Assembly: GCF_004011095.1 (NCBI RefSeq)
Contig: NZ_CP028129.1
Span: 2,852,001 to 2,916,000, forward strand
Origin: Rathayibacter rathayi
Lineage (GTDB): Bacteria; Actinomycetota; Actinomycetes; Actinomycetales; Microbacteriaceae
Length of the DNA stretch: 64,000 nucleotides
Direction: 5' to 3'
Shown: positions 1 to 64,000 of the stretch, in pieces
Numbering within the stretch: the first letter of the stretch is position 1
How the letters are laid out: every line of letters begins with the position of its first letter
Translations under genes and position numbers: made by a program
Notes under the pieces: model-generated
Told to the model about the DNA's origin: nothing
What the model saw: the letters and a program-made list of their open reading frames with translations, nothing else
The model's database searches: none

Positions 1-317
1 GGAAGACGTTACGCCTCGTCGCCCAGTACGGCGACGCCTGCAACCTGTTCGGCACCGGCGCGGATGACGTGGCGCACAAGCTCGACGTGCTGAAGCGGCA
101 CTGCGACGAGCTCGGCCGCGACTACGCGGCGATCACGAGGACCATCACCGGCGGCGGCGATCCGATCGGCGACCCCGACGGCTTCGTGCGGGCGATGGAG
201 CAGTATGCGGCGCTCGGGATCGACCATGTGCAGCTCGCGCCGGCCGGACCCGACCCGGAGGCGTACGTCGCCCGGCTGGGCGAGGGAGTGATCGAGCGGG
301 TCGCCGCGCTCGGCTGA
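1..317 (+). CDS. LLM-class flavin/F420-dependent oxidoreductase, C-terminal fragment (cut by window edge)
   Basis: The frame is open from base 3 to the TGA at 315-317, so about 104 residues of the C-terminus are visible and the start lies outside the window. The segment LVAQYGDACNLFG near the beginning, followed by a helix with VLKRHCDELGRDY and a late GIDHVQLAP strand, is typical of the last strands of the TIM barrel in luciferase-like monooxygenases that use F420 or flavin. This family oxidises small molecules in the cytosol; the substrate cannot be told from this fragment. The next gene is on the opposite strand (convergent). Confidence 0.8.
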   Translation, partial: KTLRLVAQYGDACNLFGTGADDVAHKLDVLKRHCDELGRDYAAITRTITGGGDPIGDPDGFVRAMEQYAALGIDHVQLAPAGPDPEAYVARLGEGVIERVAALG

Positions 318-355
318 GCGACCGCGCGCCCGTGCCGGTTCGTCGGCGACCGCGA

Positions 356-406
356 GTGCTGCCGTTCAGCGCCGCTGTTCCGTGCTGCCGTTCGGCGCTG
401 CTGTTC
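356..406. repeat. Two-copy 25-bp direct repeat
   Basis: A 25-bp unit beginning GTGCTGCCGTTC occurs at 356-380 and again at 382-406 with two mismatches. It fills the gap between the convergent oxidoreductase and ANTAR genes and runs into the stop codon of the latter. It looks like a local slippage duplication. Confidence 0.7.
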
Positions 407-1094
407 AGAGGGCGATCAGGTCCTCGAGGAGGAGACGGGCGGTGTCGCTAGTCGAGGCACCGCGGGTGCGCGCCTTCGCGCGGAGCAACTCCCCTGCGGT
501 TTCGATACCGACGCCACTGCGGTGAGCGATCATCCCCTTGGCCTGCTCGATGACGATGCGGGAGTCGAGCGCGTGCTGGAACTGCTCGAGAGCCAGGGTG
601 TCGACTCGGGTGGTCCGCTCATGAACAAGGGCGATGGTGGCGACATCCGCGATGGTCTGCGCTGCCAACATCTCGGAGGCGTCGAGATCGCCCGCGGCCG
701 CCCGGAAGATCCCGAGGGCTCCGATCGTCCTGCCGGCGAGGCGGAGGGGGATCGAGTGCGCCGACTGGAATTCGCGGTCCAGCGCAGCCTCTGCGAAGTG
801 TGGCCACCGGGCGCTTGTCTCAGCGAAACTGCCTTCGGTGACGACCGCGCCGGTGCGCATCGTCTCGGCGAGGGGGCTGTCGCCCGGGGGGAGCTGCAGC
901 ATGTCGATGAGATGCGGTCGTTCGTCGGTCGAGGCGATCACGACAGGTTTGCCGTGCCCGTCGATGAGCACGATGCCCACGTCGTCGGCGTCGAGAAGGT
1001 TCGAGCACCGGTCGACGAGGTCGTGCAAGAGGTCGATCGCGTCGAATGCGTCGACCAGTGTGGTGGTGACGGTAATCAGGGTGTCCAGCAGCAT
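405..1094 (-). CDS. GAF-ANTAR domain transcription antitermination regulator
   Basis: The 229-residue protein has an N-terminal GAF-like sensor domain (about residues 10-150) and a C-terminal ANTAR three-helix domain (about 165-225) with the typical stretch ALDSRIVIEQAKGMIA. ANTAR proteins bind paired hexaloop hairpins in nascent RNA and prevent termination; GAF-ANTAR proteins are common in actinobacteria and often sense redox or small ligands. Length fits the two-domain class. No strong Shine-Dalgarno sequence precedes the ATG at 1094, so the start is a best guess. It appears monocistronic, with almost 500 bp of non-coding DNA upstream. Confidence 0.85.
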   Translation of the reverse strand: MLLDTLITVTTTLVDAFDAIDLLHDLVDRCSNLLDADDVGIVLIDGHGKPVVIASTDERPHLIDMLQLPPGDSPLAETMRTGAVVTEGSFAETSARWPHFAEAALDREFQSAHSIPLRLAGRTIGALGIFRAAAGDLDASEMLAAQTIADVATIALVHERTTRVDTLALEQFQHALDSRIVIEQAKGMIAHRSGVGIETAGELLRAKARTRGASTSDTARLLLEDLIAL

Positions 1095-1577
1095 CTGCGC
1101 TCGGTCAGGGACGGCCCCATCATCACATCTTACGTCTGCTTCAGATCGAGGATCCGACGGGACATGTCGAGCATTCTGCGGGCAGAGAGGTGGACGACGG
1201 AGGCGAGAACGTCGTCACGTCCTCGTCCGAGAGGCGGAGCGCGAACGCGGAAGGCGCTGTATCCCGCCGCGTGCCAGCAGCGATCAGCCGAGGGAGAGCG
1301 GAGACATCTGGACTGGCCGCGGGATAAGGAGAGGGGAAGGTGACGAATAATCGCGCCGGCATCCTACAATTGGCGACAGGGAAACTCTTTCGTCCCGCCT
1401 TATCCCGACAGCCTTTCCTCTGCATACTCGTCAGATGTCGCCCGTCGTCGCCGTCGGGTAGCGTTAAACACCAATCCGAGGAATCGACGAGTGCACGGTT
1501 GGTTGGCAGAACGGAGTGTTCCAGCATGGAATGCTGCCCCATCATAAGCAGTCGAGACATGAGGAGCACGCCTGCGG
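1095..1577. other. Intergenic region without a convincing gene
   Basis: No complete gene is supported. On the minus strand at about 1130-1260 there is a short coding-like tail ending RRILDLKQT and a stop, readable only if a one-base shift is allowed, so it may be debris of an older gene. The segment from 1330 to 1560 is locally AT-richer and could hold promoters for the flanking divergent genes. Confidence 0.4.
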
Positions 1578-2450
1578 ATGTCCGCGGGTACAGCCGTGAT
1601 CGACGCCCTCTTCACAGCGGTGACATCGGGGGTCGATCTCATGCACGATGAGTTCTCCGGAAGGATCATCACGACACACACAGAACTCGCGTCGAGCCTC
1701 ACCGTCAAGGAGAGCCGGATTCCGCGAGAAGTCCATTCGCTCGAGGGGCGCGAGGCGCACGGGTGGTTTGACTCGTGGGGGGCGCGCATTGTGCCCAGCG
1801 GCCCTCTCGCGATTCGAACCGAGGTCTTCGATGCGCCGGGGATGACCCTGATCCGCATCTGGCACACCGCGGCGCAGATCATCCCCACGTCGGACTCGCG
1901 CTCAACGGCACTGCTCCCTCTCGGCGGTCAACTTCGTGTTCTGACCGAGGACGGCCGGCAGATCGGGGATCTCACTCGCGGGCAGCTGGGACTCGCGGGG
2001 AAAGACGCCTCCTACAGTCTTCACGCCTCGGCTCCGGTGAGTTGGATGGGCGTCAAGATGGCGGGGCGCGTCGGTGCCGGCGCGGTAGCGGATCGCGAGA
2101 CTGTCGTCCTGCGGGATCCCGACCAGCTCCCGCTGGTCGCCGTGTCGATGATCAACTCCCTCTTCGCCCATCCGGAAGCGCTGGACTCGGCGTCCCTGGC
2201 GCACCTGAGGACTGCACTGCTCGAAGTGCTGGGCAGCGCAGCGGTGAGTGCGCGTCATCATCAGGTGCAGTAGGCGACGGGGTTCCTTATCAGTCAGATC
2301 GGAGCCTCGCCGGCGGAGGCGCTGCTCATCATGCGTCTTTACGCGGTCCGCCACTCCCTCTCCCTCACCGAGGTCGCGGTCGAGGTCGTCGCTCGGCGTC
2401 TCGACCTCTCCGGCGAGTCGGGGCCTCACGGCTTCCGGCCCGGACGAGTC
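1578..2450 (+). pseudogene. Decayed AraC-family regulator of the local W-H paralogue family
   Basis: The first 231 codons encode the family's N-terminal ligand-binding domain, including MTLIRIWHTAAQI, and stop at a TAG (2271-2273). The same frame then continues for about 50 codons with a recognisable second half of an AraC DNA-binding domain: QIGASPAEALLIMRLYAVR followed by SLTEVAVEVV. The first helix-turn-helix, about 30 residues in intact relatives such as 3852-4796, is missing, so an in-frame deletion plus a nonsense codon has destroyed the gene. A 231-residue product lacking the DNA-binding domain could still be made. A GTG or ATG upstream of 1578 cannot be excluded as the start. Confidence 0.65.
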
Positions 2451-2467
2451 GGAGGGCGGGCGCGGGC

Positions 2468-2775
2468 TCAGCGCTGGGTGCTCTTGTACCCGCAGGTGAT
2501 CCTTGCGTCGCCCGCCGCCACGCTGTCCTCGGCCGGGCCGAGGGCGGTCACGGTACCCAACCGTGCTGGGTCGGCGGCGGCCGCGCAGAAAGACTGCGTG
2601 TCGGCCTCACTGCCGGTCGCCGTGGTCGCCGTGGTGGCCGGGACGACGACGAGGTCTGAAGCGCTGTCGCGGCCCGCGGGCACCCGGGTGTCGCCCTCCT
2701 GGGAGAAGCAGTCGCCGACCTCGACCACCGCGCCGACGGACTCCGTCGCCCGTGGCCCGCCGAGAAAGCCTGGCT
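2468..2775 (-). pseudogene. Remnant of a secreted or lipoprotein-type gene (C-terminal piece)
   Basis: On the minus strand about 100 codons show strong G/C third-position bias and end in a stop at 2468-2470. The text contains AVVEVGDCFSQEGDTRV and a second cysteine pair near the end (ITCGYK). The VGDCF pattern followed by spaced cysteines resembles extracytoplasmic domains of actinobacterial septum-formation-like proteins. No signal peptide or credible start is found upstream, so this is probably a 5'-truncated fragment between the AraC remnant and the TetR gene. Confidence 0.4.
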
Positions 2776-2915
2776 GGACGAAGGGTCGGCGGATCCCACA
2801 AGATGGGCGGTGCTGACGCGCCGATCGTACGGAGTATTCGCGTGAGGTGCGCAAGTCCACCGCCACATCCCGCCACGTCCGGTGATTCGCAGCTTGCACT
2901 TGAGAATCTGTCGGA

Positions 2916-3305
2916 ATGAATGACTCCGAAACAACATTCCGGACGCCTCCGACTCAGGAGCGCGCGCAACAGACCGTCGACCGGATGCTGGACGCCACGC
3001 GGGTGCTTCTGTTGGAGAACCGGGGCGCTTGGCCGACGACCGCTGCCGTGGCGCAGCGAGCGGGCGTCTCGATCGGCATCCTCTACCGCTACTTCCGGGG
3101 CCAGCGTGACCTCGTCACCACGTCGCGTCGAGAAGATCCGGTCGCCGTGGCGCACACGGCGCTCGTCCGGGCGGCAGGGATGGCTGCATCCGCACCCGCC
3201 TCCGATCAGCGCAGCAAGCGGCAGGCTGTCGCCGCGCTGAACGACTTCATCGCGGCTCTCGCGGATGAGCCGGACGCTGTGCGCAGCGCCGAGCTCTACG
3301 AGTAG
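2916..3305 (+). CDS. TetR-type regulator, C-terminally shortened
   Basis: The N-terminal 70 residues are a TetR DNA-binding domain: a helix RMLDATRVLLLENRG, then the helix-turn-helix with VAQRAGVSIGILYRYFRGQ. TetR repressors normally have 180-210 residues; this one stops at 129, losing most of the ligand-binding and dimerisation helices. It may be a truncated gene or a DNA-binding-only product. A hairpin at 3355-3391 follows the stop. No clear target gene is adjacent. Confidence 0.6.
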   Translation: MNDSETTFRTPPTQERAQQTVDRMLDATRVLLLENRGAWPTTAAVAQRAGVSIGILYRYFRGQRDLVTTSRREDPVAVAHTALVRAAGMAASAPASDQRSKRQAVAALNDFIAALADEPDAVRSAELYE

Positions 3306-3354
3306 GAGGCCGGAACCCGAACAGAGCCGACCCGACGAGAGGCGATTTGAACGC

Positions 3355-3391
3355 CCCGGGTTGTCTTCGCGCACGGCTGAGACAACCCGGG
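3355..3391. terminator. Hairpin after the TetR gene
   Basis: Perfect 11-bp arms CCCGGGTTGTC (3355-3365) and GACAACCCGGG (3381-3391) enclose a 15-nt loop, 50 bp past the TetR stop. No T-run follows, as is common for actinobacterial terminators. Confidence 0.6.
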
Positions 3392-3851
3392 CCCCCCTTC
3401 CTGCAACCACCCGAGAGCACGAGCGCTCTCGCTCCTGCTCGCGGAGAGCGCCGCGGCTCTGGGCCTTGCGCCGCGCCTGTGCGAGAACGGCCGAGCCGCG
3501 ACGGTCGGACGGATTGCGCCACGGCATCGAAGAGCGCGCCGCAGCGGCCGGATCCTCTTCTTTTTGATCCGTCTCTTCTCGCCCTTCCGAGAAGGCGCGG
3601 CTGGGCAAGGCTGCCCTCCTTCTCCCCGCCATTCCGCGGATGACACGAGGAGTGATCCCGACGATCCATCGATTGCTCCACGAATCAGGCACATTACCCC
3701 GGCGATTGCCGCCGAAAGAGGCGGGCGTTGCCGGATTCGGCATTTGACAGAGCGGAGTCGCCAGGGTGTAAGCACACTCATTACGGCACCTGCTCCATGC
3801 GGCTGTCGATCGCTCGTTGTCATTCGAGACGATGAGAGAGAGGACTTCTGC
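3392..3851. other. Intergenic region upstream of AraC-type gene
   Basis: No gene is supported here. A small hairpin with GGATC/GATCC arms lies near 3550-3570 in a T-rich patch. The last 40 bases hold the Shine-Dalgarno sequence of the next gene and presumably its promoter; nothing else is recognisable. Confidence 0.4.
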
Positions 3852-4796
3852 ATGCCCGCTGAGACACCGCGGTACAAATACTCGCTCCGGGGACAAGACG
3901 CCCTGGCCTGGCTCGCCGAACGGGAGATGTGCGGCGAGGAGGTCGGCGACTCCGAAATCCGGCTGGTCGCCGACGAGATCGTCCTCCCCGACCTCCGGAT
4001 GGCCCGCCTCTGGCACACTGCCGCCTCCTACACCATCGCCCGGACATCGCAGTCGGCCCTGCTGCTGCTCCAGATCGAGGGGACGTGCACGATCGACTCC
4101 GACGAGTGGAACGAGCCGGCCGAGCTCGGACCAGGAGACGCCGCCGTCCTCCCGGGCGGGACCCGCTTCGGCCTCTCCTCGGAGTCCACGACCGCCCGGT
4201 ACGAACTCGACTACGAACTCGAGGTCCTCCCGCCCGCTGCCCGCGAGGAGTTGGCGCAGGGGAGGATCCTCGTCGCTCCCGCGAGGGAATACCGGGACGC
4301 GGTCGCCGCGACCTCGAACGCGGCCCTCAACTCCGGCATGAGCCTGCGCGATGCCGGGTTCTCGGACTTCGCGGCGGGAGTGCGACACCTGATGACGGCG
4401 CTCCTGCTGCAGGCGCTCGAGACCTCGAGCCCCTGGCTGCTGACCTCGACCAGCGCTCTGCACCGCAACGCGATGCGCGTCATCGCGGCGCGAGCGGCCG
4501 ACCCCGGCTTCGATATCGAATCGCTGGCGGCGGCCGTCAGGACCTCCCCGCGCAACCTCCGGCATGTGTTCGCTCAGGCCGGAACGACGGCGAAGGTGGC
4601 GCTCACGGCGGAGCGGGTGCGGCTCGCGCGGCAGCAGCTGGCACGTCGGGCGGAGGGGCGCTCCCTCACGCGCGCCGAGGTCGCGCGCCTCTCCGGATTC
4701 AGGGACGTGCGGGCGCTACGGCGGGCGGTCGCGAAGCAGGTGGACGAGGGGTTGGCGGAGGAGCCCGCCACCCGCCGGGAGACCGGGGCGCGCTGA
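3852..4796 (+). CDS. AraC-family transcriptional regulator (W-H paralogue family, intact)
   Basis: A 314-residue protein begins at ATG 3852, chosen because GAGAGAGGA lies 9 bases upstream; the frame is open further 5' but without coding character. Residues 30-200 form a cupin-like AraC_binding_2-type domain with the local signature DLRMARLWHTAAS and a sensor strand ALLLLQIEGTC. Residues 215-300 form the AraC double helix-turn-helix (FDIESLAAAVRTSPRNLRHV, then SLTRAEVARLSGF). It is the only family member here with no partner secreted-protein gene next to it. Ligand unknown. Confidence 0.8.
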   Translation: MPAETPRYKYSLRGQDALAWLAEREMCGEEVGDSEIRLVADEIVLPDLRMARLWHTAASYTIARTSQSALLLLQIEGTCTIDSDEWNEPAELGPGDAAVLPGGTRFGLSSESTTARYELDYELEVLPPAAREELAQGRILVAPAREYRDAVAATSNAALNSGMSLRDAGFSDFAAGVRHLMTALLLQALETSSPWLLTSTSALHRNAMRVIAARAADPGFDIESLAAAVRTSPRNLRHVFAQAGTTAKVALTAERVRLARQQLARRAEGRSLTRAEVARLSGFRDVRALRRAVAKQVDEGLAEEPATRRETGAR

Positions 4797-4886
4797 GGGG
4801 CGCGGCGTCGATCTGGCGCGTTGCCCTTCGCCGGCCGAGCTCGGGGCGTCGCTCGCCCGATGGTCGGTCCGGCGCACAGACGCGAT

Positions 4887-4905
4887 CAGCCTCGGTTGTG
4901 AACGC
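4887..4905. repeat. Half-copy of the AACCGAGGCTG hairpin family
   Basis: CAGCCTCGGTTGTGAACGC matches the right arm of the elements at 25704-25721 and 31167-31184. No complementary left arm is visible upstream, so this is a solitary arm in the gap between two convergent genes. Confidence 0.55.
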
Positions 4906-4907
4906 GG

Positions 4908-5915
4908 TCAGGCGGCGACGCGCGCGTTCGCCTGCGCGAGCAACGCGACCGAGCGCAGCCGCGCCTCCGTCCGCAGCGGCGCGTGGGCGACGATGACCTC
5001 ATCGGCGTCGGCGGAGCGGGCGAAGTCGGCAGCGTAGTCGGCCACCTGGTCGCCTGTGCCGACACCGGTGTAGGTGGTCATGCTCGCGACGTGGGCGCCG
5101 ATCGGGGCGCTGAGCAGGGCGTCGAGTTCCTCGTCGTCGAAGGTCTGGCCAAGCGGGATCTGCGCGCTCTGGCGCAGCAGCATCACGAGGCGGGCCCGCT
5201 TCATCTGCGTGAACTGCTCCTGCGCGTCCTCTTCGGTGTCCGAGGCGATGGCGTTCATCCCGGCGATGACGTAGGGGGCGTCGAGCTGCTCGGAGGGGCG
5301 GAAGCCGCGGCGGTAGTCGGCGACGGCCTGGTGCAGTGCATCCGGAGCGAAATGCGAGGCGAACGCGTAGGGCAGGCCGAGTGCGGCGGCGAGCTGCGCG
5401 CCGACGAGCGATGAGCCGAGGATGTAGAGGGGGACGCGGGTGCCGGCGCCGGGGGTCGCGCGCACGCCGGGGATACGGGACTCGCCGGCGAGGAATGCCT
5501 GCAGTTCGAGCACGTCCTGCGGGAAACGCTCGGAGGAGTCTGGGTCGCGGCGAAGCGCGCAGACGGTGGCCTGGTCACTGCCGGGCGCGCGGCCGAGCCC
5601 CAAGTCGATCCGGCCGGGGTGCAGGGTCTCGAGGGTACCGAACTGCTCGGCGATGGTGAGCGGAGCGTGGTTCGGGAGCATGACTCCGCCGGAGCCGAGG
5701 CGGATGCTGGACGTCTGCGAGGCGACGTGGGCGATCAGCACCGAGGTCGCGCTCGAGGCGATGCTCGCCATGTTGTGGTGCTCGGCGTACCAGACGCGGC
5801 GGTAGCCGTTCCGCTCGGCCTCCTGGGCCAGGGCGACGGAGGCGGCGAAGCTGTCGCGAGCGGTCTCACCGGGGGCGATGGGGGCAAGGTCGAGGATGGA
5901 GAGGGGAACGCTCAT
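4908..5915 (-). CDS. LLM-class flavin-dependent oxidoreductase (MsnO8/YhbW-like)
   Basis: The 335-residue protein starts at ATG 5915 ([17 protein letters not shown]). This opening, followed by [12 protein letters not shown] around residue 40 and [22 protein letters not shown], is the hallmark of the luciferase-like MsnO8/YhbW group, single-component-like flavin monooxygenases of TIM-barrel fold. The middle [10 protein letters not shown] segment contacts flavin phosphate in the family. The start of the aldo/keto reductase operon lies just upstream on the same strand with a 52-bp gap, so both are probably co-transcribed. Substrate unknown. Confidence 0.88.
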
Positions 5916-5967
5916 ACGGAGGGGAACGCCCGCGACAGCGCCGGTGTTCCCGTCGCGAGCGTCGTCC

Positions 5968-6831
5968 TCAGGCGTCGGGGATGTCGCGGCCGTACTCCGC
6001 GAGCGTGACGGCCTCGGGCTCCGGTCCGCCGCGCACTCCGGCCTCGAGGGCGTCGATGCGGGCGAGCTCGGAGCCGGAGAGCGAGAAGTCGAAGACGTCG
6101 ATGTTCTCGGCGATCCGCTCGGGTCTGGTCGATTTCGGGATGACCTGGCGTCCCTCCTGCAGGTGCCAGCGCAGCATGACCTGCGCCGCCGTCTTGCCAT
6201 ACTTGGCGCCGAGCTCGAGGAGGACCGGGTCGTCGAAGCTGCGGCGCGGGGAGTCGCGGTAGGCGGTGATGCCGCCGAGCGGCGACCAGGCCTGGGTGAG
6301 GATGTCGTTCTCGCAGCCAAAGCGCTCGACGCGCCGCTGCTGGAAGTACGGGTGCACCTCCAGCTGGTTGACGGCGGGCACGACGTCGGTCTCGGCGAGC
6401 AGGCGGGTGAGGTGCTCGAGCATGAAGTTGCTCACCCCGATCGCCCGGACCCGCCCGTCGGCGAGCAGCGTCTCGAGGGCCCGATAGGCGTCGAGGGTGC
6501 GCTCGAAGGCCTCGGGTAGGGCCTGGTGCAGGATCAGCAGGTCGATCCGTTCGACGCCGAGCTTGGCCGCGCTCGTCTCGAAGGCGTGCAGAGTCCGGTC
6601 GTAGCCGTAGTCGCTGATCCACACCTTCGTCTCGACGAAGACGTCGTCGCGGCCGGCGATCGCCTCGCCCACCTCGCGTTCGTTGCCGTAGGCCGCTGCT
6701 GTGTCGATGTGCCGGTATCCCGCGTCGAGCGCGGCCGCGACGGCGGCGCGGGTCTCGTCGGGCGGAGTCTGGAAGACGCCGAGTCCGAGGGCGGGGATCT
6801 CGACACCATTGTGGAGAGTGAACGTGTCCAT
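5968..6831 (-). CDS. Aldo/keto reductase (2,5-diketogluconate reductase-like)
   Basis: A 287-residue NADPH-dependent carbonyl reductase. The catalytic tetrad is intact: D43 in [13 protein letters not shown]48, K69 in ETKVW and H102 in LLILHQ. The GVSNF and [11 protein letters not shown] motifs (the latter binds the NADPH phosphate) are present, and length is normal for the family. It reduces aldehydes or ketones in the cytosol; the sequence class includes 2,5-diketo-D-gluconate reductases but the real substrate is unknown. It precedes the LLM oxidoreductase on the same strand and probably shares its transcript. Confidence 0.9.
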
Positions 6832-7344
6832 GCGCCCACGCTACGTCCGCGGGCATCGAGTCGCGCGACAATCCGCGCGATGCTCCCTCGGGGGACTCGG
6901 ACGGGGGCCCTCGGTCCTCGATCGGCAGGACCACTTGTGTCCCGGCCCGCGTCGCCCGGGGTCAGCTGGGAACGCCGGCTCTCTGCGACGCCGTGCGATG
7001 AAAGATGACCGCTCAGCGCCCGTGGATCGCGCCGCCGGGCGGCCGCTCGCCCCGGCGAGCGTTCAGGTCTGCAGGCTGAGTGGGAGTCGACGATCATCGA
7101 ACGCCCGCTGAACGATGGGTCGCCGGACGAGCTGCTCGGGCGTGGTGGTTGTTCACGTTCGCGCGTCAGTGCGATTACGAGACCCGGGTAAACCTGCGAC
7201 CGTCGGTGGACGCCGCGGATCATGTCGAGGAACGTGATCGAACGGGACAAGACCCAGAGCCTCCCAGTCCCACTCAGCTCGCGGCGGCTGCCGAGCGGGG
7301 GCCCTCGGCGCTCGCCTCGCGGTCGAAGCGGTCGCGGAAAGGGC
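6832..7344. other. Intergenic region upstream of aldo/keto reductase and epimerase remnant
   Basis: No gene supported. It must hold the promoter of the minus-strand reductase. The right-hand half replaces the missing 5' part of the sugar epimerase and has no similarity to it, so a deletion junction lies near 7340. Confidence 0.4.
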
Positions 7345-7788
7345 ATGACCCTTGGCCTCGAGGTCTGCAACCGCTACGAGACCAACGTCATCAACACCGC
7401 GGCGGACGCTCTGCGCCTCGCCGACGACATCGGTGCCGACAACGTCCTGATCCACCTCGTCACGTACCACATGAACATCGAGGAGGACGACTACTTCCGC
7501 CCGGTGCTGCTGGTCGGGGATCGTCTCGGATATGTCCACATCGGCGAGAACCACCGCGGCTATCTCGGCAGCGGCCACCTCGATGTCACGAGCTTCTTCC
7601 ACGCCCTGGCCGCGATCGACTACCGCGGGCCGATCACCGTCGAGTCCTTCTCGTCGGTCGTCGTCTCGCCGACCCTCTCCAGTGACCTCGCCGTGTGGCG
7701 GAACCTGTGGAACGACGGGCCGGCGCTCGCCCGCCACGCCCGCGGGGTCCTGGTGAACGCGCTGGAGAGCAGCCGTGGCGAAGCCTGA
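7345..7788 (+). pseudogene. C-terminal half of a sugar phosphate isomerase/epimerase (tagatose/psicose 3-epimerase-like)
   Basis: From MTLGLEVCNRYETN onward the reading frame matches the second half of D-tagatose 3-epimerase-type TIM barrels: metal ligands are suggested by LEVCNRYE, the HLVTYHMNIEEDD segment, the GYVHIGENHRGYLG segment and the final ITVESFSS. The first ~130-150 residues (initial barrel strands and first metal ligands) are absent, so the enzyme cannot be functional. HLVTYHMN replaces the usual HLDTYHMN, losing a metal-binding aspartate, another sign of decay. Its stop overlaps the start of the kinase gene, indicating a former sugar-catabolism operon. Confidence 0.75.
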
Positions 7789-8521
7789 GGGGGAGGTCGC
7801 CGCGGATGTGGAGCCGCTCGGCGTGGGATCCTCGGGCGTGGAATCCTCGGGCGTCAAATCTCCGGGCGTCGAATCTCCGGGCGTCAATGAGCTGGCCCGG
7901 CGCGCTCTCGCCCTGACCGGACCGGGCCGCCGCGCGGTCGTCGCGATCGCCGGCAGCCCCGGCGCGGGCAAGACCACACTCGCCCGCGCCGTCGTCGCCC
8001 GCGCGAACGAGCTCGCGGGGGAGGGGACCGCCGCGTTCGTGCCGATGGACGGCTTTCACCTCGCCAATGCGACACTGGACGAGCTCGGCCGCCACGATCG
8101 CAAGGGTGCCCTCGATACGTTCGACGGCTGGGGCTTCCTCGCCCTGGTCCGGCGACTGCGGGCCGAGACCGACCAGGTGGTCTACGCGCCCACCTTCGAC
8201 CGCGCGGTCGACGAGGGGGTGGCCGGCGCGCTGGCCGTGCACCCCTCGGCCGCGCTGGTGGTGCTGGAGGGCAACTACGTTCTGGTGGACGAGGGCCCGT
8301 GGGCGCTGCTGCGTGCCGAATTCGACGAAGCCTGGTTCTGCGCAACGCCCGAGGCCGAGCGCTTCGAGCGACTGGTCGACCGGCACGTCTCGTTCGGCCG
8401 GGCTCCGGAAGCGGCGTCCGCCTGGGCGTCTGAGGTCGACGGCGCGAATGCGCTACTCATCGAAGCCACCCGTGGCCGCGCCGATCTGATCGTGTCGGGG
8501 ACGGCGGCGGGCATCGTCTAA
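7775..8521 (+). CDS. P-loop nucleoside/sugar kinase family protein
   Basis: A 248-residue kinase starting at GTG 7775, overlapping the epimerase remnant by 14 bp. A Walker A loop GSPGAGKTTLAR lies near residue 58, followed by VPMDGFHLAN and DTFDGWGFL, which places it with uridine kinase/pantothenate kinase-like enzymes often found beside sugar epimerases; it probably phosphorylates a sugar. Residues 15-35 are an unusual Ser-Gly-Val-rich linker encoded by four 15-bp tandem repeats (7820-7879), so the true functional start could be after the repeat. The C-terminus abuts the hairpin at 8522-8593. Confidence 0.8.
   Translation: MAKPEGEVAADVEPLGVGSSGVESSGVKSPGVESPGVNELARRALALTGPGRRAVVAIAGSPGAGKTTLARAVVARANELAGEGTAAFVPMDGFHLANATLDELGRHDRKGALDTFDGWGFLALVRRLRAETDQVVYAPTFDRAVDEGVAGALAVHPSAALVVLEGNYVLVDEGPWALLRAEFDEAWFCATPEAERFERLVDRHVSFGRAPEAASAWASEVDGANALLIEATRGRADLIVSGTAAGIV
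7820..7879 (+). repeat. Four tandem 15-bp repeats inside the kinase gene
   Basis: Units beginning GGCGTGGGATCCTCG, GGCGTGGAATCCTCG, GGCGTCAAATCTCCG and GGCGTCGAATCTCCG are in frame and encode a pentapeptide repeat of the form GV(E/K)SS or GV(E/K)SP in the N-terminal linker. Copy number could change by slippage without breaking the frame. Confidence 0.85.
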
Positions 8522-8593
8522 CGCACAACGTCAGCTGAGAGTGCCCGTCATCCACGATGGTGGATGAGGAGGCGTCTCAGCTGACGTTGTGCG
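8522..8593. repeat. Two-tier inverted repeat (19-bp outer, 6-bp inner stem)
   Basis: Outer arms CGCACAACGTCAGCTGAGA (8522-8540) and its exact complement (8575-8593) enclose an inner hairpin ATCCAC-GATG-GTGGAT (8550-8565). It starts one base after the kinase stop and its right arm lies inside the coding remnant on the minus strand. It can act as a bidirectional terminator and shares its nested architecture, not its sequence, with the other elements of this window. Confidence 0.85.
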
Positions 8594-8853
8594 GCGTCCG
8601 TGCGGGAGACGATGACCTTGCCGTCCTTGGGGTGGGTGTAGATGTTGTTGCCGGCGGGCTCGCCGATCGGTGTCGACGCCGAGGGGACGGCCGCGTAGAT
8701 GCTCTCGTTGCCGTCCCTCCGATACGCGACTCCGTTCTTGACGTAGGTCGTGATGTCCTGAGAGGCCGTCGAATTACTCGACCGGTTGAAGTAGTGAATC
8801 GCCGAATCTGTTCCCGAGATGATGACCGTGACCGAGGTCCGATCGCCCGCGTC
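8548..8853 (-). pseudogene. C-terminal remnant of a secreted protein
   Basis: About 101 codons on the minus strand have coding character (TSVTVIISGTDSAIHYFN, then NGVAYRRDGNESIYAAVP and NNIYTHPKDGKVIVS). A TGA at 8854-8856 closes the frame on the 5' side and no start codon or leader is present. The style (Ser/Thr/Asn-rich beta strands) resembles an extracellular Ig-like or repeat domain, so it is probably what is left of a second surface-protein gene next to the intact one at 8868-10325, or of that gene's former C-terminus in another frame. Confidence 0.5.
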
Positions 8854-8867
8854 TCAGGACAGCCGGG

Positions 8868-10325
8868 TCAGCAGGCCGGGCCGATCCAGGCATACTGCTC
8901 ACCCTTCGCGGAGGCGTAAAGACTTCCTTCCAGCGCGCCACCGGACGTCTGCGCGGTCAGCGCTCCGCTGTTGACCGACCGGTAGACGATCCCGTCGTCG
9001 GCGAGGACATAAATGTAGAGACTGCCCGCATTCTCACGGGTGATCTGCTTCGCCTTGACGCCCTTCGGTAGGCCCGTCAGAGCGCTTCCCTGGTTGTAGG
9101 GGACTCCGGCGGTACTGATGTAGGCGAATTGCTCGCCGCCGGACGAGGCGTACAGGCTTCCGTCGAGAGCGGTCGTGTCGGAGCCGTCATCCGCCTTCGC
9201 CTTCGTGACTGCGGTGAGGTCCGAGCTGTTGATCGAGCGGTAGATGATCCCGTCATCGCCCTGGACGTAGATGTACAGGGTGTCGGTATTCTCGCGAGTG
9301 ATCCGCGTCGCCTTCACTCCCTTGGGGAGACCGTTCATCGCCGACGCCTGGTTGTAGGGGACGCCGTCCTCCGACACGTAGGCGAACTGCTGACCGGACG
9401 CGGAGGCGTAGAGACTGCCCTTCTTGGCCTTGACACTCGTCACTGCCGTGAGAGCCGAGCTGTTCTTCGAGCGGTAGATGAGTCCGTCGTCACCGAGCAC
9501 GTAGATGTACAGGTTGTCACCCGCGTTCTCGCGCGTGATCTGGGCCGCCTTGACGCCCTTCGGTAGGCCCGTCAGAGCGCTTCCCTGGTTGTAGGGGACT
9601 CCGGCGGTACTGATGTAGGCGAACTGCTCGCCCTGAGCCGAGGCGTAGAGGCTGCCTGCCAGGGCGGTCGTGTCGGAGCCGTCGTCGGACGTCTTCTTCG
9701 TCACGGCGGTGAGGGCTGCACTGTTGATCGAGCGGTAGATGAGGCCGTCATCTCCTCGGACGTAGATGTACAGGCTGCCGCCCGCGTTCTCGCGGGTGAT
9801 CTGGGTCGCTTTGACTCCGCTCGGGAGGCCGGTCACCCGAGTGCCGTTACTGAAGGGCGTGCCGGGGGTCTCCGTGGCCGCTGCGACCGGAGCACTCGTG
9901 CTGAGGCTTTCGGAGGATGCGGAGAAGGAACTATTGCCTCCCTTGGCGGGGACTGCGATGTCCGGAAGCGAGATCAGGCCTTCCGCATTGGTGGTGCCGC
10001 TGTAGGTGGTTGTTCCGCCTCTGAAGGTGTAACCGTCTTTCAGGGTGACGGTGATGGTTTTACCCGAATCGGCGGTGGTGCCGTCGGTCGTGCGCTTGAC
10101 CTGGACTCCGGTGATGGTGCCGCAGGCTTTCCCGGAGTAGGAGGACTTGGTGAATTTCAGGGTCGGTGTTCCGGATGCGGCGGCGGCAGGAGTAGCGAAA
10201 GACATCGCGATGACGGGGACGCTCCAGGCGGTCCCTTCGACAAGGGTTCTGCGGTGGACGCCATCGGCTGCGGGAATGCTCCAGCCGTCGTCGATACGGA
10301 TGGTGCGGGGGATGCGGTCGTTCAC
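8868..10325 (-). CDS. Secreted repeat protein with RRTLV-type leader
   Basis: A 485-residue protein. The leader is unusual: about 24 hydrophilic residues, then HRRTLVEGTAWSVPVIAM and an AAAASG cleavage region, which suggests Tat-type export. Residues 55-145 form an Ig-like domain (GKTITVTLKDGYTF); the rest contains four repeats of about 70 residues, each with a QITRENAG-like turn, LYIYV.GDDG(L/I)IYRS and SLYAS..GEQFAY(I/V)S, likely beta-propeller or tectonin-like blades. Two repeats share 78 identical base pairs. It is divergent from a frameshifted AraC-type gene, the same arrangement as the two modules at 20-24 kb. Function unknown; probably a surface or secreted binding protein. Confidence 0.8.
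   Translation of the reverse strand: MNDRIPRTIRIDDGWSIPAADGVHRRTLVEGTAWSVPVIAMSFATPAAAASGTPTLKFTKSSYSGKACGTITGVQVKRTTDGTTADSGKTITVTLKDGYTFRGGTTTYSGTTNAEGLISLPDIAVPAKGGNSSFSASSESLSTSAPVAAATETPGTPFSNGTRVTGLPSGVKATQITRENAGGSLYIYVRGDDGLIYRSINSAALTAVTKKTSDDGSDTTALAGSLYASAQGEQFAYISTAGVPYNQGSALTGLPKGVKAAQITRENAGDNLYIYVLGDDGLIYRSKNSSALTAVTSVKAKKGSLYASASGQQFAYVSEDGVPYNQASAMNGLPKGVKATRITRENTDTLYIYVQGDDGIIYRSINSSDLTAVTKAKADDGSDTTALDGSLYASSGGEQFAYISTAGVPYNQGSALTGLPKGVKAKQITRENAGSLYIYVLADDGIVYRSVNSGALTAQTSGGALEGSLYASAKGEQYAWIGPAC
9051..9623 (-). repeat. 78-bp identical repeat pair within the secreted repeat protein gene
   Basis: The segment 9051-9128 is repeated exactly at 9546-9623, a distance of 495 bp (165 codons, in frame). 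Recombination between the copies would delete two protein repeats while keeping the frame. Confidence 0.85.
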
Positions 10326-10477
10326 GGTGCCTCCAGAGGCTGATCGGGATGTGGACGGGCCTCATCGTTCTGCGGCGCGGCACCCGTGCAGAAGCGCGGG
10401 CGGCACGGTGTGGAAATTCCGTCCGGGAACTCTGGAAGTCGGGTCCTCTGAGCTGGCCGGTTCTCGACACTGATGGC

Positions 10478-11448
10478 TTGGCCTCTCTCAGCGCACCGCC
10501 CTCGTCCCTCCCCCCGGATGTCCATGTCGCGGAGGCTGTCTCGGCGACCCGCCGAAGCGATTCCTCCGACCGGGGCGTGGTCGCCGAGGGGGTGGTGGCG
10601 CGCGAGTGGCTGGCGCGGCACGGCGTCGTCGTCACGGTCGGCGGGGGCGCCTGCGGTTGTTCGCCGATGCGGTCGGTTCGGAGGAGCTGGTGCTGAGGCG
10701 GATGTGGCACACCGGTCGCGAGGTGCGTCGCCGGGGACGTCCCGGTGGTGCCGTCGTGAGTCTGCTCGTGGAGGGAGTGCTGACCGTGTGCGATGGCGCA
10801 GGGGTGGAGCGGGCGGTGGAGACCGGCGGAGGGCTGGTCCTCTGGTCCGACTCCGCGGTGACCGCGACCAGCGAGGGGCGCTGCGGAACGATCGAGGTCG
10901 CCGTGGGCAGGCAGGTGCTCGAGCGGTTTTTCGCCTGGACCGACGTCGGCGTCACCCTCATCCCTGCGGGGGTGGCCACGGCGCGGATCCTCCTCGCCGC
11001 GGTCAGCACGGCGTTGACCGGACCCGTGCAGCCGCGGGATCCGGCGTGGCCTCTGATCGGCGACATGATGGGCAGCGGGGTCGGCGCCCTCTTGGCCGAG
11101 ATCGGCCCACCGATCAGCCCGTCCGCGCCGGCAACGGCCGTGCGACTCCTGCGGCGCGCCCACGCGGTCATCGAGCGCCACTGCGGCAACGCCGCGTTCG
11201 ACGTGCGCGCTCTGGCGTCCGAGCTCTCGGTGTCAGTGGCGTCGCTCTACTCCGCCTTCTCACATTTACCGCAGACCCCCGCTCAGGCCGTCCGGGCTGC
11301 GAGGGTGCGCGCCGCGAATCGGATGCTGGACTTCCGCCCCACGGCGACCGCTGCGGATCAGGAGGCGGTGGCCGAGCTGGCGGGTTTCATCTCGGCGGAG
11401 GCGATGTCGAGGGCGATCCGGACGGAGGCACGGAGACGGCGACCGTGA
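10478..11448 (+). pseudogene. AraC-family regulator interrupted by one frameshift in a G-run
   Basis: Bases about 10478-10645 encode the family N-terminus (DRGVVAEGVVAREWLARHG) in one frame; from about 10650 the protein continues in another frame with LRLFADAVGSEELVLRRMWH, a cupin-like domain and an AraC DNA-binding domain (FDVRALASELSVSVASLYSA) to 11448. Restoring one G in the G5 run at 10643-10647 fuses both parts into one normal regulator of about 320 residues. The downstream part alone has a possible ATG at 10606. The start (TTG 10478 or nearby) is uncertain. It diverges from the secreted repeat protein gene, which it presumably controls or controlled. Confidence 0.7.
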
Positions 11449-11582
11449 CCACCGTCAGGCCGCCCCCCGGGGCGCACTGCCACTGCGCGCCCGCATCCTC
11501 AACCCCTCCGTGCTTCCGGCTGCGGGCCCGCGCTCGTCGCGTACCGTGATTCGCGACTCATGACGGCGACGAGGGAGACACC

Positions 11583-12977
11583 ATGACGGAGCAGATCGGC
11601 ATCCCCGCGGCCGGGGCGCTGGGGAGCGAACAGCGGAGCATCGCGATTCTCGGCGCGGGCGGCGACCTCACCGAGCGGCTGCTGCTGCCGGGCCTGGGCC
11701 GGGTGGCCGAGCTGGCGCGCGATCTGGAGCTGACGCTGATCGGGGCGGCGCGCACGCCGCAGAGCGACGAGGAGTGGCAGGGGCTCGTCCGCCGCAGCCT
11801 CGAGGCGGCCGGAGTCGCCGCGCACACGGTTGACGCGCTCGCCTCGCGCGCGCGGTTCGTCGCCACCGACGCCTCCGATCCGGAGCAGCTGAAGGCCCTC
11901 CTCGACGCCTGCCCGTCGACTCCGGTGCTCTACGTGGCGCTGCCGCCGGCGATGGGGCATGCCGTCGCCTCCTCGCTCGCGGAGCTGGACTTGCCCGAGG
12001 AGCTGGTGGTCGCGATCGAGAAACCGTTCGGCGAGGACCTCGACGACGCGATCGCGCTCAACGCCGCGTTCGCGAAGGTCCTCCCCGAGAGCCGGCTGTG
12101 GCGCATCGACCACTTCCTCGGCAACGCGACTGTGCTGGGGATGCTGGGCCTGCGCTTCGGCAATCGGCTGCTCGAGGCGAGCTGGAGCGCCGAGCAGATC
12201 GAGAAGGTCGAGATCGTCTACGACGAGACCCTCGGGATCGAGGGGCGCGCGGCCTTCTACGAGAAGACCGGCGCGCTGCGCGACATGCTGCAGAGCCACC
12301 TTCTGATGGTGCTCGCACTGACCGCGATGGAGCGCCCCGACGAGGTCGCGCCCGACGAGGTGCACGCCCGGATGGCCGAGGTGCTCGGTGCCGTGCGGCT
12401 CTGGCGTGACGATCCCTCCTCCGCCCGCCGCGCCCGCTACACCGAGGGGCGGATCGACGGCCGTTTCCTCCCCTCGTACGTCGACGAGCCCGACGTTGAC
12501 CCCGAGGCCGGCACCGAGACCCTCGCGCAGCTGCTGCTCCAGATCGACACCCCGCGCTGGGCGGGCGTCCCCTTCGTCCTGCGCTCCGGCAAGGCGATCG
12601 GCGACCCGCGATGCGAGGTGGCGATCCACTTCCGCGCGGCCACTGCGCCGCGGGGGCTGCGCGGGGCCCAGGCGGGTACGGTGCTTCGGATCGGCCTCAA
12701 GGGCGGGGACGTGCGGCTGGATGTCGTCGTGACCAGCGCGGATGAGCTGACCGACCTTGAGCACACCACGGTGGAAGCGCGGCCCGGCGCGGCGACGCTG
12801 GACCCGTACGCGCAGGTCCTCGCGGGCGTTGTGCAGGGGGACACCCTGCTGGCCGTGCCCGGCGATGTGGCTGAGCAGTGCTGGCGGATTGTGACGCCGG
12901 TGCTTTCGCACTGGGCGGCGGGGGAGGCGCCGCTGGAGGAGTACGCGGCGGGGAGCGGGGGGCCGGAGGGGTGGTGA
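11583..12977 (+). CDS. zwf: Glucose-6-phosphate dehydrogenase family protein
   Basis: A 464-residue protein with an N-terminal Rossmann domain (ILGAGGDLTERLLLPGL, residues 22-38), and the substrate and catalytic segment RIDHFLGN near residues 174-181, whose His is the conserved base (usual form RIDHYLGKE). It oxidises glucose 6-phosphate with NADP to 6-phosphogluconolactone, the entry step of the oxidative pentose phosphate pathway. It is somewhat shorter than the ~510-residue main actinobacterial Zwf and stands alone rather than next to transaldolase, OpcA and 6-phosphogluconolactonase genes, so it may be a secondary paralogue. The ATG at 11583 follows GGGAGACACC. Confidence 0.85.
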   Translation: MTEQIGIPAAGALGSEQRSIAILGAGGDLTERLLLPGLGRVAELARDLELTLIGAARTPQSDEEWQGLVRRSLEAAGVAAHTVDALASRARFVATDASDPEQLKALLDACPSTPVLYVALPPAMGHAVASSLAELDLPEELVVAIEKPFGEDLDDAIALNAAFAKVLPESRLWRIDHFLGNATVLGMLGLRFGNRLLEASWSAEQIEKVEIVYDETLGIEGRAAFYEKTGALRDMLQSHLLMVLALTAMERPDEVAPDEVHARMAEVLGAVRLWRDDPSSARRARYTEGRIDGRFLPSYVDEPDVDPEAGTETLAQLLLQIDTPRWAGVPFVLRSGKAIGDPRCEVAIHFRAATAPRGLRGAQAGTVLRIGLKGGDVRLDVVVTSADELTDLEHTTVEARPGAATLDPYAQVLAGVVQGDTLLAVPGDVAEQCWRIVTPVLSHWAAGEAPLEEYAAGSGGPEGW

Positions 12978-13251
12978 GACGCGCTGCGAGCGATCGAATT
13001 GCTTGCACCGGGTATGACTATGACGCACGGTCGCTGCTCGACTGCGTCTGCGCCGTCTTCCTCAAAGACATTGACGGCACCCGATATCGTACTATCGGCT
13101 AGTAAAATTCGATTGCTGTTACTCAACAGTACCCATTTTTTCGGCGGTATCTACCGACATCGACCCCCTTCGGGGAGGGCTGTTTCTTAGTCACTCCTAC
13201 ACCATGCTCGGACGACCAGCCGGAGTGCTGGTGGAACGAGAGAGATTACTG

Positions 13252-13803
13252 ATGTGTCTCAAGAAGCGCGCCATAGTCCTGACGGGGAGGATAGCGTGCC
13301 TGATATTTTTCACCGTGGGTATGGCTGCACCCGCCGAGGCCGCAACAGGGCCGGGAGGGCGGGTCATTACTTGTCAACTCACCGTTCATTACCCTCATAA
13401 TTTTGGGCACATAAACGGCACGATCAACGTCACCTCGGATATTCTTTGCAAGGGTGGAATTGTCGACCAGTTGAATTCATCGACAGGCCTTAGAGGGGCG
13501 CAGTCGTCGAACGACTGGGCGCAGAAGTACAACGACACCTACGTTTCGTCGAACGCGGCGAGGCCCTGCAAGGACGGCACCTATCGGGGAATCGGCTCCG
13601 GCACTGTGACATTCCCTGCTGGGTTCACGCCTCGGACGGCAAGTCTCGAAGGAAGCGGAGCCACGAAGACCATCAATTGTAGCAAGCAGTCCAGCGCGCA
13701 GAACATCGAGCGCAGTAGCTCCTCCGTCTCGAGTGGCACGGGCTCCACCGCGGACGAGGATGTCGTGTACGTCGAGGTCAGCGCGGTGGAGACGAGCGGG
13801 TAG
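13252..13803 (+). CDS. Secreted protein of unknown function, AT-richer than surroundings
   Basis: The 183-residue product begins at ATG 13252, after GAGAGA, with a Sec signal peptide (basic MCLKKR, hydrophobic core, cleavage after PAEA near residue 32). The mature part starts with VITCQLTVHYPHNFGHINGT, a cysteine-containing beta domain, and ends in a Ser/Thr-rich tail. Codon use and base composition (many A/T third positions) differ from the G6PD gene upstream, suggesting horizontal acquisition. Only three bases separate it from the next gene, so the two are one unit. I do not recognise a function; an extracellular effector or inhibitor is a possibility, not shown. Confidence 0.7.
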   Translation: MCLKKRAIVLTGRIACLIFFTVGMAAPAEAATGPGGRVITCQLTVHYPHNFGHINGTINVTSDILCKGGIVDQLNSSTGLRGAQSSNDWAQKYNDTYVSSNAARPCKDGTYRGIGSGTVTFPAGFTPRTASLEGSGATKTINCSKQSSAQNIERSSSSVSSGTGSTADEDVVYVEVSAVETSG

Positions 13804-13806
13804 CGC

Positions 13807-14430
13807 ATGATTCAACCGGCCGAAACCGCCGTCTCTGCCTCCTGGGTGACGGATGGGACAGCTGAGGCGAGATTCACAGTGGGCGGGATGGTGCCCAAAC
13901 GGTATCCCGCTTACGCCCGGGTGTTCCATCCTGTGTCGCCCGATAGCTGGGTCGATTCTGCCGGAGCAGCAGGGATCGCCTTCACGCCCACGATCCAGTG
14001 GGATGATATCGTTCGATACTCACCCGATTCACGCCAGCTGCATTCTCCTCGACGGGGAACTCTTGAGTCAGCCGAATCAGAAACTCTGGCCGAGGTTCTC
14101 AGTGCATTCACGTCGTCGCCGGACGAGTGCTGGTTTGGGGTCTGGGAGGGTTGGGGCGACGCCTTTCCTCCTCCTGCTGCCGTGAAATTCCGATGGCTCA
14201 TCAGGGACCTTCATTTGGTGAAGGGGGCCGTCGTGGAGGCGCCACTCGTGAGTTCTCGAGGGGCGACGGTATGGTGGCCGGCCGACCAGTCGTGGTTCGT
14301 GGCCACTGAAGTCGACTACGACAGTACGATCGTCGCGGGAAGCGCCGCCGCTATCGCCGCCATCTTGTCCAGCAGGTTGTGTGTTGTCGCGCTCGATCCA
14401 CTCGACACGCTGACCCGCGATACTCCTTAG
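13807..14430 (+). CDS. Uncharacterised cytosolic protein coupled to the secreted protein gene
   Basis: A 207-residue protein without signal peptide or membrane segment. It has a pattern I associate with a family of uncharacterised actinobacterial proteins: PAYARVFHPV near residue 35, CWFGVWEGWGD around 117, and WWPADQSWFVATEVDYDST near 170. The gene starts three bases after the stop of the secreted-protein gene, implying coordinated translation. The pairing of a secreted and a cytosolic partner recalls effector/immunity pairs, but nothing in the sequence proves it. Base composition is moderately AT-rich like its partner. Confidence 0.65.
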   Translation: MIQPAETAVSASWVTDGTAEARFTVGGMVPKRYPAYARVFHPVSPDSWVDSAGAAGIAFTPTIQWDDIVRYSPDSRQLHSPRRGTLESAESETLAEVLSAFTSSPDECWFGVWEGWGDAFPPPAAVKFRWLIRDLHLVKGAVVEAPLVSSRGATVWWPADQSWFVATEVDYDSTIVAGSAAAIAAILSSRLCVVALDPLDTLTRDTP

Positions 14431-14928
14431 TTCCCCGCCTAGGGTATGAGGGGGTGCGAGGGGGGCGTGGGCCGAAGGACTTGTGAGGTCGAGGCACGGG
14501 CAGGGCCGGCGCTTCAGCGTGATCGGAGGGAATCGTGGACCGCAATTGGGCGACTGACAACGGCCTTATCTCGGACCGAAAGCTCTCGACTGCGGTTTGG
14601 CAAGATAGGTGGGAGGTGTGGCAAAAGCGTGAATTCTCACGCGGAGTATAATATTCAGACGGGTCTCCTCGTAATGATGTATTATGCTTCGCGTCGAACT
14701 CAGGTGCCGTTATCGAAGATGAGGGACGTGAATCCGAGCCTCGGAGTGCGGCTGGCGGGAGTGCTGCGGGTCATGACGGTTCCACTCTCCACTCTCCACT
14801 CTCCACTCTCCGATCTGCGGGTGCGGGTCGCGCCCGGGACCTCCCTCGCCGCGCCCGAGCATGCGGACGTCGCGGTACTCGCACGCGACTCCTCTCACTC
14901 CTGCGCGCCCGCGCCCCACCACTCTCGG
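14431..14928. other. Intergenic region upstream of the ABC importer
   Basis: No gene supported. It contains a heptamer tandem repeat (CCACTCT, about four units, 14782-14812), an AT-rich patch with a TATAAT at 14647-14652 next to a hairpin GCGTGA-ATTC-TCACGC, and ends at the first LacI-type operator. Confidence 0.5.
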
Positions 14929-14942
14929 TGAGAGCGCTCTCC
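14929..14942. promoter_or_regulatory. LacI/CebR-type operator 1
   Basis: TGAGAGCGCTCTCC is a near-perfect palindrome close to the actinobacterial CebR consensus (TGGGAGCGCTCCCA). It lies 137 bp upstream of the solute-binding protein start, with a TTGACC (14952-14957) between it and operator 2. Confidence 0.7.
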
Positions 14943-14993
14943 CACAAACCCTTGACCTCCCCACACCCCCGTACATGTGCTCGCCGCACACCT

Positions 14994-15011
14994 CGTGAGA
15001 GCGCTCTCACG
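14994..15011. promoter_or_regulatory. LacI/CebR-type operator 2
   Basis: CGTGAGAGCGCTCTCACG is a perfect 18-bp palindrome sharing the AGAGCGCTCT core with operator 1. The two centres are about 67 bp apart, and the putative promoter lies between them, a layout suited to repression by looping. The LacI regulator at 18724-19875 is the obvious ligand. Confidence 0.8.
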
Positions 15012-15078
15012 AACCGCGGCACAGCACGCGGGGGAGCGCTGTCAGGGGTGCTCCCACCACCACCACGAAGGAGTGACC

Positions 15079-16389
15079 GTGCTCGCATCACGACGTGCCG
15101 GGGTCGCCACAGCGATCGCCGGCGCCGCCACTCTCGCCCTCCTCGTCTCCGGATGCACGTCCGGCTCGGACGCGGCAGAGGGCGGGGACATCGAACTGAC
15201 CGTCACCACGTTCAACGCTATGGGCTTCGATGAGCTCTACGGCGAGTACGAGGACGCCCACCCGGGCGTCACCATCGTCCCGAACAACATCGACACGGGC
15301 GGCAACGCGCGGACCGACGCGTTCACCAAGCTCGCGGCCGGCTCCGGGCTCGCCGACGTCGTCGCCATCGAGGAGGGCTGGCTCGGCTCCGTCATGGAGG
15401 TCTCGGACCAGTTCGTCGATCTGCGCGACTACGGCATTGAGGACCGCAAGGCTGACTGGGTCGACTGGAAATACGAGCAGGCGACCGACCCCGAGGGGCG
15501 CGTCATCGGCTACGGCACCGACATCGGACCCGAGGGCCTTTGCTACAACACCGCCGCCTTCGAGGCCGCGGGCATGCCCACCGATCGGGCCGCCGTCGCC
15601 GAGATGCTCGGCGGGGCGGACGCGACCTGGGACGACTACTTCGCCGCCGGGAAGAAATACCACGACGCCACCGGCAAGGCGTGGTTCGACCACTCCGGAT
15701 TCGTCTGGAACGCGATGGTCAACCAGCTGCCCGAGGGGTACTACACCGCCGACGGGAAGCTCAACGTCGACGGCAACCCCGACCTCAAGGAGCGCTGGGG
15801 CCAGCTGACCGACGCCACTGCCTCTGGCCTCTCGGCCGCGCAGAAGGCGTGGGACTGGAATAAGGGCACGTCGTTCACCGACCAGACCTTCGCCACCTTC
15901 GTCTGCCCGGGCTGGATGTTCGGCACGCTGAAGAGCAACGTCGAGGCCGGTGGCGGCAACGCCGAATCCACCGGCTGGGACTTCGCCGATGTCTTCCCCG
16001 GCGGGCCCGCGAACTGGGGCGGCTCGTTCCTCTCGGTTCCCACCCAGTCGAAGCACCCCGCCGAGGCGGCGGCGCTCGCGTCGTGGCTCAGCGAGCCGGA
16101 GCAGCAGCTGAAGGCGTTCGAGGCGGCCGGACCGTTCCCGAGCACCCTCGCCGCGCAGAAGGAGCTCGCCTCCGCGGCTGCCCCCGACCCCGGCATGAAT
16201 GACTCGCCGACCGGTGCGATCCTCGCGCAGCGCGCCGAGGGTGTCGTCGCCCAGTACAAGGGCCCGGACGACTCGCTGATCCAGGAGAACGTCTTCGGAC
16301 CGGTGCTGCAGAAGGTCGACCGCGGCGAGATCGACGGCAAGGAGGGCTGGAACGAGGCGCTCCAGCTCCTCGGCGAACTCGTCGACTGA
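15079..16389 (+). CDS. Extracellular sugar-binding lipoprotein of an ABC importer (CebE-like)
   Basis: A 436-residue family-1 solute-binding protein starting at GTG 15079, chosen because GAAGGAG (15067-15073) is optimally spaced. The leader ends in the lipobox LLVSGC at about residue 26, so the protein is lipid-anchored outside the membrane. The mature sequence opens with IELTVTTFNAMGFDELY and shows ADVVAIEEGWLGSVME and YNTAAFEAAG, as in CebE-type cellobiose/oligosaccharide binders. It captures a sugar and delivers it to the two permeases downstream. Two GC hairpins follow its stop and may stabilise its mRNA end. No ATPase gene is linked; a shared MsiK-type ATPase is expected elsewhere. Confidence 0.88.
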   Translation: MLASRRAGVATAIAGAATLALLVSGCTSGSDAAEGGDIELTVTTFNAMGFDELYGEYEDAHPGVTIVPNNIDTGGNARTDAFTKLAAGSGLADVVAIEEGWLGSVMEVSDQFVDLRDYGIEDRKADWVDWKYEQATDPEGRVIGYGTDIGPEGLCYNTAAFEAAGMPTDRAAVAEMLGGADATWDDYFAAGKKYHDATGKAWFDHSGFVWNAMVNQLPEGYYTADGKLNVDGNPDLKERWGQLTDATASGLSAAQKAWDWNKGTSFTDQTFATFVCPGWMFGTLKSNVEAGGGNAESTGWDFADVFPGGPANWGGSFLSVPTQSKHPAEAAALASWLSEPEQQLKAFEAAGPFPSTLAAQKELASAAAPDPGMNDSPTGAILAQRAEGVVAQYKGPDDSLIQENVFGPVLQKVDRGEIDGKEGWNEALQLLGELVD

Positions 16390-16403
16390 CGACCCCCGAT
16401 CCC

Positions 16404-16472
16404 GGGGGTCCGGTCGCCGCCGGACCCCCGGCCCCCGCGCGGCGGGATGTCCCCCGGGTCGTCCCGCCGCGC
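16404..16472 (+). terminator. Double hairpin between binding-protein and permease genes
   Basis: Two strong stems follow the binding-protein stop: GGGGGTCCGG/CCGGACCCCC (16404-16429) and GCGCGGCGGGA/TCCCGCCGCGC (16437-16472). In ABC operons such stems commonly attenuate read-through and protect the upstream transcript, giving more binding protein than permease. Confidence 0.75.
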
Positions 16473-16537
16473 GAGACCTCTCCGCGCTGCCGCCCCGCGC
16501 GCACCACCGACTCCGACTCGACCTCGAAGAGAGCGCC

Positions 16538-17632
16538 ATGACGAGCACACTCACCCCGCCGGCCACGGCGACGCCCCCCGCGGGGAAGCGGCGCCCGGCG
16601 CCCCGGCTCCCGCTGACCTTCCGGCAGCGCACGAGCCGCTTCGACGTGAAGGCCTCGCCCTACCTCTACATCTCGCCGTTCTTCCTGCTCTTCGCGCTCA
16701 CGGGCGCGTTCCCGCTGGTCTATACGCTCGTGGTGTCGCTCTACGACTGGCAGCTGCTCCAGGGCCAGGGCGACTTCGTCGGGCTCGCGAACTTCGCGGC
16801 GGTGCTCGGCGACCGCTTCTTCTGGAACTCGATCGTCAACACGCTGAGCATCTTCCTGCTCTCCACGATCCCGCAGCTCGCCGTCGCGCTGCTGCTCGCG
16901 GCGGCCCTCGACCAGGCGCTCCGGGCGAGCACCTTCTGGCGGATGAGCGTGCTGCTGCCGTACATCGTGTCGCCGGTCGCGGTGGCGCTGATCTTCTCGA
17001 GCGTGTTCAGCGACCAGGAGGGCCTGATCAACAACCTGCTCGGCCTGGTCGGCGTCGGCCCGATCGAATGGACGAACGACCGCCTGGCCAGCCATGTCGC
17101 GATCGCGACGATGGTGAACTGGCGCTGGACCGGCTACAACGCACTCATCCTCCTCGCGGCGATGCAGGCCGTGCCGCGCGAGCTGCACGAGTCGGCCGCG
17201 ATCGACGGAGCGAACGCCTTCCGCCGTTTCCGCTCGATCACGATCCCGAGCATCCGGCCGACCCTGATCTTCGTCATCATCACCGCCACCATCGGCGGCC
17301 TGCAGATCTTCGCGGAGCCGCGCCTCTTCGACGTCTCGAACGCCGGCGGCATCGGCGGCTCGGACCGGCAGTTCCAGACCACCGTCCTCTACCTCTGGGA
17401 GATGGCCTTCTTCCGCCAGAACTTCGGCGAGGCGGCCGCGATCGCGTGGCTGCTGTTCCTCCTGATCGTGCTGATCGGACTGCTGAACTTCGCGATCTCG
17501 CGGCGCATCGCCTCCGTCGAGAACCGGATCGCCCGGCGCACGACGCGCCGCCGCCCCTCCGCCGACGAGATCGCCGCCGCGGACCCCATGCTCACCACCA
17601 CCGGCCTCGGCCAGAACGCGAGCGAGCGATGA
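16538..17632 (+). CDS. ABC sugar transporter permease (MalF/CebF-like)
   Basis: A 364-residue integral membrane protein with about six transmembrane segments (first around residues 45-70, SPFFLLFALTGAFPLVYTLV). The cytoplasmic EAA loop ELHESAAIDGANAFRRF, which docks on the ATPase, lies near residue 213. It forms the heterodimeric channel with the next gene product, with which it overlaps by four bases (ATGA). Length fits the MalF-type class; the N-terminal Pro/Ala-rich tail is cytosolic. Confidence 0.9.
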   Translation: MTSTLTPPATATPPAGKRRPAPRLPLTFRQRTSRFDVKASPYLYISPFFLLFALTGAFPLVYTLVVSLYDWQLLQGQGDFVGLANFAAVLGDRFFWNSIVNTLSIFLLSTIPQLAVALLLAAALDQALRASTFWRMSVLLPYIVSPVAVALIFSSVFSDQEGLINNLLGLVGVGPIEWTNDRLASHVAIATMVNWRWTGYNALILLAAMQAVPRELHESAAIDGANAFRRFRSITIPSIRPTLIFVIITATIGGLQIFAEPRLFDVSNAGGIGGSDRQFQTTVLYLWEMAFFRQNFGEAAAIAWLLFLLIVLIGLLNFAISRRIASVENRIARRTTRRRPSADEIAAADPMLTTTGLGQNASER

Positions 17633-18513
17633 CCGCCCCCGCCACCTCCGCCGCCTTCCCGGTGCGCCGCGCCCGCCGCGGCGCCTCCCGCGCCGGCCGC
17701 GTCGACCGGCCCGGCTTGCTCACCTACGGGCTGCTCAGCGCGTTCATCCTCGGCTCGACCTACCCGCTGTGGTGGTCGTTCGTCGTCGCGAGCGGCAGCA
17801 ACGCGACCCGCAGCGAGACGTTGCCGCTCGTGCCGGGCGGGAACTTCCTCGCCAACGCCGCGCAGGTGCTGACGGCGATCCCGTTCTGGACGGCGCTGCT
17901 GAATAGTGTGCTCGTCTCGGGGATCATCACGCTCTCGGTCGTGTCGTTCTCGACGCTGGCCGGCTACGCCTTCGCGAAGCTGCGGTTCCGCGGGCGCGAC
18001 GGGCTGATGATCGGAGTCGTCGCGACGATGGCGATCCCGACGCAGCTGGGCATCATCCCGCTGTTCATCCTGATGCGGGAGCTGGGCTGGACGGGCTCGC
18101 TCGGCGCGGTGATCGTGCCCACGCTGGTCACGGCGTTCGGCGTGTTCTTCATGCGGCAGTACCTGGTCGACGTGATCCCGGACGAGCTGATCGAGGCGGC
18201 GCGGATGGACGGGGCGAACCAGTTCCGCACCTTCCTCACCGTGGCGGTGCCGGCGGCGCGTCCGGCGATGGCGATCCTCGGGCTCTTCACGTTCATGATG
18301 GCGTGGACCGACTTCCTCTGGCCGCTGATCGTGCTCAGCCCCACGAATCCGACCCTGCAGACGGCGCTCGCGCAGTTGCAGTCGGGCTACTACGTCGACT
18401 ACTCGATCGTGCTCGCCGGCGCCGTGCTTTCGGTGGTCCCGCTGCTGGTGCTGTTCCTGCTCGCGGGGCGGCAGCTGATCGCGGGGATTATGAGCGGAGC
18501 GGTGAAGGGCTGA
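17629..18513 (+). CDS. ABC sugar transporter permease (MalG/CebG-like)
   Basis: A 294-residue permease beginning at the ATG that overlaps the previous stop (ATGA at 17629-17632). It has about six membrane helices and the EAA loop ELIEAARMDGANQFRTF near residue 188. With the upstream permease it forms the membrane channel of a CUT1-type oligosaccharide importer. The C-terminal LIAGIMSGAVKG is typical of the MalG group. A hairpin region follows before the regulator gene. Confidence 0.9.
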   Translation: MTAPATSAAFPVRRARRGASRAGRVDRPGLLTYGLLSAFILGSTYPLWWSFVVASGSNATRSETLPLVPGGNFLANAAQVLTAIPFWTALLNSVLVSGIITLSVVSFSTLAGYAFAKLRFRGRDGLMIGVVATMAIPTQLGIIPLFILMRELGWTGSLGAVIVPTLVTAFGVFFMRQYLVDVIPDELIEAARMDGANQFRTFLTVAVPAARPAMAILGLFTFMMAWTDFLWPLIVLSPTNPTLQTALAQLQSGYYVDYSIVLAGAVLSVVPLLVLFLLAGRQLIAGIMSGAVKG

Positions 18514-18531
18514 CGCTGGCGCGCGTGACGC

Positions 18532-18603
18532 CGGCTCGCGGAATCGTGTTCGGCTCGCGGGAATCGACGCCGTCCGCGAGCCGAGCGCGTTTCTGCGAGC
18601 CGA
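18532..18603. repeat. Inverted repeats of a CGGCTCGCGG motif
   Basis: CGGCTCGCGG occurs at 18532-18541 and 18551-18560, with the complement CCGCGAGCCG at 18574-18583 and a near copy at 18594-18603. Two alternative 10-bp stems can form between the permease and the regulator gene, a likely terminator. Confidence 0.65.
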
Positions 18604-18723
18604 AGCTGCGCGGCGCCGCTTCCGAAGAGCCGCGATCCGCATCCCTCGCGTCGGGAGCGCTGCGGACGAGCCGCGTCCTGCGGCGCTCGGCTAGCCTCGG
18701 AACGATCCGCGAGGAAGGCCCGC

Positions 18724-19875
18724 ATGACCCATGACACCGCCTCGGCGGCCCCGACCCTCGAAGCCGTTGCCGCGCTGGCCGGAGTCTCCCGCGCCACGGT
18801 CAGCAGGGTCGTCAACGACTCCCCGCGCGTGAAGGACGGCGCCCGCACCGCGGTGCTCGCCGCGATCGACCAGCTCGGCTACGTCCCGAACCGCGCCGCG
18901 CGCTCCCTGGCCAGCCGCCGAACGCGGACCGTCGCGTTCGTGGTGCCGGAGTCGGCGGCGAAGGTGTTCGCGGATCCGTTCCTCGCCTCGGTCGTGCAGG
19001 GCGCCGCGATGGCGTTCGCCGGTACCGAATACACGCTCACCATCGTGATCGCGTCGGAGGCGGCACCAGAGAAGACGCGGCGCTACCTTCTCGGCGGCAA
19101 TGTCGACGGCGCCCTCGTCGTCTCGCACCACAGCGGCGACCACTCCTCCGCGCAGCTCGGCGCCTCCCTCCCCGTGGTGTTCGGCGGGCGGCCGCTGACG
19201 GAGGACGGCGGCAGCTACTTCGTCGACGTCGACAACTTCGGAGCGGCGCGCGCCGTCACCGAGCACCTCCTGAGCCTGGGCCGCACGGCTCCCGCGATGA
19301 TCGCGAGCCGCCAGGACATGCCCGCCGCGATCGACCGCCTGGCCGGCTGGCGATCGGCCGTTGGGGCGGCCGGTCTCGACGCATCGGCCGTCGAGTACGG
19401 GGATTACTCGCCCGAGGACGGCGCGTGCGCGATGCGCCGCCTCCTCGACTCTGGTCGGCCGATGGACGCGGTCTTCGCCTCCAACGACCAGATGGCGGCG
19501 GGAGCCCTGACGGCGCTGCGGGAGCGCGGGCTCACGGTGCCGGGCGACATTGCGCTCGCGGGCTTCGACGGCGACTACTTCGCGGAGGCGAGCGAGCCGC
19601 GCCTGACCACGGTGCGCCAGCCCTCCACGGGACTCGGCGAGGCGATGGTCGACGTGCTGGTGCGCCTCCTGGCCGGCGAGGAGGTCCAGCGCGTGACGCT
19701 GCTGCCGACCGAGCTGCTGATCCGCGGCTCCACCGTCCCCGCTGGAGGAGGGGCGCTCGCTGAGTCGCCCGAGACGGCGCGGGTGTGCGGCGTGTCGCGG
19801 GCCGATCCGGGCGACTCAGCGAATCCGCCGTCCTCGGTGACGGCGTCGGTCGTCACGAAGCTCTGGGAGGCGTAG
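18724..19875 (+). CDS. LacI-family repressor of the sugar importer (CebR-like)
   Basis: A 383-residue regulator: residues 11-60 are a LacI helix-turn-helix (LEAVAALAGVSRATVSRVVN), followed by the hinge and a periplasmic-binding-protein-like effector domain (GNVDGALVVSHHSGDHSS; DAVFASNDQMAAGAL; LAGFDGDYFAEASEPRLTTV). It probably represses the upstream importer at the two AGAGCGCTCT palindromes until its sugar inducer arrives. The normal family end is around LLIRGSTV; about 45 further residues are encoded by DNA that includes the inverted repeat at 19757-19822, so the tail is likely an acquired extension. Confidence 0.88.
   Translation: MTHDTASAAPTLEAVAALAGVSRATVSRVVNDSPRVKDGARTAVLAAIDQLGYVPNRAARSLASRRTRTVAFVVPESAAKVFADPFLASVVQGAAMAFAGTEYTLTIVIASEAAPEKTRRYLLGGNVDGALVVSHHSGDHSSAQLGASLPVVFGGRPLTEDGGSYFVDVDNFGAARAVTEHLLSLGRTAPAMIASRQDMPAAIDRLAGWRSAVGAAGLDASAVEYGDYSPEDGACAMRRLLDSGRPMDAVFASNDQMAAGALTALRERGLTVPGDIALAGFDGDYFAEASEPRLTTVRQPSTGLGEAMVDVLVRLLAGEEVQRVTLLPTELLIRGSTVPAGGGALAESPETARVCGVSRADPGDSANPPSSVTASVVTKLWEA
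19757..19822. repeat. 15-bp inverted repeat inside the LacI gene's 3' end
   Basis: Arms TCGCTGAGTCGCCCG (19757-19771) and its exact complement (19808-19822) enclose 36 bases. The element lies inside the reading frame and encodes part of a non-conserved C-terminal tail of the LacI protein. Confidence 0.85.
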
Positions 19876-20125
19876 GTCGGCTGCTGCATGCTCCCACTCT
19901 TTCGACCGGGCGTCGCGGCCGGCTGGCTGCCCGCCTCCGCGAGATGCCACTTATGAGCGCGACACGCCGGGCGAGGCGCACATAAGTGGCATCTCGCGGG
20001 AGGCGGGCGGGGCGGCTCGGGGGGCGGCGGCGGGCCGCTCGGTCGATGGCGACCAGCACGTCCGGCTGCCGCAGGGTCGGCGTCTCGGCGGTCAGCTGCT
20101 GCGAGAGGCCGGTGTCGTCGGTCAT
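19853..20125 (-). CDS. Short hypothetical protein, probably disrupted by hairpin element A1
   Basis: The reading frame starts at ATG 20125, which overlaps the previous stop (ATGA) and has GGGAGGAGCGGAG just upstream, a strong ribosome binding site. The first ~35 residues (MTDDTGLSQQLTAETPTLRQ and on) look coding, but the rest runs through the inverted repeat at 19930-20007 and has no coding character. This suggests that insertion of the repeat truncated a real gene. No function recognised. Confidence 0.35.
   Translation of the reverse strand: MTDDTGLSQQLTAETPTLRQPDVLVAIDRAARRRPPSRPARLPRDATYVRLARRVALISGISRRRAASRPRRPVERVGACSSRPTPPRAS
19930..20007. repeat. Long inverted repeat, family A (core CGCGAGATGCCACTTATG), copy 1
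   Basis: Left arm 19930-19955 and right arm 19981-20007 are complementary over 26 bases with one bulged C. The arm sequence CTCCGCGAGATGCCACTTATG is repeated exactly in a second element 32 kb away (51781-51855). The loops differ. It lies downstream of the LacI gene and inside the short minus-strand reading frame 19853-20125. Confidence 0.9.
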
Positions 20126-20331
20126 CTCCGCTCCTCCCGCGGGTAGACGTCGTCGACGGTCACGTCGATCCGCACCATCCCGCCGGGCACAGAGACGTCA
20201 TCGTCGAGTGTGCAGCGGCCCATGATGACGCCGCCCATCATGTCGCCCGCGCGCCGAATCATGCCGCGCACGGCCGCCCCGGCACGACCGCGCTGCTCCG
20301 CGCGACTCCCGCCAGTGTCGTCCGGCGTCAC
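20122..20331 (-). CDS. Short hypothetical protein coupled to AraC-type gene
   Basis: A possible 69-residue product starts at a GTG (20331-20329) overlapping the TGA of the AraC gene (GTGA) and ends in ATGA overlap with the next short frame. It contains a methionine-rich segment IRRAGDMMGGVIMGRCTLDD and ends RIDVTVDDVYPREERR. Overlaps on both sides suggest translational coupling in an operon with the regulator. I do not recognise the family; a decayed domain is also possible. Confidence 0.4.
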   Translation of the reverse strand: MTPDDTGGSRAEQRGRAGAAVRGMIRRAGDMMGGVIMGRCTLDDDVSVPGGMVRIDVTVDDVYPREERR

Positions 20332-21236
20332 GCACGGTCGCGCAGGGCCTCGCGCAAGCTCCGAGAGCTGCGAAAGCCCGTGCGGTCCGCGACGTCGTCC
20401 CAGTCGAGCGGTCTCGACGGCTGTTGCGCGGTCAGGCGCCGGACGACGACCAGCCTCGCGCGCTCGATCTCTGCACGGGGCGTGGAGCCGGCGGCCGCGA
20501 AGGCCTCGAAGAGCCGGCGCTCCGAGATCGACACGAGGGAGGCGAGCGCTGTGACTGTCAAGGTGCGATCGGTGCACCGCTCGTGAATGATCCGCCGGGC
20601 CCGCCGGAGGATGTCCGCCTCCGCACTCGACGCCATCGTGGCGGAACGGCCGGCCTCGAGGAGCGTCCCGGCGACCGTCGTCTCCAGGGCGTTCAACCAC
20701 AGGGGCCAGGCCGGACCGGACGCGCTGAAGGCGGACAGGAAGGCGTTGCTGCTCGCGGTCAGGAACCGCGTCGCTCCCGTCGCCGGCAGCGGGAGCGCTC
20801 CCCAGACGCCGCAGAGCCCGAAGCGCTGCTCAAAGTTTTCGCCGAGCCGGATCTCGATGGTGCCGGTCGATCCGTCAGTGTCGAGTGTGGCGACCACGCC
20901 GCCCCTGCGCAGGTAGCCCTCCCCCTTGCCGATGGTGAACCGTCGGGAATCGGTCGCCACGACCAAGTGGCCCTCGAGGAGGAAAGTGAGCGCGAGGTCG
21001 TCCGCCGTCTCGCTGGGGCGGGCGCGCAACCGCGCGAACGAGTGCCAGAGGCGAGCCACGGTGAAGTCCCTGGAACGGGTGAGATCGGCGAAGACCCTCC
21101 CACTGATCGGATCGTCTAACACATCGAAGCCGTTCGTTCTCAGCCACTGCTCGGCCGCTCGATCGGTGACCGCCACTCCCCGCTCGATCAGCGCGTCGCT
21201 CCCGTCGTGAGCCGTCTCCGAATGCGGTCGGTGCAT
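20328..21236 (-). CDS. AraC-family regulator, module 1
   Basis: A 302-residue regulator beginning at ATG 21236 with GGGAGG spaced 8 bases upstream. The N-terminal half has the family text IERGVAVTDRAAEQWLRTNG, then FTVARLWHSFARLRAR and FTIGKGEGYLRRG, a cupin-like sensor fold. Residues 205-300 carry the AraC double helix-turn-helix (LTVTALASLVSISERRLFEA; RPLDWDDVADRTGF). The gene is divergent from a secreted-protein gene 216 bp away and is paralogous to the gene at 22662-23579. It presumably controls the divergent promoter; inducer unknown. Confidence 0.85.
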   Translation of the reverse strand: MHRPHSETAHDGSDALIERGVAVTDRAAEQWLRTNGFDVLDDPISGRVFADLTRSRDFTVARLWHSFARLRARPSETADDLALTFLLEGHLVVATDSRRFTIGKGEGYLRRGGVVATLDTDGSTGTIEIRLGENFEQRFGLCGVWGALPLPATGATRFLTASSNAFLSAFSASGPAWPLWLNALETTVAGTLLEAGRSATMASSAEADILRRARRIIHERCTDRTLTVTALASLVSISERRLFEAFAAAGSTPRAEIERARLVVVRRLTAQQPSRPLDWDDVADRTGFRSSRSLREALRDRA

Positions 21237-21452
21237 CTGCTTTCCCTCCCCGCGCTGTCGCGCAGCGACCTTAGGAGACGCAGGCGAGCATCGACGGGCG
21301 GAGACGGTTTCCCGCGGAAGAACCGACGAAAAGGCGCGGAAGCCGAACCGGCGGGCCGCCGCGCCGTCACTGTTGCGGAGCGCCTCGACCGGGAACGGCG
21401 GGGCGCGGGACCGGGGCAGACCCCGGTCCTCCCCCAACCCTCGAGGAGAGCA

Positions 21453-22121
21453 ATGACCTACGACCACACCGGCCCGACGAAGGACCTCGTTCTCGGCGGC
21501 GAGTGGAAAATCGACGACGCCTCACCCGTCGGCCCCGTCCGCCGCACTCTCGTGTCGGCCGCCGTCTGGACCGTGCCGGCACTGGGAGTGGCGATCGCCA
21601 CTCCGGCAGCGGCGGCGTCCGGGAGTAAAGGCACGGCGGCGAAGACAAAGAAGTCGGATCTGCGCAACACCTACACCGCGTGGAACGCGCAGGGCGGGCA
21701 GAAGGACGTCCCCGCCGACAGCACCTTCGCCGCCGACAACGGCCTCTTCGTGCACGCGAAGGTGATCAACGACGGACCCGACACGGTCACCGGCATCACC
21801 GCTGCCCTGGAACTGCCGCACTACAGCAATCAGATGAACCGCGGACGAGCGCACTACCCGGTCGCACGGAACGGCTGGGAGTACTACACCGACTACGCGA
21901 AGGGCACGGACAAGTGGGTGTTCACCTTCATCAAGCGTACGCTGACGCTCGCGCCGGGGGAGCGTTCGGAGGTGGCCATTGATTTCTGGACGATCCCCGA
22001 CGCCGGCCGCACCGCGAAGGACATCCACCCCTACGTTGCCTTCCAGACGACCGACGGCGAGGAGACAAACCAGCAGAACAACGGCAAGTCCACCGACAAC
22101 GGCTACAACGTCCGCACCTAA
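21453..22121 (+). CDS. Secreted Ig-like protein with RRTLV leader, module 1
   Basis: A 222-residue protein starting at ATG 21453 (GAGGAGAG upstream). The leader has an acidic N-region with LVLGGEWKI, then VRRTLVSAAVWTVPALGVAI and ATPAAAASG, a Tat-like signal with an unusually long (about 28 residues) pre-RR part. The mature domain includes WNAQGG, a CARDB/DUF11-like stretch VHAKVINDGPDTVTGITA, and TLTLAPGERSEVAIDFW, so it is probably one extracellular beta-sandwich. It is nearly colinear with the protein at 23793-24458. Function unknown. Confidence 0.8.
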   Translation: MTYDHTGPTKDLVLGGEWKIDDASPVGPVRRTLVSAAVWTVPALGVAIATPAAAASGSKGTAAKTKKSDLRNTYTAWNAQGGQKDVPADSTFAADNGLFVHAKVINDGPDTVTGITAALELPHYSNQMNRGRAHYPVARNGWEYYTDYAKGTDKWVFTFIKRTLTLAPGERSEVAIDFWTIPDAGRTAKDIHPYVAFQTTDGEETNQQNNGKSTDNGYNVRT

Positions 22122-22136
22122 TCCCGCACCAGCAGC

Positions 22137-22168
22137 AGGCCCCGCCCGTCATCGGCCGGCGGGGCCTT
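22137..22168 (+). terminator. Terminator of secreted-protein gene, module 1
   Basis: Arms GGCCCCGCC and GGCGGGGCC flank an 11-base loop 16 bp after the stop, followed by TTCC. The same structure with nearly identical arms follows the module 2 gene. Confidence 0.85.
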
Positions 22169-22661
22169 CCGCGTCTCCTCTGCCTGTTGCTGCCGGTCAT
22201 CCCGGGAGAGAGGGATCAGCGAAGGCCGGATTCACCGAGACCGGGCAGTTGCCGCGACCGGATCGGTGACGGCGGGGCTAAGGAGCGGCCCCGCTCCGAC
22301 TCCTACCTCGCAGCGCCAACGAGTTGGCGGCGGGCTCCTCCCGCAGTGGCATCCGAGTGGCGAGCACGGCGCTTATACAGCCGAGGACGGCGAACAGCGT
22401 CGCGGGGGATGACCGGTGTCCGCGGGGAGGAGCCAGGCCGGCGGATCCAGCGCGAGCAGGTGCGCGGCCATCTGCGGACGATCGCCAGGAACCGGGCGAG
22501 ATTGACGGCGACGATCCTCGTCTCGGAAAGACTGTCGTCGTGCAGGGTCGACGAGCGAGAGGAGGAGGATTTCTCGGCGGCGACCCCCTTCGCGCCGCGC
22601 GTTGCACCTGCCCCGTCGTGAGGGACGGGATGATTCGGTGTCGGCGCTCGTGCGAGCGGCC
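22169..22661. other. Spacer between the two duplicated modules
   Basis: No complete gene. On the minus strand near 22280-22410 there is a short hydrophobic coding-like stretch (ATLFAVLGCISAVLATRMP) that resembles one membrane helix of a transporter and has no start or flanking domain; it is likely debris. Confidence 0.4.
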
Positions 22662-23579
22662 TCAGGCCCGGTTGCGCAGCGCCGCACGAAGGCTCCGCCC
22701 GCTGCGGAAGCCGGAGCGTCGGGCGAGCTCGTCCCAGTCGACATGCCCTGCGCACGACCCTGCCGATAGGCGTCGGACGATGGCGAGCCTGGTGCGCTCG
22801 ATCTCGGCGCGGGGCGTGGTCCCCGCTGCCGCGAACGCCTCGAAGAGCCGGCGCTCCGAGATCGAGACGCGCGCGGCGAGGGCGCTGACCGTCAGCTGGG
22901 GGCTGGTGCAGTGCTCGCGGATGATCCGCTGGGCGTGCTGCACCAGGGCGGCCTCGGCTGGCGAGGTCATCGGGAGCGACGCGCCAGCCTCGAGCAGGGT
23001 CCCGGCCGCGGCCGCCTCCAGGGCCAGCAGCCACAGCTGCCAGCCGGGGCCGGCCGCGGTGCAGGCGGAGAAGACAGCGTTGCTGCTCGCCGTCAGAAAG
23101 CGCACCGCTCCGGTCGCCGACAGTGGCGTCGCCTCCCAGCGGGCGGTGAGGCCGAAGCGCCGCTCGAATCCTGCCCCGAGCAGGATCTCGATGGTGGCCG
23201 TCGAGCCGCGCGTCTCGAGAGCCACCTCGATGCTGGACGGACGGAGGTAGCCCTCGCCCTTCTCGATCGTGAACCGCTCGGAACTCGACTCGACCTGCAC
23301 CGTGCCCTCGAGGACCAGAACGAGCACCAGATCGTGCACTGTCCCCGCGGCACAGCTGATCAGGTGGGAGAAGGAGTGCCAGATCCTCGCCACGGTGAGG
23401 CCCTCGGAGTGGACGACGTCCGCGGCGAGCCTGCCCGCCCGCGATTCCGGTGAGACGAGATAGCCGTGCGACTCCAGCCACCGATCCGCTGTGTCGCCGA
23501 CCGCGAGCACACCCCTCTCGATCACCGGACCTACGGATCCGTTGGCACGCTCAGCAGACCTCGCCTCCGCTCGCTGCAT
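22662..23579 (-). CDS. AraC-family regulator, module 2
   Basis: A 305-residue paralogue of the module 1 regulator, colinear over its whole length; start at ATG 23579. Conserved family points are VIERGVLAVGDTADRWLESHG, LTVARIWHSFSHL, FTIEKGEGYLRPS, RFLTASSNAVFSA, and the two helix-turn-helix units (LTVSALAARVSISERRLFEA and WDELARRSGF). It diverges from the secreted-protein gene at 23793 with a 213-bp shared upstream region. The N-terminal sensor has diverged more than the DNA-binding half, consistent with different inducers after duplication. Confidence 0.85.
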   Translation of the reverse strand: MQRAEARSAERANGSVGPVIERGVLAVGDTADRWLESHGYLVSPESRAGRLAADVVHSEGLTVARIWHSFSHLISCAAGTVHDLVLVLVLEGTVQVESSSERFTIEKGEGYLRPSSIEVALETRGSTATIEILLGAGFERRFGLTARWEATPLSATGAVRFLTASSNAVFSACTAAGPGWQLWLLALEAAAAGTLLEAGASLPMTSPAEAALVQHAQRIIREHCTSPQLTVSALAARVSISERRLFEAFAAAGTTPRAEIERTRLAIVRRLSAGSCAGHVDWDELARRSGFRSGRSLRAALRNRA

Positions 23580-23792
23580 CTCCACTCCACTTCCCCACTG
23601 CTGAGCAGCGACCCTAGGAGACGTCGATGGGGGTCGGGTGTAGCCGCCGCAGAACCGCGGAGACGGTGACCAAGACCTGCGGAATCGGTGTCGGTCGCAT
23701 GCCGCGCACCACACAGTTGCTGGACGCCGCCGGTGGAGATCGGCGAGACGCAGGCAGGACGCTCCCGTCCTCCCCAGACACGAGGAGAAGCA

Positions 23793-24458
23793 ATGACTCG
23801 AGACAGCACCGACCAGACCAGGGACATCGTCCTCGGCGGCGAGTGGACCATCCCGGACTCGACCGCCGAGGGAACTCGACGACGGACGCTCGTCTCGGCC
23901 GCCGTCTGGACCGTGCCCGCGGTGGGAGTTGCGATCGCGACTCCGGCGGCGGCTGCGTCCGGGAAATCCTCGACCACGACAGCGAAGAAGGCCGATCTGC
24001 GCAACGCCTCTACCACATGGAACGCGCAGGGCGGGAAGAAGGACATCCCGGCCAACAACACCTTCGGCGCCGACAAAGGCCTCGTCGTGCACGCAAAGGT
24101 CACGAACGACGGACCCGACACAGTCACCGGCATCACCGTCTGCATCAAATTGCCGCACTCCTCCCACCAGATGGACCGCGCACGCCCGCACTACCCGGTG
24201 GCAAGCAAAGGCTGGGCGTATCTGAACGACTACGCATTCGGCTTCGACTGCTGGGTGTTCACCTTCGTCAACCGCACGCTCACCCTTGCGCCGGGGGAGA
24301 GCGCGGAAGTGGACATCACGTACTGGACGACCCCCGACGCCTTTCGCGTGGGGGAGAGCATTCACCCGTTCGTCGACTTCCAGATGGTCAGCGGCGAGGA
24401 CACGAACCTGTCCAACAATGCCAGGTTCACCGACAACGACTACCACGTCCACACCTGA
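23793..24458 (+). CDS. Secreted Ig-like protein with RRTLV leader, module 2
   Basis: A 221-residue homologue of the module 1 secreted protein, starting at ATG 23793 after GAGGAGAAGCA. The leader again has IVLGGEWTI, RRRTLVSAAVWTVPAVGVAI and ATPAAAASG. The mature part keeps WNAQGGKKDIPANNTFGADK and VTNDGPDTVTGIT but has two cysteines (in TVCIKLPH and FDCWVF) that module 1 lacks, possibly a disulfide. It ends before the conserved terminator. Presumably exported by Tat and controlled by the divergent AraC regulator; function unknown. Confidence 0.8.
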   Translation: MTRDSTDQTRDIVLGGEWTIPDSTAEGTRRRTLVSAAVWTVPAVGVAIATPAAAASGKSSTTTAKKADLRNASTTWNAQGGKKDIPANNTFGADKGLVVHAKVTNDGPDTVTGITVCIKLPHSSHQMDRARPHYPVASKGWAYLNDYAFGFDCWVFTFVNRTLTLAPGESAEVDITYWTTPDAFRVGESIHPFVDFQMVSGEDTNLSNNARFTDNDYHVHT

Positions 24459-24475
24459 TCCCGCGCGACCAGTGG

Positions 24476-24508
24476 AAGGCCCCGTCCGGCATCAGCCGGC
24501 GGGGCCTT
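24476..24508 (+). terminator. Terminator of secreted-protein gene, module 2
   Basis: AAGGCCCCG and CGGGGCCTT arms with an inner CCGGC/GCCGG extension, 17 bp after the stop. It matches the module 1 terminator, showing that the duplication included the 3' flank. Confidence 0.85.
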
Positions 24509-24596
24509 CCGCGTCCCCTGTGCACTCCCTGGCCGCTCAGCCACGTCGACCGCGCCGACGCCCACCGCCGGCCGGGAGTGATCCGCACGCACCCGC

Positions 24597-24857
24597 TTGT
24601 CCGGTGCGCGACGCAAGCCACGGGCGGCCTGGATCGCGCTGGGCACGGGTGTCGTCCTCTCGTTCGCCGTCAGCCTGGCCTGCTTCGCCGTCGCCGTCGT
24701 CACCCGCACCGCGGCCCTCGCCTGGGTCGCCGCGGTGGCTGCCGTGATCGCGACGTCGGCTCGATCTGGCCCTTGTTCGCGACGGCCTTCGCCAGCGTCG
24801 ACCGGGCGGGACGCGATCCCCTTCATCCAGGACCTGATCGCCCGCGTCCGGGGATAG
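24597..24857 (+). CDS. Possible small membrane protein, reading frame disturbed
   Basis: From a TTG at 24597 the frame gives a basic start (RRKPRAAW) and two adjacent hydrophobic helices to residue ~50 (TGVVLSFAVSLACFAVAVV, AALAWVAAVAAVIATS). A neighbouring frame then continues the same style (GSIWPLFATAFASVD) before this frame resumes, so a one-base shift near 24755 and a compensating one near 24810 may have occurred. The upstream part is missing behind a stop. Likely a decayed membrane protein gene. Confidence 0.3.
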   Translation: MSGARRKPRAAWIALGTGVVLSFAVSLACFAVAVVTRTAALAWVAAVAAVIATSARSGPCSRRPSPASTGRDAIPFIQDLIARVRG

Positions 24858-24867
24858 TGTCGGGGCG

Positions 24868-25665
24868 ATGAGTGCCGACTACCTCCGCGCCTACGACGAC
24901 CAGCTCCGCTCCGACGCCGAGACCCCGAGCGCCGTCTCGGTGACGCGCGAGGGGCCGCTGCGTCTGGTGACCTTCGCCGGTGGCCGCGGATTCGTCACCT
25001 ACCGCGACCTCGGCGGCGCCTCCTCCGGGGAGGTCGCGCGCCTGGTCGCTGCGGCCTGCACGCACTTCGACGCCGACCCCGGCATCGGGCGCGTGGAGTG
25101 GAAGACCCGCGGGCACGACGAGGCCCCCGGTCTGCACGACGCGCTGCTGGCGCACGGCTTCGCGCCGGACGAGGCCGAGTCGATCATGATCGGCCCCGTC
25201 GAGGCGCTGCTCGTGGACCGGCCGGTTCCGGCGGGTGTGCTGCTGCGGCGGGTGCTCGACGAGCCGGACGTCCGTGCCTTCAGCGCCATGATCGACGCCG
25301 CCTTCGACGAGGACGTCGATGTGGCGATCGCCGACTCGCTCGTCGCCCGCCTGGCACGCGGCGACGGCATGGAGTTGTGGGTAGCCGAGGTCGACGGGCG
25401 GATGGCGTCCGGCGGCCGCCTGGAGCCGGTCCCGGGCACTGCTTTCGCCGGTATCTGGGGCGGAGCGACGCTACCGGAGTACCGCGGACGCGGGCTCTAC
25501 GGCCTGGTCACGGCCGCGCGCGCCGCCTCCGCCCGGGCACTGGGGAAGACCCTCCTGCACAGCGACTCGACCGAGTACTCGCGCCCGATCCTGGAGCGCG
25601 CCGGCCTCGTCCGCGTCTCGACCACGACTCCGTACCGCCGGCGCCGCGTGCGCAACCGAGGCTGA
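24868..25665 (+). CDS. GNAT-family N-acetyltransferase
   Basis: A 265-residue protein whose C-terminal half has the GNAT acetyl-CoA site: AGIWGGATLPEYRGRGLYGL (motif A, about residues 194-213) followed by a helix rich in Ala and LLHSDSTEYSRPILERAG, typical of motif B. The N-terminal ~120 residues resemble a degenerate GNAT-like lobe. It transfers an acetyl group to an unknown amine. The last codons RVRNRG and the TGA are contributed by the left arm of the inverted repeat at 25649-25721, so the original C-terminus may have been different. Confidence 0.85.
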   Translation: MSADYLRAYDDQLRSDAETPSAVSVTREGPLRLVTFAGGRGFVTYRDLGGASSGEVARLVAAACTHFDADPGIGRVEWKTRGHDEAPGLHDALLAHGFAPDEAESIMIGPVEALLVDRPVPAGVLLRRVLDEPDVRAFSAMIDAAFDEDVDVAIADSLVARLARGDGMELWVAEVDGRMASGGRLEPVPGTAFAGIWGGATLPEYRGRGLYGLVTAARAASARALGKTLLHSDSTEYSRPILERAGLVRVSTTTPYRRRRVRNRG

Positions 25666-25721
25666 GAGCCCGGATATGCCCGTTTCTGGCGCATAACGGT
25701 CTTTCAGCCTCGGTTACGAAC
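25649..25721. repeat. Inverted repeat, family B (core AACCGAGGCTG), copy 1
   Basis: Left arm around GTGCGCAACCGAGGCTGA (from 25649) and right arm TCAGCCTCGGTTACGAAC (25704-25721) are complementary except for a few positions; an inner TATGC/GCATA stem (25675-25679, 25691-25695) makes it two-tier. It sits between convergent genes and contains the stop codon of the acetyltransferase gene. Confidence 0.85.
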
Positions 25722-25726
25722 GCCGA

Positions 25727-26149
25727 TTAGCTCGGAGACGTGATCTCGAGCGCGATGTTGTCGGGGTCGCGGAACTCCAGGATGCTCGCGCCGCCGGTGT
25801 CCTTGATCGGCTCGTGTGCGATGCCGAGATCGTCGAGCACCGTCGCGGCGGCCCTCAGCGCGTCGAGGTCGGGCACCGCGAAGCTGACGTGGTCGAGTCC
25901 GACGCGGTCCTCCTCGAAGCGGTCGTCCCCCGGAGCGATGGGGCGCAGGCCCAGCAGTCCGCCCGGGAACTGATAGATCACTCCGCCGAAAACGAACGCC
26001 AGCTTCTCCTTCTCCTCCTGCGACGCCGCCGCGGGCGGCGCCTCGAAGGCGACGTCGAAGCCGAAGACAGAGTCGTAGAAGGGGCGCGAGACGGCGATGT
26101 CGCGAACGGTCAGTCGGACATGGTTGTAGTCGACAGCGGGAATCGGCAC
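25727..26149 (-). CDS. VOC-superfamily (glyoxalase/bleomycin-resistance fold) protein
   Basis: A 140-residue single VOC domain pair: VDYNHVRLTVRDIAVSRPFY at the N-terminus gives the first metal-ligand His, GLDHVSFAVPDLDAL in the middle gives the second, and the C-terminus ends with GASILEFRDPDNIALEI, whose Glu is the usual third ligand. Members are lyases, dioxygenases or binding proteins acting in the cytosol; the substrate is not deducible. Monocistronic, converging with the acetyltransferase. Confidence 0.85.
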   Translation of the reverse strand: MPIPAVDYNHVRLTVRDIAVSRPFYDSVFGFDVAFEAPPAAASQEEKEKLAFVFGGVIYQFPGGLLGLRPIAPGDDRFEEDRVGLDHVSFAVPDLDALRAAATVLDDLGIAHEPIKDTGGASILEFRDPDNIALEITSPS

Positions 26150-26261
26150 GGAAGTTCCTCTCGGCGGGACGAGCCGGAGTGCCCGTCGTCAGTGGTTCGG
26201 AGGCGGCGGGGCGGCGGTTCGGGGCTGGCGCCTGCTCCGGGGATCGAGTAGCACCGGCGCG

Positions 26262-27535
26262 TCAGTCCAGCTCCGTCGGCCGCGCCGGCTCGGCCAGCAG
26301 CGCCCGCGCCGCCATCCCGATCCCCGCGCTGGAGGTGGGGTAGGCGAAGCGGACTTTCGCGAGGGTCGCGAGGTCGACTCCGGCCGCCATCGCCGTGGTC
26401 ACCGACTGGACGACCTCGATCGCGTTCTCGCCGACCGGTGCGCGCCGAGAAGCAGCTCGCGGCGCCGGTCGGCGATCAACGTGAGGAACCCGCTCTCGCG
26501 ATGGTCGATGACGGCGCGGTCGAGGTGCGAGATCGGGACCGGGGCGACGACGCACTGCGGGTCGCGCTCGCGGGCCTGCTCCTGGGTGAAGCCGACGCCT
26601 GCGAAGTCCGGGCCGGTGAATCCGCCGGCCGGCAGGAGGAACGGGGGGTGCGCCGGTTCGCGCCGAGCACCGCGTTCTCGAACCCCAGATCCTCGACGTC
26701 GGCGGGCCAGCCGGTGGCCATGATCACCACGTCGACCTCGGCCGTGCGCGACTCCCCGCTCTCGTGCCACTGGATCGCGAGCGCCCCGTCGCCCTGCCGC
26801 TCGAGCCCCGAGACCGTCTCGATCCCGGTGCGCACGCGCACGCCCTGGCGCGCGAAGGCGCCGGCGACATGCATCGGAGATGCTGGAGTCGGAGGTCATC
26901 AGGATCCGCGCTGCCACATCGAGCAGCGTCACCTCCGAGCCGAAGACGTTGAACACCGTGACGAGCTGAGCGCCCGTGTTGCCGCCGCCGATCACCGCGA
27001 CACGGCGGGGCAGCTCGGTCAGGCCGAGCACATTCTCCGGCACCGTTGCGAGCTCGGCGCCCGGGATCGGCAGCCGCCGCGAGTGCCCGCCGACGCAGAT
27101 CAGGATGGAGCGCGCGCGGACTCGCCGGCCGCTGTCGAGCAGGAGGGTGCCCTCGTCGACGAAGCGGGCGCGGCCCTCGTGGAACAGGTTGACCCCCGCC
27201 GCCTCGAACCGCTGCTCCTCGCGCTTGATCGAGCGCACCAGGTCGACGCGCTCGTGTACGTGGTGCGCGGTCGCCGCCCAGTCGAGGGTCGGCGTTCCCA
27301 CGTCGATCCCGTAGTCGCCGGCGGAGCGGGTCTCGCGCATCATCCGCGCCGTCTTCGCGAGGACGCGGGTGGGCACGCACCCCGTGTTGACGCAGGTGCC
27401 GCCGACGCGCGCGGCCTCGAGCACGACGACGCGCGCTCCGAGCTCGGCGGCGCGGAGGGCGGCGGTCGTCCCCGCGGGTCCTGCGCCGATGACGGCGACG
27501 TCGTACTCGGCCTGCTCGGGAGTGCTGTCGGGCAC
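26262..27535 (-). pseudogene. FAD-dependent pyridine nucleotide-disulfide oxidoreductase with three frameshifts
   Basis: The N-terminal half is intact in one frame: FAD fingerprint VIGAGPAGTTAALRAAELGA, the redox-active disulfide GGTCVNTGCVPTRVLAK, and the NAD-binding VIGGGNTGAQL. Near 26875 the protein shifts frame (VAGAFARQGVRVRTGIETV, then ATGWPADVEDLGF), shifts again in a G6 run at 26643-26648 (into FLLPAGGFTGPDFAGVGFTQ) and a third time near 26440 to reach the dimerisation-domain end NAIEVVQSVTTAMAAGVDLA. The sum is a full ~440-residue class I flavoprotein reductase (mercuric reductase/dihydrolipoamide dehydrogenase-like). Each shift is a single base. Confidence 0.75.
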
Positions 27536-28245
27536 GGGGACTTCCGGTTCTGGGTGTGGATCGATCCTGGCGTGCGGCGGCCTCGCTCATGTGTCCGTGA
27601 CGCCCCCGTCACCCGCTCGTGGCGTCCTTGACACGCCGCCACTCATCCGCGCACGCCCGCCACGCAACCGCGACGTCCTGCCGAGGGCGCAGCCACGACG
27701 CGGTTCGCGCATCCCTTGCTCGTCGGCGGCTCCACTCGCTGACGCTCGGCCCGGGACGAGACCAGACTGCGCTCCGGCTAGCGCTCGCACGTTCCGAGCC
27801 GCTGCCGACTCCGGTGATCGCCGTCTCGTCCTGGCTGGCCAGCCGCCACGGCACGACCGTCTACCTCATCGACCCGGCCCCCGCCTCCGCAGTGCTGGCG
27901 CGACTGCTCGACCACGCAGGGCGGGCGCTGGCGGACGCGGGCGACGATGGATGAGGTCGCGGCGCGCGGCGCGCGGCACGGGCGTCGATCGGCAGCGGGT
28001 GAGGTGGGAGCGGCCGGGCGAGGTGATCGCGGACACGGCGGAGGTGACGCGCGCGTAGCCGACCAAGGCTCGGACGGCGGCCTCCAGTGTCATGCATCTA
28101 CCCGAGACTATGACGACCGGGGCCGTACGGGCATCCCGCGCCAGACCCGTCCTCGCGCCTTCAGACTCCGGCACCATTCGCGGAGGCGGCGGCGGGAGCT
28201 TGACCCATCGTCTCGTTATAAACACATTCCCACGAGAGGACCATA
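27536..28245. other. Long intergenic region upstream of the secreted protease
   Basis: No complete gene. On the plus strand at about 27760-27954 a coding-like tail appears (PTPVIAVSSWLASRHGTTVY and a helix ending ADAGDDG, stop) without a credible start, possibly debris. The last 60 bases become AT-rich (GTTATAAACAC near 28214-28224) and hold the protease promoter. Confidence 0.4.
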
Positions 28246-29532
28246 ATGAAGTCACGATTGGTCATAGCGAGCTTGCTGCTCGTAGTATCACTTGCCGCCC
28301 CTCCTTCCCGGGCCGATCCAGGTGCCGATAGCGTGAATTCGACGTCGGGTTTCAGTCCGGAGATCAACCAGTGGGCAGATTCTGTCGGCGAGGAATTTCT
28401 CGCGCACAGTCGTGCGCTTGGTGAGTTCAATAGGTGGATCAACTCGAGAAGTGAGGCGCGCGACCGTGGCTATATCGTTTCGGTAAATGATCCTGCATCA
28501 GGTTCGACGAAGATTCTCTGGAACGGAACGGATTTGGAGGAGCAGCAAGCGTTCGAGAAGCGGGCCGCCGAGTTGGGCATCGAAGCTCACTTCGCGGCCT
28601 TTCCCTATGCCTTCGGTCAAGTACAAGACTCGCTAGCGGGGATACGATCGGCTCGGCCTGACTTCGAGAGGCTGTCCTTCTCCGTGGATATGGTGGCCGC
28701 GCTCTCGGTGGAGGAAATGGAATCGGTCGTGATCAAAGGGCACTTCTCGGACGAGAACATGCCGGCCGGAATGCAAGAGTCCTCTAGGCAACTCGTTCAG
28801 GATGTGGCCCAGTCCGCTTCACTTATTGTCCCGGTGAAGGTCGAGGTTGCGTCTCAAGGAGCTGAGACGTATGCTCGGCGGGTCGCTGACACATCTCCGT
28901 TCTGGGGTGGGGGGCTCGCGAAGAGTTCCTCGTATTGCAGCACTGGGTTCGTGGTTTCAGTCGATGGTAAAACGCGCTCGACAACAGCTCGTCATTGCAC
29001 AGGGCATTTTACGGCTGTCGAGGGCTCAGGAGATTACGGTGACTCTTACTCACCCACGTTCAACGGCGGTCGCCTCCTCGACTCGTCCGGCTCGGGACGC
29101 GTTTTCGATGGCGCCCCGTCCGAGTCACATAACCCGGGGGTTCCGGTAAAGGGATTCCAGGATCTTAACCCGGGCGACTTCGTATACACTCAGGGAGGTA
29201 ACTTCGGACCTCGATGCGATATCCGTGTTCAATCAGTGAATATAGAGTTCGATGATACTCAGGGTGTCTTTGGTGCAATCTGGGGAATACAAGTCAATGG
29301 CCGAATTGCTGCCGGGGCCGGGGACAGTGGTGGTCCAGTCATCACTCTCGACGGCGACGGATTCCGTGCTGCCGGCCTCATTCAGGGAACTGCGGGCAAC
29401 CGGTCCCTTTCGGCGGAAGCCTGTCGAGACGCCTCCTATACGCAATCGGATCGGTGTTCCTACGACGTCGTCTTCAGCTCAATGCGCACGCTCGCTGATC
29501 AGTGGGGCGCCTCCCTGGTCACGAGCGGGTGA
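28246..29532 (+). CDS. Secreted S1-family (chymotrypsin-like) serine protease
   Basis: A 428-residue preproprotein; ATG 28246 follows GAGAGGA. A Sec signal peptide spans residues 1-23. Residues 24-215 are a propeptide-like helical region, as in streptogrisin/alpha-lytic protease precursors. The protease domain has the catalytic His in TARHCTG (H250), a likely Asp in GRLLDSSG (D279) and Ser in GAGDSGGPV (S361), with cysteines C231/C251 placed to form the usual His-loop disulfide. It is exported and self-processed; targets unknown. The gene has more A/T third positions than its neighbours, suggesting acquisition. Similar proteases are virulence-associated in plant-pathogenic Clavibacter. Confidence 0.85.
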   Translation: MKSRLVIASLLLVVSLAAPPSRADPGADSVNSTSGFSPEINQWADSVGEEFLAHSRALGEFNRWINSRSEARDRGYIVSVNDPASGSTKILWNGTDLEEQQAFEKRAAELGIEAHFAAFPYAFGQVQDSLAGIRSARPDFERLSFSVDMVAALSVEEMESVVIKGHFSDENMPAGMQESSRQLVQDVAQSASLIVPVKVEVASQGAETYARRVADTSPFWGGGLAKSSSYCSTGFVVSVDGKTRSTTARHCTGHFTAVEGSGDYGDSYSPTFNGGRLLDSSGSGRVFDGAPSESHNPGVPVKGFQDLNPGDFVYTQGGNFGPRCDIRVQSVNIEFDDTQGVFGAIWGIQVNGRIAAGAGDSGGPVITLDGDGFRAAGLIQGTAGNRSLSAEACRDASYTQSDRCSYDVVFSSMRTLADQWGASLVTSG

Positions 29533-29557
29533 CGTGAGGTCGACATAGCGTTCTCGA

Positions 29558-30097
29558 TCATGGGCGGTCGGGCGACGTGGGAGCGTCGTCCGACCCGCTC
29601 TCCTTCCCGCGAATCTCGACCTCATCGCCGCTGACGACGATCTCGTCGATTGATTGAGTGATTCGAGTGGCGGGTTTCTCGAGCAGGGTCCGCAGCCAGC
29701 CCTCCTGGGCGCTGGCCTCCGGGAAGCAGCCGAGGTAGGTCTGTGCGGGTGTACCGTCGGTCTGCCACTGCAGGGGGTTCGCTCCCCGGTAGTCCAGCTT
29801 GTAGGTCAGTGCATTGCAGGGTGAAGAGACCACAAGAACCGTCTTGCCATTCTGATCACTCACGCGAAATGTGAGTGGCTTCTCCAGCAGCCACTCGACG
29901 CTGTTCCCGCTCTCGGTAGCCGAGGTGCTCAGATATGATCTGCCGACGGCGTCCGCTCGCTCGAGGGGAGGGGGCGGCGACGCTCCGGCGGTACTGGGCG
30001 ACGCGATAGGCGGTCCGGCGCAGGCGCTGATGAACATGATTGCCGCGGTTGTGATGGTGCAGGATCGTAGAATAGATAGACGATGTGGTTCAGTCAT
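29558..30097 (-). CDS. META/HslJ-like lipoprotein
   Basis: A 179-residue protein with a lipoprotein leader (hydrophobic IMFISAC, lipobox Cys near residue 26), then a Pro/Ser linker and a domain with CNALTYKLDYRG and a second cysteine in YLGCFPEASAQEGWLRTLL. The Cys-Asn pattern and the final lever of helices recall the META domain of HslJ-type proteins. It is anchored to the outer face of the membrane; role unknown. Convergent with the S1 protease gene. Confidence 0.65.
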   Translation of the reverse strand: MTEPHRLSILRSCTITTAAIMFISACAGPPIASPSTAGASPPPPLERADAVGRSYLSTSATESGNSVEWLLEKPLTFRVSDQNGKTVLVVSSPCNALTYKLDYRGANPLQWQTDGTPAQTYLGCFPEASAQEGWLRTLLEKPATRITQSIDEIVVSGDEVEIRGKESGSDDAPTSPDRP

Positions 30098-30241
30098 TTT
30101 TTCTCACTCGGATAGGTCGGCCCGGAGTGCCGATCAGTGTCGGCGACTGACTGCTCTGAGCCAGCCACACGGGGCGGCGACTGTATCATGAGTGGCGTCT
30201 TTCTCCCGTTTCTTACGGATATTTCGTGCCAATGCTCGAGA

Positions 30242-30803
30242 TCAGTTGCTGTCGGGATCTCCGTCAGAGGACCGCGGGACGACCTGGTGCCCGCCCTCGA
30301 TCGTCCCGTTGGGGCGGAGCAGGATTTGCGTGTACACGGGGCGGCGCTGCGCAGGGACGTGCCGCGGACCCGGAGGGGCTCCCCGGCGAAGAACGCTCGG
30401 AGCCGGTGCAGCCGGCGAAGAAAGACGCGTCCGGACGCTGCACCGCGAGGCGGACTGTGGTCCCGTTCGGCTCCATGATCAGCAGGCGGTCGTTCTCGGC
30501 CGTGTCGAACCCGGAGCCGTAGACGACGGCGTCCCTAGCGAGCAGGGCGAGGCATGGCGGGACATCGGTGGTCAACTCCCAGCCCTCGACGAGCGTAAGG
30601 CGGTGGCGGGGGTGCTGCGCGCGCGGGGCCTGCTGGTCGGGCCGCGCGGCAGGCGGTGTCACTCCCGGAGGAACGTCCTCCGCGTCCAACTCGCCGAGCC
30701 GACGAAGCGCCGCGCTCCGCTCATCCTGGTTGGCGCCGTCGTCGCGGGGTCGGGCCGACAGGATCCGCTCGAGATCCCTGCGCTCGTCATCCGCGGCCTG
30801 CAC
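30242..30803 (-). pseudogene. Frameshifted gene of unknown function
   Basis: Coding character on the minus strand moves through three frames. The first carries VEGWELTTDVPPCLALLARD and LLIMEPNGTTVRLAV up to FFAGCTGSER. The second carries FFAGEPLRVRGTSLRSAAP. The third carries VYTQILLRPNGTIEGGHQVV and ends in TGA at 30242-30244. At least two single-base shifts are therefore needed, near 30395 and 30340. The intact protein would have about 185 residues with two cysteines. I do not recognise the family. Confidence 0.5.
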
Positions 30804-30899
30804 TCCGCCACTCCGGCGGCGCCAGGCGCCGAAACGGCCCGCTGCCTCCCGAGACTCCGCGGTGTCTGGGTGGCAGCGGGCCGTCGCCCAGTCCGGGCG

Positions 30900-31010
30900 T
30901 CAGCCCGACGGGTTCTCGACCGGGTCGCCCTCGGGGTCGGTGGCCGTCTCGGGGTCGACGTGCTCGGGATCGGTGGTCTGCGGGTCCTCGGGAGTGTTCT
31001 TCTCGGTCAT
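30900..31010 (-). CDS. Small acidic protein (36 residues)
   Basis: ATG 31010 is preceded by AAGGAGGATCCG, a near-ideal ribosome binding site, and the frame stays open for 36 codons with a very acidic, proline/threonine-rich sequence (MTEKNTPEDPQTTDPEHVDP). It probably is disordered. Strong start signal and G/C third positions support a real small gene. The upstream side holds the inverted repeat at 31103-31184. Confidence 0.55.
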   Translation of the reverse strand: MTEKNTPEDPQTTDPEHVDPETATDPEGDPVENPSG

Positions 31011-31102
31011 CGGATCCTCCTTGTCGCTGGATGCGGAACGTGCGGACGTCGCCCACGCTACGGCGCGCGCCGCGGCCACCGCGCCCGGTTGACTCCGCCG
31101 CC

Positions 31103-31184
31103 CGCCGTACGCAACCGAGGCTGGGAGTGCCCTAACGGCTCCAGGGAGCGGTGCAGCCGTTCCTGACCTCGGTTGCGTACGGCG
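31103..31184. repeat. Inverted repeat, family B (core AACCGAGG), copy 2
   Basis: Arms CGCCGTACGCAACCGAGG (31103-31120) and its exact complement (31167-31184), with an inner AACGGCT/AGCCGTT stem (31134-31140, 31155-31161). The GCAACCGAGG part is shared with the element at 25649-25721. Here it lies between divergent genes, so it is not simply a terminator. Confidence 0.9.
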
Positions 31185-31307
31185 TTCCGCTGTCCCCCTC
31201 CGCCCGCCGGTGCCCGTGCCAGCCGTGCGCCTCCACCGCAAGGCCTGGCAGCGCTTTCCCGCCATTCTTACGCTGAGCCCACCCGAGTCGAGGAGCTGCA
31301 GCGCCAC

Positions 31308-31571
31308 ATGATCCGCACCACCGTCACCATCGAGGGCAAGACCTACGGTCTGTCTCAGGGGACCGACGTCGATGATCTGAAGCGGTCGGCGACCGAAGCG
31401 ACGCAGGCCGGAGGAGGCCTGATCGACTTCGTGATCGTCGGGAACCGCCAGGTCAGCGTCCTGATCTCGACGGGCGTGCCGGTGATCTTCGAGGAGCTGA
31501 AGGTGCCGGACGACGAGCGTGACACCGGTGACGTCCACCAGCCGTGGGACGACATCGACTACCTGGACTAA
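31308..31571 (+). CDS. Small conserved-looking hypothetical protein
   Basis: An 87-residue product from ATG 31308 (AGGAG 12 bases upstream; a weaker spacing than ideal). The sequence alternates strand and helix: MIRTTVTIEGKTYGLSQGTD, a helix LKRSATEATQAGG, then FVIVGNRQVSVLISTGVPVI and an acidic tail. It looks like a compact cytosolic alpha/beta domain. No family recognised. Confidence 0.65.
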   Translation: MIRTTVTIEGKTYGLSQGTDVDDLKRSATEATQAGGGLIDFVIVGNRQVSVLISTGVPVIFEELKVPDDERDTGDVHQPWDDIDYLD

Positions 31572-31608
31572 TCCGCTTCTCCGGTCGCGTGTCCGGTGCC
31601 GGGTCGCG

Positions 31609-32190
31609 CTACTCCGCCTGCTCACGCGGTGGTGGTCCGCTCGCCGCAGGCTCGCCAGGGGTCAGCTCGTTCCCCGACGGTTCGTTCTGGTTCAGCTCGC
31701 CCGCGACCAGCGTGCGGGCGGCCGCAGAGAGTGCCAAGCGGATGCGCTCCGCGGGCTCCCGCAGCATCGACGCGATCGCGTCGATGTCGTGTCGGCCGGT
31801 GTATCGGAGCAGCCAGGCCTGGCGTTCGAGCGTCGGCAGTGCATGCAGGCGCCGATGAAAGCCGATGCGCAGCAGATCGTCCTCGCGGATCGCGGGCTCA
31901 GCCTGCTCCGCTCGTTCGATCTCGGACCCGCTGCGCTGCACACTCGCGCGTCCGACCTCGGCGCGCATCAGGTCGAGCGCGCCGGCGTCATCGAGTCCCC
32001 GCGGTCGCCCGCTGCGGACGGTCACCGCGGCGCGCCGGAGTGCGGCGCTGGCCGCAGCGTCCGAGAGGGTCAGGCGGTAGGCGTAGGCGTAGAGACCGAG
32101 GTTCTCGAGGGTGCGGCCGGCCAGGGGTTCGCTCTGCTGCTGTGATGGCGACATCCGGAGGGCGGCGACGGGTCTGTCGTAGCTGGTCAC
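31609..32190 (-). CDS. RNA polymerase sigma-70/ECF-like protein
   Basis: From GTG 32190 (GAGGAG five bases upstream) a 193-residue protein. The C-terminal part RLHALPTLERQAWLLRYTGR followed by DIDAIASMLREPAERIRLAL has the shape of sigma region 4 (helix-turn-helix that contacts the -35 element). The N-terminal half, with LYAYAYRLTLSDAAASAALR, corresponds to region 2 (compare the usual 'LxxYAxRLTGD'). The tail is Pro/Glu-rich. It may be an ECF sigma factor or a sigma-like regulator that has lost strict consensus; no anti-sigma gene is adjacent. Confidence 0.6.
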   Translation of the reverse strand: MTSYDRPVAALRMSPSQQQSEPLAGRTLENLGLYAYAYRLTLSDAAASAALRRAAVTVRSGRPRGLDDAGALDLMRAEVGRASVQRSGSEIERAEQAEPAIREDDLLRIGFHRRLHALPTLERQAWLLRYTGRHDIDAIASMLREPAERIRLALSAAARTLVAGELNQNEPSGNELTPGEPAASGPPPREQAE

Positions 32191-32307
32191 GGTGACTCCT
32201 CGGCTCCGCGCGCTCCCGGTCGGGTACCGCGTCGGAGGCGATGCTAGAGAGTCGAAAACGATCGTTCTACGCTTGACAATCTCCACTCCATGTCCACCCA
32301 CGCACCT

Positions 32308-32319
32308 GAAAGCGCTTTC
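32308..32319. promoter_or_regulatory. Orphan LacI-type palindrome
   Basis: GAAAGCGCTTTC is a perfect palindrome with the CG centre typical of LacI-family operators, 30 bases downstream of a TTGACA (32273-32278). No plus-strand gene follows; the next gene is on the minus strand and ends here. It may be the control region of a deleted sugar locus. Confidence 0.5.
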
Positions 32320-32350
32320 CCGACATTCGTCTGGAAAGTGTGGAGTGCTC

Positions 32351-32701
32351 TTACTCTCGAGCCGAAAGCACGCAGAACTCGTTGCCCTCGGGATCCGCCA
32401 GAACGACCCACGACCGCTCTCCCTGCCCGACGTCCGCCCGGGTCGCCCCAAGCCCAAGCAGGCGCGCGACCTCCGCCTCCTGGTCGTCCGGCACGAAATC
32501 CATATGCAGCCGGTTCTTCACGGCCTTGCGCTCGGGCACGTCGAGGAAGAGCAGGCTCGGACCGCGGCCCGATGGGGCGAGCAGCTCAATGCCGTCCTCG
32601 TCCTCCTCGACGACGTCCCAGCCGAGCGCCTCCTGCCACCAGTGCCCTACGGCGCGGAAGTCGGTGCAGTCGACGATGATCTCTTCGAGTCGGAGGCTCA
32701 T
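32351..32701 (-). CDS. VOC-superfamily protein (glyoxalase-like domain)
   Basis: A 116-residue protein with the pattern of glyoxalase-like domains: SLRLEEIIVDCTDFRAVGHW at the N-terminus, a middle LHMDFVPDDQEAEVARLLGL and the closing WVVLADPEGNEFCVL. This subgroup is widespread in actinobacteria and is often annotated as VOC or glyoxalase-like without known substrate. The usual first His ligand is replaced (IIVDC), so it may not bind metal. Monocistronic. Confidence 0.85.
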   Translation of the reverse strand: MSLRLEEIIVDCTDFRAVGHWWQEALGWDVVEEDEDGIELLAPSGRGPSLLFLDVPERKAVKNRLHMDFVPDDQEAEVARLLGLGATRADVGQGERSWVVLADPEGNEFCVLSARE

Positions 32702-32906
32702 GCTCCGACGCTAACCGGCGCGGGCACCGTCGGGGAAGTGCGTCCCGGCAGATCTCTGCGGTCGGGGCCTCCCGTGGGGCCTCCACCTGTCAGCACCGGA
32801 TGCCGGAGCCGGACGTCCGTGCCGACTCGGCACGACCGCTGGCGACCACGGCGTCGGCGCGGCATCCTCGACGCGGGCGTCCCTGCGTCCGGAGACGAGG
32901 ATCCGC

Positions 32907-33530
32907 ATGAGCACCGCACGCGAGCACTGGGAGGCGCGCTACGCCGACTCCGATCGCATCTGGTCGGGCAGACCGAATGCGACGTTGGTCGGGGTGGTCG
33001 GTGCGCTGCCGCCGGGGCGCGCCCTCGATCTCGGCGCGGGCGAGGGAGCGGATGCGCTGTGGCTCGCGTCGCTCGGCTGGAGCGTGACCGGGCTTGATCT
33101 TTCCGAGACGGCGCTGGATCGGGCGCGCGAGGCTGCGACCGCGCAGGGCGTCAGCGTGGACTTCGTGCAGGCCGACCTCGCCGGCGAGTGGCCGGTAGAG
33201 GGGCTGTTCGATCTGGTCACGGCGAGCTTTCTGCACTCGATGGTCGAGTTCCCGCGAACCGACGTCCTGCGGAGGGCCGCGGGCGCGGTCGCACCGGGCG
33301 GTCGCCTCGCCGTCGTCTCGCACGCCGCGCCGCCGCCGTGGGCCAGTGGCGACGAGCACCGGCATGGACTGCACCTCTCCGGCCCCGAGGAAGAGTTCGC
33401 CGAGCTCGCCCTCGACCCCTCGGAGTGGACTGCTCAGGTCGTCGAGACCCGCGAGCGCGCGGCAACCGCCCCTGACGGCACTGCGGCGGTGCTTCTGGAC
33501 GGTGTGCTACTCCTGCAGCGCCGCGCCTGA
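32907..33530 (+). CDS. Class I SAM-dependent methyltransferase
   Basis: A 207-residue methyltransferase. REHWEARYADSDRIWSGRPN opens the protein, motif I is ALDLGAGEGADALWLASLGW (about residues 38-57), motif II VTGLDLSETAL and the acidic loop VQADLAGEWP follow, and PGGRLAVVSHA marks the later strand. It transfers a methyl group from S-adenosylmethionine; related proteins are often called tellurite-resistance TehB-like. Substrate unknown. Confidence 0.9.
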   Translation: MSTAREHWEARYADSDRIWSGRPNATLVGVVGALPPGRALDLGAGEGADALWLASLGWSVTGLDLSETALDRAREAATAQGVSVDFVQADLAGEWPVEGLFDLVTASFLHSMVEFPRTDVLRRAAGAVAPGGRLAVVSHAAPPPWASGDEHRHGLHLSGPEEEFAELALDPSEWTAQVVETRERAATAPDGTAAVLLDGVLLLQRRA

Positions 33531-33559
33531 CGGCGCACGTCGTCACGGCGGAGCTCCCT

Positions 33560-33832
33560 CCCCCCCCCGCACCCCCCCGCACCCAGGCCCGGGTCGCCTC
33601 ATTCGACTACCGGCTCGCCGGCCCCGACATCCGTTATCCCGTTCCGCTGGACGACGTGCACGCCGCCTGGCGTCACCTCCGCGGGACGACCCGCCAGGCG
33701 CATCCGGTCGCGATCGGCGGCGCGAGTGCGAGCGCGGCGCTTGCTCTCGGCGCGGTCCTGCGCGAGCGCGACTCCGGTGCGCGCGATGGGCTGACGCGCG
33801 TCGCACCGCTCAGCCGCGGTCGTGCAGGGTGA
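33560..33832 (+). pseudogene. Internal fragment of an alpha/beta hydrolase (HSL/acetyl hydrolase family)
   Basis: A plus-strand frame without a start codon reads VASFDYRLAGPDIRYPVPLD, DVHAAWRHLRGTT and AIGGASASAALALGAVLRE. This is the segment around the nucleophile elbow of lipase/acetyl-hydrolase family proteins, with the expected G-[DG]-S-A-G-G replaced by GGASASA, so the catalytic serine motif is degenerate. It begins after C-rich homopolymers at 33549-33585 and ends in TGA 33830-33832, overlapping the VOC gene on the other strand. Clearly a remnant. Confidence 0.65.
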
Positions 33833-34178
33833 TGTGGTACCCGTCCGGGTCGGCGAAGGTGAAGGTGCGGCCGAACGGGCCGTCGATCGGAGCCGCGACG
33901 ACGGCCTGCCCGTCAGCGACGAGTGCGTCGTGGATCTCTTGCACGCCGGTCGCGTGCAGCCAGATCGCGGTGCCGACGCCGGGTTGGGAGGTGGAGTCAA
34001 GATCGGTCCCGGGTGCGAGGTCGCGCAGGGCGAAGGCGATCGGCGTGGTCGTGAAGACGACGGCGTGGGGAGGGCCCGCGGGCGAGCGGACGAGGCCGAG
34101 GTAGTGCTCGTAAAAGGCTTGCGAGGCGTGGAGATCGCGGACCTGGAGCGAGACGAAGTCGGGGCCGGTGACGGGCAT
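33810..34178 (-). CDS. VOC-superfamily protein under MarR control
   Basis: A 122-residue glyoxalase/bleomycin-resistance-fold protein: PVTGPDFVSLQVRDLHASQA, YEHYLGLVRSPAGPP, a central AIWLHATGVQEIHDAL and the end GRTFTFADPDGYHITLHD. It is divergent from a MarR-type gene, with two inverted repeats in the 61-bp gap, so it is probably the regulated target, perhaps in defence against an electrophile or antibiotic. Substrate unknown. Confidence 0.88.
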   Translation of the reverse strand: MPVTGPDFVSLQVRDLHASQAFYEHYLGLVRSPAGPPHAVVFTTTPIAFALRDLAPGTDLDSTSQPGVGTAIWLHATGVQEIHDALVADGQAVVAAPIDGPFGRTFTFADPDGYHITLHDRG

Positions 34179-34195
34179 GTGTTCCTCCTGGGGTT

Positions 34196-34213
34196 GTGTC
34201 AGATTTGTGACAC
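34196..34213. promoter_or_regulatory. MarR-type operator 1
   Basis: GTGTCAGATTTGTGACAC is an inverted repeat (GTGTCA-N6-TGACAC) in the divergent gap between the VOC and MarR genes. Confidence 0.75.
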
Positions 34214-34223
34214 GAGAGAGCCT

Positions 34224-34241
34224 ATGTCAGGATGTTGACAT
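34224..34241. promoter_or_regulatory. MarR-type operator 2
   Basis: ATGTCAGGATGTTGACAT is an inverted repeat (ATGTCA-N6-TGACAT) with the same TGTCA-N6-TGACA core as operator 1, its centre 28 bp away. It overlaps the start codon of the MarR gene, implying autorepression. Confidence 0.75.
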
Positions 34242-34701
34242 GAGTCAAGACGGCATCGACCTCGAGACCTCGCTCGGCTACCTGCTCAAGGAGGCGTCGA
34301 GCGCCCTCCGCGCGGCGATGGAGGCAGTCCTCCGTCCGCTCGGGATGACCGTCACCCACTACTCGTGCCTCGAGCTGCTCGCTCAGCGCCCCGGCCTCTC
34401 CAACTCCGAGCTCGCCCGCGGCGCTTTCGTGACCCGGCAGTCGATGAACGTGCTCCTCCAGACCCTCGAGCGTGAGGGCGTCGTCACGCGGCCTGTCGCG
34501 GCTCCGGTCGGCAAGGTCCTGCCGGCGCGGCTCACCGAGCGTGGACGCCGCCGCCTGGCCGAGGCCTCCGCCGCTGTCCGCGGAGTCGAGCTGCGGATGC
34601 TGGACGGGCTCGCGGAGCAGGAGCGCGAGACCGCGGCGCGGCTGCTCCGCGGCATGATCCAGTCGCTGCGGGCGGGGGAGGGGAGCGCGACGCGGAAGTG
34701 A
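34240..34701 (+). CDS. MarR-family transcriptional regulator
   Basis: A 153-residue winged-helix regulator: MTVTHYSCLELLAQRPGLSN precedes the recognition helix (LARGAFVTRQSMNVLLQTLE, about residues 65-84), and the wing includes a shortened VAAPVGKVLPARLTERGRR in place of the usual DxRxxxxxLT. The gene starts inside operator 2 and is divergent from the VOC gene, so it most likely represses both. Ligand unknown. Confidence 0.9.
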   Translation: MSQDGIDLETSLGYLLKEASSALRAAMEAVLRPLGMTVTHYSCLELLAQRPGLSNSELARGAFVTRQSMNVLLQTLEREGVVTRPVAAPVGKVLPARLTERGRRRLAEASAAVRGVELRMLDGLAEQERETAARLLRGMIQSLRAGEGSATRK

Positions 34702-34816
34702 TGCTGAGCTGCGACTCGTGTCGCTCACGGGCGCCACACGACGGCGGTGCTCTCGTTCACCGGCGTCGTCTATTCTCGCGGTCGTCCACGACCCCGTACC
34801 TTGGAAGGAACCCTGG

Positions 34817-35284
34817 ATGACCCAGCAGGACGTCCCTCAGATCACCGTGCCCCTCGGCCGCCCCGTCGCCGTCGAAGCGCTGCGCTACACCGCGATGTAC
34901 GGTCCGAAGCCGTTCCCCGAAGCGCTGCTGATCCTCTTCGACAACGGCTCGTACAAGATCCTCTCCCCCGGGGAGGAGCACTACGGGAGCTACGTCTCGG
35001 CGACCGATCCGTCTCAGCCGCTGCACCACATCGCCTTCCTTTCCTGGCCGTCGAGTGACTGGGAGAGCAACGTCGCGTCGCACACCCTCACCTTCGAGCC
35101 GGCGACCCGTGCTTTCATCCAGACGCTGCTGCTCCCCGGCGCGGCGGTGCCGCACGCGCAGCACGGCTATACCGAGACGGTCGAGGAGCCGGCGAGCGTC
35201 GACCTCAGTGCCTCGTGGGAGCAGGTGCGAGAGACGTACGCCGCCGTCTTCGAGCGGCTGCTCGATCGCGTGACGCGCGGCTGA
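34817..35284 (+). CDS. Hypothetical protein
   Basis: A 155-residue protein from ATG 34817 (GGAAGGAA seven bases upstream). It has ITVPLGRPVAVEALRYTAMY, a strand-turn ALLILFDNGSYKILSPGEEH, a WPSSDWESNVASHTLTFEP segment and a C-terminal helix. No signal peptide or membrane segment. Good codon bias supports a real gene; I do not recognise the family. A hairpin follows the stop. Confidence 0.7.
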   Translation: MTQQDVPQITVPLGRPVAVEALRYTAMYGPKPFPEALLILFDNGSYKILSPGEEHYGSYVSATDPSQPLHHIAFLSWPSSDWESNVASHTLTFEPATRAFIQTLLLPGAAVPHAQHGYTETVEEPASVDLSASWEQVRETYAAVFERLLDRVTRG

Positions 35285-35287
35285 CGA

Positions 35288-35329
35288 GTCCGCCGTCGTC
35301 CGAGCGCACGACGCTGGGCGACGGCGGAC
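35288..35329. terminator. Hairpin between convergent genes
   Basis: Arms GTCCGCCGTCG (35288-35298) and CGACGGCGGAC (35319-35329), perfect over 11 bp, four bases past the stop of the hypothetical gene. It can terminate both converging transcripts. Confidence 0.75.
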
Positions 35330-35407
35330 AACTGCGGCGCTGCGGCGGGTGCCGGCCGGTCGGCGAGGACGCGGCTGATGAGTGCGGGCGCTCGCGCTCC
35401 GATCAGC

Positions 35408-35650
35408 TCATTCTCTTGTCGGAGGACGAACCTCACCGGTCTCGTCCTCGAGAAGGCGGCGGTTTCTGCGACGGATTCTGACGAGCTGGATTCCGTAGAC
35501 GATTCCTCCGGCGAAAAGGCCGACGGCTGCCGATGCGACGAGATTCCAGGGAAGCTCCAGATTTCGGATGAGCGGCAGGGCAAGGAGTCCTGCTCCGAGA
35601 ACGACGGCGATCGTCAGTGTGGGATGAGGACGTTCCGCAGAGTTGAGCAT
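35408..35650 (-). CDS. Small two-helix membrane protein, partner of the Gly-rich secreted protein
   Basis: An 80-residue protein starting at ATG 35650, which overlaps the TGA of the upstream gene by one base (TGATG). Two membrane helices are visible: PTLTIAVVLGAGLLALPLI (about residues 10-28) and LVASAAVGLFAGGIVYGI (about 36-53), followed by a highly basic tail (RIRRRNRRLL). The pairing with a secreted protein carrying a glycine-rich hydrophobic end is the layout of bacteriocin plus immunity genes, but this is inference. Confidence 0.65.
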   Translation of the reverse strand: MLNSAERPHPTLTIAVVLGAGLLALPLIRNLELPWNLVASAAVGLFAGGIVYGIQLVRIRRRNRRLLEDETGEVRPPTRE

Positions 35651-36180
35651 CAGCAGTCGATCGCTCCCGCTGCGCTCCCGAGTATCCCCCCGAAAGCAAA
35701 TCCCAGGCCTGCCCCCTCCGGTCCGGCGACGATACCGGCAAGCCCTCCGATCGCCCCGTCTCGAGTGTGTTCGAGTACGCAACCGGCCCATGTGTCGTCG
35801 TCCGAGAGGATTTGGTATCCACCGGTCTTCAGCGCATCCACGGACGTCACATCGAACGTGACGTGGGTCGAGTCGACGATTGTCCACTCGCCAGCGACCT
35901 TCTTGCCGGCCGAGACCTGAAGAGCGGACGGAAGAGCGATCTCCTTGCCGGTGGACTTCTGTTCGAACGTGGCGATGCCGTTCTTGTCCTCAAGCCGAAT
36001 GTCAGAACCCAATCTCAGACTTACATCCAGCCGACCGGGACTTTTGCTCGTCACGCTCACTTCGTAGGTCGAGGGTGCCAGGGACTCATCGGCCATCGCC
36101 GACGGCGCGTAGCCGAATGCCCCCGAGAGAAGTGTGAGCGTAGCGCCGCTGACCACAAGGCTCCTTCTTGTACTTGACAT
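35650..36180 (-). CDS. Secreted protein with bacteriocin-like glycine-rich C-terminus
   Basis: A 176-residue preprotein starting at ATG 36180. A Sec signal peptide covers residues 1-30 (SLVVSGATLTLLSGAFGYAP, cleavage near AMA-DE). Residues 31-130 form a beta-rich domain (YEVSVTSKSPGRLDVSLRLG). The last ~45 residues start with a WAGC and contain GxxxG-rich hydrophobic text (DGAIGGLAGIVAGPEGAGLG) ending in a Cys, so the tail could be a disulfide-closed membrane-active peptide. A precursor made of leader, pro-domain and Gly-rich core is reminiscent of halocin/class II bacteriocin precursors. Function unproven. Confidence 0.65.
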   Translation of the reverse strand: MSSTRRSLVVSGATLTLLSGAFGYAPSAMADESLAPSTYEVSVTSKSPGRLDVSLRLGSDIRLEDKNGIATFEQKSTGKEIALPSALQVSAGKKVAGEWTIVDSTHVTFDVTSVDALKTGGYQILSDDDTWAGCVLEHTRDGAIGGLAGIVAGPEGAGLGFAFGGILGSAAGAIDC

Positions 36181-36545
36181 GATAACTTCCTACTCTCACA
36201 GGCTGACGACGAACAAGGTGGGAGTCACGGCCGTGGCTCTCTTGGAGTCGAAAACTGCGACGATCGAGAAGGCTACCCCTCGGGTCAGGTCCGGTCAATG
36301 ACGTCCCCACTCCTTCCTCCGCGAAGCCGACAGGCATTGATCTCCCCTTCGCCTGGCGCTTATCTGTCAGCATCGACAGGATCGACTCGGCGAGTGCGCT
36401 ATCGTCGCGGTGGCGAATGGTCGGTCGTCCTTCCCGTGAAATGCCATGTCTATTCCCGTGCTCTCTCGGGGTCTCCTGATCGGCGTGTCATCGGCTTGGG
36501 CGAGACACACGGTTGTGAAGGATCGGCGCGTGGCAGGCTGGCCGC

Positions 36546-36698
36546 ATGGATCTCGACGTGCGTCCGGGGCTGGTCGTGCCGGCGTCCGAGCTGCAGTGGC
36601 GATTCTCGCGGTCGTCGGGGCCCGGCGGGCAGCACGTAAACACCTCGGACAGCCGACTCGCAACCAAGCAGCAGCGCCGGCGCCCGTCGGGGGAGTGA
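36546..36698 (+). pseudogene. arfB: Peptide-chain release factor-like ArfB with large internal deletion
   Basis: ATG 36546 opens MDLDVRPGLVVPASELQWRF then SRSSGPGGQHVNTSDSR, the unmistakable GGQ domain start of ArfB/YaeJ (GGQ at residues 27-29). Normal ArfB proteins have about 140 residues; here the reading frame jumps from NTSDSR straight to the basic tail LATKQQRRRPSGE and stops after 50 residues. About 90 residues, including most of the GGQ-domain fold and the linker, were deleted in frame. The product cannot rescue stalled ribosomes unless the short peptide has another role. Confidence 0.8.
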
Positions 36699-36707
36699 CC
36701 CGAACGG

Positions 36708-36770
36708 AACCGAGGGTGGAAGGCAGCAATCGACCCGCAGAGGGTCCGACTGCGCCTCTCACCCTCGGTT
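36708..36770. repeat. Inverted repeat, family B variant (core AACCGAGGGTG)
   Basis: AACCGAGGGTG (36708-36718) and CACCCTCGGTT (36760-36770) pair perfectly, partly extendable outward, with an inner GACCC/GGGTC stem (36732-36736, 36742-36746). It differs from copies at 25.6 and 31.1 kb by compensatory changes (GGCTG to GGGTG with CAGCC to CACCC). It lies between the convergent ArfB remnant and aminopeptidase genes. Confidence 0.8.
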
Positions 36771-36790
36771 TCGCACGCCGACGGACCGGC

Positions 36791-38074
36791 TCACGGCCGG
36801 AAGAAGGCCTCGATCGCCGCGTTCAGCGTGACGAGGTCATCCACATGGGCGAGTTCACGCGCCGAGTGCATCGAGAGCAGCGGCACACCCACGTCGACCG
36901 TCGAGATGCCGATCCGAGTCGCGGTCAACGGTCCGATCGTCGATCCGCAGGGCACCGAGTTATTCGAGACGAATTCCTGGTACTCGACGCCCGCCCGCTC
37001 GCAGACCTCCGCCCACAGCGCGGCTCCCCGCGCATCCGTTGCGTAGCGCTGCGTCGCGTTGATCTTCAGCAGCGGCCCCTTCCCGGCGACCGGCTGGTTC
37101 ACCGGGTCGTGCTTGTCGGAGTAGTTGGGGTGCACGGAGTGGCCTGCGTCGGCCGAGAGGCACCAGGAGCCGGCGATCGCCCGGGCGCGCTCGTCGACGC
37201 CGGCACCGAGGGCCGTGCCAATGCGAGAGAGCACGTCCTTGAGGAACGGGCCGTTGGCACCCGAGCGGCTCGCGGAGCCGAGCTCCTCGTGGTCGAAAGC
37301 CGCCAGCACGCTGATGTGCCCGGCCCCGGCCCCGGCGTCATCGTTCGCCGCGAGGAGCGCGACGAGGCCGGCGTGCACCGAGCTGAGGTCGTCCATCCGA
37401 CCGGCGGCGAGGAACATCTCGTCGAGGCCGAAGCGGCGGGGCGCCTGCGTGTCGGCGGTGAGCAGGTCGTAGCCGGCGATCTCGGCGGCGCTGTCGAGTC
37501 CGGCGTACGCGGCAAGCAGTTCGAGCAGGTCGACCTCGGCGGCGTCGCCGATGCCGAACACGGGGACGGTGTGCTTCTGCCGGTCCAGGATGAGGGAGTC
37601 GTTCGCCGTCCGGTCGAGGTGGATCGCGAGCTGCGGGATGCGCAGGAAGGGGCCCGTGCGTAGCAGCCGCGTCGAGCCGTCGCGCAGGATCACGCGGCCG
37701 GCCAGCTCGAGCTCGCGGTCGAGCCAGGAGGTGAGCAGCGGGCCGCCGTAGATCTCGACGCCGGCCTGAAGCCAGCCCTTCGAGCCGATCGTCGGCCGCG
37801 GCTTGAGCATGAAGCCGGGGGAGTCGGTGTGGGCGCCCAGGATGCGGAACGGCGTGACCGCCTCCGCCCCCTCGGGCAGGTGCCAGGCAATGATCGCGCC
37901 GTCCCGGATGACGTAGTAGCGGCCAGGTCCCGTTGGCCACGCCCGCGTCTCGTCCAGCCCCGTGAATCCGGCGACGTCCAGGCGACGCGCCACCTCGGCC
38001 ACCGCGTGATAGGAGGAGGGGGAGGCGGTCAGGAACTCGGCGAAGTCGGCGATGTGGTGCTCACGCGTGGTCAT
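36791..38074 (-). CDS. M18-family aminopeptidase (aspartyl aminopeptidase-like)
   Basis: A 427-residue zinc metallopeptidase from ATG 38074. Metal and catalytic motifs are all present: GAHTDSPGFMLKPRP (first His ligand and catalytic Asp), GRMDDLSSVHAGLVAL (bridging Asp), AAFDHEELGS (catalytic Glu pair), LSADAGHSVHPNYSDKHDPV and the final VDVGVPLLSMHSARELAHV (last His ligand). M18 enzymes form dodecameric tetrahedra and trim N-terminal acidic or neutral residues from peptides in the cytosol. Length and motif order are normal, so the gene looks intact. Confidence 0.93.
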   Translation of the reverse strand: MTTREHHIADFAEFLTASPSSYHAVAEVARRLDVAGFTGLDETRAWPTGPGRYYVIRDGAIIAWHLPEGAEAVTPFRILGAHTDSPGFMLKPRPTIGSKGWLQAGVEIYGGPLLTSWLDRELELAGRVILRDGSTRLLRTGPFLRIPQLAIHLDRTANDSLILDRQKHTVPVFGIGDAAEVDLLELLAAYAGLDSAAEIAGYDLLTADTQAPRRFGLDEMFLAAGRMDDLSSVHAGLVALLAANDDAGAGAGHISVLAAFDHEELGSASRSGANGPFLKDVLSRIGTALGAGVDERARAIAGSWCLSADAGHSVHPNYSDKHDPVNQPVAGKGPLLKINATQRYATDARGAALWAEVCERAGVEYQEFVSNNSVPCGSTIGPLTATRIGISTVDVGVPLLSMHSARELAHVDDLVTLNAAIEAFFRP

Positions 38075-38139
38075 CCCTCCAGTGAAGCATGCGGCTTCGC
38101 GGCCGACCCGACCCGCACCCCATCGCGGGCGGTCGGCCG

Positions 38140-39173
38140 TGTTCGTGGTTGGGGACATGTTCGACGCCCAGAACACGGGACCAGTTCACCAGGTCGGTCG
38201 ACTCCCAGACCTCGATATACGTCGAGCCCCGACTTCTGCGCGGTGTCGAAGCCACCGGGGAGCCCGTCGATCGTGAGGTCGGTGGCGAGCCTGAAGAACG
38301 TGTCGCCCTCGTGCGAGCGGATGATGAACGGGTCGCGTAGGCCCGTCGTCCCCAGATTCGAGGTGACGACCGGCTTGCCGTCGTTGAGCGTGTTCCAGCT
38401 GAGCGCGTCGTTGCCCTTCGAGGCGGCGAGGCTGATGCGCTCGGCGCCGTCGCCCTCTCCGGTGAAGAACGCTCAGACGTACGCCTGGGTGTCCTTGATG
38501 CCCGCGGGTAGCGGCTGCACCCGGAGGGTGAAGTCGCGTGTGCGGGTGACGGATCCGCTGGTCGCGGTCGCATGGACGACCACGTCGATCGCGGGGCTAC
38601 CGGTCGCCGGGCGGTCGATGTCGATGGTACGGGTGCCGGCGGCGCGGCCGTCGCGGACGGTCGCTCCGCTGGGGCCGACGACGCTCCAGGCGATGCTCGA
38701 GCCGAGCGTGCCGGTGGAGGGCATCGAGACGTTCGTGCGGAGGTCGCCGACGTTCGGGATCGCGATCGCGGCCAGATCGCGCTGCACCGTCGTGGCGTCG
38801 TCGAGCTGCGCGGCGACCCGCACCACGTCGTCGACCGAGCGGGTTTCGGAGCCGACCGTGTACGTGGCGGTGAGGGTGGGGGAGGTGTCCGGCCATCCCG
38901 GGGCGGGTGAGGGTCGCGGTGCCGCCGGTGATCGCGACGGCTGCGCTGTTCGAGCGCCAGGTGATGCCGACCCCGCTGGCGGTGGTGGGCACCGTGAGTC
39001 CGGCGGTCACCTCCGTGATCGACGCGACGGCGCGGTCGAGGGCCTGCGAGGAGTGGAGCGCCTGCACGGAGCTGCTGCTGGGGCGCTGTCGCGGCTCCGA
39101 AGGCGGAGCTGGGGACCGTGGCGCCGAGCAGCGCCGTGGCGGTGACGGTCGCGACCGCCAGAGCGGTCCTCAC
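38140..39173 (-). pseudogene. Secreted GH43-type glycosidase, broken by frameshifts and a nonsense codon
   Basis: Reading the minus strand: a signal peptide (VRTALAVATVTATALLGATV, GTG 39173), a frameshift, then atrophied bacterial Ig domain text (ITEVTAGLTVPTTASGVGIT; IAIPNVGDLRTNVSMPSTGT; LGSSIAWSVVGPSGATV), then the catalytic-domain start TQAYV-stop-AFFTGEGDGAERISLA, where TGA (38475-38477) replaces the expected Trp codon. It continues with GKPVVTSNLGTTGLRDPFII and, after another shift, IEVWESTDLVNWSRV, and ends there, lacking most of the five-bladed propeller. Such enzymes release arabinose or related sugars from plant polysaccharides. Non-functional. Confidence 0.7.
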
Positions 39174-39295
39174 CGCCGATCGTGATCGTCGCCTGCAGAT
39201 GGCCCTCGTGATCGGGTGCAGCGTCGAGGCACGACCCGCAACACTCTGTGCATGAGCCGTGCTTTCTGACCAGGGGCTCGAGGTCCGCATAGCCT

Positions 39296-39988
39296 CCGAT
39301 CGCCCCCGTCCTGCTCGTCGTCGACCGCGTCTCGGCCGAGCAGGCGGGCGCCGAGGAGCTCAAGCGCAGGCACGCCGACGCCGTCGTGGTCACCGGTGGG
39401 GAGGACGTCGATCCGTCTCTCTACGGCGGCCGGCTGGACGATCCGCACCGCGGCCAGCCCTTGCCCGCAGCCGACCGCGCGCAGGTGGCGCTCGTCCGCC
39501 GCGCCGTCGAGACCTGGACTCCGCTGGTCGGCATCTGCGGCGGGCTGCAGCTGGTCAACGTCGCGCTCGGAGGCGACCTCGTGCAGCACCTCCCCGGTGC
39601 CGGTCATGTCGGCCGCTCGATCCCCGGCGAGCACCTCTCCGGAATGATCGACCACCGCGTGGTCCTCGATCCAGGGAGCGTACTCGCCCGCATCCTCGGC
39701 GCGGTCGAACTCGACGTCCGCAGCTCGCATCACCAGGCTGTCCACCGTCCGGGCGAGGGACTCGTCGTGGTCGGCCGCGCCCACGACGGCACCGTCGAGG
39801 CCCTCGAGCACGCGTCCGCGCCGCTCTGGTGTGTGCAGTGGCACCCGGAGGACGCGGGCGCCCGGGGCACCGTGCTGACCGACCTGCTCGGGGCGGCGCT
39901 CGCCGCGGTCCGCCGATGCCATCGTTCAGCGCCGCCGCGCCCGCGGCAGGAAAGTCGGGCTGAGGAGGGCAGATCGGGAGCCGGGTAA
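39296..39988 (+). CDS. Class I glutamine amidotransferase (gamma-Glu-GABA hydrolase-like), start codon missing
   Basis: From about 39296 the frame encodes APVLLVVDRVSAEQAGAEEL, VTGGEDVDPSLYGG, the nucleophile elbow PLVGICGGLQLVNVALGGDL (Cys), SSHHQAVHRPG and WCVQWHPEDAG (catalytic His-Glu). This is the PuuD/peptidase C26 family, which hydrolyses gamma-glutamyl amides. The frame is closed by a TAG just upstream and no ATG/GTG/TTG precedes the first conserved strand; the first usable GTG (39383) would drop the N-terminal strand. So the 5' end is probably mutated. The C-terminal tail overlaps a remnant on the other strand. Confidence 0.6.
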   Translation, partial: PIAPVLLVVDRVSAEQAGAEELKRRHADAVVVTGGEDVDPSLYGGRLDDPHRGQPLPAADRAQVALVRRAVETWTPLVGICGGLQLVNVALGGDLVQHLPGAGHVGRSIPGEHLSGMIDHRVVLDPGSVLARILGAVELDVRSSHHQAVHRPGEGLVVVGRAHDGTVEALEHASAPLWCVQWHPEDAGARGTVLTDLLGAALAAVRRCHRSAPPRPRQESRAEEGRSGAG

Positions 39989-40210
39989 TCGTCCCAGCCG
40001 CCGGCGACACCGCCCTCGCTCGACTCTGCGGTGAGTCTGCGACGGAGGTAGGCGCCGAGGAGCGAAAACTGCCCGTGGCCGGCCGGATGCACGTAGCCGG
40101 AGTCGATAAGGCGCTTCTTGAGACCTGCACGGAGGCGTCGGACACTCCCATCCGACGAACGATGTCCGCGACCGTGCGTCGATCCGCGTCGTCCGAGCTC
40201 CTGGCGCGCG
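39950..40210 (-). pseudogene. C-terminal winged-helix remnant of an ATPase-like protein
   Basis: Two adjacent minus-strand frames join into one coding sequence: DADRRTVADIVRRMGVSDAS, then GLKKRLIDSGYVHPAGHGQF and SLLGAYLRRRLTAES. This resembles the C-terminal winged helix of Orc1/Cdc6-like AAA ATPases found in mobile or accessory regions of actinobacteria. One base is out of frame near 40137 and the ATPase core is absent, so it is debris. Assignment is by pattern only. Confidence 0.4.
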
Positions 40211-40518
40211 AGGTGCTCATCCACGGTCCCGTCTCGCGCCGAGCTCGGCCGCCCCGCCCGCCCGACATCCGCGCCGACGCGCTGAGCTTCGCGGGTGTGA
40301 AGATCACCGGAACCGAGGTCCTCGCCGTCCGTACCGATCTGCGCGCACGGATCGAACTCGATCTGGTACGCCTGCTGCCGAGCACGAAGCCCGCCGACGT
40401 GATCGCCGTGATCGTCTCGGTGGTCGACGAACTCGGCGGCGCCTCCGCTTTCGCCGGCCTCGGCGTGACGGCGATCCAGCGGCTCCTCCCGCGGATCGCG
40501 CCCCGGATCGCCCCCTGA
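40162..40518 (+). CDS. Hypothetical protein
   Basis: The plus-strand frame ending at TGA 40516-40518 shows strong G/C third-position bias from about 40260 on: FAGVKITGTEVLAVRTDLRA, RIELDLVRLLPSTKPADVIA and VIVSVVDELGGASAFAGLG. The first third is less convincing and overlaps an antisense remnant, so the start (ATG 40162 used here; ATG 40075 also possible) is uncertain. A mixed strand/helix protein of unknown function. Confidence 0.45.
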   Translation: MSATVRRSASSELLAREVLIHGPVSRRARPPRPPDIRADALSFAGVKITGTEVLAVRTDLRARIELDLVRLLPSTKPADVIAVIVSVVDELGGASAFAGLGVTAIQRLLPRIAPRIAP

Positions 40519-40917
40519 GCCGAGTTGATCCGTCGCTCGCGGCCCGTCCGCCGGCGGGCGCACCGACCGTTCGCGACGGAGGGATCGGACTCCCGCCTGC
40601 TCGCACCGTCGCCTGTCCCGACTCTCAGAGGCTTCCTGCTGCTGCGCGATCCGGCAGGGTAAAGATGATCAGCACTCGGCCTCGCTTCGGAGCGAGAGAC
40701 CGGGTTCTCCGCTCGCCCTTCGCGAGCGGGGAGGGGGGATCCGCGCGGTCACCCAGTGGATCCGAGGGGCATCGTCGCCTCGCGGCCCCTGTCGTGGGGG
40801 CGTCGGGTCTGCGGTCGCGCGCCCCTTCGGAGAAGCAGAGGCGGGCGCTCGATCACCGGGCGCCGGGATGTCGCGGCAATTCCGCCGCCACGCCGCCTTC
40901 GATCAAGAGGAGACACC
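40519..40917. other. Intergenic region upstream of the matrixin-like protease
   Basis: No gene supported. Two small hairpins are visible: CTCGCT/AGCGAG around 40682-40697 and CCGCTCGC-CCTTC-GCGAGCGG at 40710-40730. The promoter of the protease gene should lie to their right; AAGAGGAG at 40905-40912 is its ribosome binding site. Confidence 0.45.
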
Positions 40918-41934
40918 ATGTCCAAGCACACCGTCCGACCGCGATCCGCAGGGGCACTCGCCGCGGCGCTCGCGGCCGCCGCTCTCGTGACACTCGGAGC
41001 CGCATCGCCGGCATCCGCGTCCGCACCGGCTTGTCCGACCGACACGACCATCGACGGATCGCGACTCGCCTCCATCAGCCCCGAGTGCTCCTTCGCCGGC
41101 GATCAGGTGAACGTCGGAGGCATGGTGATGGGCATCCCTCAGCCGGGGGGTTCGTTGCAAGCGTCGTCCGTGGTCGCCGCCGGCCGTCAGGACGTCTCCG
41201 ACGTGGTCGTGTACCGCGCGGCGGACGGCGCGGTCGCCGCCGTCGCCGGCGACCAGGAGTTCGGATCCGAGGGAGCCCTCGCCGCCCTGCGGAGCGAGAG
41301 CTCGACGGTGGCCGCGAGCGCACATCCCGCCGTCAGCACCGCAGAGCACTCCTCCGTCCCCGGCTGCGATGAGCGCAACGCCTACTCCCTGCGCGGAGGC
41401 AAGTGGAACAGCACGTACGAGTGGTCGTACAACGGAGCCGGCGCGCCGGTCGGCAATGGTGCCGCGAGAATCCGGGACGCGCTGGACAACGTGACCGGGG
41501 GTGTCACACGCTGCGGTTCGAACGTGGCGCTCACGGCGTCCCACCGCTACCTCGGCACGTCCCACGATTCCGTCGATGTCACGTCGGCCGGGGGCTGTAC
41601 CACGGGGAGCAATCGCAACACCATCGGGTGGGGGGAGTTGAGCGAGCCGTACATCGCGACGACGTGCACCTCGACCCAGGACGGCATTATCGTGTCGGCC
41701 GATATCAAGTTCAACAACCGGGTTGCGTGGTGGGACAACTCCGGCGCCGCTTGCCACGGCGCCACCTACGATCTCCAGGGCACCGCGGCCCACGAGGTGG
41801 GGCACGTCTTCGGCCTCGGCCACGTCGACGCCTCCACCCACCAGGTCATGAAGCCAAACTCGGACCCCTGCGAGTTCCTCCAGGAGAAGCTCGGAGCCGG
41901 TGACGCCGAGGGCTTGAAGCGCCTCTACGGATAG
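40918..41934 (+). CDS. Secreted matrixin-like zinc metalloprotease
   Basis: A 338-residue protein with a Sec signal peptide (residues 1-36, AALVTLGAASPASASA). The C-terminal domain contains the metzincin zinc motif HEVGHVFGLGH (H292, E293, H296, H302) and a Met-turn (QVMKPN, M311), as in matrixins/M10 proteases; several cysteines suggest disulfides. Residues 40-150 would be a propeptide or accessory domain. It is exported to degrade proteins; substrate unknown. AAGAGGAG before ATG 40918 fixes the start. Confidence 0.88.
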   Translation: MSKHTVRPRSAGALAAALAAAALVTLGAASPASASAPACPTDTTIDGSRLASISPECSFAGDQVNVGGMVMGIPQPGGSLQASSVVAAGRQDVSDVVVYRAADGAVAAVAGDQEFGSEGALAALRSESSTVAASAHPAVSTAEHSSVPGCDERNAYSLRGGKWNSTYEWSYNGAGAPVGNGAARIRDALDNVTGGVTRCGSNVALTASHRYLGTSHDSVDVTSAGGCTTGSNRNTIGWGELSEPYIATTCTSTQDGIIVSADIKFNNRVAWWDNSGAACHGATYDLQGTAAHEVGHVFGLGHVDASTHQVMKPNSDPCEFLQEKLGAGDAEGLKRLYG

Positions 41935-42000
41935 TTAGTCTCCCGATGCTCCTCCGGTCGCTCGTCGCGCCGGGGGAGCATCGGCGCGCAGGATGGAGGC

Positions 42001-42681
42001 ATGACCACGACACTCATCACCGGAGCCAACCGCTCCCTCGGCCTCGAGACCGCCCGCCGCCTCCTGGAGGCGGGCCACGCCGTCTACGCAGGCATGCGCG
42101 ACACTGCCGATGGCGAGGCCGTCAGCGCGCTCGGCGCCCTCCCCGTCCGCCTCGACGCCACTGATCAGGCGAGCGTCGACTCCGCTCTCGCCTCGCTCCC
42201 CGAGCTCGACGTTCTGGTCAACAACGCCGGCATCCTCGGCACGTCGTTCGGAGTGGACGATCTCACTCCGGACGCGATGGCGGGCGTCCTCGAGACGAAC
42301 GTGGTGGGTATCGTCCGCGTGACGCAGGCCGCGCTCCCGCTGCTGCGCCGCTCCTCGAACCCGGTCGTCGTGAATGTGGCTTCTGGAGTCGGCTGGCCGC
42401 GCTGGCTGAGCACGCAGGGCCGTGACGAGTTCCCCGTCACCGCGATCCCGTACGCCGCCTCGAAGGCCGCGGTCGTCGCGCTGACCGTGCAGTACGCCAA
42501 GAATCTGCCGCAGATGCGCATCAATGCGAGCGACCCGGGTTACACCGCAACCGATTTCAACGGCCACGGCGGGCACCAGACCGTCACCGAGGGCACCGAC
42601 GCGACCGTCGCGCTCGCCCTGCTCGATTCTGACGGGCCGACGGGTGAGTTCCACGACCGTCGCGGGCGCATCGAGTATTGA
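42001..42681 (+). CDS. Short-chain dehydrogenase/reductase (carbonyl reductase-like)
   Basis: A 226-residue SDR: the NADP-binding TLITGANRSLGLETARRLLE at residues 3-22, NNAGILG in the middle, an active-site serine region VVNVASGVGWPRWL, and the catalytic YxxxK as YAASKAA. The C-terminus ends soon after the substrate loop, slightly short but within the range of carbonyl reductase-type SDRs that act on quinones or ketones. Monocistronic. Confidence 0.9.
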   Translation: MTTTLITGANRSLGLETARRLLEAGHAVYAGMRDTADGEAVSALGALPVRLDATDQASVDSALASLPELDVLVNNAGILGTSFGVDDLTPDAMAGVLETNVVGIVRVTQAALPLLRRSSNPVVVNVASGVGWPRWLSTQGRDEFPVTAIPYAASKAAVVALTVQYAKNLPQMRINASDPGYTATDFNGHGGHQTVTEGTDATVALALLDSDGPTGEFHDRRGRIEY

Positions 42682-42843
42682 AGGCGGGCGCCGCGGGGCG
42701 CCGTGTCCGCCGCGCGTCGGGTCGCCCGAGGCGCGGTGAGGTCCCGAACCCGCCCTCGGCGCGGTGCGGCACCACCACCGCCTCCGCGCCGAACTCGCCG
42801 CCTCGGGTTTGGCCGGCGTCCCCTACCCGTGCTGAATTCGCCC

Positions 42844-43743
42844 TCAGCCCAGACGCGAGGTCGGCACCGTCTCGAGGTGGCGCAGGTCGCGGCGCAGGCG
42901 CTGCGAGCGGACGTAGCTGCTCAGCGCGTGTTCGGGTGAGGGCGGCGCATCGCTTCCGCCGAGGAGCGCCCGCGCTGTAGTCAGGCGGGCGCGGCGGATC
43001 TCGTCGAAGACCGTCGTGCCGTTGCGCGCGAAGGTGCGCTGGAGTGTCCGCTTCGGCACGCCGAGGCGCTCGCAGATCTCTTGCACCGAGAGTCGGGAGT
43101 CGGTCGACATCGCGGCGATCAGGGCGAGAGCGCGGGTATAGACATCTTCGCTGCTCTCGCGCGGGAGCGAGGTTGCGAGCACGGCTCCGGCGAGCTGCTC
43201 GATGGCCGCTCGCACCAGCGGGAATGCCGGGGAGTCGGCGTCCAGGGTCGAGCCGAAGGTCGAATTGACGGTCGAGAGCAGGATGCCGCGGCTGGCCGCG
43301 TCGGCCTCGGTCACCACAGCGCCGCCGTCAGTCGAGTCGACCAGTCCGAGCAACGGCCGATCAAGGGCGATCTCGGTGCGAGCGCTCGGGGTGTCGGTCA
43401 CGATGGTGAACGACGTGTCGCACTGGAGGAAGGCGATGTCGCCCGGACCGAGCTGCACCTCGAGAGCCGCCGGATCGTCGGGCTGGATCACGAGTATGCC
43501 CTCGAGCGGGATGATCAGGCGAACTCCCGCGCCTATGCGGGCTGTACGGTGGAGGCGGCCCGGTGAGTGCCAGATCCTGAGTACCTCCACTCCGTCGCTG
43601 CACAGCGTGTCGGCGACGATGCGGAACGAGCCGATAGCGCGCACGTCCACCCCGCTCCCGGCTAGCCAGGCGGCTGCAGTTGTATCCCGCCGGGACACCC
43701 CGCGGTCGACGATCGGCCGGCTGCCTTCTACGATCCCCATCAC
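42844..43743 (-). CDS. AraC-family regulator, third neighbourhood
   Basis: A 299-residue member of the W-H paralogue family: IVDRGVSRRDTTAAAWLAGS at the start, VEVLRIWHSPGRLHRTARI, the sensor strand IIPLEGILVIQ, and a C-terminal AraC domain with LSVQEICERLGVPKRTLQRT. The second helix-turn-helix is weaker (PPSPEHALSSYVRSQRLRRD), so DNA binding may be altered. The start may be the first or second Met. Upstream on the same strand lies a two-gene membrane/unknown unit (43847-44907), possibly its target. Confidence 0.78.
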   Translation of the reverse strand: MMGIVEGSRPIVDRGVSRRDTTAAAWLAGSGVDVRAIGSFRIVADTLCSDGVEVLRIWHSPGRLHRTARIGAGVRLIIPLEGILVIQPDDPAALEVQLGPGDIAFLQCDTSFTIVTDTPSARTEIALDRPLLGLVDSTDGGAVVTEADAASRGILLSTVNSTFGSTLDADSPAFPLVRAAIEQLAGAVLATSLPRESSEDVYTRALALIAAMSTDSRLSVQEICERLGVPKRTLQRTFARNGTTVFDEIRRARLTTARALLGGSDAPPSPEHALSSYVRSQRLRRDLRHLETVPTSRLG

Positions 43744-43846
43744 GTCGCAGTCCTTTCCTCTGGCGCGCCCTTCGGGTGACGCGGTACCCCTAGCCTGACT
43801 GATCGGACCCCGTCATGAGAAGTCGTCATGCGACTGAATCCGTCGA

Positions 43847-44308
43847 TCACCGCCATCGCAGGCTGTCAACCCCGGTTATCAGGGGACGAAAGCGTACCTC
43901 GGGGGAGCGACGGGGGTCGACATGAACTTCGAGCGCGGCGGCGTCGGTGAAGGGTCGGCCCTCGCCCGTACGACCCCGTAGCACGATCGAGTGGCGGAGC
44001 CTCCGCGGGGCTCGTAGTGGCGCGGTCGTGTAGTGGGCGACGGCGACGAACCCGGCGCCCGGAGCGACGCGTTCGGGTCTGCCGACCACCGTGATCGGGG
44101 CTTCGTCATACTCGAGCTCGGCGCCCGAGCCGTCGGTGAAGGAGCCGCAGAGCAGGGCGAGGTCGTGCAGTGCGCTGGGTCCGGAGTTGTGGAACTGCAT
44201 CCAGAAGGTGATCAGCGCGAACGAGCGGCGGGGCGGACCGAGGCGCACGGCTGTGCCGTCGAGGACGAGGTGAGGGAGCGCGGCAGCAGGGGTCCGCTGT
44301 CGGAGCAT
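43847..44308 (-). CDS. Hypothetical protein with extracellular-like beta domain, no leader
   Basis: A 153-residue protein starting at ATG 44308, overlapping the upstream stop by one base (TGATG). It contains TFWMQFHNSGPSALHDLALL, ELEYDEAPITVVGRPERVAP and HYTTAPLRAPRRLRHSIVLR, a beta-sandwich-like pattern close to CARDB-type domains (compare the NDGPDTVTG stretch in the secreted proteins at 21.5 and 23.8 kb). No signal peptide is visible. Translational coupling suggests it works with the membrane protein encoded just upstream. Confidence 0.6.
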   Translation of the reverse strand: MLRQRTPAAALPHLVLDGTAVRLGPPRRSFALITFWMQFHNSGPSALHDLALLCGSFTDGSGAELEYDEAPITVVGRPERVAPGAGFVAVAHYTTAPLRAPRRLRHSIVLRGRTGEGRPFTDAAALEVHVDPRRSPEVRFRPLITGVDSLRWR

Positions 44309-44907
44309 CAAGCGTGTCTCCTGGCGGGTGGCGTGGCGGGTGGCGTGTGTGCTGCGCTCCGGGCGAATTGGAGGAGGCTGCACGCCGCGAGCACCCCGAC
44401 CAGGGCTGCGGCCCAGCTCAGATCCCGCGGGTCGAATCGCAGCAGATAGGCGGGAATACCTGTGAATCCGAGGATTCCTTGGGCCGCGGCGGCTGTCGCG
44501 AAGGCCAGCAGGGCGGACGCGGCGGCCACGGGGGCGGGAGCGGCCGGGGTGTCCTCCTCGCCGAGGATGAAGACCCGGAGAGCGGCGGCGAGAGAGAGCG
44601 CGCAGAGGCCCGCGGCGATGAGGGCAGCGGTCGTGTAGGCGGGTCCGGCGGCGAGGAGGAGCAGGCAGCCGACGACGATTTGCAAACCGGCCTGAACGAT
44701 CCTCGAGCTAGGGTGCGCGGGATCGAGGCGGCCTCTGCTGAGGGCCAGAGCTAGCGCGCGGGTCGCGTCGCCCCGCCGCTGGGCCGGTCGGCGGCCGGCG
44801 GTGCGGAGCAGCGCTGCGGCGCCCGAGACGAGCAGGGCGGCGCCGACGAGGAGAGGAAAGACGAGAGCGGCGGCGGGCAGGCCGGGAATGGTGTCGGCGG
44901 GGGTCAT
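44308..44907 (-). CDS. Multi-pass membrane protein of unknown function
   Basis: A 199-residue protein from ATG 44907 with GAAGGAG seven bases upstream. About five hydrophobic helices are seen: AALVFPLLVGAALLVSGAAA, IVQAGLQIVVGCLLLLAAGP, AYTTAALIAAGLCALSLAAA, ASALLAFATAAAAQGILGF and LSWAAALVGVLAACSLL. It is co-transcribed with the next gene. I do not recognise a transporter or enzyme motif. Confidence 0.7.
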   Translation of the reverse strand: MTPADTIPGLPAAALVFPLLVGAALLVSGAAALLRTAGRRPAQRRGDATRALALALSRGRLDPAHPSSRIVQAGLQIVVGCLLLLAAGPAYTTAALIAAGLCALSLAAALRVFILGEEDTPAAPAPVAAASALLAFATAAAAQGILGFTGIPAYLLRFDPRDLSWAAALVGVLAACSLLQFARSAAHTPPATPPARRHA

Positions 44908-45245
44908 CGGGTCTCCTTCGAGGGGCAAGGGCGGCGCGCGGAGCACCTCGATGATCGAGCCTTCAGGAGCCCCTCGGGACGCCGGGCGCGAACGCCCTGG
45001 AGCCAGGCGCGCCCGCCCGTCAGAACGCGCCTCGGATCGTGCCAAACGAGACTCCAGAACGCGCCACACCCCACTTTGGAGGGCCCGTACTGGGTGAAGC
45101 TGACGGGGCTTCGGATCGCTTCCTCGGCCACGGTCACCGCTCCCGACGACCGCTTCCGCCCCCCGCGCCGGTCGACCAGACCCCGAGCACAGCCGTCGCG
45201 CCATCCCGACCGACGGCGACCGCACCTCCTCGAAGGCGAGCCGCT
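44908..45245. other. Divergent intergenic region
   Basis: Separates the minus-strand membrane-protein unit from the plus-strand HTH protein. No gene is supported; it should contain promoters for both. No clear operator palindrome was seen. Confidence 0.4.
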
Positions 45246-45632
45246 ATGACCGCACCTGTGCGCCCCCGGACCCCGAGTCTCAGCGAGCGAATCGACCGGT
45301 CCCTCCTATCCCTGCACGCGCTCCCGGGACTGGATGTGCGCACCCTCGCCCGCACTCTCGGTGTCCCGGCTCTGATCGTCACTGCGAACCACTGGCTGCA
45401 CCGAGGAAGCTCTGTGCGCTCTGCGCTCGCCCGCATCCGAGTCGACGTGGCGCAGCGGGTCCTCCGCGAGCAGGCGATCTCGGTACCCAGCGCGCTGGTC
45501 CGGCGCCGCGCCGCCGAGTATGCGGGCTTCCGCTCACTCGATGAGATGGACCGCGCGTTCCTCCGCTACCGCCACCGCACGAGCTTCGACCTGCTGCTCT
45601 CGACCAGGGTGACGGCCGCCGGTCCGGCGTGA
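45246..45632 (+). CDS. Stand-alone AraC-type DNA-binding protein
   Basis: A 128-residue protein containing only an AraC-like double helix-turn-helix: LDVRTLARTLGVPALIVTAN, a linker with SSVRSALARIRVDVAQRVLR, and ALVRRRAAEYAGFRSLDEMD. It lacks the N-terminal sensor domain of its paralogues in this window. It may be a sensor-less regulator or a truncated descendant of the W-H family; it is divergent from the membrane-protein unit, like the regulators in the complete modules. Confidence 0.6.
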   Translation: MTAPVRPRTPSLSERIDRSLLSLHALPGLDVRTLARTLGVPALIVTANHWLHRGSSVRSALARIRVDVAQRVLREQAISVPSALVRRRAAEYAGFRSLDEMDRAFLRYRHRTSFDLLLSTRVTAAGPA

Positions 45633-45700
45633 CGCGCCGCCTGCGCCGCGACTGCGTCGGGCTGTGACTGCACGGCCCCTCGGCGGCCTACGCTCCTCGG

Positions 45701-46069
45701 ATGGACGAGGTATGGCGGGCATATGGCGTACGGGCGAAGGAGTATGCCGCGGTGCTCGACCTCGACCTCAGCGGCCTCGCCGGCGTGATCGCGTGGTACT
45801 CGCTGATCCATCTCCCGCCCGCTGAGCTGACTCATGCGATCGCCGCGATCGCCGAGCGTTTGCGTCCGGGGGGCGGCCTCGTGATCGGCTTCTTCGAGGG
45901 GCCGCGGACAGAGGTGTTCGCCCACGCGGTCACGCCGGCGTGGTTCCACCCGCTCGCCGCGATGCGCGCCCTCGCCGAACAGGCTGGTCTCGAGGCGACC
46001 CATGCTCTTCGCCGCAGCGCCCCCAGCGCCCGCGACCACGGCGAGCTGATCGCCGTCCGCGCCCGCTGA
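45701..46069 (+). pseudogene. SAM-dependent methyltransferase with internal deletion
   Basis: The frame opens with MDEVWRAYGVRAKEYAAVLD, the usual N-terminus of a small methyltransferase, and jumps directly to LDLSGLAGVIAWYSLIHLPP, the strand-4 region, followed by LRPGGGLVIGFFEG and a normal C-terminus. Motif I with its Gly-rich loop and motif II, about 60 residues, are missing in frame, so SAM cannot bind. Total length is 122 rather than about 200 residues. It is the same type of lesion as in the ArfB gene. Confidence 0.7.
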
Positions 46070-46139
46070 CCCGCCCTGCTGGCTCGCCCTGGCCGACAGG
46101 GCGTTTCGGCGGCCGGGGCCGCGTCGCGGGTTCCTGCGG

Positions 46140-47819
46140 CTAGAGCCGGTCGGCGCGCCACTCCGTGGAAATCTCCTCGCCGCGACGGAAGGCCTCCTCC
46201 TCGCGCTCGCGCAGCTCGACGCGGCGGATCTTCCCCGAGATCGTCTTGGGCAGCGGGTGGAACTCGAGGCGACGGACCCGCTCGAAGGAGGAGAGCAGCT
46301 CCCGGGTGTGCGCGAAAATCGCTCTCGCCGTCTCGGCGGTCGGCTCCCAGCCCTCGGCGAGGGTGACGTAGGCCTTCACCACGCTGTGGCGGACCTCATC
46401 CGGAGCAGGGACCACGGCCGATTCAGCGACGGCGGGGTGTTGCAGGAGCACACTCTCGACCTCGAACGGAGAGATCCTGAAGTCGGAGGACTTGAAGAGG
46501 TCGTCGGTGCGGCCCACGAAGGTGATCGTGCCATCGACCGCGCGCACCGCCACGTCCCCGGTGTGGAAGTAGCCGTCGGCGCGAGCTCGCTCGGTCCGAT
46601 CGTCATCGCCGTGGTAGCCGGACATCAGGGTGACGGGCTCGACGGAGAGGTCGAGGCAGATCTCGCCGGCGGGGGCGGGCTCGCCGGTCAGCGGATCGAC
46701 GAGGGCGATGGCGACACCGGGCAGCGCCCGACCCATCGCCCCGGGGACGACGGCGGCGCCGGGCGGGTTGGCGATGATCGCGGTCGTCTCGGTCTGGCCG
46801 TAGCCGTCACGGATGGTCAGGCCCCACTCCCGCTCGACGGTCGCGATGACCTCGGGATTGAGCGGCTCGCCCGCCGAGAGGATCTCGGTGAGCGCGCGCG
46901 GCTTCGCTCCGAGGGCCGACTGGATCAGCATCCGCCACACGGTCGGTGGAGCGCAGAACGTGGTGACCTCGGCCCGGTCGAGCTGCTGGTGCAGGGCCGA
47001 GGGTGAGAACCGGCTGTAGTTGTAGACGAAGACCGTCGCCTCGGCGTTCCACGGCGCGAAGAAGCAGCTCCAGGCGTGCTTGCCCCAGCCGGGCGAGCTG
47101 ATTGCCATGTGCACGTCGCCCGGCTGGACGCCGAGCCAGTACATGGTGCTGAGGTGGCCGACGGGGTACGACTCGTGGGTGTGCACGACCATCTTCGGTT
47201 TCGACGTGGTGCCGGAGGTGAAGTAGATCAGGCACGGGTCCGAACTCTCGACGACCACCGTCGGGCTGACGCCGAAGGGCTCGACGGAGTCGGTGTAGTC
47301 GAGCCAGCCCTCCGCCGCGCCGCCGACCACGATGCGGCCGAAGTCGCCCTCCATCTCGTCGAACTTGTCGGTCTCGGAGGCGTCGGCGATGACGTGCGCT
47401 ACCTCGCCGCGCGCGAGGCGGTCGGCCAGGTCGGCCGGAGAGAGCAGGGTCGTGGTGGGCAGGATGACCGCGCCGAGCTTCATGATCGCGAGCATCGACT
47501 CCCACAGCTCGAGCCGGTTTCCGAGCATGAGCATCACATGATCGCCCTGCTCGACGCCGACCGAGTGGAGCCAGGCGGCGACCTCGTCCGAGCGCCAGCG
47601 CATCCGATCGAAGGAGTACCGCTGCTCGGAGCCGTCCTCCTCGACGATCCACAGCGCGGTGCGCTCGTTGCCGATCGCGATCGCGTCGAACCAGTCGACC
47701 GCCCAGTTGAAGTGCGAGCCGACGTCCGGCCACTGGAACGCCTGCGTCGCGGCGACAGCATCGGTGCGGTGCTGCAGGAGGGTGTCGCGGGCGGCGCGGA
47801 AGCTCCCGGTGGGGTTCAT
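46140..47819 (-). CDS. AMP-dependent acyl-CoA synthetase (medium-chain acyl-CoA ligase-like)
   Basis: A 559-residue adenylating enzyme from ATG 47819. Signature motifs are intact: YFTSGTTSKPKMVVHTH (P-loop-like motif A3), DGYGQTETT (A5), GYFHTGDVAVR (A7), FKSSDFRISPFEVES (A8 hinge) and PKTISGKIRRVELR with the catalytic Lys (A10). It activates a carboxylic acid to acyl-AMP and then acyl-CoA. The KSSDFRISPFEVE form is typical of medium-chain/aromatic acyl-CoA synthetases. Cytosolic; monocistronic. Confidence 0.92.
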   Translation of the reverse strand: MNPTGSFRAARDTLLQHRTDAVAATQAFQWPDVGSHFNWAVDWFDAIAIGNERTALWIVEEDGSEQRYSFDRMRWRSDEVAAWLHSVGVEQGDHVMLMLGNRLELWESMLAIMKLGAVILPTTTLLSPADLADRLARGEVAHVIADASETDKFDEMEGDFGRIVVGGAAEGWLDYTDSVEPFGVSPTVVVESSDPCLIYFTSGTTSKPKMVVHTHESYPVGHLSTMYWLGVQPGDVHMAISSPGWGKHAWSCFFAPWNAEATVFVYNYSRFSPSALHQQLDRAEVTTFCAPPTVWRMLIQSALGAKPRALTEILSAGEPLNPEVIATVEREWGLTIRDGYGQTETTAIIANPPGAAVVPGAMGRALPGVAIALVDPLTGEPAPAGEICLDLSVEPVTLMSGYHGDDDRTERARADGYFHTGDVAVRAVDGTITFVGRTDDLFKSSDFRISPFEVESVLLQHPAVAESAVVPAPDEVRHSVVKAYVTLAEGWEPTAETARAIFAHTRELLSSFERVRRLEFHPLPKTISGKIRRVELREREEEAFRRGEEISTEWRADRL

Positions 47820-48106
47820 GCATGTCTCCGTCGTGGTCGAGGCCCGGCCGCTGGCGGGACAGCCCCCATTCTGCTCCCGCCGCAGTATCGCCGCCGCGCG
47901 GACCAGGGCCCACGCGTGAACTTGAGGACGGGAAAGAGCCTGTGGAGGGACTTCTGCTTGTCGTGCCGCGGCTGGCCACGGGCGGAGCGACTGCCCACAC
48001 ACCCCGAGAGATGCGCGCGGTTCGCCCCCCCTCTTCGGGCTTTGCGAACACACCCTCAACGGGATAACTTCTCACCCGTTAGTAACAAAAACCCATTTTT
48101 GGAGGG

Positions 48107-48463
48107 ATGAACGGTGAAAATATGTGGCGACGGATAGCGGCGGGGCTGGGTGTGGTAGCGGTAATCGGTTGCTCGATCGTGTCGCTAACAGAATCTGCGC
48201 ATGCGCAGGAGGCTGCGACCGACAAGGCTATTGCGCTTCGGGTAGGGCAGGATTCCCATATAAATACAACAACGGGGGAAGCGCTCTCAGTGCTCTCCGA
48301 CTCGAATGAGGCAGGGGAGCGCGTTGTTTTCGCCGAAGGGAGAGGAGGCTGGCCGGTCAAAGTTGTTATCCAAAGCGTCCCTCACTCCGCCTCGACTGCT
48401 CCCGGATCCTCTGAATTTGGACGACCGTCTCCCAGCGGGACAATCAAGGGTTTCACTGTTTAA
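48107..48463 (+). CDS. Small secreted hypothetical protein, AT-rich
   Basis: An 118-residue protein with a signal peptide (RRIAAGLGVVAVIGCSIVSL, cleavage after AHA near residue 33) and a short mature part without recognised domain (ALRVGQDSHINTTTGEALSV). GGAGGG is directly adjacent to ATG 48107, too close for that codon, so the ATG at 48122 (MWRR...) may be the true start. Upstream DNA is AT-rich with ACCCATTTTT, as in front of the secreted-protein gene at 13252. A membrane-protein gene follows 49 bp later. Confidence 0.55.
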   Translation: MNGENMWRRIAAGLGVVAVIGCSIVSLTESAHAQEAATDKAIALRVGQDSHINTTTGEALSVLSDSNEAGERVVFAEGRGGWPVKVVIQSVPHSASTAPGSSEFGRPSPSGTIKGFTV

Positions 48464-48512
48464 TCGAGGCCGCGTGCGCTCTCGATAACTACGCGATAAG
48501 CGAGGAGTATTA

Positions 48513-48956
48513 ATGCCCACGAGGGACAAGGCGCCCGACCTACGTGCTTCTCTGGCTGTCGCTCGTGTGCTTGTGGCCGTCGGTGCGATGATTGCCGTCC
48601 TCGCGACCCTGGTGCTTCTCCTGCTTTCGCCGCGCGGGACGGAGTGGCAGGCGATCGACGCCGTGAAGCCACTGGCCCTCGCGGCGTCGGTCACGGTCGC
48701 CTGCCTGCTGACGGCCGGCGCTCCCTACTACGTGCTACGTGGACGAGCGCCCTGGCCGGCGCTCTGGCTTGCGTCCGTGCTGTGTCTCCTCGGCGTGGTC
48801 CTCGTCGTCGCCGTGATAGCCGACCGATTCGGCGCCGCCGACGGGACCACAGTGCTCACCGCTCTCGTCGTCATGATCCCCGTCTGCTGCTATTCCACGG
48901 TCGCGATCGTCGTGACGGAGTCGCTCCTCCGGCGGGGGAGGGGTGCCGCGCGGTGA
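48513..48956 (+). CDS. Four-helix membrane protein
   Basis: A 147-residue protein with four predicted membrane segments: VARVLVAVGAMIAVLATLVL, LALAASVTVACLLTAGAPYY, LWLASVLCLLGVVLVVAVIA and VLTALVVMIPVCCYSTVAIV, and short cytosolic ends. It follows the small secreted protein gene, another secreted/membrane gene pair like 36180-35408. No function recognised. Confidence 0.65.
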   Translation: MPTRDKAPDLRASLAVARVLVAVGAMIAVLATLVLLLLSPRGTEWQAIDAVKPLALAASVTVACLLTAGAPYYVLRGRAPWPALWLASVLCLLGVVLVVAVIADRFGAADGTTVLTALVVMIPVCCYSTVAIVVTESLLRRGRGAAR

Positions 48957-48988
48957 CGCCGATCCACCGCCTCCGCGCGGGCGGGCCC

Positions 48989-49774
48989 TCAGTACTTGAT
49001 GGACTGGCCGCCGTCGATGGGGAGGACGGTCGCGTTCATGTAGGAGGCGTCGTCCGAGAGGAGGAACGCGACGACGGAGGCGATTTCGTCGGCCTCGCCG
49101 TAGCGCTTGGTCGGGTTGACCTGGATGAACTCCTCGGCCGCCTTGCGCGGGTTCTCGGGGTCGAGCTGCTTCATCGAGTTCTCGACCATCGGGGTCCAGA
49201 TGGCGCCGGGGGCGATCGCATTAATGCGGATGCCGAATTCGCCGTACTCGATCGCGGAGTTGCGGGTGAGGCCGACGACGCCGTGCTGAGCGGCCGCGTA
49301 GCCGGACTGGTTGCCGATCGCGGTGATCCCACCGACGCTCGCCGTGTTCACGACCATGCCGGAGCGCTGTTCCCGCATGACCTTCAGCATCTTTTCGAGG
49401 CCGAGGAAGACGCCGCGGAGATTGATCGCGACGACCTTGTCGAACTCGTCGGCCGTAAAGTCCTCGGTGCGGTTCTGGCGGCCTTCAATGCCGGCGTTGT
49501 TGAAGAATCCGTCGATCCGCCCGAAGCGCTCAATGGTGCGGGCGACGTAGGCGTCGACGTCCGCCTCCTTCGACACGTCGGCGACGATACTGATCGACTC
49601 GGTGCCCTCGGGTAGCGCCTCCACTGTGGCGGCGAGGCCCTGCTCGGAGAGGTCGACGAGGGCGAGGCGGGCGCCCTCCTGGGCGAGGCGGACGGCGGCG
49701 GCGCGACCGAGGCCGGATCCGCCTCCGGTGGTGAGGACGACGCGGTCGGTGAAGCGAGGGCTGGTGGTGGTCAT
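48989..49774 (-). CDS. SDR-family oxidoreductase (3-oxoacyl-ACP reductase-like)
   Basis: A 261-residue classical SDR from ATG 49774 (AGGAG five bases upstream). It has TTGGGSGLGRAAAVRLAQEG (cofactor site), FNNAGIEG, the catalytic Ser in NTASVGGITAIG, an INAIAPGAIWTPM loop and the end IDGGQSIKY. The Tyr/Lys motif appears as SGYAAAQHG, i.e. YxxxQ with Gln in place of the usual catalytic Lys; this is rare among SDRs and may reduce activity, though some functional variants exist. NAD(P)-dependent, cytosolic; substrate unknown. Confidence 0.88.
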   Translation of the reverse strand: MTTTSPRFTDRVVLTTGGGSGLGRAAAVRLAQEGARLALVDLSEQGLAATVEALPEGTESISIVADVSKEADVDAYVARTIERFGRIDGFFNNAGIEGRQNRTEDFTADEFDKVVAINLRGVFLGLEKMLKVMREQRSGMVVNTASVGGITAIGNQSGYAAAQHGVVGLTRNSAIEYGEFGIRINAIAPGAIWTPMVENSMKQLDPENPRKAAEEFIQVNPTKRYGEADEIASVVAFLLSDDASYMNATVLPIDGGQSIKY

Positions 49775-50028
49775 GACGACTCCTGCTCGAAGAGGGATGG
49801 GCTCGGAGGCCGCGCGGTCGGCGAGTCCGTATCCATGCGCCTGCATGCAATTAGTTCCACGATATGCCACACCTGTTGGCTGGGGCTGAATGTGCCGCCG
49901 GGGAGTGTCGCCGCGGTCGATCGGCCGAGCACCACCGATCCCGACCCTGGCAACCGCCGCTGAGTGCGTGCGACCGCCGCGCGGGCCCGGCTAGACGGGA
50001 GGGATGCCAGTGGACAGGGGGAACAACG

Positions 50029-50556
50029 ATGGACACCAAGACAACGACAGGCCTGCGCTCGACCGCTCGGCGCCCTGGGGCGCGCCGAGCGGCAGTGCTG
50101 GGGGTGTCGGCACTGCTCGCCGGATCGGCCCTCGGCGGATGTGCGCGGGGCGCCGACGAAGCGGGGGACGGGACGACCGCCGCTCCGGCATACGTCGCTC
50201 CGCTCGGACCCGTGACGCTGCCGGAGGGCGCGAGCGCGGCCGTGACCTGGACCGACCGGATCGGCGCCGTCGATCCGCAGACCGTGAACCTCAGCGGTCA
50301 ACCGCTGCACATCACCGTCTCCGTCGCCTGCGACACGGAGGACGCCGAGGTCACGATCGAGGTCGTCGGGCTGATGACGAGCGGATCGTCCTGGTTCTCC
50401 AGCCCGAACACCACGCGCACCGGTGCCGACGGCGGCACTACGGGCAGCATGCAGATCGCGGTCGATCAGGACGCGGAGATCAGAGTGACGACGGTCCCGG
50501 ACGACGCGCACTGGTCGGGCGCCGTCTCCACCGGCCCGCGCACGGCCCCCGGATGA
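50029..50556 (+). CDS. Lipoprotein of unknown function
   Basis: A 175-residue protein with a twin-Arg-containing basic N-region (TARRPGARRAAVLGVSALLA) and lipobox ALGGC near residue 38. The mature domain is beta-rich with one Cys (HITVSVACDTEDAEVTIEVV) and ends in a WSGAVSTGP tail; it resembles small actinobacterial sugar- or cell-surface domains but is not assigned. Anchored outside the membrane. Confidence 0.7.
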   Translation: MDTKTTTGLRSTARRPGARRAAVLGVSALLAGSALGGCARGADEAGDGTTAAPAYVAPLGPVTLPEGASAAVTWTDRIGAVDPQTVNLSGQPLHITVSVACDTEDAEVTIEVVGLMTSGSSWFSSPNTTRTGADGGTTGSMQIAVDQDAEIRVTTVPDDAHWSGAVSTGPRTAPG

Positions 50557-50639
50557 GACCCCGCGAGGACGCGGAAATCGTGTGGTGACCGAGAGCGACC
50601 GCTGCGACTTGTCGGTACTGGAGCCGTCACTCCGAGACG

Positions 50640-51476
50640 TCAGCCGATCGGGACGCCGAGTTCGGCCATGAAGGGGACGGCGTCAACGGCCTCGCCGTCG
50701 ACCCGCGTTTCGAAGTGCAGGTGGCAGCCGGTGGAGGCGCCGGTCGAGCCGCGCAGGGCGATGACCTCACCCGCGGTGACCGTGTCGCCGACCGACACCA
50801 TCAGCTCGCTGTTGTGCGCGTAGCCGGTCTCGATGCCGCCACCGTTGTCGAGCAGAATCCAGTTGCCGTAGCTGCCCTGGTACGACGCTTCCTCGACGGT
50901 GCCGCTGGAGGCCGCGAGGACCGGGGTGCCGCAGGCACCGGCGAGGTCGGTGCCCTTGTGGAACAGGTTCACGCCCGCGACGGGGGCGTCAGGGCGCGGA
51001 CCGTAGCCGCTACTGATGTGACCGGAGATCGGCACGACCCACGCGCCCGACGCGCCCGCTGCGGCGGCCGTCGACTCACCGGAGGTGGCGGTGATCGCGT
51101 CGAGGGACGCGATGGGGACGAGGACCTCGGGCTTGGCCTCGGCGGCGAACGCGTCGCGGGTGACGCTCTGCTGCACCACTCCGGCGGCGACGAAGCTCTG
51201 CGGGCGGGCTGCGGCGACGGCGCTCGACGTGTCGCGCGTCAGCTTGGAGTCGGCGGTGCCGCCCACGGCGAAAGCAGGCATCGTCGAGGTGACCGCGATG
51301 CCGGCCACGAGGGTCATCGCGGCGACGGCGGAGACGCGGGGGCGCGACGACCTGCGGGAGGCGCGGCGAGTGTGGGACTCCTGCTCACGGAGGGAACGAC
51401 GGGTCGGCAGGGCGGACGGGGTGCCGGTCTCGGCTCCTGCGGGGGAGGGAGTCGAGGCGCGAGACGAACGGTGCAT
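50640..51476 (-). CDS. Secreted M23-family peptidoglycan endopeptidase
   Basis: A 278-residue protein. After a long basic N-region a transmembrane/signal segment (VAAMTLVAGIAVTSTMPAFA, residues 51-70) leads to an Ala/Ser linker and a LytM/M23 domain from residue 145. Zinc ligands H173 and D177 (FHKGTD) and the HLH motif at 252-254 are intact, as is GYGPRPD. It cleaves peptide bridges of peptidoglycan in the cell wall during growth or division. Complete for the family. Confidence 0.9.
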   Translation of the reverse strand: MHRSSRASTPSPAGAETGTPSALPTRRSLREQESHTRRASRRSSRPRVSAVAAMTLVAGIAVTSTMPAFAVGGTADSKLTRDTSSAVAAARPQSFVAAGVVQQSVTRDAFAAEAKPEVLVPIASLDAITATSGESTAAAAGASGAWVVPISGHISSGYGPRPDAPVAGVNLFHKGTDLAGACGTPVLAASSGTVEEASYQGSYGNWILLDNGGGIETGYAHNSELMVSVGDTVTAGEVIALRGSTGASTGCHLHFETRVDGEAVDAVPFMAELGVPIG

Positions 51477-51780
51477 GCAGAGGGATTCCAGGTCTGTCGG
51501 CGCTCGGCGGGGGAGGCGAACGTCGGGAGGGGTGGGGGTGATTGCGCGGCCATGCCGCTGCGGCCCTCCAAACTACCTGCGTTCCGCCGCTGCCGGGCTG
51601 AGAAAAACCTCCGGAGTCAAGTGGTTGCCCGCCTCGATCCGCTCTCGATCCCGCGTGTTTGCCTCGTTCGGCCGAGCGGGGCACCGGTCGCGGGGCGGGG
51701 TCAGCGGTGCGCGGTGAAGACGAGGAGGGCGATCACATCGGCCACCGTCGCCGCGACTCCGGAGCCGAGGCGCCCCTCGT
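51477..51780. other. Intergenic region upstream of the M23 peptidase gene
   Basis: Non-coding DNA with C/G-rich tracts; it contains the 5' region of the peptidase gene. A stretch around 51600-51660 is less GC-rich and may hold the promoter. In other actinobacteria M23/RPF-type genes have a ydaO-type c-di-AMP riboswitch here, but I could not recognise its conserved core. Confidence 0.35.
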
Positions 51781-51855
51781 CCCCCTCCGCGAGATGCCAC
51801 TTATGACGCTCCGGTACGGCGTGTCGGCCTCATAAGTGGCATCTCGCGGAGGGGG
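51781..51855. repeat. Long inverted repeat, family A (core CGCGAGATGCCACTTATG), copy 2
   Basis: Arms 51781-51805 and 51831-51855 are perfectly complementary over 25 bp. The arm CTCCGCGAGATGCCACTTATG is identical to the arm of the element at 19930-20007, while the flanks and loops are unrelated. It lies between divergent genes. Confidence 0.92.
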
Positions 51856-51942
51856 GAGGGAGGGGGAGGGGGAGGGGCGCGGGCGGGGGCGTCGGTAGCG
51901 TGGGGGCGTCGGCCGGCGCGGTCGATGAGTGGAGGAGCGGAC

Positions 51943-52380
51943 ATGGCCGGGAACGAGAAAGACGCACGCGACAGGGCGGCGCACAAGCGCGCGAAGAAGG
52001 CGCTGAAGAAGGCCGAGAAGTCGGTGCGCGCGGCGCACGAGGCGGTGCGCGACTCCAGCAAGAAGCTCCGGAAGAAGGCTCGCAAGCTCGCCGAGCAGAC
52101 CGAGAAGCTCAAGCGTGCCCAGGAAAAGACCGCCAAGAAGGTGGCCGCGGCCGAGAGCCGCTCCTCCGTTCCGAAGCGCGCCGCGGAGCCGGCGGTCGGA
52201 GCCCTCGACCTCACTCCGCCGCTACCCGGCGCCCAGCCCGAGCCGCCCGCAGCCGACTCGACCCCGCCCGACTCGACCCCGCCCGACCGCGAGCACGAGC
52301 CGACCCCCGACGTCGACCCGGCACACACCACCGACCTCACCCCGCCGCTGCCCCGCTCGGCCTCCTCAGAACCCGCCTGA
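51943..52380 (+). CDS. Lys-rich coiled-coil protein with acidic/proline-rich tail
   Basis: A 145-residue protein from ATG 51943, chosen because GGAGGAG (51931-51937) is ideally spaced. Residues 1-75 are extremely basic with heptad-like Lys/Ala pattern (AHKRAKKALKKAEKSVRAAH), likely one long helix; residues 90-145 are Pro/Asp/Thr-rich and acidic with short TPPDSTPPD repeats. Such bipolar proteins may bind nucleic acid or act as low-complexity linkers; no family assigned. Confidence 0.65.
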   Translation: MAGNEKDARDRAAHKRAKKALKKAEKSVRAAHEAVRDSSKKLRKKARKLAEQTEKLKRAQEKTAKKVAAAESRSSVPKRAAEPAVGALDLTPPLPGAQPEPPAADSTPPDSTPPDREHEPTPDVDPAHTTDLTPPLPRSASSEPA

Positions 52381-52437
52381 AAACGCGCCGGACAACCCGC
52401 CCGTCTGAGGATCCGCACAGGCTAATCGGGCGGGCGT

Positions 52438-52512
52438 AACGCCAGGTGAACCGTGCAACGCCAGGTGAACCGTACGACGCCAGGTGAACCGTGCAACGCC
52501 AGGTGAACACTG
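52438..52512 (+). promoter_or_regulatory. Four 19-bp direct repeats upstream of the phosphate transporter (PHO-box-like)
   Basis: The unit AACGCCAGGTGAACCGTGC begins at 52438, 52457, 52476 and 52495 (last copy partial). Each carries GGTGAAC, the complement of GTTCACC, the core of Streptomyces PhoP boxes. Spacing is 19 bp rather than the canonical 11 bp, so the match is suggestive only. They end 57 bp before the Pit start codon. Confidence 0.6.
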
Positions 52513-52568
52513 GGTGAAGCCTCGCCGCCAGGCCGGAGAGGCTCCTGGGACCGGAGCATCATGTCTGC

Positions 52569-53783
52569 GTGGATCCCTTCCTCCTGCTCGCGCTCGTCGT
52601 CGTCACGGCCCTCGCCTTCGACTTCACCAACGGTTTCCATGACACGGCGAACGCGATGGCCACGTCCATCGCGACCGGTGCCCTGAAACCCCGCACCGCG
52701 GTCGCCCTCTCGGCGTCGCTGAACCTGGTGGGGGCGTTCCTCAGCATCGAGGTGGCGCTGACCGTCACCAACGCGGTCGTGAAGATCCAGGACTCCTCGG
52801 GCGCACCCGACCCGGCGCTGCTGGAGGGCGGCGGATCCGCTCTGCTGCTGATCGTGCTGGCCGGCCTGATCGGTGGCATCGTCTGGAACCTGCTGACCTG
52901 GCTGCTCGGCCTGCCCTCGAGTTCGTCGCACGCCCTCTTCGGCGGCCTGATCGGCTCCGCCCTCGCGGGCCTGGGCCTCAAGGGCGTGAACTGGGCCGGT
53001 GACGGCACCAGGCTTGACGGCGTCGTCGGCAAGGTGATCCTCCCGGCGTTGATGTCGCCCGTGCTCGCCGGAGCAGTTGCGGCGGTCGGCACCTGGCTCG
53101 TCTTCCGCGTGATCGGGAACCTCGCCGAGAAGGGCCTGCACCGTGGATTCCGCATCGGCCAGATCGGCAGCGCCTCCCTCGTCTCGCTCGCGCACGGCAC
53201 CAACGATGCACAGAAGACGATGGGAGTGATCACGCTGGCGCTGATCGCGGCCGGCGGCTGGAGTGACACCGGGTCGGTTCCGTTCTGGGTCAAGCTCAGC
53301 TGCGCACTGGCCATCTCGCTCGGCACCTACATCGGCGGCTGGCGGATCATCCGCACCGTCGGCAAGGGCCTGGTCGAGATCAACACTCCGCAGGGCATGG
53401 CCGCCGAGAGCGCCTCCGCCGCAGTCATCCTCGCCTCCAGCCACCTCGGCTTCGCCCTCTCGACCACGCACGTCGCGACCGGCTCGATCCTCGGCTCCGG
53501 AGTCGGCCGCCCCGGCGCCCAGGTCCGCTGGCGAGTGGCGCTGCGCATGGTGATCGCGTGGGTCATCACCCTGCCGGCCGCCGCCCTGGTCGGCGCCGTG
53601 ATGTGGTGGATCGGCCACCTCGTCGGTGGCGCGGCCGGTGGCCTGCTGATGGCCGCGGTCCTCGTCGCCGTCGCCTCCCTCATCTACATCCGCTCGCGCC
53701 GCGACAGCATCGGCGCGCACAACGTCAACGACGAGTGGCAGGACGCGGCGGCACGCCCCGCGCCCGAGACCGCCGGCGTCTGA
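52569..53783 (+). CDS. pit: Low-affinity inorganic phosphate transporter (PiT family)
   Basis: A 404-residue membrane protein from GTG 52569. The PiT signature repeat is clear: TNGFHDTANAMATSIATGAL near residue 19 and, inverted-topology second half, SLAHGTNDAQKTMGVITLAL around residue 210. About ten membrane helices. It imports phosphate (often as metal-phosphate) using the proton gradient. It heads a unit with the small membrane protein and the DUF3349 gene, and the repeats upstream hint at phosphate-dependent control. Confidence 0.93.
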   Translation: MDPFLLLALVVVTALAFDFTNGFHDTANAMATSIATGALKPRTAVALSASLNLVGAFLSIEVALTVTNAVVKIQDSSGAPDPALLEGGGSALLLIVLAGLIGGIVWNLLTWLLGLPSSSSHALFGGLIGSALAGLGLKGVNWAGDGTRLDGVVGKVILPALMSPVLAGAVAAVGTWLVFRVIGNLAEKGLHRGFRIGQIGSASLVSLAHGTNDAQKTMGVITLALIAAGGWSDTGSVPFWVKLSCALAISLGTYIGGWRIIRTVGKGLVEINTPQGMAAESASAAVILASSHLGFALSTTHVATGSILGSGVGRPGAQVRWRVALRMVIAWVITLPAAALVGAVMWWIGHLVGGAAGGLLMAAVLVAVASLIYIRSRRDSIGAHNVNDEWQDAAARPAPETAGV

Positions 53784-53800
53784 GCGAAAGGACCCGCACC

Positions 53801-54130
53801 GTGCTCTCCCTCTTCCTCTCCGCCGCCGGCCAGGTGGCCCTCGTCGCCGTGCTCCTCGGAGCGGGCCTGCCCGTGCTCTTCGCCGTCGGTGTCCGCTCGT
53901 TCGCGGTCGCCTCAGGTGCCGGTGCCGTCGGTGCCGGTGCTCTCGCGGCCGGTGCTCCTCCCGCGCGACGCAGCGGCCTGCCTGCCCCGCTGCTGCGCGG
54001 GATCGGCGCGCTCTGCTTCGCCCTGGTCGTCGGCTCCGTGGTCATCGGTCTGAGCGTCATCATCGCGACGGGCCTCGGCCAATCGGTGAGCTTCGAGCAC
54101 ATGATCCCGACGTTCGCACCCAAAGGCTGA
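53801..54130 (+). CDS. Small membrane protein in the Pit unit
   Basis: A 109-residue protein from GTG 53801 (AAAGGA nine bases upstream), 17 bp after the transporter gene. Two to three hydrophobic segments (LFLSAAGQVALVAVLLGAGL; IGALCFALVVGSVVIGLSVI) flank a Gly/Ala-rich loop. Small membrane proteins of this kind commonly follow pit in actinobacteria; role unknown, perhaps modulating the transporter. Confidence 0.8.
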   Translation: MLSLFLSAAGQVALVAVLLGAGLPVLFAVGVRSFAVASGAGAVGAGALAAGAPPARRSGLPAPLLRGIGALCFALVVGSVVIGLSVIIATGLGQSVSFEHMIPTFAPKG

Positions 54131-54132
54131 GC

Positions 54133-54762
54133 ATGGCGTCGACGGATCCGATCGCGGCGCGGGAGGGGATCGTCGCCCGCGTCGTCGGCTGGCTGCGCGC
54201 GGGCTACCCGTCGGGAGTGCCAGAGCAGGATTACCTGCCGCTGCTGGGCCTGCTGCGCCGCAGCCTGACGACGGACGAGGTGGAGCAGGTCGTCGCGCGG
54301 CTCCTGTCGGAGTCGGAGCGGGCTGAGACCGTCGTCTCGCGCGCCGTCGTGCGCGACCGGATCGAGCAGTTGCTCCTCGGTCCGGCGATGCCGGAGGACG
54401 TCGCCCGCGTGTCCTCACACCTCGCGAACGCGGGCTGGCCACTGGCGGGTCCCGAGCTGCTCGCCGAGCCAGACCCCCGCGACGGCCTGGTCACGCGCAT
54501 CGTCCGCTGGCTGCGGGCCGGCTACCCCGCCGGCCTGCCCGAGCAGGATTTCGTGCCGCTGCTGGCGCTACTCCGCCGCCGCTTGAGCGACGAGGAGGTG
54601 GCCGAGGTGGCTACCGGTCTGGCCGCTGACGCTCCCGCCTCCCGCGCCGACGTGGGCACTGCGATCGCCGGACTGACCGCGGAGCTGCCCTCGGAGGAGG
54701 ACATTGAGCGGGTGCGCCGGTCGTTGGCCGCGCTGGGCTGGCCGGAGGAGTTTACGAGCTGA
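54133..54762 (+). CDS. Tandem DUF3349 protein
   Basis: A 209-residue protein made of two DUF3349 domains: residues 13-100 (VVGWLRAGYPSGVPEQDYLP ... PEDVARVSSHLANAGWPL) and residues 117-205 (IVRWLRAGYPAGLPEQDFVP ... EEDIERVRRSLAALGWP). Each is a small helical module known mainly from actinobacteria (Mycobacterium Rv0543c family) without a defined function. The start is two bases after the previous stop, so it belongs to the Pit transcript. The fusion of two copies is an internal duplication. Confidence 0.85.
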   Translation: MASTDPIAAREGIVARVVGWLRAGYPSGVPEQDYLPLLGLLRRSLTTDEVEQVVARLLSESERAETVVSRAVVRDRIEQLLLGPAMPEDVARVSSHLANAGWPLAGPELLAEPDPRDGLVTRIVRWLRAGYPAGLPEQDFVPLLALLRRRLSDEEVAEVATGLAADAPASRADVGTAIAGLTAELPSEEDIERVRRSLAALGWPEEFTS

Positions 54763-54827
54763 GCGGTCACGCCCAGATATTCGCCGAACATCGGGCGCGG
54801 AACTCGGGCCGGATCGCCGCTGCCCGG

Positions 54828-55109
54828 TCAGTTGCGCAGCGGATTCGGCGGGAGCAGGTCGGTCAGCTCCACGTCGAGGACCGCGCAGAGGGCGAGCAGC
54901 GTGCGCAGCGTCGGATTGGCGGGCGACCCCGGCTTCGACTCGCCCTTCTCAAACTTCTGGTAGGTGTAGCCGGCCAGGTCCGCTGCATCGGCGACACTCT
55001 GCTGGCTCAGGCCTTTCGCGATGCGGGCGCGATGCATCCTGATGCCGAGTTCGCGCGCGTACTGCGCCCAGTCGTGGTCGAGGTCGGGCTCGTCAGAGGA
55101 AGTCGACAT
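54828..55109 (-). CDS. XRE-family helix-turn-helix regulator
   Basis: A 93-residue protein with a Cro/CI-type helix-turn-helix: LGIRMHRARIAKGLSQQSVA, DAADLAGYTYQKFEKGESKP, then TLRTLLALCAVLDVELTDLL. No effector domain. Such small regulators often control adjacent genes; the nearest divergent gene here is a remnant. Monocistronic, convergent with the DUF3349 gene. Confidence 0.85.
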   Translation of the reverse strand: MSTSSDEPDLDHDWAQYARELGIRMHRARIAKGLSQQSVADAADLAGYTYQKFEKGESKPGSPANPTLRTLLALCAVLDVELTDLLPPNPLRN

Positions 55110-55348
55110 GCCCGACAGTCTCAGTGAGGATCGCTGCCGAAGTGACCATACTCACATGGGAAATCGAAGATGGTCATCTTTCGCGCGCTCGCGTCGTGCG
55201 CACGGGCCGCCCGCCGGTGCCTCGTCGCCTGCCGCCACACAGATCCCCCCTCCAAGCTGACTGATGGCTGTCTCGAGCACGGTGGAGCCACGGCAGCACC
55301 TGAGGAGCAGGCGCACTGATTCGCAATCAGCGTCGGTGGCCCCCGGCG

Positions 55349-55840
55349 GTGGGCGTGCTCGAACGCCTCGCCACGAACGCACCCGAGCTCGGCGCCAGGA
55401 CGGGCCTGTTCCTCGCGGTCCTGCGCAGTTAGTTCCTCCTGGCCGACCTCGCCGCCTCGGTCGAGTGGACGCCGCGCTCGCGCATCGAGGACCTGGACGG
55501 CTGGTGGCGCGGCTGGTTCAGCTCCCTGGCGAGCAGCCCGCCCGCGTATCGCCTCGACGAGCTACTCGCTCTCTCGGAGGCGGGCGTGGCGACGAGGGAC
55601 GATGCCCTGCTGTGCTCGGTCGCCGGCGACCGTGCAGGGCGGAGGTACGCGATCGGGCCGTGCACCGATGCGCCGTTCGTCGGCGCGTTCTCGCGGTCGC
55701 GGACGAATGCGGTGTCGTTCCGCGAGAACGACAGGGTGGCGCGGGCGCTGCTGCGGCGTCTCCGCGATCTGGGGCACGGCGAGCCGCAGGCCGCCGTCGA
55801 GGAGACGCCGCGCGTCGCGGATCCCGCTACTCCTGGATGA
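55349..55840 (+). pseudogene. Hypothetical gene interrupted by an in-frame TAG
   Basis: One frame is coding-like on both sides of a TAG at 55430-55432: before it VGVLERLATNAPELGARTGL, after it FLLADLAASVEWTPRSRIED, LDGWWRGWFSSLASSPPAYR and, near the end, GAFSRSRTNAVSFRENDRVA. No start codon suitably placed follows the stop before 55586, so the gene is probably inactive. I do not recognise the family. The product would have had at least 163 residues; its 5' end is not identifiable. Confidence 0.5.
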
Positions 55841-56666
55841 AGGCCAGCAGGTCGGGGTTGATGACGTCGGCGTGGACGGTCAGCATGCCGTGCGGGTAGC
55901 CCTCGTAGATCGTGAGGGTCGAGTTCTGGAGCAGCTCGTGCTGCTTCAGCGCGGCGTCTTCGTAGGGCACAACCTGGTCATCGTCGCCCTGCAGGACGAG
56001 GACGGGGACGGTGATGGCTGTCAGGTCCTCGGTCTGGTCCGTCTCGGAGAAGGCCTTGATGCCCTCGTAGTGCGCGAGCGCGGATCCGGTCATGCCCTGA
56101 CGCCACCAGTTGTCGACCACCGGCTGGGAGAGTTGGACGCCGGGCCGGTTAAAGCCGTAGAACGGTCCGGAGGCGACGGCGTGGAAGAACTCGGCGCGAT
56201 TCGCCGCGAGCGCGTCGCGGAAGCCGTCGAAAACGGAGATCGGAGTGCCCTCGGGGTTCGCCTCGGTCTGCACCATCAGCGGCGGCACTGCCGAGACGAG
56301 GACCGCCTTGGCCACGCGGCCCTGCGGCTCGCCGTACTTCGCGACGTAGCGGGCGACCTGGCCACCGCCGGTCGAGTGGCCGATGTGGACAGCATTGCGC
56401 AGGTCGAGGTGCTCGACCACGGCGTTCACGTCGCTGGCGTAGTGGTCCATGTCGTGGCCGGTGCCGACTGGGCTGGAGCGTCCGTGGCCGCGGCGGTCGC
56501 TCGCGATCACGCGGTAGCCGCGCGCGTGGAAGAACAGCATCTGCGCGTCCCAGTCGTCGGAGGACAGCGGCCAGCCGTGATGGAACACGATCGGCTGCGC
56601 GTCGGTGCTGCCCCAGTCCTTGTAGTAGATCTCCACGCCATCGTCCGTAGTCACAAACGGCATCAT
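55827..56666 (-). CDS. Alpha/beta hydrolase (non-haem chloroperoxidase/esterase-like)
   Basis: A 279-residue cytosolic hydrolase. Oxyanion strand IVFHHGWPLSSDDWD, then ASDRRGHGRSSPVGTGHDMD, nucleophile elbow HIGHSTGGGQVARY (S98), an Asp in LVLQGDDDQVVPYED and the catalytic His in YEGYPHGML. This set and length match the arylesterase/cofactor-free haloperoxidase family, which hydrolyses esters and can perform perhydrolysis. Start at the first or second Met. Same strand as the gamma-glutamyltransferase gene upstream, but with 184 bp between. Confidence 0.9.
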   Translation of the reverse strand: MMPFVTTDDGVEIYYKDWGSTDAQPIVFHHGWPLSSDDWDAQMLFFHARGYRVIASDRRGHGRSSPVGTGHDMDHYASDVNAVVEHLDLRNAVHIGHSTGGGQVARYVAKYGEPQGRVAKAVLVSAVPPLMVQTEANPEGTPISVFDGFRDALAANRAEFFHAVASGPFYGFNRPGVQLSQPVVDNWWRQGMTGSALAHYEGIKAFSETDQTEDLTAITVPVLVLQGDDDQVVPYEDAALKQHELLQNSTLTIYEGYPHGMLTVHADVINPDLLAFIQE

Positions 56667-56850
56667 CGAACCTCCGTGTTCAGGTCGATCCCGAGCCCGG
56701 GATCGAATTCCAGGTGGTGTCTCCCCGAGTGGGTGGGGAACGGCTCCACGATAGAGGCGGGGAAGCGCTCGGCGAAGGGGGGCGCGGGAGTTTCCGTAGG
56801 TCTGCTGAGCGAGCGCCTTCCGGGCGGCGGGGCGTGGGGTCAGAGCGGCG

Positions 56851-58731
56851 TCACTTCTCCGGACAGACCACCAGCCCCACCCCGCCGCCGCGCCGCACAG
56901 GCTCGGCGGTCGCCGTCATCCGGCCCGCGGGATCGACCTCGATCGCAGCAACCGCGCCGATCTTCGCGGCCGAGGTGTGGGGGTCGCCCGAGGGGGTCAA
57001 GTGCTCGCCGTAGGGGGCGAGGAGGTCGGCGTACGCCGTGATGAACTCGGGCTCGGCCGAGGTTGACGCGGTATTGCGCTGGGACGCGCGCGGCGCCGCC
57101 ACTGCCTCCGGGAGCGACATGCCGAGGTCGATGCGGTTCACGAGCGTCTGGAGCACCGTCGTGATGATCGTCGATCCTCCCGGCGAGCCGACGACGAACC
57201 GGACGTTGCCGCCGTTGAGTACGATCGTCGGCGCCATCGACGAGCGCGGACGCTTGCCCGGCTCGATCCGGTTCGGGTCCCCGTCGACAAAGGTTGTGGA
57301 GAAGTCGGTGAGCTGGTCGTTGAGGAGGAAGCCTCGTCCGGGGACGGTCATCGCCGAGCCGCCGGTCTGCTCGATCGACAGTGTGTAGGAGGCGGCGTTG
57401 CCCCACCTATCGACGACGGAGAGGTGGGTGGTCGAGATGTTCTCCGTGTCCTGCTCTTTCACGGCGGGTGCGATCGAGCATCCGGGTCCCGCAAGAGCGC
57501 CGGGCGCCACCGGGCGCACGGACGCCGTCCTCGGGTCGATCGTGCAGTCCCGGGTTTTTGCGAACTCCTTGCTGAGGAGCGTCTCGGTCGGCACGTCAGA
57601 GAACGCCGAGTCGCCGACGAAGGCGTCGCGGTCGGCGAAGGCGCGGGCGGACGCCTCGAGGTAGAGGTGCAGAGCGCTGCCGGGGTCGTCCGCGCTGAGG
57701 TGGTGGTTCTCGAGGATGTTCAGCGCCTCGCCGACCGCGAGCCCTCCCGCGGCGGAGGGCCCCATGCCGTAGACGTCGAGTCCGCGGTAGGAGACGTGGG
57801 TGGGCGCCTGGTCGATCACGGAGTAGGCGCCGAGGTCGGCGGCCGTCATCGAGCCGGCCGGGGCGGGGAGGGCCGATCCGGCGGCGACCCGCGGGTGCTG
57901 GACTGTGTCGGCGATCTCGGCGGCCAGCGTGCCGCCGTAGAACGCGCTCGGACCGTTGACGGCGATGGAGGTCAGCGTCGTCGCGAGATCGGGGTTGCGG
58001 AAGGTGCTGCCCACCGTCGGGGCATCACCGCCCGGGAGGAACAGCTTCGCCGTGTCGGGGAATGCTTGGAACCGCTCACGGTTGTCGAGGGTCTGGTTGC
58101 GGAACGTGTCATCGACCGTGAAGCCCGTCGCCGCGAGGGCAATCGACGGCGCCAGCACGGCCGAGAGCGGCAGGCTGCCGAAGCGCTTCACGGCGGCGTC
58201 CCAGGTCGCCACCGTTCCGGGGACGCCGACCGCAACGCCCGAGGAGACGAGGTCCGGCCTGAAGGTGTAGGGAGCGCCTGTCGCCGGATTGATGAACGCG
58301 TCCGGGGTGATGCCGGTCGGCGCGGTCTCGCGCCCGTCGATCGTGCTGACCTCGCCGGTCGCCTTGTCGAAGTAGACCAGGTACCCGCCGCCCCCGATGC
58401 CGGCGCTGTAGGGATCGGTCACCCCCAGAGCGGCGGCCGTCGCGACCGCGGCGTCCGCGGCATTGCCGCCGCGCTTGAGGACGTCGAGGCCCACCCGGCT
58501 CGCGTTCGCGTCGACGGAGGAGACCGCGCCGCCGTAGCCGACCGAGGTGGAGGGGGAGATGACGGGTCCGCCGAGGAAGTCACGGGTCGTCTCGGGAGAG
58601 AGGGCGCTGTCCGTGCGGGGATCGGAGGCCGGCCGGTCGAGGGCGAATGCCGGCGCGGCACCCGCCGCTCCGAACGACACGACCGCGACCAGCGCGATCG
58701 CGATTCGGCGGAAAACGGGAGTTGCGGTCAC
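56851..58731 (-). CDS. ggt: Secreted gamma-glutamyltransferase
   Basis: A 626-residue proenzyme with a signal peptide (IAIALVAVVSFGAAGAAPAF, residues 10-30). Large-subunit motifs GGNAADAAVATAAALGVTDP and IGGGGYLVYFDKATGEVSTIDGRE (with the gamma-Glu-binding Arg) are present; autocleavage occurs before the nucleophile T434 in ISTTHLSVVD. The small subunit has LNDQLTDFS, GKRPRSSMAPTIV and GSPGGSTI. It hydrolyses or transfers the gamma-glutamyl group of glutathione outside the membrane. Length and motif order are normal. Confidence 0.93.
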   Translation of the reverse strand: MTATPVFRRIAIALVAVVSFGAAGAAPAFALDRPASDPRTDSALSPETTRDFLGGPVISPSTSVGYGGAVSSVDANASRVGLDVLKRGGNAADAAVATAAALGVTDPYSAGIGGGGYLVYFDKATGEVSTIDGRETAPTGITPDAFINPATGAPYTFRPDLVSSGVAVGVPGTVATWDAAVKRFGSLPLSAVLAPSIALAATGFTVDDTFRNQTLDNRERFQAFPDTAKLFLPGGDAPTVGSTFRNPDLATTLTSIAVNGPSAFYGGTLAAEIADTVQHPRVAAGSALPAPAGSMTAADLGAYSVIDQAPTHVSYRGLDVYGMGPSAAGGLAVGEALNILENHHLSADDPGSALHLYLEASARAFADRDAFVGDSAFSDVPTETLLSKEFAKTRDCTIDPRTASVRPVAPGALAGPGCSIAPAVKEQDTENISTTHLSVVDRWGNAASYTLSIEQTGGSAMTVPGRGFLLNDQLTDFSTTFVDGDPNRIEPGKRPRSSMAPTIVLNGGNVRFVVGSPGGSTIITTVLQTLVNRIDLGMSLPEAVAAPRASQRNTASTSAEPEFITAYADLLAPYGEHLTPSGDPHTSAAKIGAVAAIEVDPAGRMTATAEPVRRGGGVGLVVCPEK

Positions 58732-59099
58732 AGCGGTCCTCCATCAGAACTTAGTGGGTGCGAAGCGCGGGGTGGGTCGTGTCGCGCTACGGGCGAGGTG
58801 GGGGCGTGGCTGTGTCTCAGCCTTCGCTCGGTGGCAATCTCCGGCCTGGAGGTGTCGGGAGAGCATCGGCCGCGGGGATCCCCACCCGCAGAATTCCGTC
58901 GGCACGCCGTGCGCGTTCGGCGAGTGCGCCACGATGCTCCGCCCTGTCCTCGGCTGCATCGGCACCTGTCGATTCCGGATCCTCCTCTCTGGCATGAGGA
59001 GGGAATCGGACTCGCCGCCCGATCAGTCGCGGACCTCGCTCACGAGTGCGTCCCCAACACGCTCCGCATCGGTCATCTCGGTCATCGGCGATCTTTTCG
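58732..59099. other. Intergenic region upstream of ggt
   Basis: No gene supported. It contains the ggt promoter region. A small hairpin CCTCCT/AGGAGG occurs at about 58981-59002. Confidence 0.4.
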
Positions 59100-59131
59100 T
59101 GGTGGCGGGTCGAGGGATCGGCCCGCCACCA
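59100..59131 (-). terminator. Hairpin after secreted-protein gene 59139-59954
   Basis: Arms TGGTGGCGGG (59100-59109) and CCCGCCACCA (59122-59131) form a perfect 10-bp stem eight bases beyond the stop of the minus-strand gene. Confidence 0.75.
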
Positions 59132-59138
59132 GCGTCGG

Positions 59139-59954
59139 CTACTTCGCGGAAATCGTCTCCGGAAGTGGCTGATAGGAGAACTGCGCCTGGGTCGTGCCCG
59201 CGCTGATCTCTGCTTGGAGCGACTGGATCTCCTGATCGTGCAGAATGCTCGACTGGCTGGCCTCCTGTTGCGGCGTCAGCCCCTCCTCCGCGGGCCCGGG
59301 CGTCGAAGAATCCCCCTGCGATTGTGCTTCATCCAACGAGGCCTCGTGCGGGTTATTGACCCTGTGGTTCAAAATCGCATAAGTCACCCAGTCTGGGCAC
59401 TTCTCCTTGCCGCCATTCTCGCAATACATGTTCTGCAAGCCGAGCACGCCGTCAACGGGCCACCCATCGTACGTGGTGAACTCGTGAGGGTTGTACACGC
59501 CGATCAGCTTCCGGCGGTCAGTCAGCTTGCAGGTGTCGTTGTCGCACACGTACCTCCCCGCGTAAGCGACAAGCGAATATCGACCGTCTTCCTTCTGAGT
59601 GTAATTCGTCGACATCATGACTCTTCGCTGAGCCTCAACACTCCAGATGTTGTACTTGTTCCAGGCCTTGTCGAGTCCCCAACCGAGTCCGCTGTCCGCG
59701 TCGTAGAACCCGCGTCGAAGCGGAATTTTCCCGAGGCTCGGGTGTGCCGCGGTGGCGAGGACCTCGCTCGTGGGATATCCAGTGGGCGGGGGCGCCGCGT
59801 TCGCCACCGCCGACCCTGATAGCCCGATCCCGACCGCCAATGCGGACGCAATGACCGCTCGAGCCGTGAGCGTCCGGGCGGCGGTAGGAGCAGCGATGGT
59901 CGCGCGGATGGCCTTGGCGCGCTCGACAAGTGTGAGTTCGACGTGTGGCTTCAC
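59139..59954 (-). CDS. Secreted protein of unknown function
   Basis: A 271-residue protein; a basic N-region (residues 1-28) is followed by a hydrophobic signal (AVIASALAVGIGLSGSAVAN, cleavage near residue 54). The mature part is rich in aromatic residues (GLGWGLDKAWNKYNIWSVEA; YAGRYVCDNDTCKLTDRRKL; GLQNMYCENGGKEKCPDWVT) with four cysteines in two close pairs, probably two disulfides, then a Gln/Ser-rich helical tail (HDQEIQSLQAEISAG). A/T-richer codons than neighbours. No family recognised. Confidence 0.7.
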   Translation of the reverse strand: MKPHVELTLVERAKAIRATIAAPTAARTLTARAVIASALAVGIGLSGSAVANAAPPPTGYPTSEVLATAAHPSLGKIPLRRGFYDADSGLGWGLDKAWNKYNIWSVEAQRRVMMSTNYTQKEDGRYSLVAYAGRYVCDNDTCKLTDRRKLIGVYNPHEFTTYDGWPVDGVLGLQNMYCENGGKEKCPDWVTYAILNHRVNNPHEASLDEAQSQGDSSTPGPAEEGLTPQQEASQSSILHDQEIQSLQAEISAGTTQAQFSYQPLPETISAK

Positions 59955-60426
59955 AGGTTCTTTCCTCTCAGAGAATTTGATGGAAGTTCCTTCAGTAGCC
60001 CACCATTCTCTGTTTGGGGGAGGTCATCAAAGCCCCCGTAGGGTGGGGCTCAATTCTGCTAGGAAGTTCAGGATCGACCTGAGGAAATTCTTAGATATCG
60101 TCGAACCTTGAATGATCCACAGTTCGATCACGAGCGCACCCGAACGGGTGCCGCGGTCGGTGCTGGAAGGTTCAATTGAATCTCCTACGACTGCCGATCG
60201 AGTAATACTGTGCGCAGGATGTCGTCATATCGAGCTCTCGAATCCGAGTGTCGTGTCAGTAGAGTCCACGACTCGCCAGTCGACAACCCACCCGAGGGTC
60301 GCAGTTGGACACGGTACGAACCGTGATCGGGGCCGCCATCCCGCGACCCGCCGACCGGCCTCGCGGGCGAACTGGGCAGTGATGGCAATACATTTCGCGG
60401 CCGCCGGCCGGCCATACGGATTGCAG
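59955..60426. other. AT-richer intergenic region between secreted protein and restriction genes
   Basis: No gene supported. A hairpin with AGCCCC/GGGGCT arms at about 60031-60050 lies in the upstream region of the secreted-protein gene. Composition is lower in GC than the window average, in keeping with the restriction-modification genes that follow. Confidence 0.4.
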
Positions 60427-61188
60427 TCAGGCTTTCGTAACGTGGCCGTCGAGCCCTTCGTACAGGTCGAAGTTCCGCTCACCGATCAGAGCGACAAGAG
60501 TGTCGAACGCCTCCGTCAGTGGCACTTCGGTCGTGAGGTCGTTCGCCTCGAACGCGCGGATCGAAGGTGCGCTGTCGTTCAGGTCAGCGAGGAGTACGTA
60601 AAACTTTTCGTACTGCTCGTCACGCCCCGCCGGGTCCTGACGGCCAGTGAAGAGTCGGAGTCGGGGGCCGGCGTTGAGAAACGTCGGCTTGCGTCTCTCG
60701 GTGCCGTCGCTCTCAGCGCCGACGTCGAAGATGAGCAGCGCGGCCAGCACGGCGTAGGGGAAGCGTCTATGCAGGGTGACAGCCTCGTTGAGGAGGTCGG
60801 CGCGGCGGTTCGTGAGGTTCTTTTGGAAGTTCATGGTCTTGCCGTCGCGAAAGAGGATCGTCTTAACGCTGACGGCGAGGATCAGGCCCGACTCTTCGGT
60901 GGCCCATGTGACGTCGACTTTCTTTGCGCCGATGCCGCCCGCGAGCCGTCGCTCCGCGCCGCTCGCTCCGGACTCACCCGGTCCGGTCGGTCGTGCACCG
61001 TCCATGCCTCGTGCACGCAACTCGGACGAGACCGCTAAGGCGACTGCCGCCGAGAGCTTCTCGTTATAGTTCTTCTTAGTCGCCTGTGCCGCCTCGTCTC
61101 CGGGCTTCGACCCGCAGGAGCGGATTGCGGCTACCAGCAGGTCGTCAACCGTTACCACGTCGGCTCCTCGCTTCCCGTCGCCCTGCAA
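60427..61188 (-). CDS. Putative type II restriction endonuclease (PD-(D/E)XK-like)
   Basis: A 253-residue protein overlapping the end of the methylase gene by 44 bp, so both are translated from one message. A conserved core AKKVDVTWATEESGLILAVS then VKTILF fits a PD-(D/E)XK nuclease: D92 in VDV and K109 in SVKT, with Ser107 at the position usually held by Glu/Asp. Upstream NYNEKLSAAVALAVSSELRA is a family-like helix. It would cut unmethylated DNA; its specificity would be that of its partner. The start may be the GTG a few codons later. Confidence 0.65.
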   Translation of the reverse strand: MQGDGKRGADVVTVDDLLVAAIRSCGSKPGDEAAQATKKNYNEKLSAAVALAVSSELRARGMDGARPTGPGESGASGAERRLAGGIGAKKVDVTWATEESGLILAVSVKTILFRDGKTMNFQKNLTNRRADLLNEAVTLHRRFPYAVLAALLIFDVGAESDGTERRKPTFLNAGPRLRLFTGRQDPAGRDEQYEKFYVLLADLNDSAPSIRAFEANDLTTEVPLTEAFDTLVALIGERNFDLYEGLDGHVTKA

Positions 61189-62839
61189 GCGCAGCCCGGG
61201 CGGCCCGAACCTCTGCCACGTCCGATTTTCTCATGCCGAGCCCGCTGACGAGGAGGACGTCATCCACGAGCTTCGCCGCGTCGAGGAGGTTCCCCCTGCT
61301 GAGGTTCCCCGCGACCTGCGGCCGGATCGCGAGCAGTTCCTCCCTCGCATCGCCGACCACTGCGGGGGATGGGACTGCCCACAGGTCGGCTTCGCCGGGT
61401 TCCATCTTCAACATGCCCCCGCCGTAGGCACGACCGGTGAACTCCGCGCCAAGCATCGTGACCGAGTTCAGCGCGGCGACGGGCAGTACTTCGCGGCCGA
61501 GCTTTTTGTGCTCAGCCGCGAGGTAGACGCCGTGAACAGAGTTGAGGTGTAGGGCACCGGCACTGTTGGTCGTCAGGCGCGGAGTGTCGGCATTCATGTA
61601 CGTCAGCAGCATGTCGGCCTGAGCGACCAAAGGTACCCGCCACCAGTCCTTTCGTACCCGGCATTTATAAGCGGTGTGGACGGCGTCCGCTTCGCCCTGG
61701 GTGATATACGCGAGGGCGGCGTTAGAGGGATCCCCAGCTGGGCGGAACAGCATCGTCCGCTTCCCCGCGCGTCCCAAGTCTGCGTGAGCGTCAGTCGAAA
61801 ATTCGAGTCCGCGCAGATGGCTCGATCCCGGCGGAGAGAGGTGGAGGACCTCGCTAGGCAGCAGCCCAAGCGCAGCCACCCGGTCAGGGCTGAGCGCGAA
61901 GTACTTGTTGTTGCCGGTGACCATTCCCAGCGTCGTCTCGCCCCAGGCCTTCAGAGCCGTGAACGAGCCGCCGAGGATCAGCTTCGCGTAAATGCCGGCC
62001 GCCTCCGGGCTCACCGTCGACCCGGACCATCTCCCCGATGGGTTGGTCGGGGTCCAGGTCGCCGCTGCAGGCATGTCTTGGGCCAGCGCGTCGGCGTCGT
62101 TCACTTGACGGATGCGGGCGTGATCGGTGGAACCGCCGTAGCCATCGGCGAGCAGCAGCAGTGCTTCGGTCTCTGCCTCCGCGAACACCCGCTTGTCGAA
62201 TAGCACGAGGTCCACGCTCGAAAAGTTTTCGAACAGGAACTGCCGCACCGGAGCGGCATAATTTGCGTGCAGGAGTTCCGCCGGAAGGACGTAGCCGAGG
62301 CGTCCACCGGCCCGCAGGCTCAGGGCGCCGTGCACTGTGAACGCTGCCCACGATGAGGCCAGACCAGAGAGCGCGACGCCGCCGCGCAGAGCTGCCGCGC
62401 GCGCTTTGGCGCGCGAGTTGCCAGCAAAGTCCTGGAACCGGATGTATGGAGGGTTCCCGATGACGGCCGAGTAGCGCGCGGTCGCTGGGGTGTCGAAAAA
62501 GTCGCCCACGGTCATATTCACGCTACCGCCGGCGTCGGAGATCCTCTCGGCGCCGACCTCGGCGCTCCGCTGGTGCAGCTCAACGCCATACACATGCGGT
62601 TCGACGGCGCCGAGGTCTTGCAGACGGGTCACGGCGTGCACTAGGAACTCGGCGTCGCCCGCGGACGGTTCGAGCACGACGTCGTGCGTCGTGCGAACAG
62701 CCCAGCCCGCCACGAATGCCGCGATCGTGGGAGGCGTGAAGAAAGCACCGCGCGCCTTCCGGAGGGAGACGCTATCGAGAGGATCACGCGCATCGAGAGT
62801 CACTCGACCATCTTGCCCTGCACCACCGACGTTCAGCAC
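61145..62839 (-). CDS. Adenine-specific DNA methyltransferase (N6, type II gamma, Eco57I/TaqI-like)
   Basis: A 564-residue methylase. SAM-binding motif I is VVLEPSAGDAEFL (residues 54-66); the catalytic motif NPPY is at 129-132 (VIGNPPYIRF), which is diagnostic for N6-adenine methylation; motif X appears as KARGAFFTPP near residue 28. The C-terminal ~300 residues form the target-recognition domain (STDAHADLGRAGKRTMLFRP; GVYLAAEHKKLGREVLPVAA). It protects host DNA from the adjacent nuclease. Start GTG 62839 or, more likely for conservation, GTG 62803. Confidence 0.88.
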   Translation of the reverse strand: MLNVGGAGQDGRVTLDARDPLDSVSLRKARGAFFTPPTIAAFVAGWAVRTTHDVVLEPSAGDAEFLVHAVTRLQDLGAVEPHVYGVELHQRSAEVGAERISDAGGSVNMTVGDFFDTPATARYSAVIGNPPYIRFQDFAGNSRAKARAAALRGGVALSGLASSWAAFTVHGALSLRAGGRLGYVLPAELLHANYAAPVRQFLFENFSSVDLVLFDKRVFAEAETEALLLLADGYGGSTDHARIRQVNDADALAQDMPAAATWTPTNPSGRWSGSTVSPEAAGIYAKLILGGSFTALKAWGETTLGMVTGNNKYFALSPDRVAALGLLPSEVLHLSPPGSSHLRGLEFSTDAHADLGRAGKRTMLFRPAGDPSNAALAYITQGEADAVHTAYKCRVRKDWWRVPLVAQADMLLTYMNADTPRLTTNSAGALHLNSVHGVYLAAEHKKLGREVLPVAALNSVTMLGAEFTGRAYGGGMLKMEPGEADLWAVPSPAVVGDAREELLAIRPQVAGNLSRGNLLDAAKLVDDVLLVSGLGMRKSDVAEVRAARAALAGRREARSRRGNG

Positions 62840-63087
62840 GGCCAGGCGGGTCTCTGACGTCCGGCGAGGCGCCCCTTCGATGCACTGGATGGTTTGTAGG
62901 CGCCGTGATTGCCGTCGTGGCTGCTTAGCTGGTCCGCAGCGGCAAACAGGACGGCGCGCTCACCAGACGAAACCGCCACCGGTGATGTCAGCGAGTTGAC
63001 GGCATGTGTACAAGCCACCGCGTCGAAGAATGAGGCAAGAGCCTTCGGTAGGGAGGCGCTCAACCCCGCTAGAGGTTTTAGGATCAA

Positions 63088-63407
63088 TTTGTAGATAATT
63101 TCATATTCCGCAGGATCGTTATTGAGGGTCTCATCATGGTGAAGCGACTGCCGGATGACGCGATTGACATCTTGGCCGATCGTGCGGTCCTCGACGGGTG
63201 TGCTGTTGCTCGAACTCCGGCAGTCGATTGGCGAGCACGAAGAGAAAGGGCTACGCAGTGGCCGCGGTGGTCGGTCGTGTCGACAGCTCGCGCAGTCGGT
63301 TCGTGAGCAACGTCGTCTACGGTGCGCAAGGTTCTACCAAGCCTATGCCGCTTCATAAATGGCCCGTCTGTGGGGGCGCGAGCGGATGACGATCACGCTC
63401 GGCGAGG
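63088..63407. other. Intergenic region upstream of the restriction-modification operon
   Basis: No complete gene supported. About 63210-63360 on the plus strand has weak coding character (RFVSNVVYGAQGSTKPMPLH in one frame) without start or stop context; it may be a gene remnant at the edge of the acquired segment. The left part is AT-rich (63090-63110). Confidence 0.35.
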
Positions 63408-63668
63408 TCACCAGCTCGTTACCACCGTCCGCGTGATGACCCATCCGGCCTCGCGGCGCATGAGCCGGCTCGTCAGCTGGAGCCGCCAGGTCGCGTGCAG
63501 GCGGCCGATGGTCGCCCCGGTGATCGTGCGGGAGGTGAGCACCGGATGCGCGGCGCCGCCCGAGAGGGCGCTCTCGACGTGGTCGATTGCGTGGTACTCC
63601 GTGCGCGCCTCGTCGATGTCGGCGAGCCACTCCTCTCGCGACCGCACGAGGTCGTCGAGGTCGCTCAT
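63408..63668 (-). CDS. NTF2/SnoaL-like protein with shortened N-terminus
   Basis: An 86-residue product starting at ATG 63668, which overlaps the stop of the LacI gene (ATGA). After MSDLDDLV the text goes directly to SREEWLADIDEARTEYHAID, then LTSRTITGATIGRLHATWRL and the end GWVITRTVVTSW, i.e. the second half of a SnoaL/NTF2-like fold. About 40 residues of the usual N-terminal helices and pocket are missing, probably an in-frame deletion. The stub may not fold. It would be co-expressed with the regulator. Confidence 0.55.
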   Translation of the reverse strand: MSDLDDLVRSREEWLADIDEARTEYHAIDHVESALSGGAAHPVLTSRTITGATIGRLHATWRLQLTSRLMRREAGWVITRTVVTSW

Positions 63669-64000
63669 GCCGGTGGCCCGGTCGTCGCCCGGCGTACGAG
63701 CTGCGTCGGTAGTTGTACGTGTAGCGAGCGGGGTTCGCGGCCGGACATCAGGGCGATCAGCATCTCGGCGGCAGTCGCGCCGAGGGTCTGCATGGGCTGG
63801 CGGATGGTCGTCAGCGGTGGGTCGAAGCGGGCGGCCTCGGGGACGTCGTCGAAGCCGACCACCGAGAGATCGTGCGGGACGGCGAGCCCGAGGTGTGCGG
63901 CGGTTTCGATGATCGCAAGTGCCGAGACGTCGTTCGCGGCGAAGACGGCGGTCGGACGATCCGGAAGCGACAGCAGCGAGGACGCGGGGCGCCGCGCGGT
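63665..64000 (-). CDS. LacI-family regulator, C-terminal part (cut by window edge)
   Basis: The minus-strand frame enters from the window end and closes at TGA 63665-63667. About 111 residues are visible: TAVFAANDVSALAIIETAAH, DLSVVGFDDVPEAARFDPPL, TTIRQPMQTLGATAAEMLIA and the end QLPTQLVRRATT. This is the effector-domain end of LacI/GalR repressors, with the FDD signature of the ligand cleft. Its DNA-binding domain and target genes lie outside the window. Confidence 0.88.
   Translation of the reverse strand, partial: TARRPASSLLSLPDRPTAVFAANDVSALAIIETAAHLGLAVPHDLSVVGFDDVPEAARFDPPLTTIRQPMQTLGATAAEMLIALMSGREPRSLHVQLPTQLVRRATTGPPA

What the first reader, a model, noticed from the sequence alone, without database searches (positions are those of the whole stretch)
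8868..24458. Recurrent module: AraC regulator with an R-[LIM]-W-H-[ST] sensor domain, divergent from an RRTLV-leader secreted protein
Three loci (8868/11448, 20328/22121, 22662/24458) share one layout: a minus-strand and a plus-strand gene, one encoding an AraC protein whose N-terminal domain contains RGV...A..WL..G and R-[LIM]-W-H-[ST], the other a secreted protein with a long hydrophilic pre-region, RRTLV, A.W.VP and ATPAAAASG. Further regulators or remnants of the same family lie at 1578, 3852, 42844 and 45246. Seven relatives in 45 kb, three tied to the same class of export leader, suggests a dedicated regulator/surface-protein system that spreads by duplication. Observation is direct; function is inference.
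Basis: partly seen in the sequence, partly recalled or inferred. Interest (0 to 1): 0.75.

Follow-up and report, generated by a model that had tools for sequence, protein, structure and literature searches.

The report
Self-regulated secreted propeller-protein modules in Rathayibacter
In this plant-associated bacterium a secreted-protein gene and its own regulator gene, read away from each other, recur as a two-gene unit about ten times in the genome and again in relatives; most of the secreted proteins here end in a highly variable, possibly sugar-binding propeller, so each bacterium may carry a set of separately switched recognition proteins.

Summary
The window lies in a 3.10-Mb Rathayibacter chromosome (R. 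rathayi or a close relative) with 10 divergent pairs of an AraC-type regulator and an RR-leader gene, three of them in the window. Across 15 genus genomes, 43 of 72 family regulators face a leader gene within 1.5 kb (median gap 248 bp), against 0 of 27 control AraC genes; 32 of 41 strong leader genes face a regulator. Gaps between the genes hold direct repeats spaced 21-22 bp, differing in sequence between modules (11 of 32 gap families), the operator geometry of AraC proteins (recalled); this supports local regulation. The main secreted type is leader + Ig-like domain + near-repeats (8 of 10 pairs here, 26 of 48 in the genus), modelled once as a propeller; this part is hypervariable (26% mean identity against 68% for the Ig domain). 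In two regulators of this genome homology changes frame at G14 and G10 tracts, suggesting phase variation. The 'long hydrophilic pre-region' is a start-codon artefact, and the leader alone is widespread. Ligand and function are inferred, not shown.

The parts
8868..10325 (-). Module 1 secreted protein (485 aa): Tat-like leader, Ig-like domain (52-150), predicted propeller (160-485, eight blades by my reading of the strands), C-terminal Cys
   Evidence: A2 profile 252 bits; model pLDDT 73, pTM 0.62; propeller matches
10326..10605 (.). Module 1 intergenic region; the upstream end of the regulator's family homology (about 10562-10639) lies in it and slightly beyond, in another frame
10606..11448 (+). 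Module 1 AraC-type regulator, frame-broken near 10640
   Evidence: A1 profile 251 bits from model position 35; model positions 8-33 in another frame, E 7e-4
20328..21236 (-). Module 2 AraC-type regulator, 302 aa
   Evidence: A1 357 bits; HTH_18 E 2e-6, below curated cut-off
21453..22121 (+). Module 2 secreted protein, 222 aa: leader + one predicted beta-sandwich domain (low confidence), no propeller
22662..23579 (-). Module 3 AraC-type regulator, 305 aa (57% identical to module 2)
   Evidence: start checked
23651..23689 (.). Direct repeat of 17 bp with 22-bp period (13 of 17 identical): candidate operator of module 3
   Evidence: place checked
23793..24458 (+). Module 3 secreted protein, 221 aa, same kind as module 2 (65% identical)
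3852..4796 (+). Full AraC regulator of the family without listed leader neighbour
   Evidence: A1 397 bits
1578..2273 (+). Sensor-domain-only relative (no HTH matched), no close ortholog in the 15 genus genomes
   Evidence: A1 34 bits, positions 5-188; best other match 39.8 bits
42844..43743 (-). Solitary AraC regulator of the family, conserved ortholog, not paired
   Evidence: 64.9-91.4% identical in the 7 loci examined
45246..45632 (+). HTH-only AraC-like ORF (128 aa)
   Evidence: A1 positions 217-295, E 6e-6; relative in 6 of the 7 loci examined

Best explanation
Each pair is a self-contained expression module. The AraC-type protein binds a private direct-repeat operator in the roughly 240-bp gap and controls, most likely activates, the divergent gene for a secreted protein. 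The main type of secreted protein shares an export leader and an Ig-like stalk and ends in a hypervariable head, in most modules of this genome a propeller that may bind glycans. The modules multiply and diverge as units, giving one cell a repertoire of recognition proteins, each with its own regulator. In a few modules a G-tract inside the regulator gene splits the reading frame and may make the module switch on or off between cells. Shown: pairing, orientation, enrichment, repeat geometry, domain layout, hypervariability, frame change at G-tracts. Inferred: activation, secretion by Tat, glycan binding, switching, and the biological target.
For: Pairing: 43 of 72 family AraC divergent to a leader gene against 0 of 27 controls; 32 of 41 strong leader genes. 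Operator: 17-bp direct repeats with 12 or more matches at 21 or 22 bp in 11 of 32 gap families, summed count 12 against a shuffle maximum of 4; z = 7.5 at 22 bp and 4.0 at 21 bp, other periods at most 3.1 in size; in the central 120 bp of 43 gaps, 8 and 8 against 0-3 for the other 47 periods. No shared motif across modules, as expected of private operators; gaps in three species share GCGCAGnnnGCGCGGA. Cargo: propeller model, lectins among the first Foldseek rows; mean identity 0.68 for the Ig domain, 0.26 for the propeller; internal repeats in 26 of 48 paired cargos; 44 of 49 relatives have exactly two Cys. G-tracts: frame change at G14 and G10 in two regulators, one open regulator in G002 with G10; 3 tracts against 0.064 expected. 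Outside the genus, two of five AraC loci in G086 face genes with weak leader matches (23 and 32 bits).
Against: No expression or binding data. Of the three window modules only module 3 has a clear repeat, and 21 of 32 gap families have none at the threshold. Against real, mostly coding DNA of the same loci the 21-bp count alone is not unusual (10 observed; control mean 6.7, maximum 13), the 22-bp count is (11; mean 1.8, maximum 6), and 21 or 22 together is 19 of 43 against a mean of 8.3 and maximum of 15. Regulator and leader distances correlate only weakly once genomes are held fixed (176 of 2000 permutations reach r = 0.21, 31 pairs). 18 of 72 family regulators have no listed leader neighbour and 11 more have one in another orientation; G003 has family regulators and a strong leader protein but no divergent pair. 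Four genomes without family regulators still hold one leader + Ig-type match each (52-67 bits); G237 and G283 have such genes with no family AraC nearby, and in G172 the AraC is more than 4 kb away. The model is moderate (pLDDT 73), Foldseek TM-scores are low (about 0.2-0.4 by query length in most of the rows shown), the best aligner scores are to WD40-type proteins, and a PDB profile search gave nothing better than E 0.11. The G-tract test is post hoc, and tract length can be mis-assembled.
Confidence: 0.6

Rival explanations
1. The heads recognise glycans of other bacteria (competition or kin recognition), not of plant or nematode: a lectin repertoire like that of Streptomyces umbrella particles.
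For: UmbA proteins pair a conserved domain with highly variable lectin domains, some of them propellers, that choose the bacterial target (PMC13274773, passages).
Against: No trypsin-like domain is among the Pfam families listed for the cargo (the second list is cut at 25). No ALF-repeat match in the window's genome, but that search also rang in none of its 14 control genomes, so it does not show absence. Toxin partners were not otherwise searched for.
Confidence: 0.25
2. The heads mediate attachment to anguinid nematode cuticle or plant surface, and the repertoire sets vector specificity.
For: Attachment of R. toxicus to nematode cuticle is described as the start of infection (PMC5552033, passages), and specific adhesion is the subject of a 1990 paper by Riley and McKay (reference title seen in PMC7143919). 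Relatives of the window protein are named for R. toxicus (13), R. tritici (9), R. rathayi (7) and R. agropyri (4) among the 52 rows; rows may be alleles of several strains.
Against: A module-bearing strain comes from a plant without nematode, and one relative is from R. oskolensis, reported from plants without nematode infestation. The propeller lectins of the nematode symbiont Photorhabdus showed no significant role in nematode colonisation (PMC12203525 abstract).
Confidence: 0.3
3. An ordinary expanded gene family with local regulators; the G-tracts and broken copies are only decay or assembly error, and there is no switching.
For: Several copies are broken without any long tract (window module 1; loci in G014 and G004). 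In Propionibacterium acnes variable G/C tracts follow phylogeny, suggesting slow accumulation (PMC4746626 abstract). Only three family regulators in the fetched loci hold a G or C run of eight or more inside the gene.
Against: In both split regulators the homology changes frame at the tract, and tracts are over-represented in these genes.
Confidence: 0.4
4. Chance neighbourhood: the leader is a generic export signal and AraC genes are common.
For: Leader matches occur in all 15 genomes, and 58 of 74 weak ones have no listed AraC match within 1.5 kb.
Against: 0 of 27 control AraC genes are divergent to a leader; repeats at 21-22 bp.
Confidence: 0.02

Closest known systems
AraC/XylS regulators with a divergent target gene and direct-repeat operator (E. 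coli araC; recalled)
   Same: HTH_18-type C-terminus, divergent target, two half-sites about 21 bp apart
   Different: Tens of diverged local copies with different repeat sequences, each tied to an exported protein; four of five window members score below the Pfam cut-off for HTH_18
PLL/PHL beta-propeller lectins of Photorhabdus
   Same: First Foldseek rows for the cargo; multi-copy propeller lectins
   Different: PLLs are seven-bladed (PMC12203525 abstract); this model reads as eight blades and has an Ig-like domain and an export leader; no sequence relation found
UmbA lectins of Streptomyces umbrella toxins
   Same: Conserved N-terminal part with diversified lectin head, several per genome, in Actinobacteria (passages)
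   Different: No trypsin-like domain among the families listed; no ALF-repeat match in this genome (that search had no positive control); each copy has its own AraC regulator
Homopolymeric-tract phase variation (Neisseria, Helicobacter, Bordetella; G/C tracts in Propionibacterium acnes, PMC4746626 outline)
   Same: Long G-tract inside a coding frame
   Different: The tract lies in the local regulator of a secreted-protein module; length variation is not shown here

Membership tests
AraC/XylS regulators | C-terminal double HTH (HTH_18, PF12833) | tested here: met
   E from 6e-9 to 2e-5 for the five window members; only the one at 3852 exceeds the curated cut-off. The A1 profile finds AdpA, AraC and other AraC-type HTH chains in PDB
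AraC/XylS regulators | N-terminal AraC-type sensor domain | tested here: inconclusive
   PF14525 16.6 bits, below cut-off 27; in PDB one weak match over the sensor part, an uncharacterised protein, E 0.006
AraC/XylS regulators | Direct-repeat operator with about 21-bp spacing next to the target (recalled) | tested here: met
   11 of 32 gap families have it; 21 of 32 do not at the threshold used; binding not tested
Tat substrates | Twin arginine and A-x-A-type cleavage site | tested here: met
   RR.[LIV]V in 44 of 49 relatives; A.A-type pattern in 45 of 49
Tat substrates | Export depends on TatABC | not testable with these tools
   needs an assay
Beta-propeller lectins | Propeller fold | tested here: met
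Beta-propeller lectins | Carbohydrate binding | not testable with these tools
   needs a glycan array
PLL lectin family | Sequence relation to PLL/PHL chains | tested here: not met
   Profile search of PDB up to E 1 gave four chains, best E 0.11, none a PLL lectin
PLL lectin family | Seven blades | tested here: inconclusive
Phase-variable contingency loci | Tract in the frame | tested here: met
   G14 and G10 where homology changes frame
Phase-variable contingency loci | Tract length varies within a population | not testable with these tools
   no reads available
Umbrella toxin lectins | UmbC partner with ALF repeats | tested here: inconclusive
   No match in the genome, but the control genomes were empty too

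The most novel reading that the evidence does not exclude
Rathayibacter runs a modular recognition repertoire in which every variable secreted head has its own AraC sensor and private operator, some modules are toggled by G-tract slippage in the regulator, and free-standing sensor-only and HTH-only relatives of the same family tune the whole set by mixed dimers.
Probability: 0.2. Interest if true: 0.8.

Novelty: new variant of a known kind. Interest (0 to 1): 0.6.

Why it matters
How Rathayibacter recognises particular nematodes, plants or competitors at the molecular level appears to be open. This family gives a defined list of candidate recognition proteins together with their regulators and likely operators, so binding specificity and regulation become directly testable. 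It also offers a natural set of diverged AraC regulator/operator pairs for studying how such regulators stay insulated from one another.

Tried and rejected
Shared operator motif across modules: none, dyad counts equal shuffles. Co-divergence of regulator and leader: weak once genomes are held fixed. G-tracts as a general feature of modules: rejected, only three regulators in the fetched loci have one inside the gene, plus a G9 just upstream of one in G014 (L128). Of the seven further long tracts of this genome that I read, six appear by eye to lie outside coding sequence and one inside a 679-codon open frame. Pfam and NCBIfam names for the cargo: scattered weak or repeat-driven hits. Umbrella-toxin partner: no match but no working control. 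Structure of the 222-aa proteins: low-confidence beta-sandwich, not used for function. Strict nematode link: weakened. Naming other genomes: the one genome-contig scan let me name only G002; G005 was matched through a published table. Literature listings: none of the papers listed or 90 is, by title, about this family, and searches returned no paper; one search found no paper for the 21-bp operator geometry, so that geometry is recalled.

Rows left out: one search used 127 regulator matches (down to 50.9 bits) and 136 leader matches (down to 30.3 bits) of those listed; weaker and unlisted matches were not counted, so 'none' means no listed match. In the family-wide searches only the best 12 or 7 candidates of a genome were scored. 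One search dropped 3 of 48 pairs with gaps over 650 bp, two more over 480 bp. Structure alignments A3 and A4 left out the proteins named R. toxicus (13 and 1); A3 also left out P0032, P0042 and P0050-P0052. In one search the number of regulator genes (35), their length (900 bp) and rounded genome sizes were set by me, and the 30 tracts were counted by hand.
Full report
What was checked. The window is G000:C1:2852001-2916000 of a 3,103,889-base chromosome. Its propeller protein is 98% and its 222-aa protein 93% identical to proteins named Rathayibacter rathayi, and contig C28 of genome G002 has the length and match position of a named R. iranicus contig, so the genus is Rathayibacter. The three loci of the finding are real divergent pairs; coordinates are under parts and were checked. 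The long pre-region is not real: in the aligned relatives the RR lies at residue 25-30.

Genome-wide. A leader-protein query found 14 places and a regulator query 15 places in the chromosome, and they give 10 divergent pairs, three of them in the window. Two more full regulators in the window (3852, 42844) have no listed leader neighbour.

Across the genus. With profiles A1 (9 regulators) and A2 (10 leader proteins) I searched the 15 genomes of the genus. Of 72 family regulators (at least 100 bits, sensor domain matched) 43 are divergent to a leader gene within 1.5 kb, 8 convergent, 3 on the same strand, 18 without listed neighbour; of 27 AraC genes matched only from about model position 66-80 on, 0 are divergent, 1 is on the same strand, 26 have none. 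Of 41 leader genes with at least 80 bits, 32 are divergent, 7 otherwise adjacent, 2 alone; of 21 with 45-80 bits, 5 are divergent and 14 alone; of 74 weaker ones, 9 are divergent and 58 alone. Four genomes have neither family regulator nor strong leader protein, but each still has one leader + Ig-type match of 52-67 bits; G003 has both kinds of gene and no divergent pair. G001 holds five divergent pairs in 17 kb, four with leader + Ig-like domain.

Outside the genus. In 299 family genomes leader proteins at E 1e-15 or better were found in 9 (6 of them Rathayibacter) and regulators at E 1e-36 or better in 6 (4 of them Rathayibacter). In G086 two of five regulator loci are divergent to genes with weak leader matches, one is on the same strand as one, and two have none within 1.5 kb; the cargo there does not look like the propeller by eye. 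In G172 the regulator and the two leader genes are more than 4 kb apart, and G237 and G283 have leader genes with no family regulator in the stretch read.

Operators. In 43 gaps of at most 480 bp, 17-bp direct repeats are enriched at 22 bp (z 7.5) and 21 bp (z 4.0), all other periods from 12 to 60 lying within 3.1. Segments of real, mostly coding DNA from the same loci have a three-base background that raises 18, 21 and 24 bp: against it the 21-bp count (10) is not unusual (mean 6.7, maximum 13 in 200 draws), the 22-bp count (11) is (mean 1.8, maximum 6), and 19 of 43 gaps with either compare with a mean of 8.3 and a maximum of 15. In the central 120 bp of the gaps the counts are 8 and 8 for 21 and 22 bp, 0 for 18, 1 for 24 and at most 3 elsewhere, which coding periodicity does not explain. 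After merging similar gaps into 32 families, 11 have such a repeat, and the summed count of 12 compares with a shuffle maximum of 4. The repeat sequence differs between modules, and no common motif was found. A direct repeat of about 21 bp is the classical AraC operator geometry (recalled). Against: 21 families show none at this threshold, and in the window only module 3 does.

Switching. In two of the ten pairs of this genome the homology of the regulator changes frame at a G14 (43177) or G10 (3046313) tract. In G002 an open regulator frame holds a G10 tract. Tracts of nine or more G or C number 30 in genomes G000-G003, and 3 of these lie in about 35 family regulator genes where 0.064 would be expected. 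The test was made after seeing the tracts, and assembly error is possible. Window module 1 is broken at a short G run only.

Mechanism and comparison. I judge local regulation by the divergent AraC protein very likely, secretion likely, glycan recognition plausible, and switching in a few modules plausible. Targets could be nematode, plant or bacterial glycans; current evidence does not decide. Cuticle attachment by R. toxicus is documented (PMC5552033, passages), but the propeller lectins of Photorhabdus had no significant role in nematode colonisation (PMC12203525, abstract), one module-bearing strain comes from a plant without nematode (PMC7256256, first of two parts read, with the table), and diversified propeller lectins of Streptomyces select bacterial targets (PMC13274773, passages). 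The system works like a set of araC-type local circuits; I do not file the cargo under PLL lectins, because no sequence relation was found, and umbrella-toxin membership could not be decided.

Noticed in passing
42844-43743 and 45246-45632: A solitary AraC of the same family is conserved in all 7 related loci examined (64.9-91.4% identity) and an HTH-only ORF in 6 of them; the nine solitary AraC orthologs have no listed leader match within 1.5 kb.
   Followed up: partly
L052:2777-3301 (G000:C1:2551776-2552300): A sensor-domain-only relative of these regulators, without HTH, has relatives of 48-57% identity in five other genomes (G002, G003, G005, G007, G014): a possible mixed-dimer modulator.
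   Followed up: partly
L053:7890-8051 and 11862-12206: Truncated leader-protein remnants lie among intact modules in the 2.70-2.71 Mb region, which fits birth and death of copies.
   Followed up: no
L184-L188 (G086, another genus of the family): Family regulators beside genes with weak leader matches whose cargo does not look like a propeller by eye, one of it glycine-rich.
   Followed up: partly
33560-33568: A C9 run, the only run of eight or more of one base in the window.
   Followed up: no
L174:1630-1654 (G002): A G25 run a little upstream of an open frame in the genome matched to R. iranicus; may be an assembly artefact.
   Followed up: no
14977-19875: By eye from the translations: a sugar-type ABC transporter binding protein and permease and a LacI-type regulator lie between the modules.
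   Followed up: no
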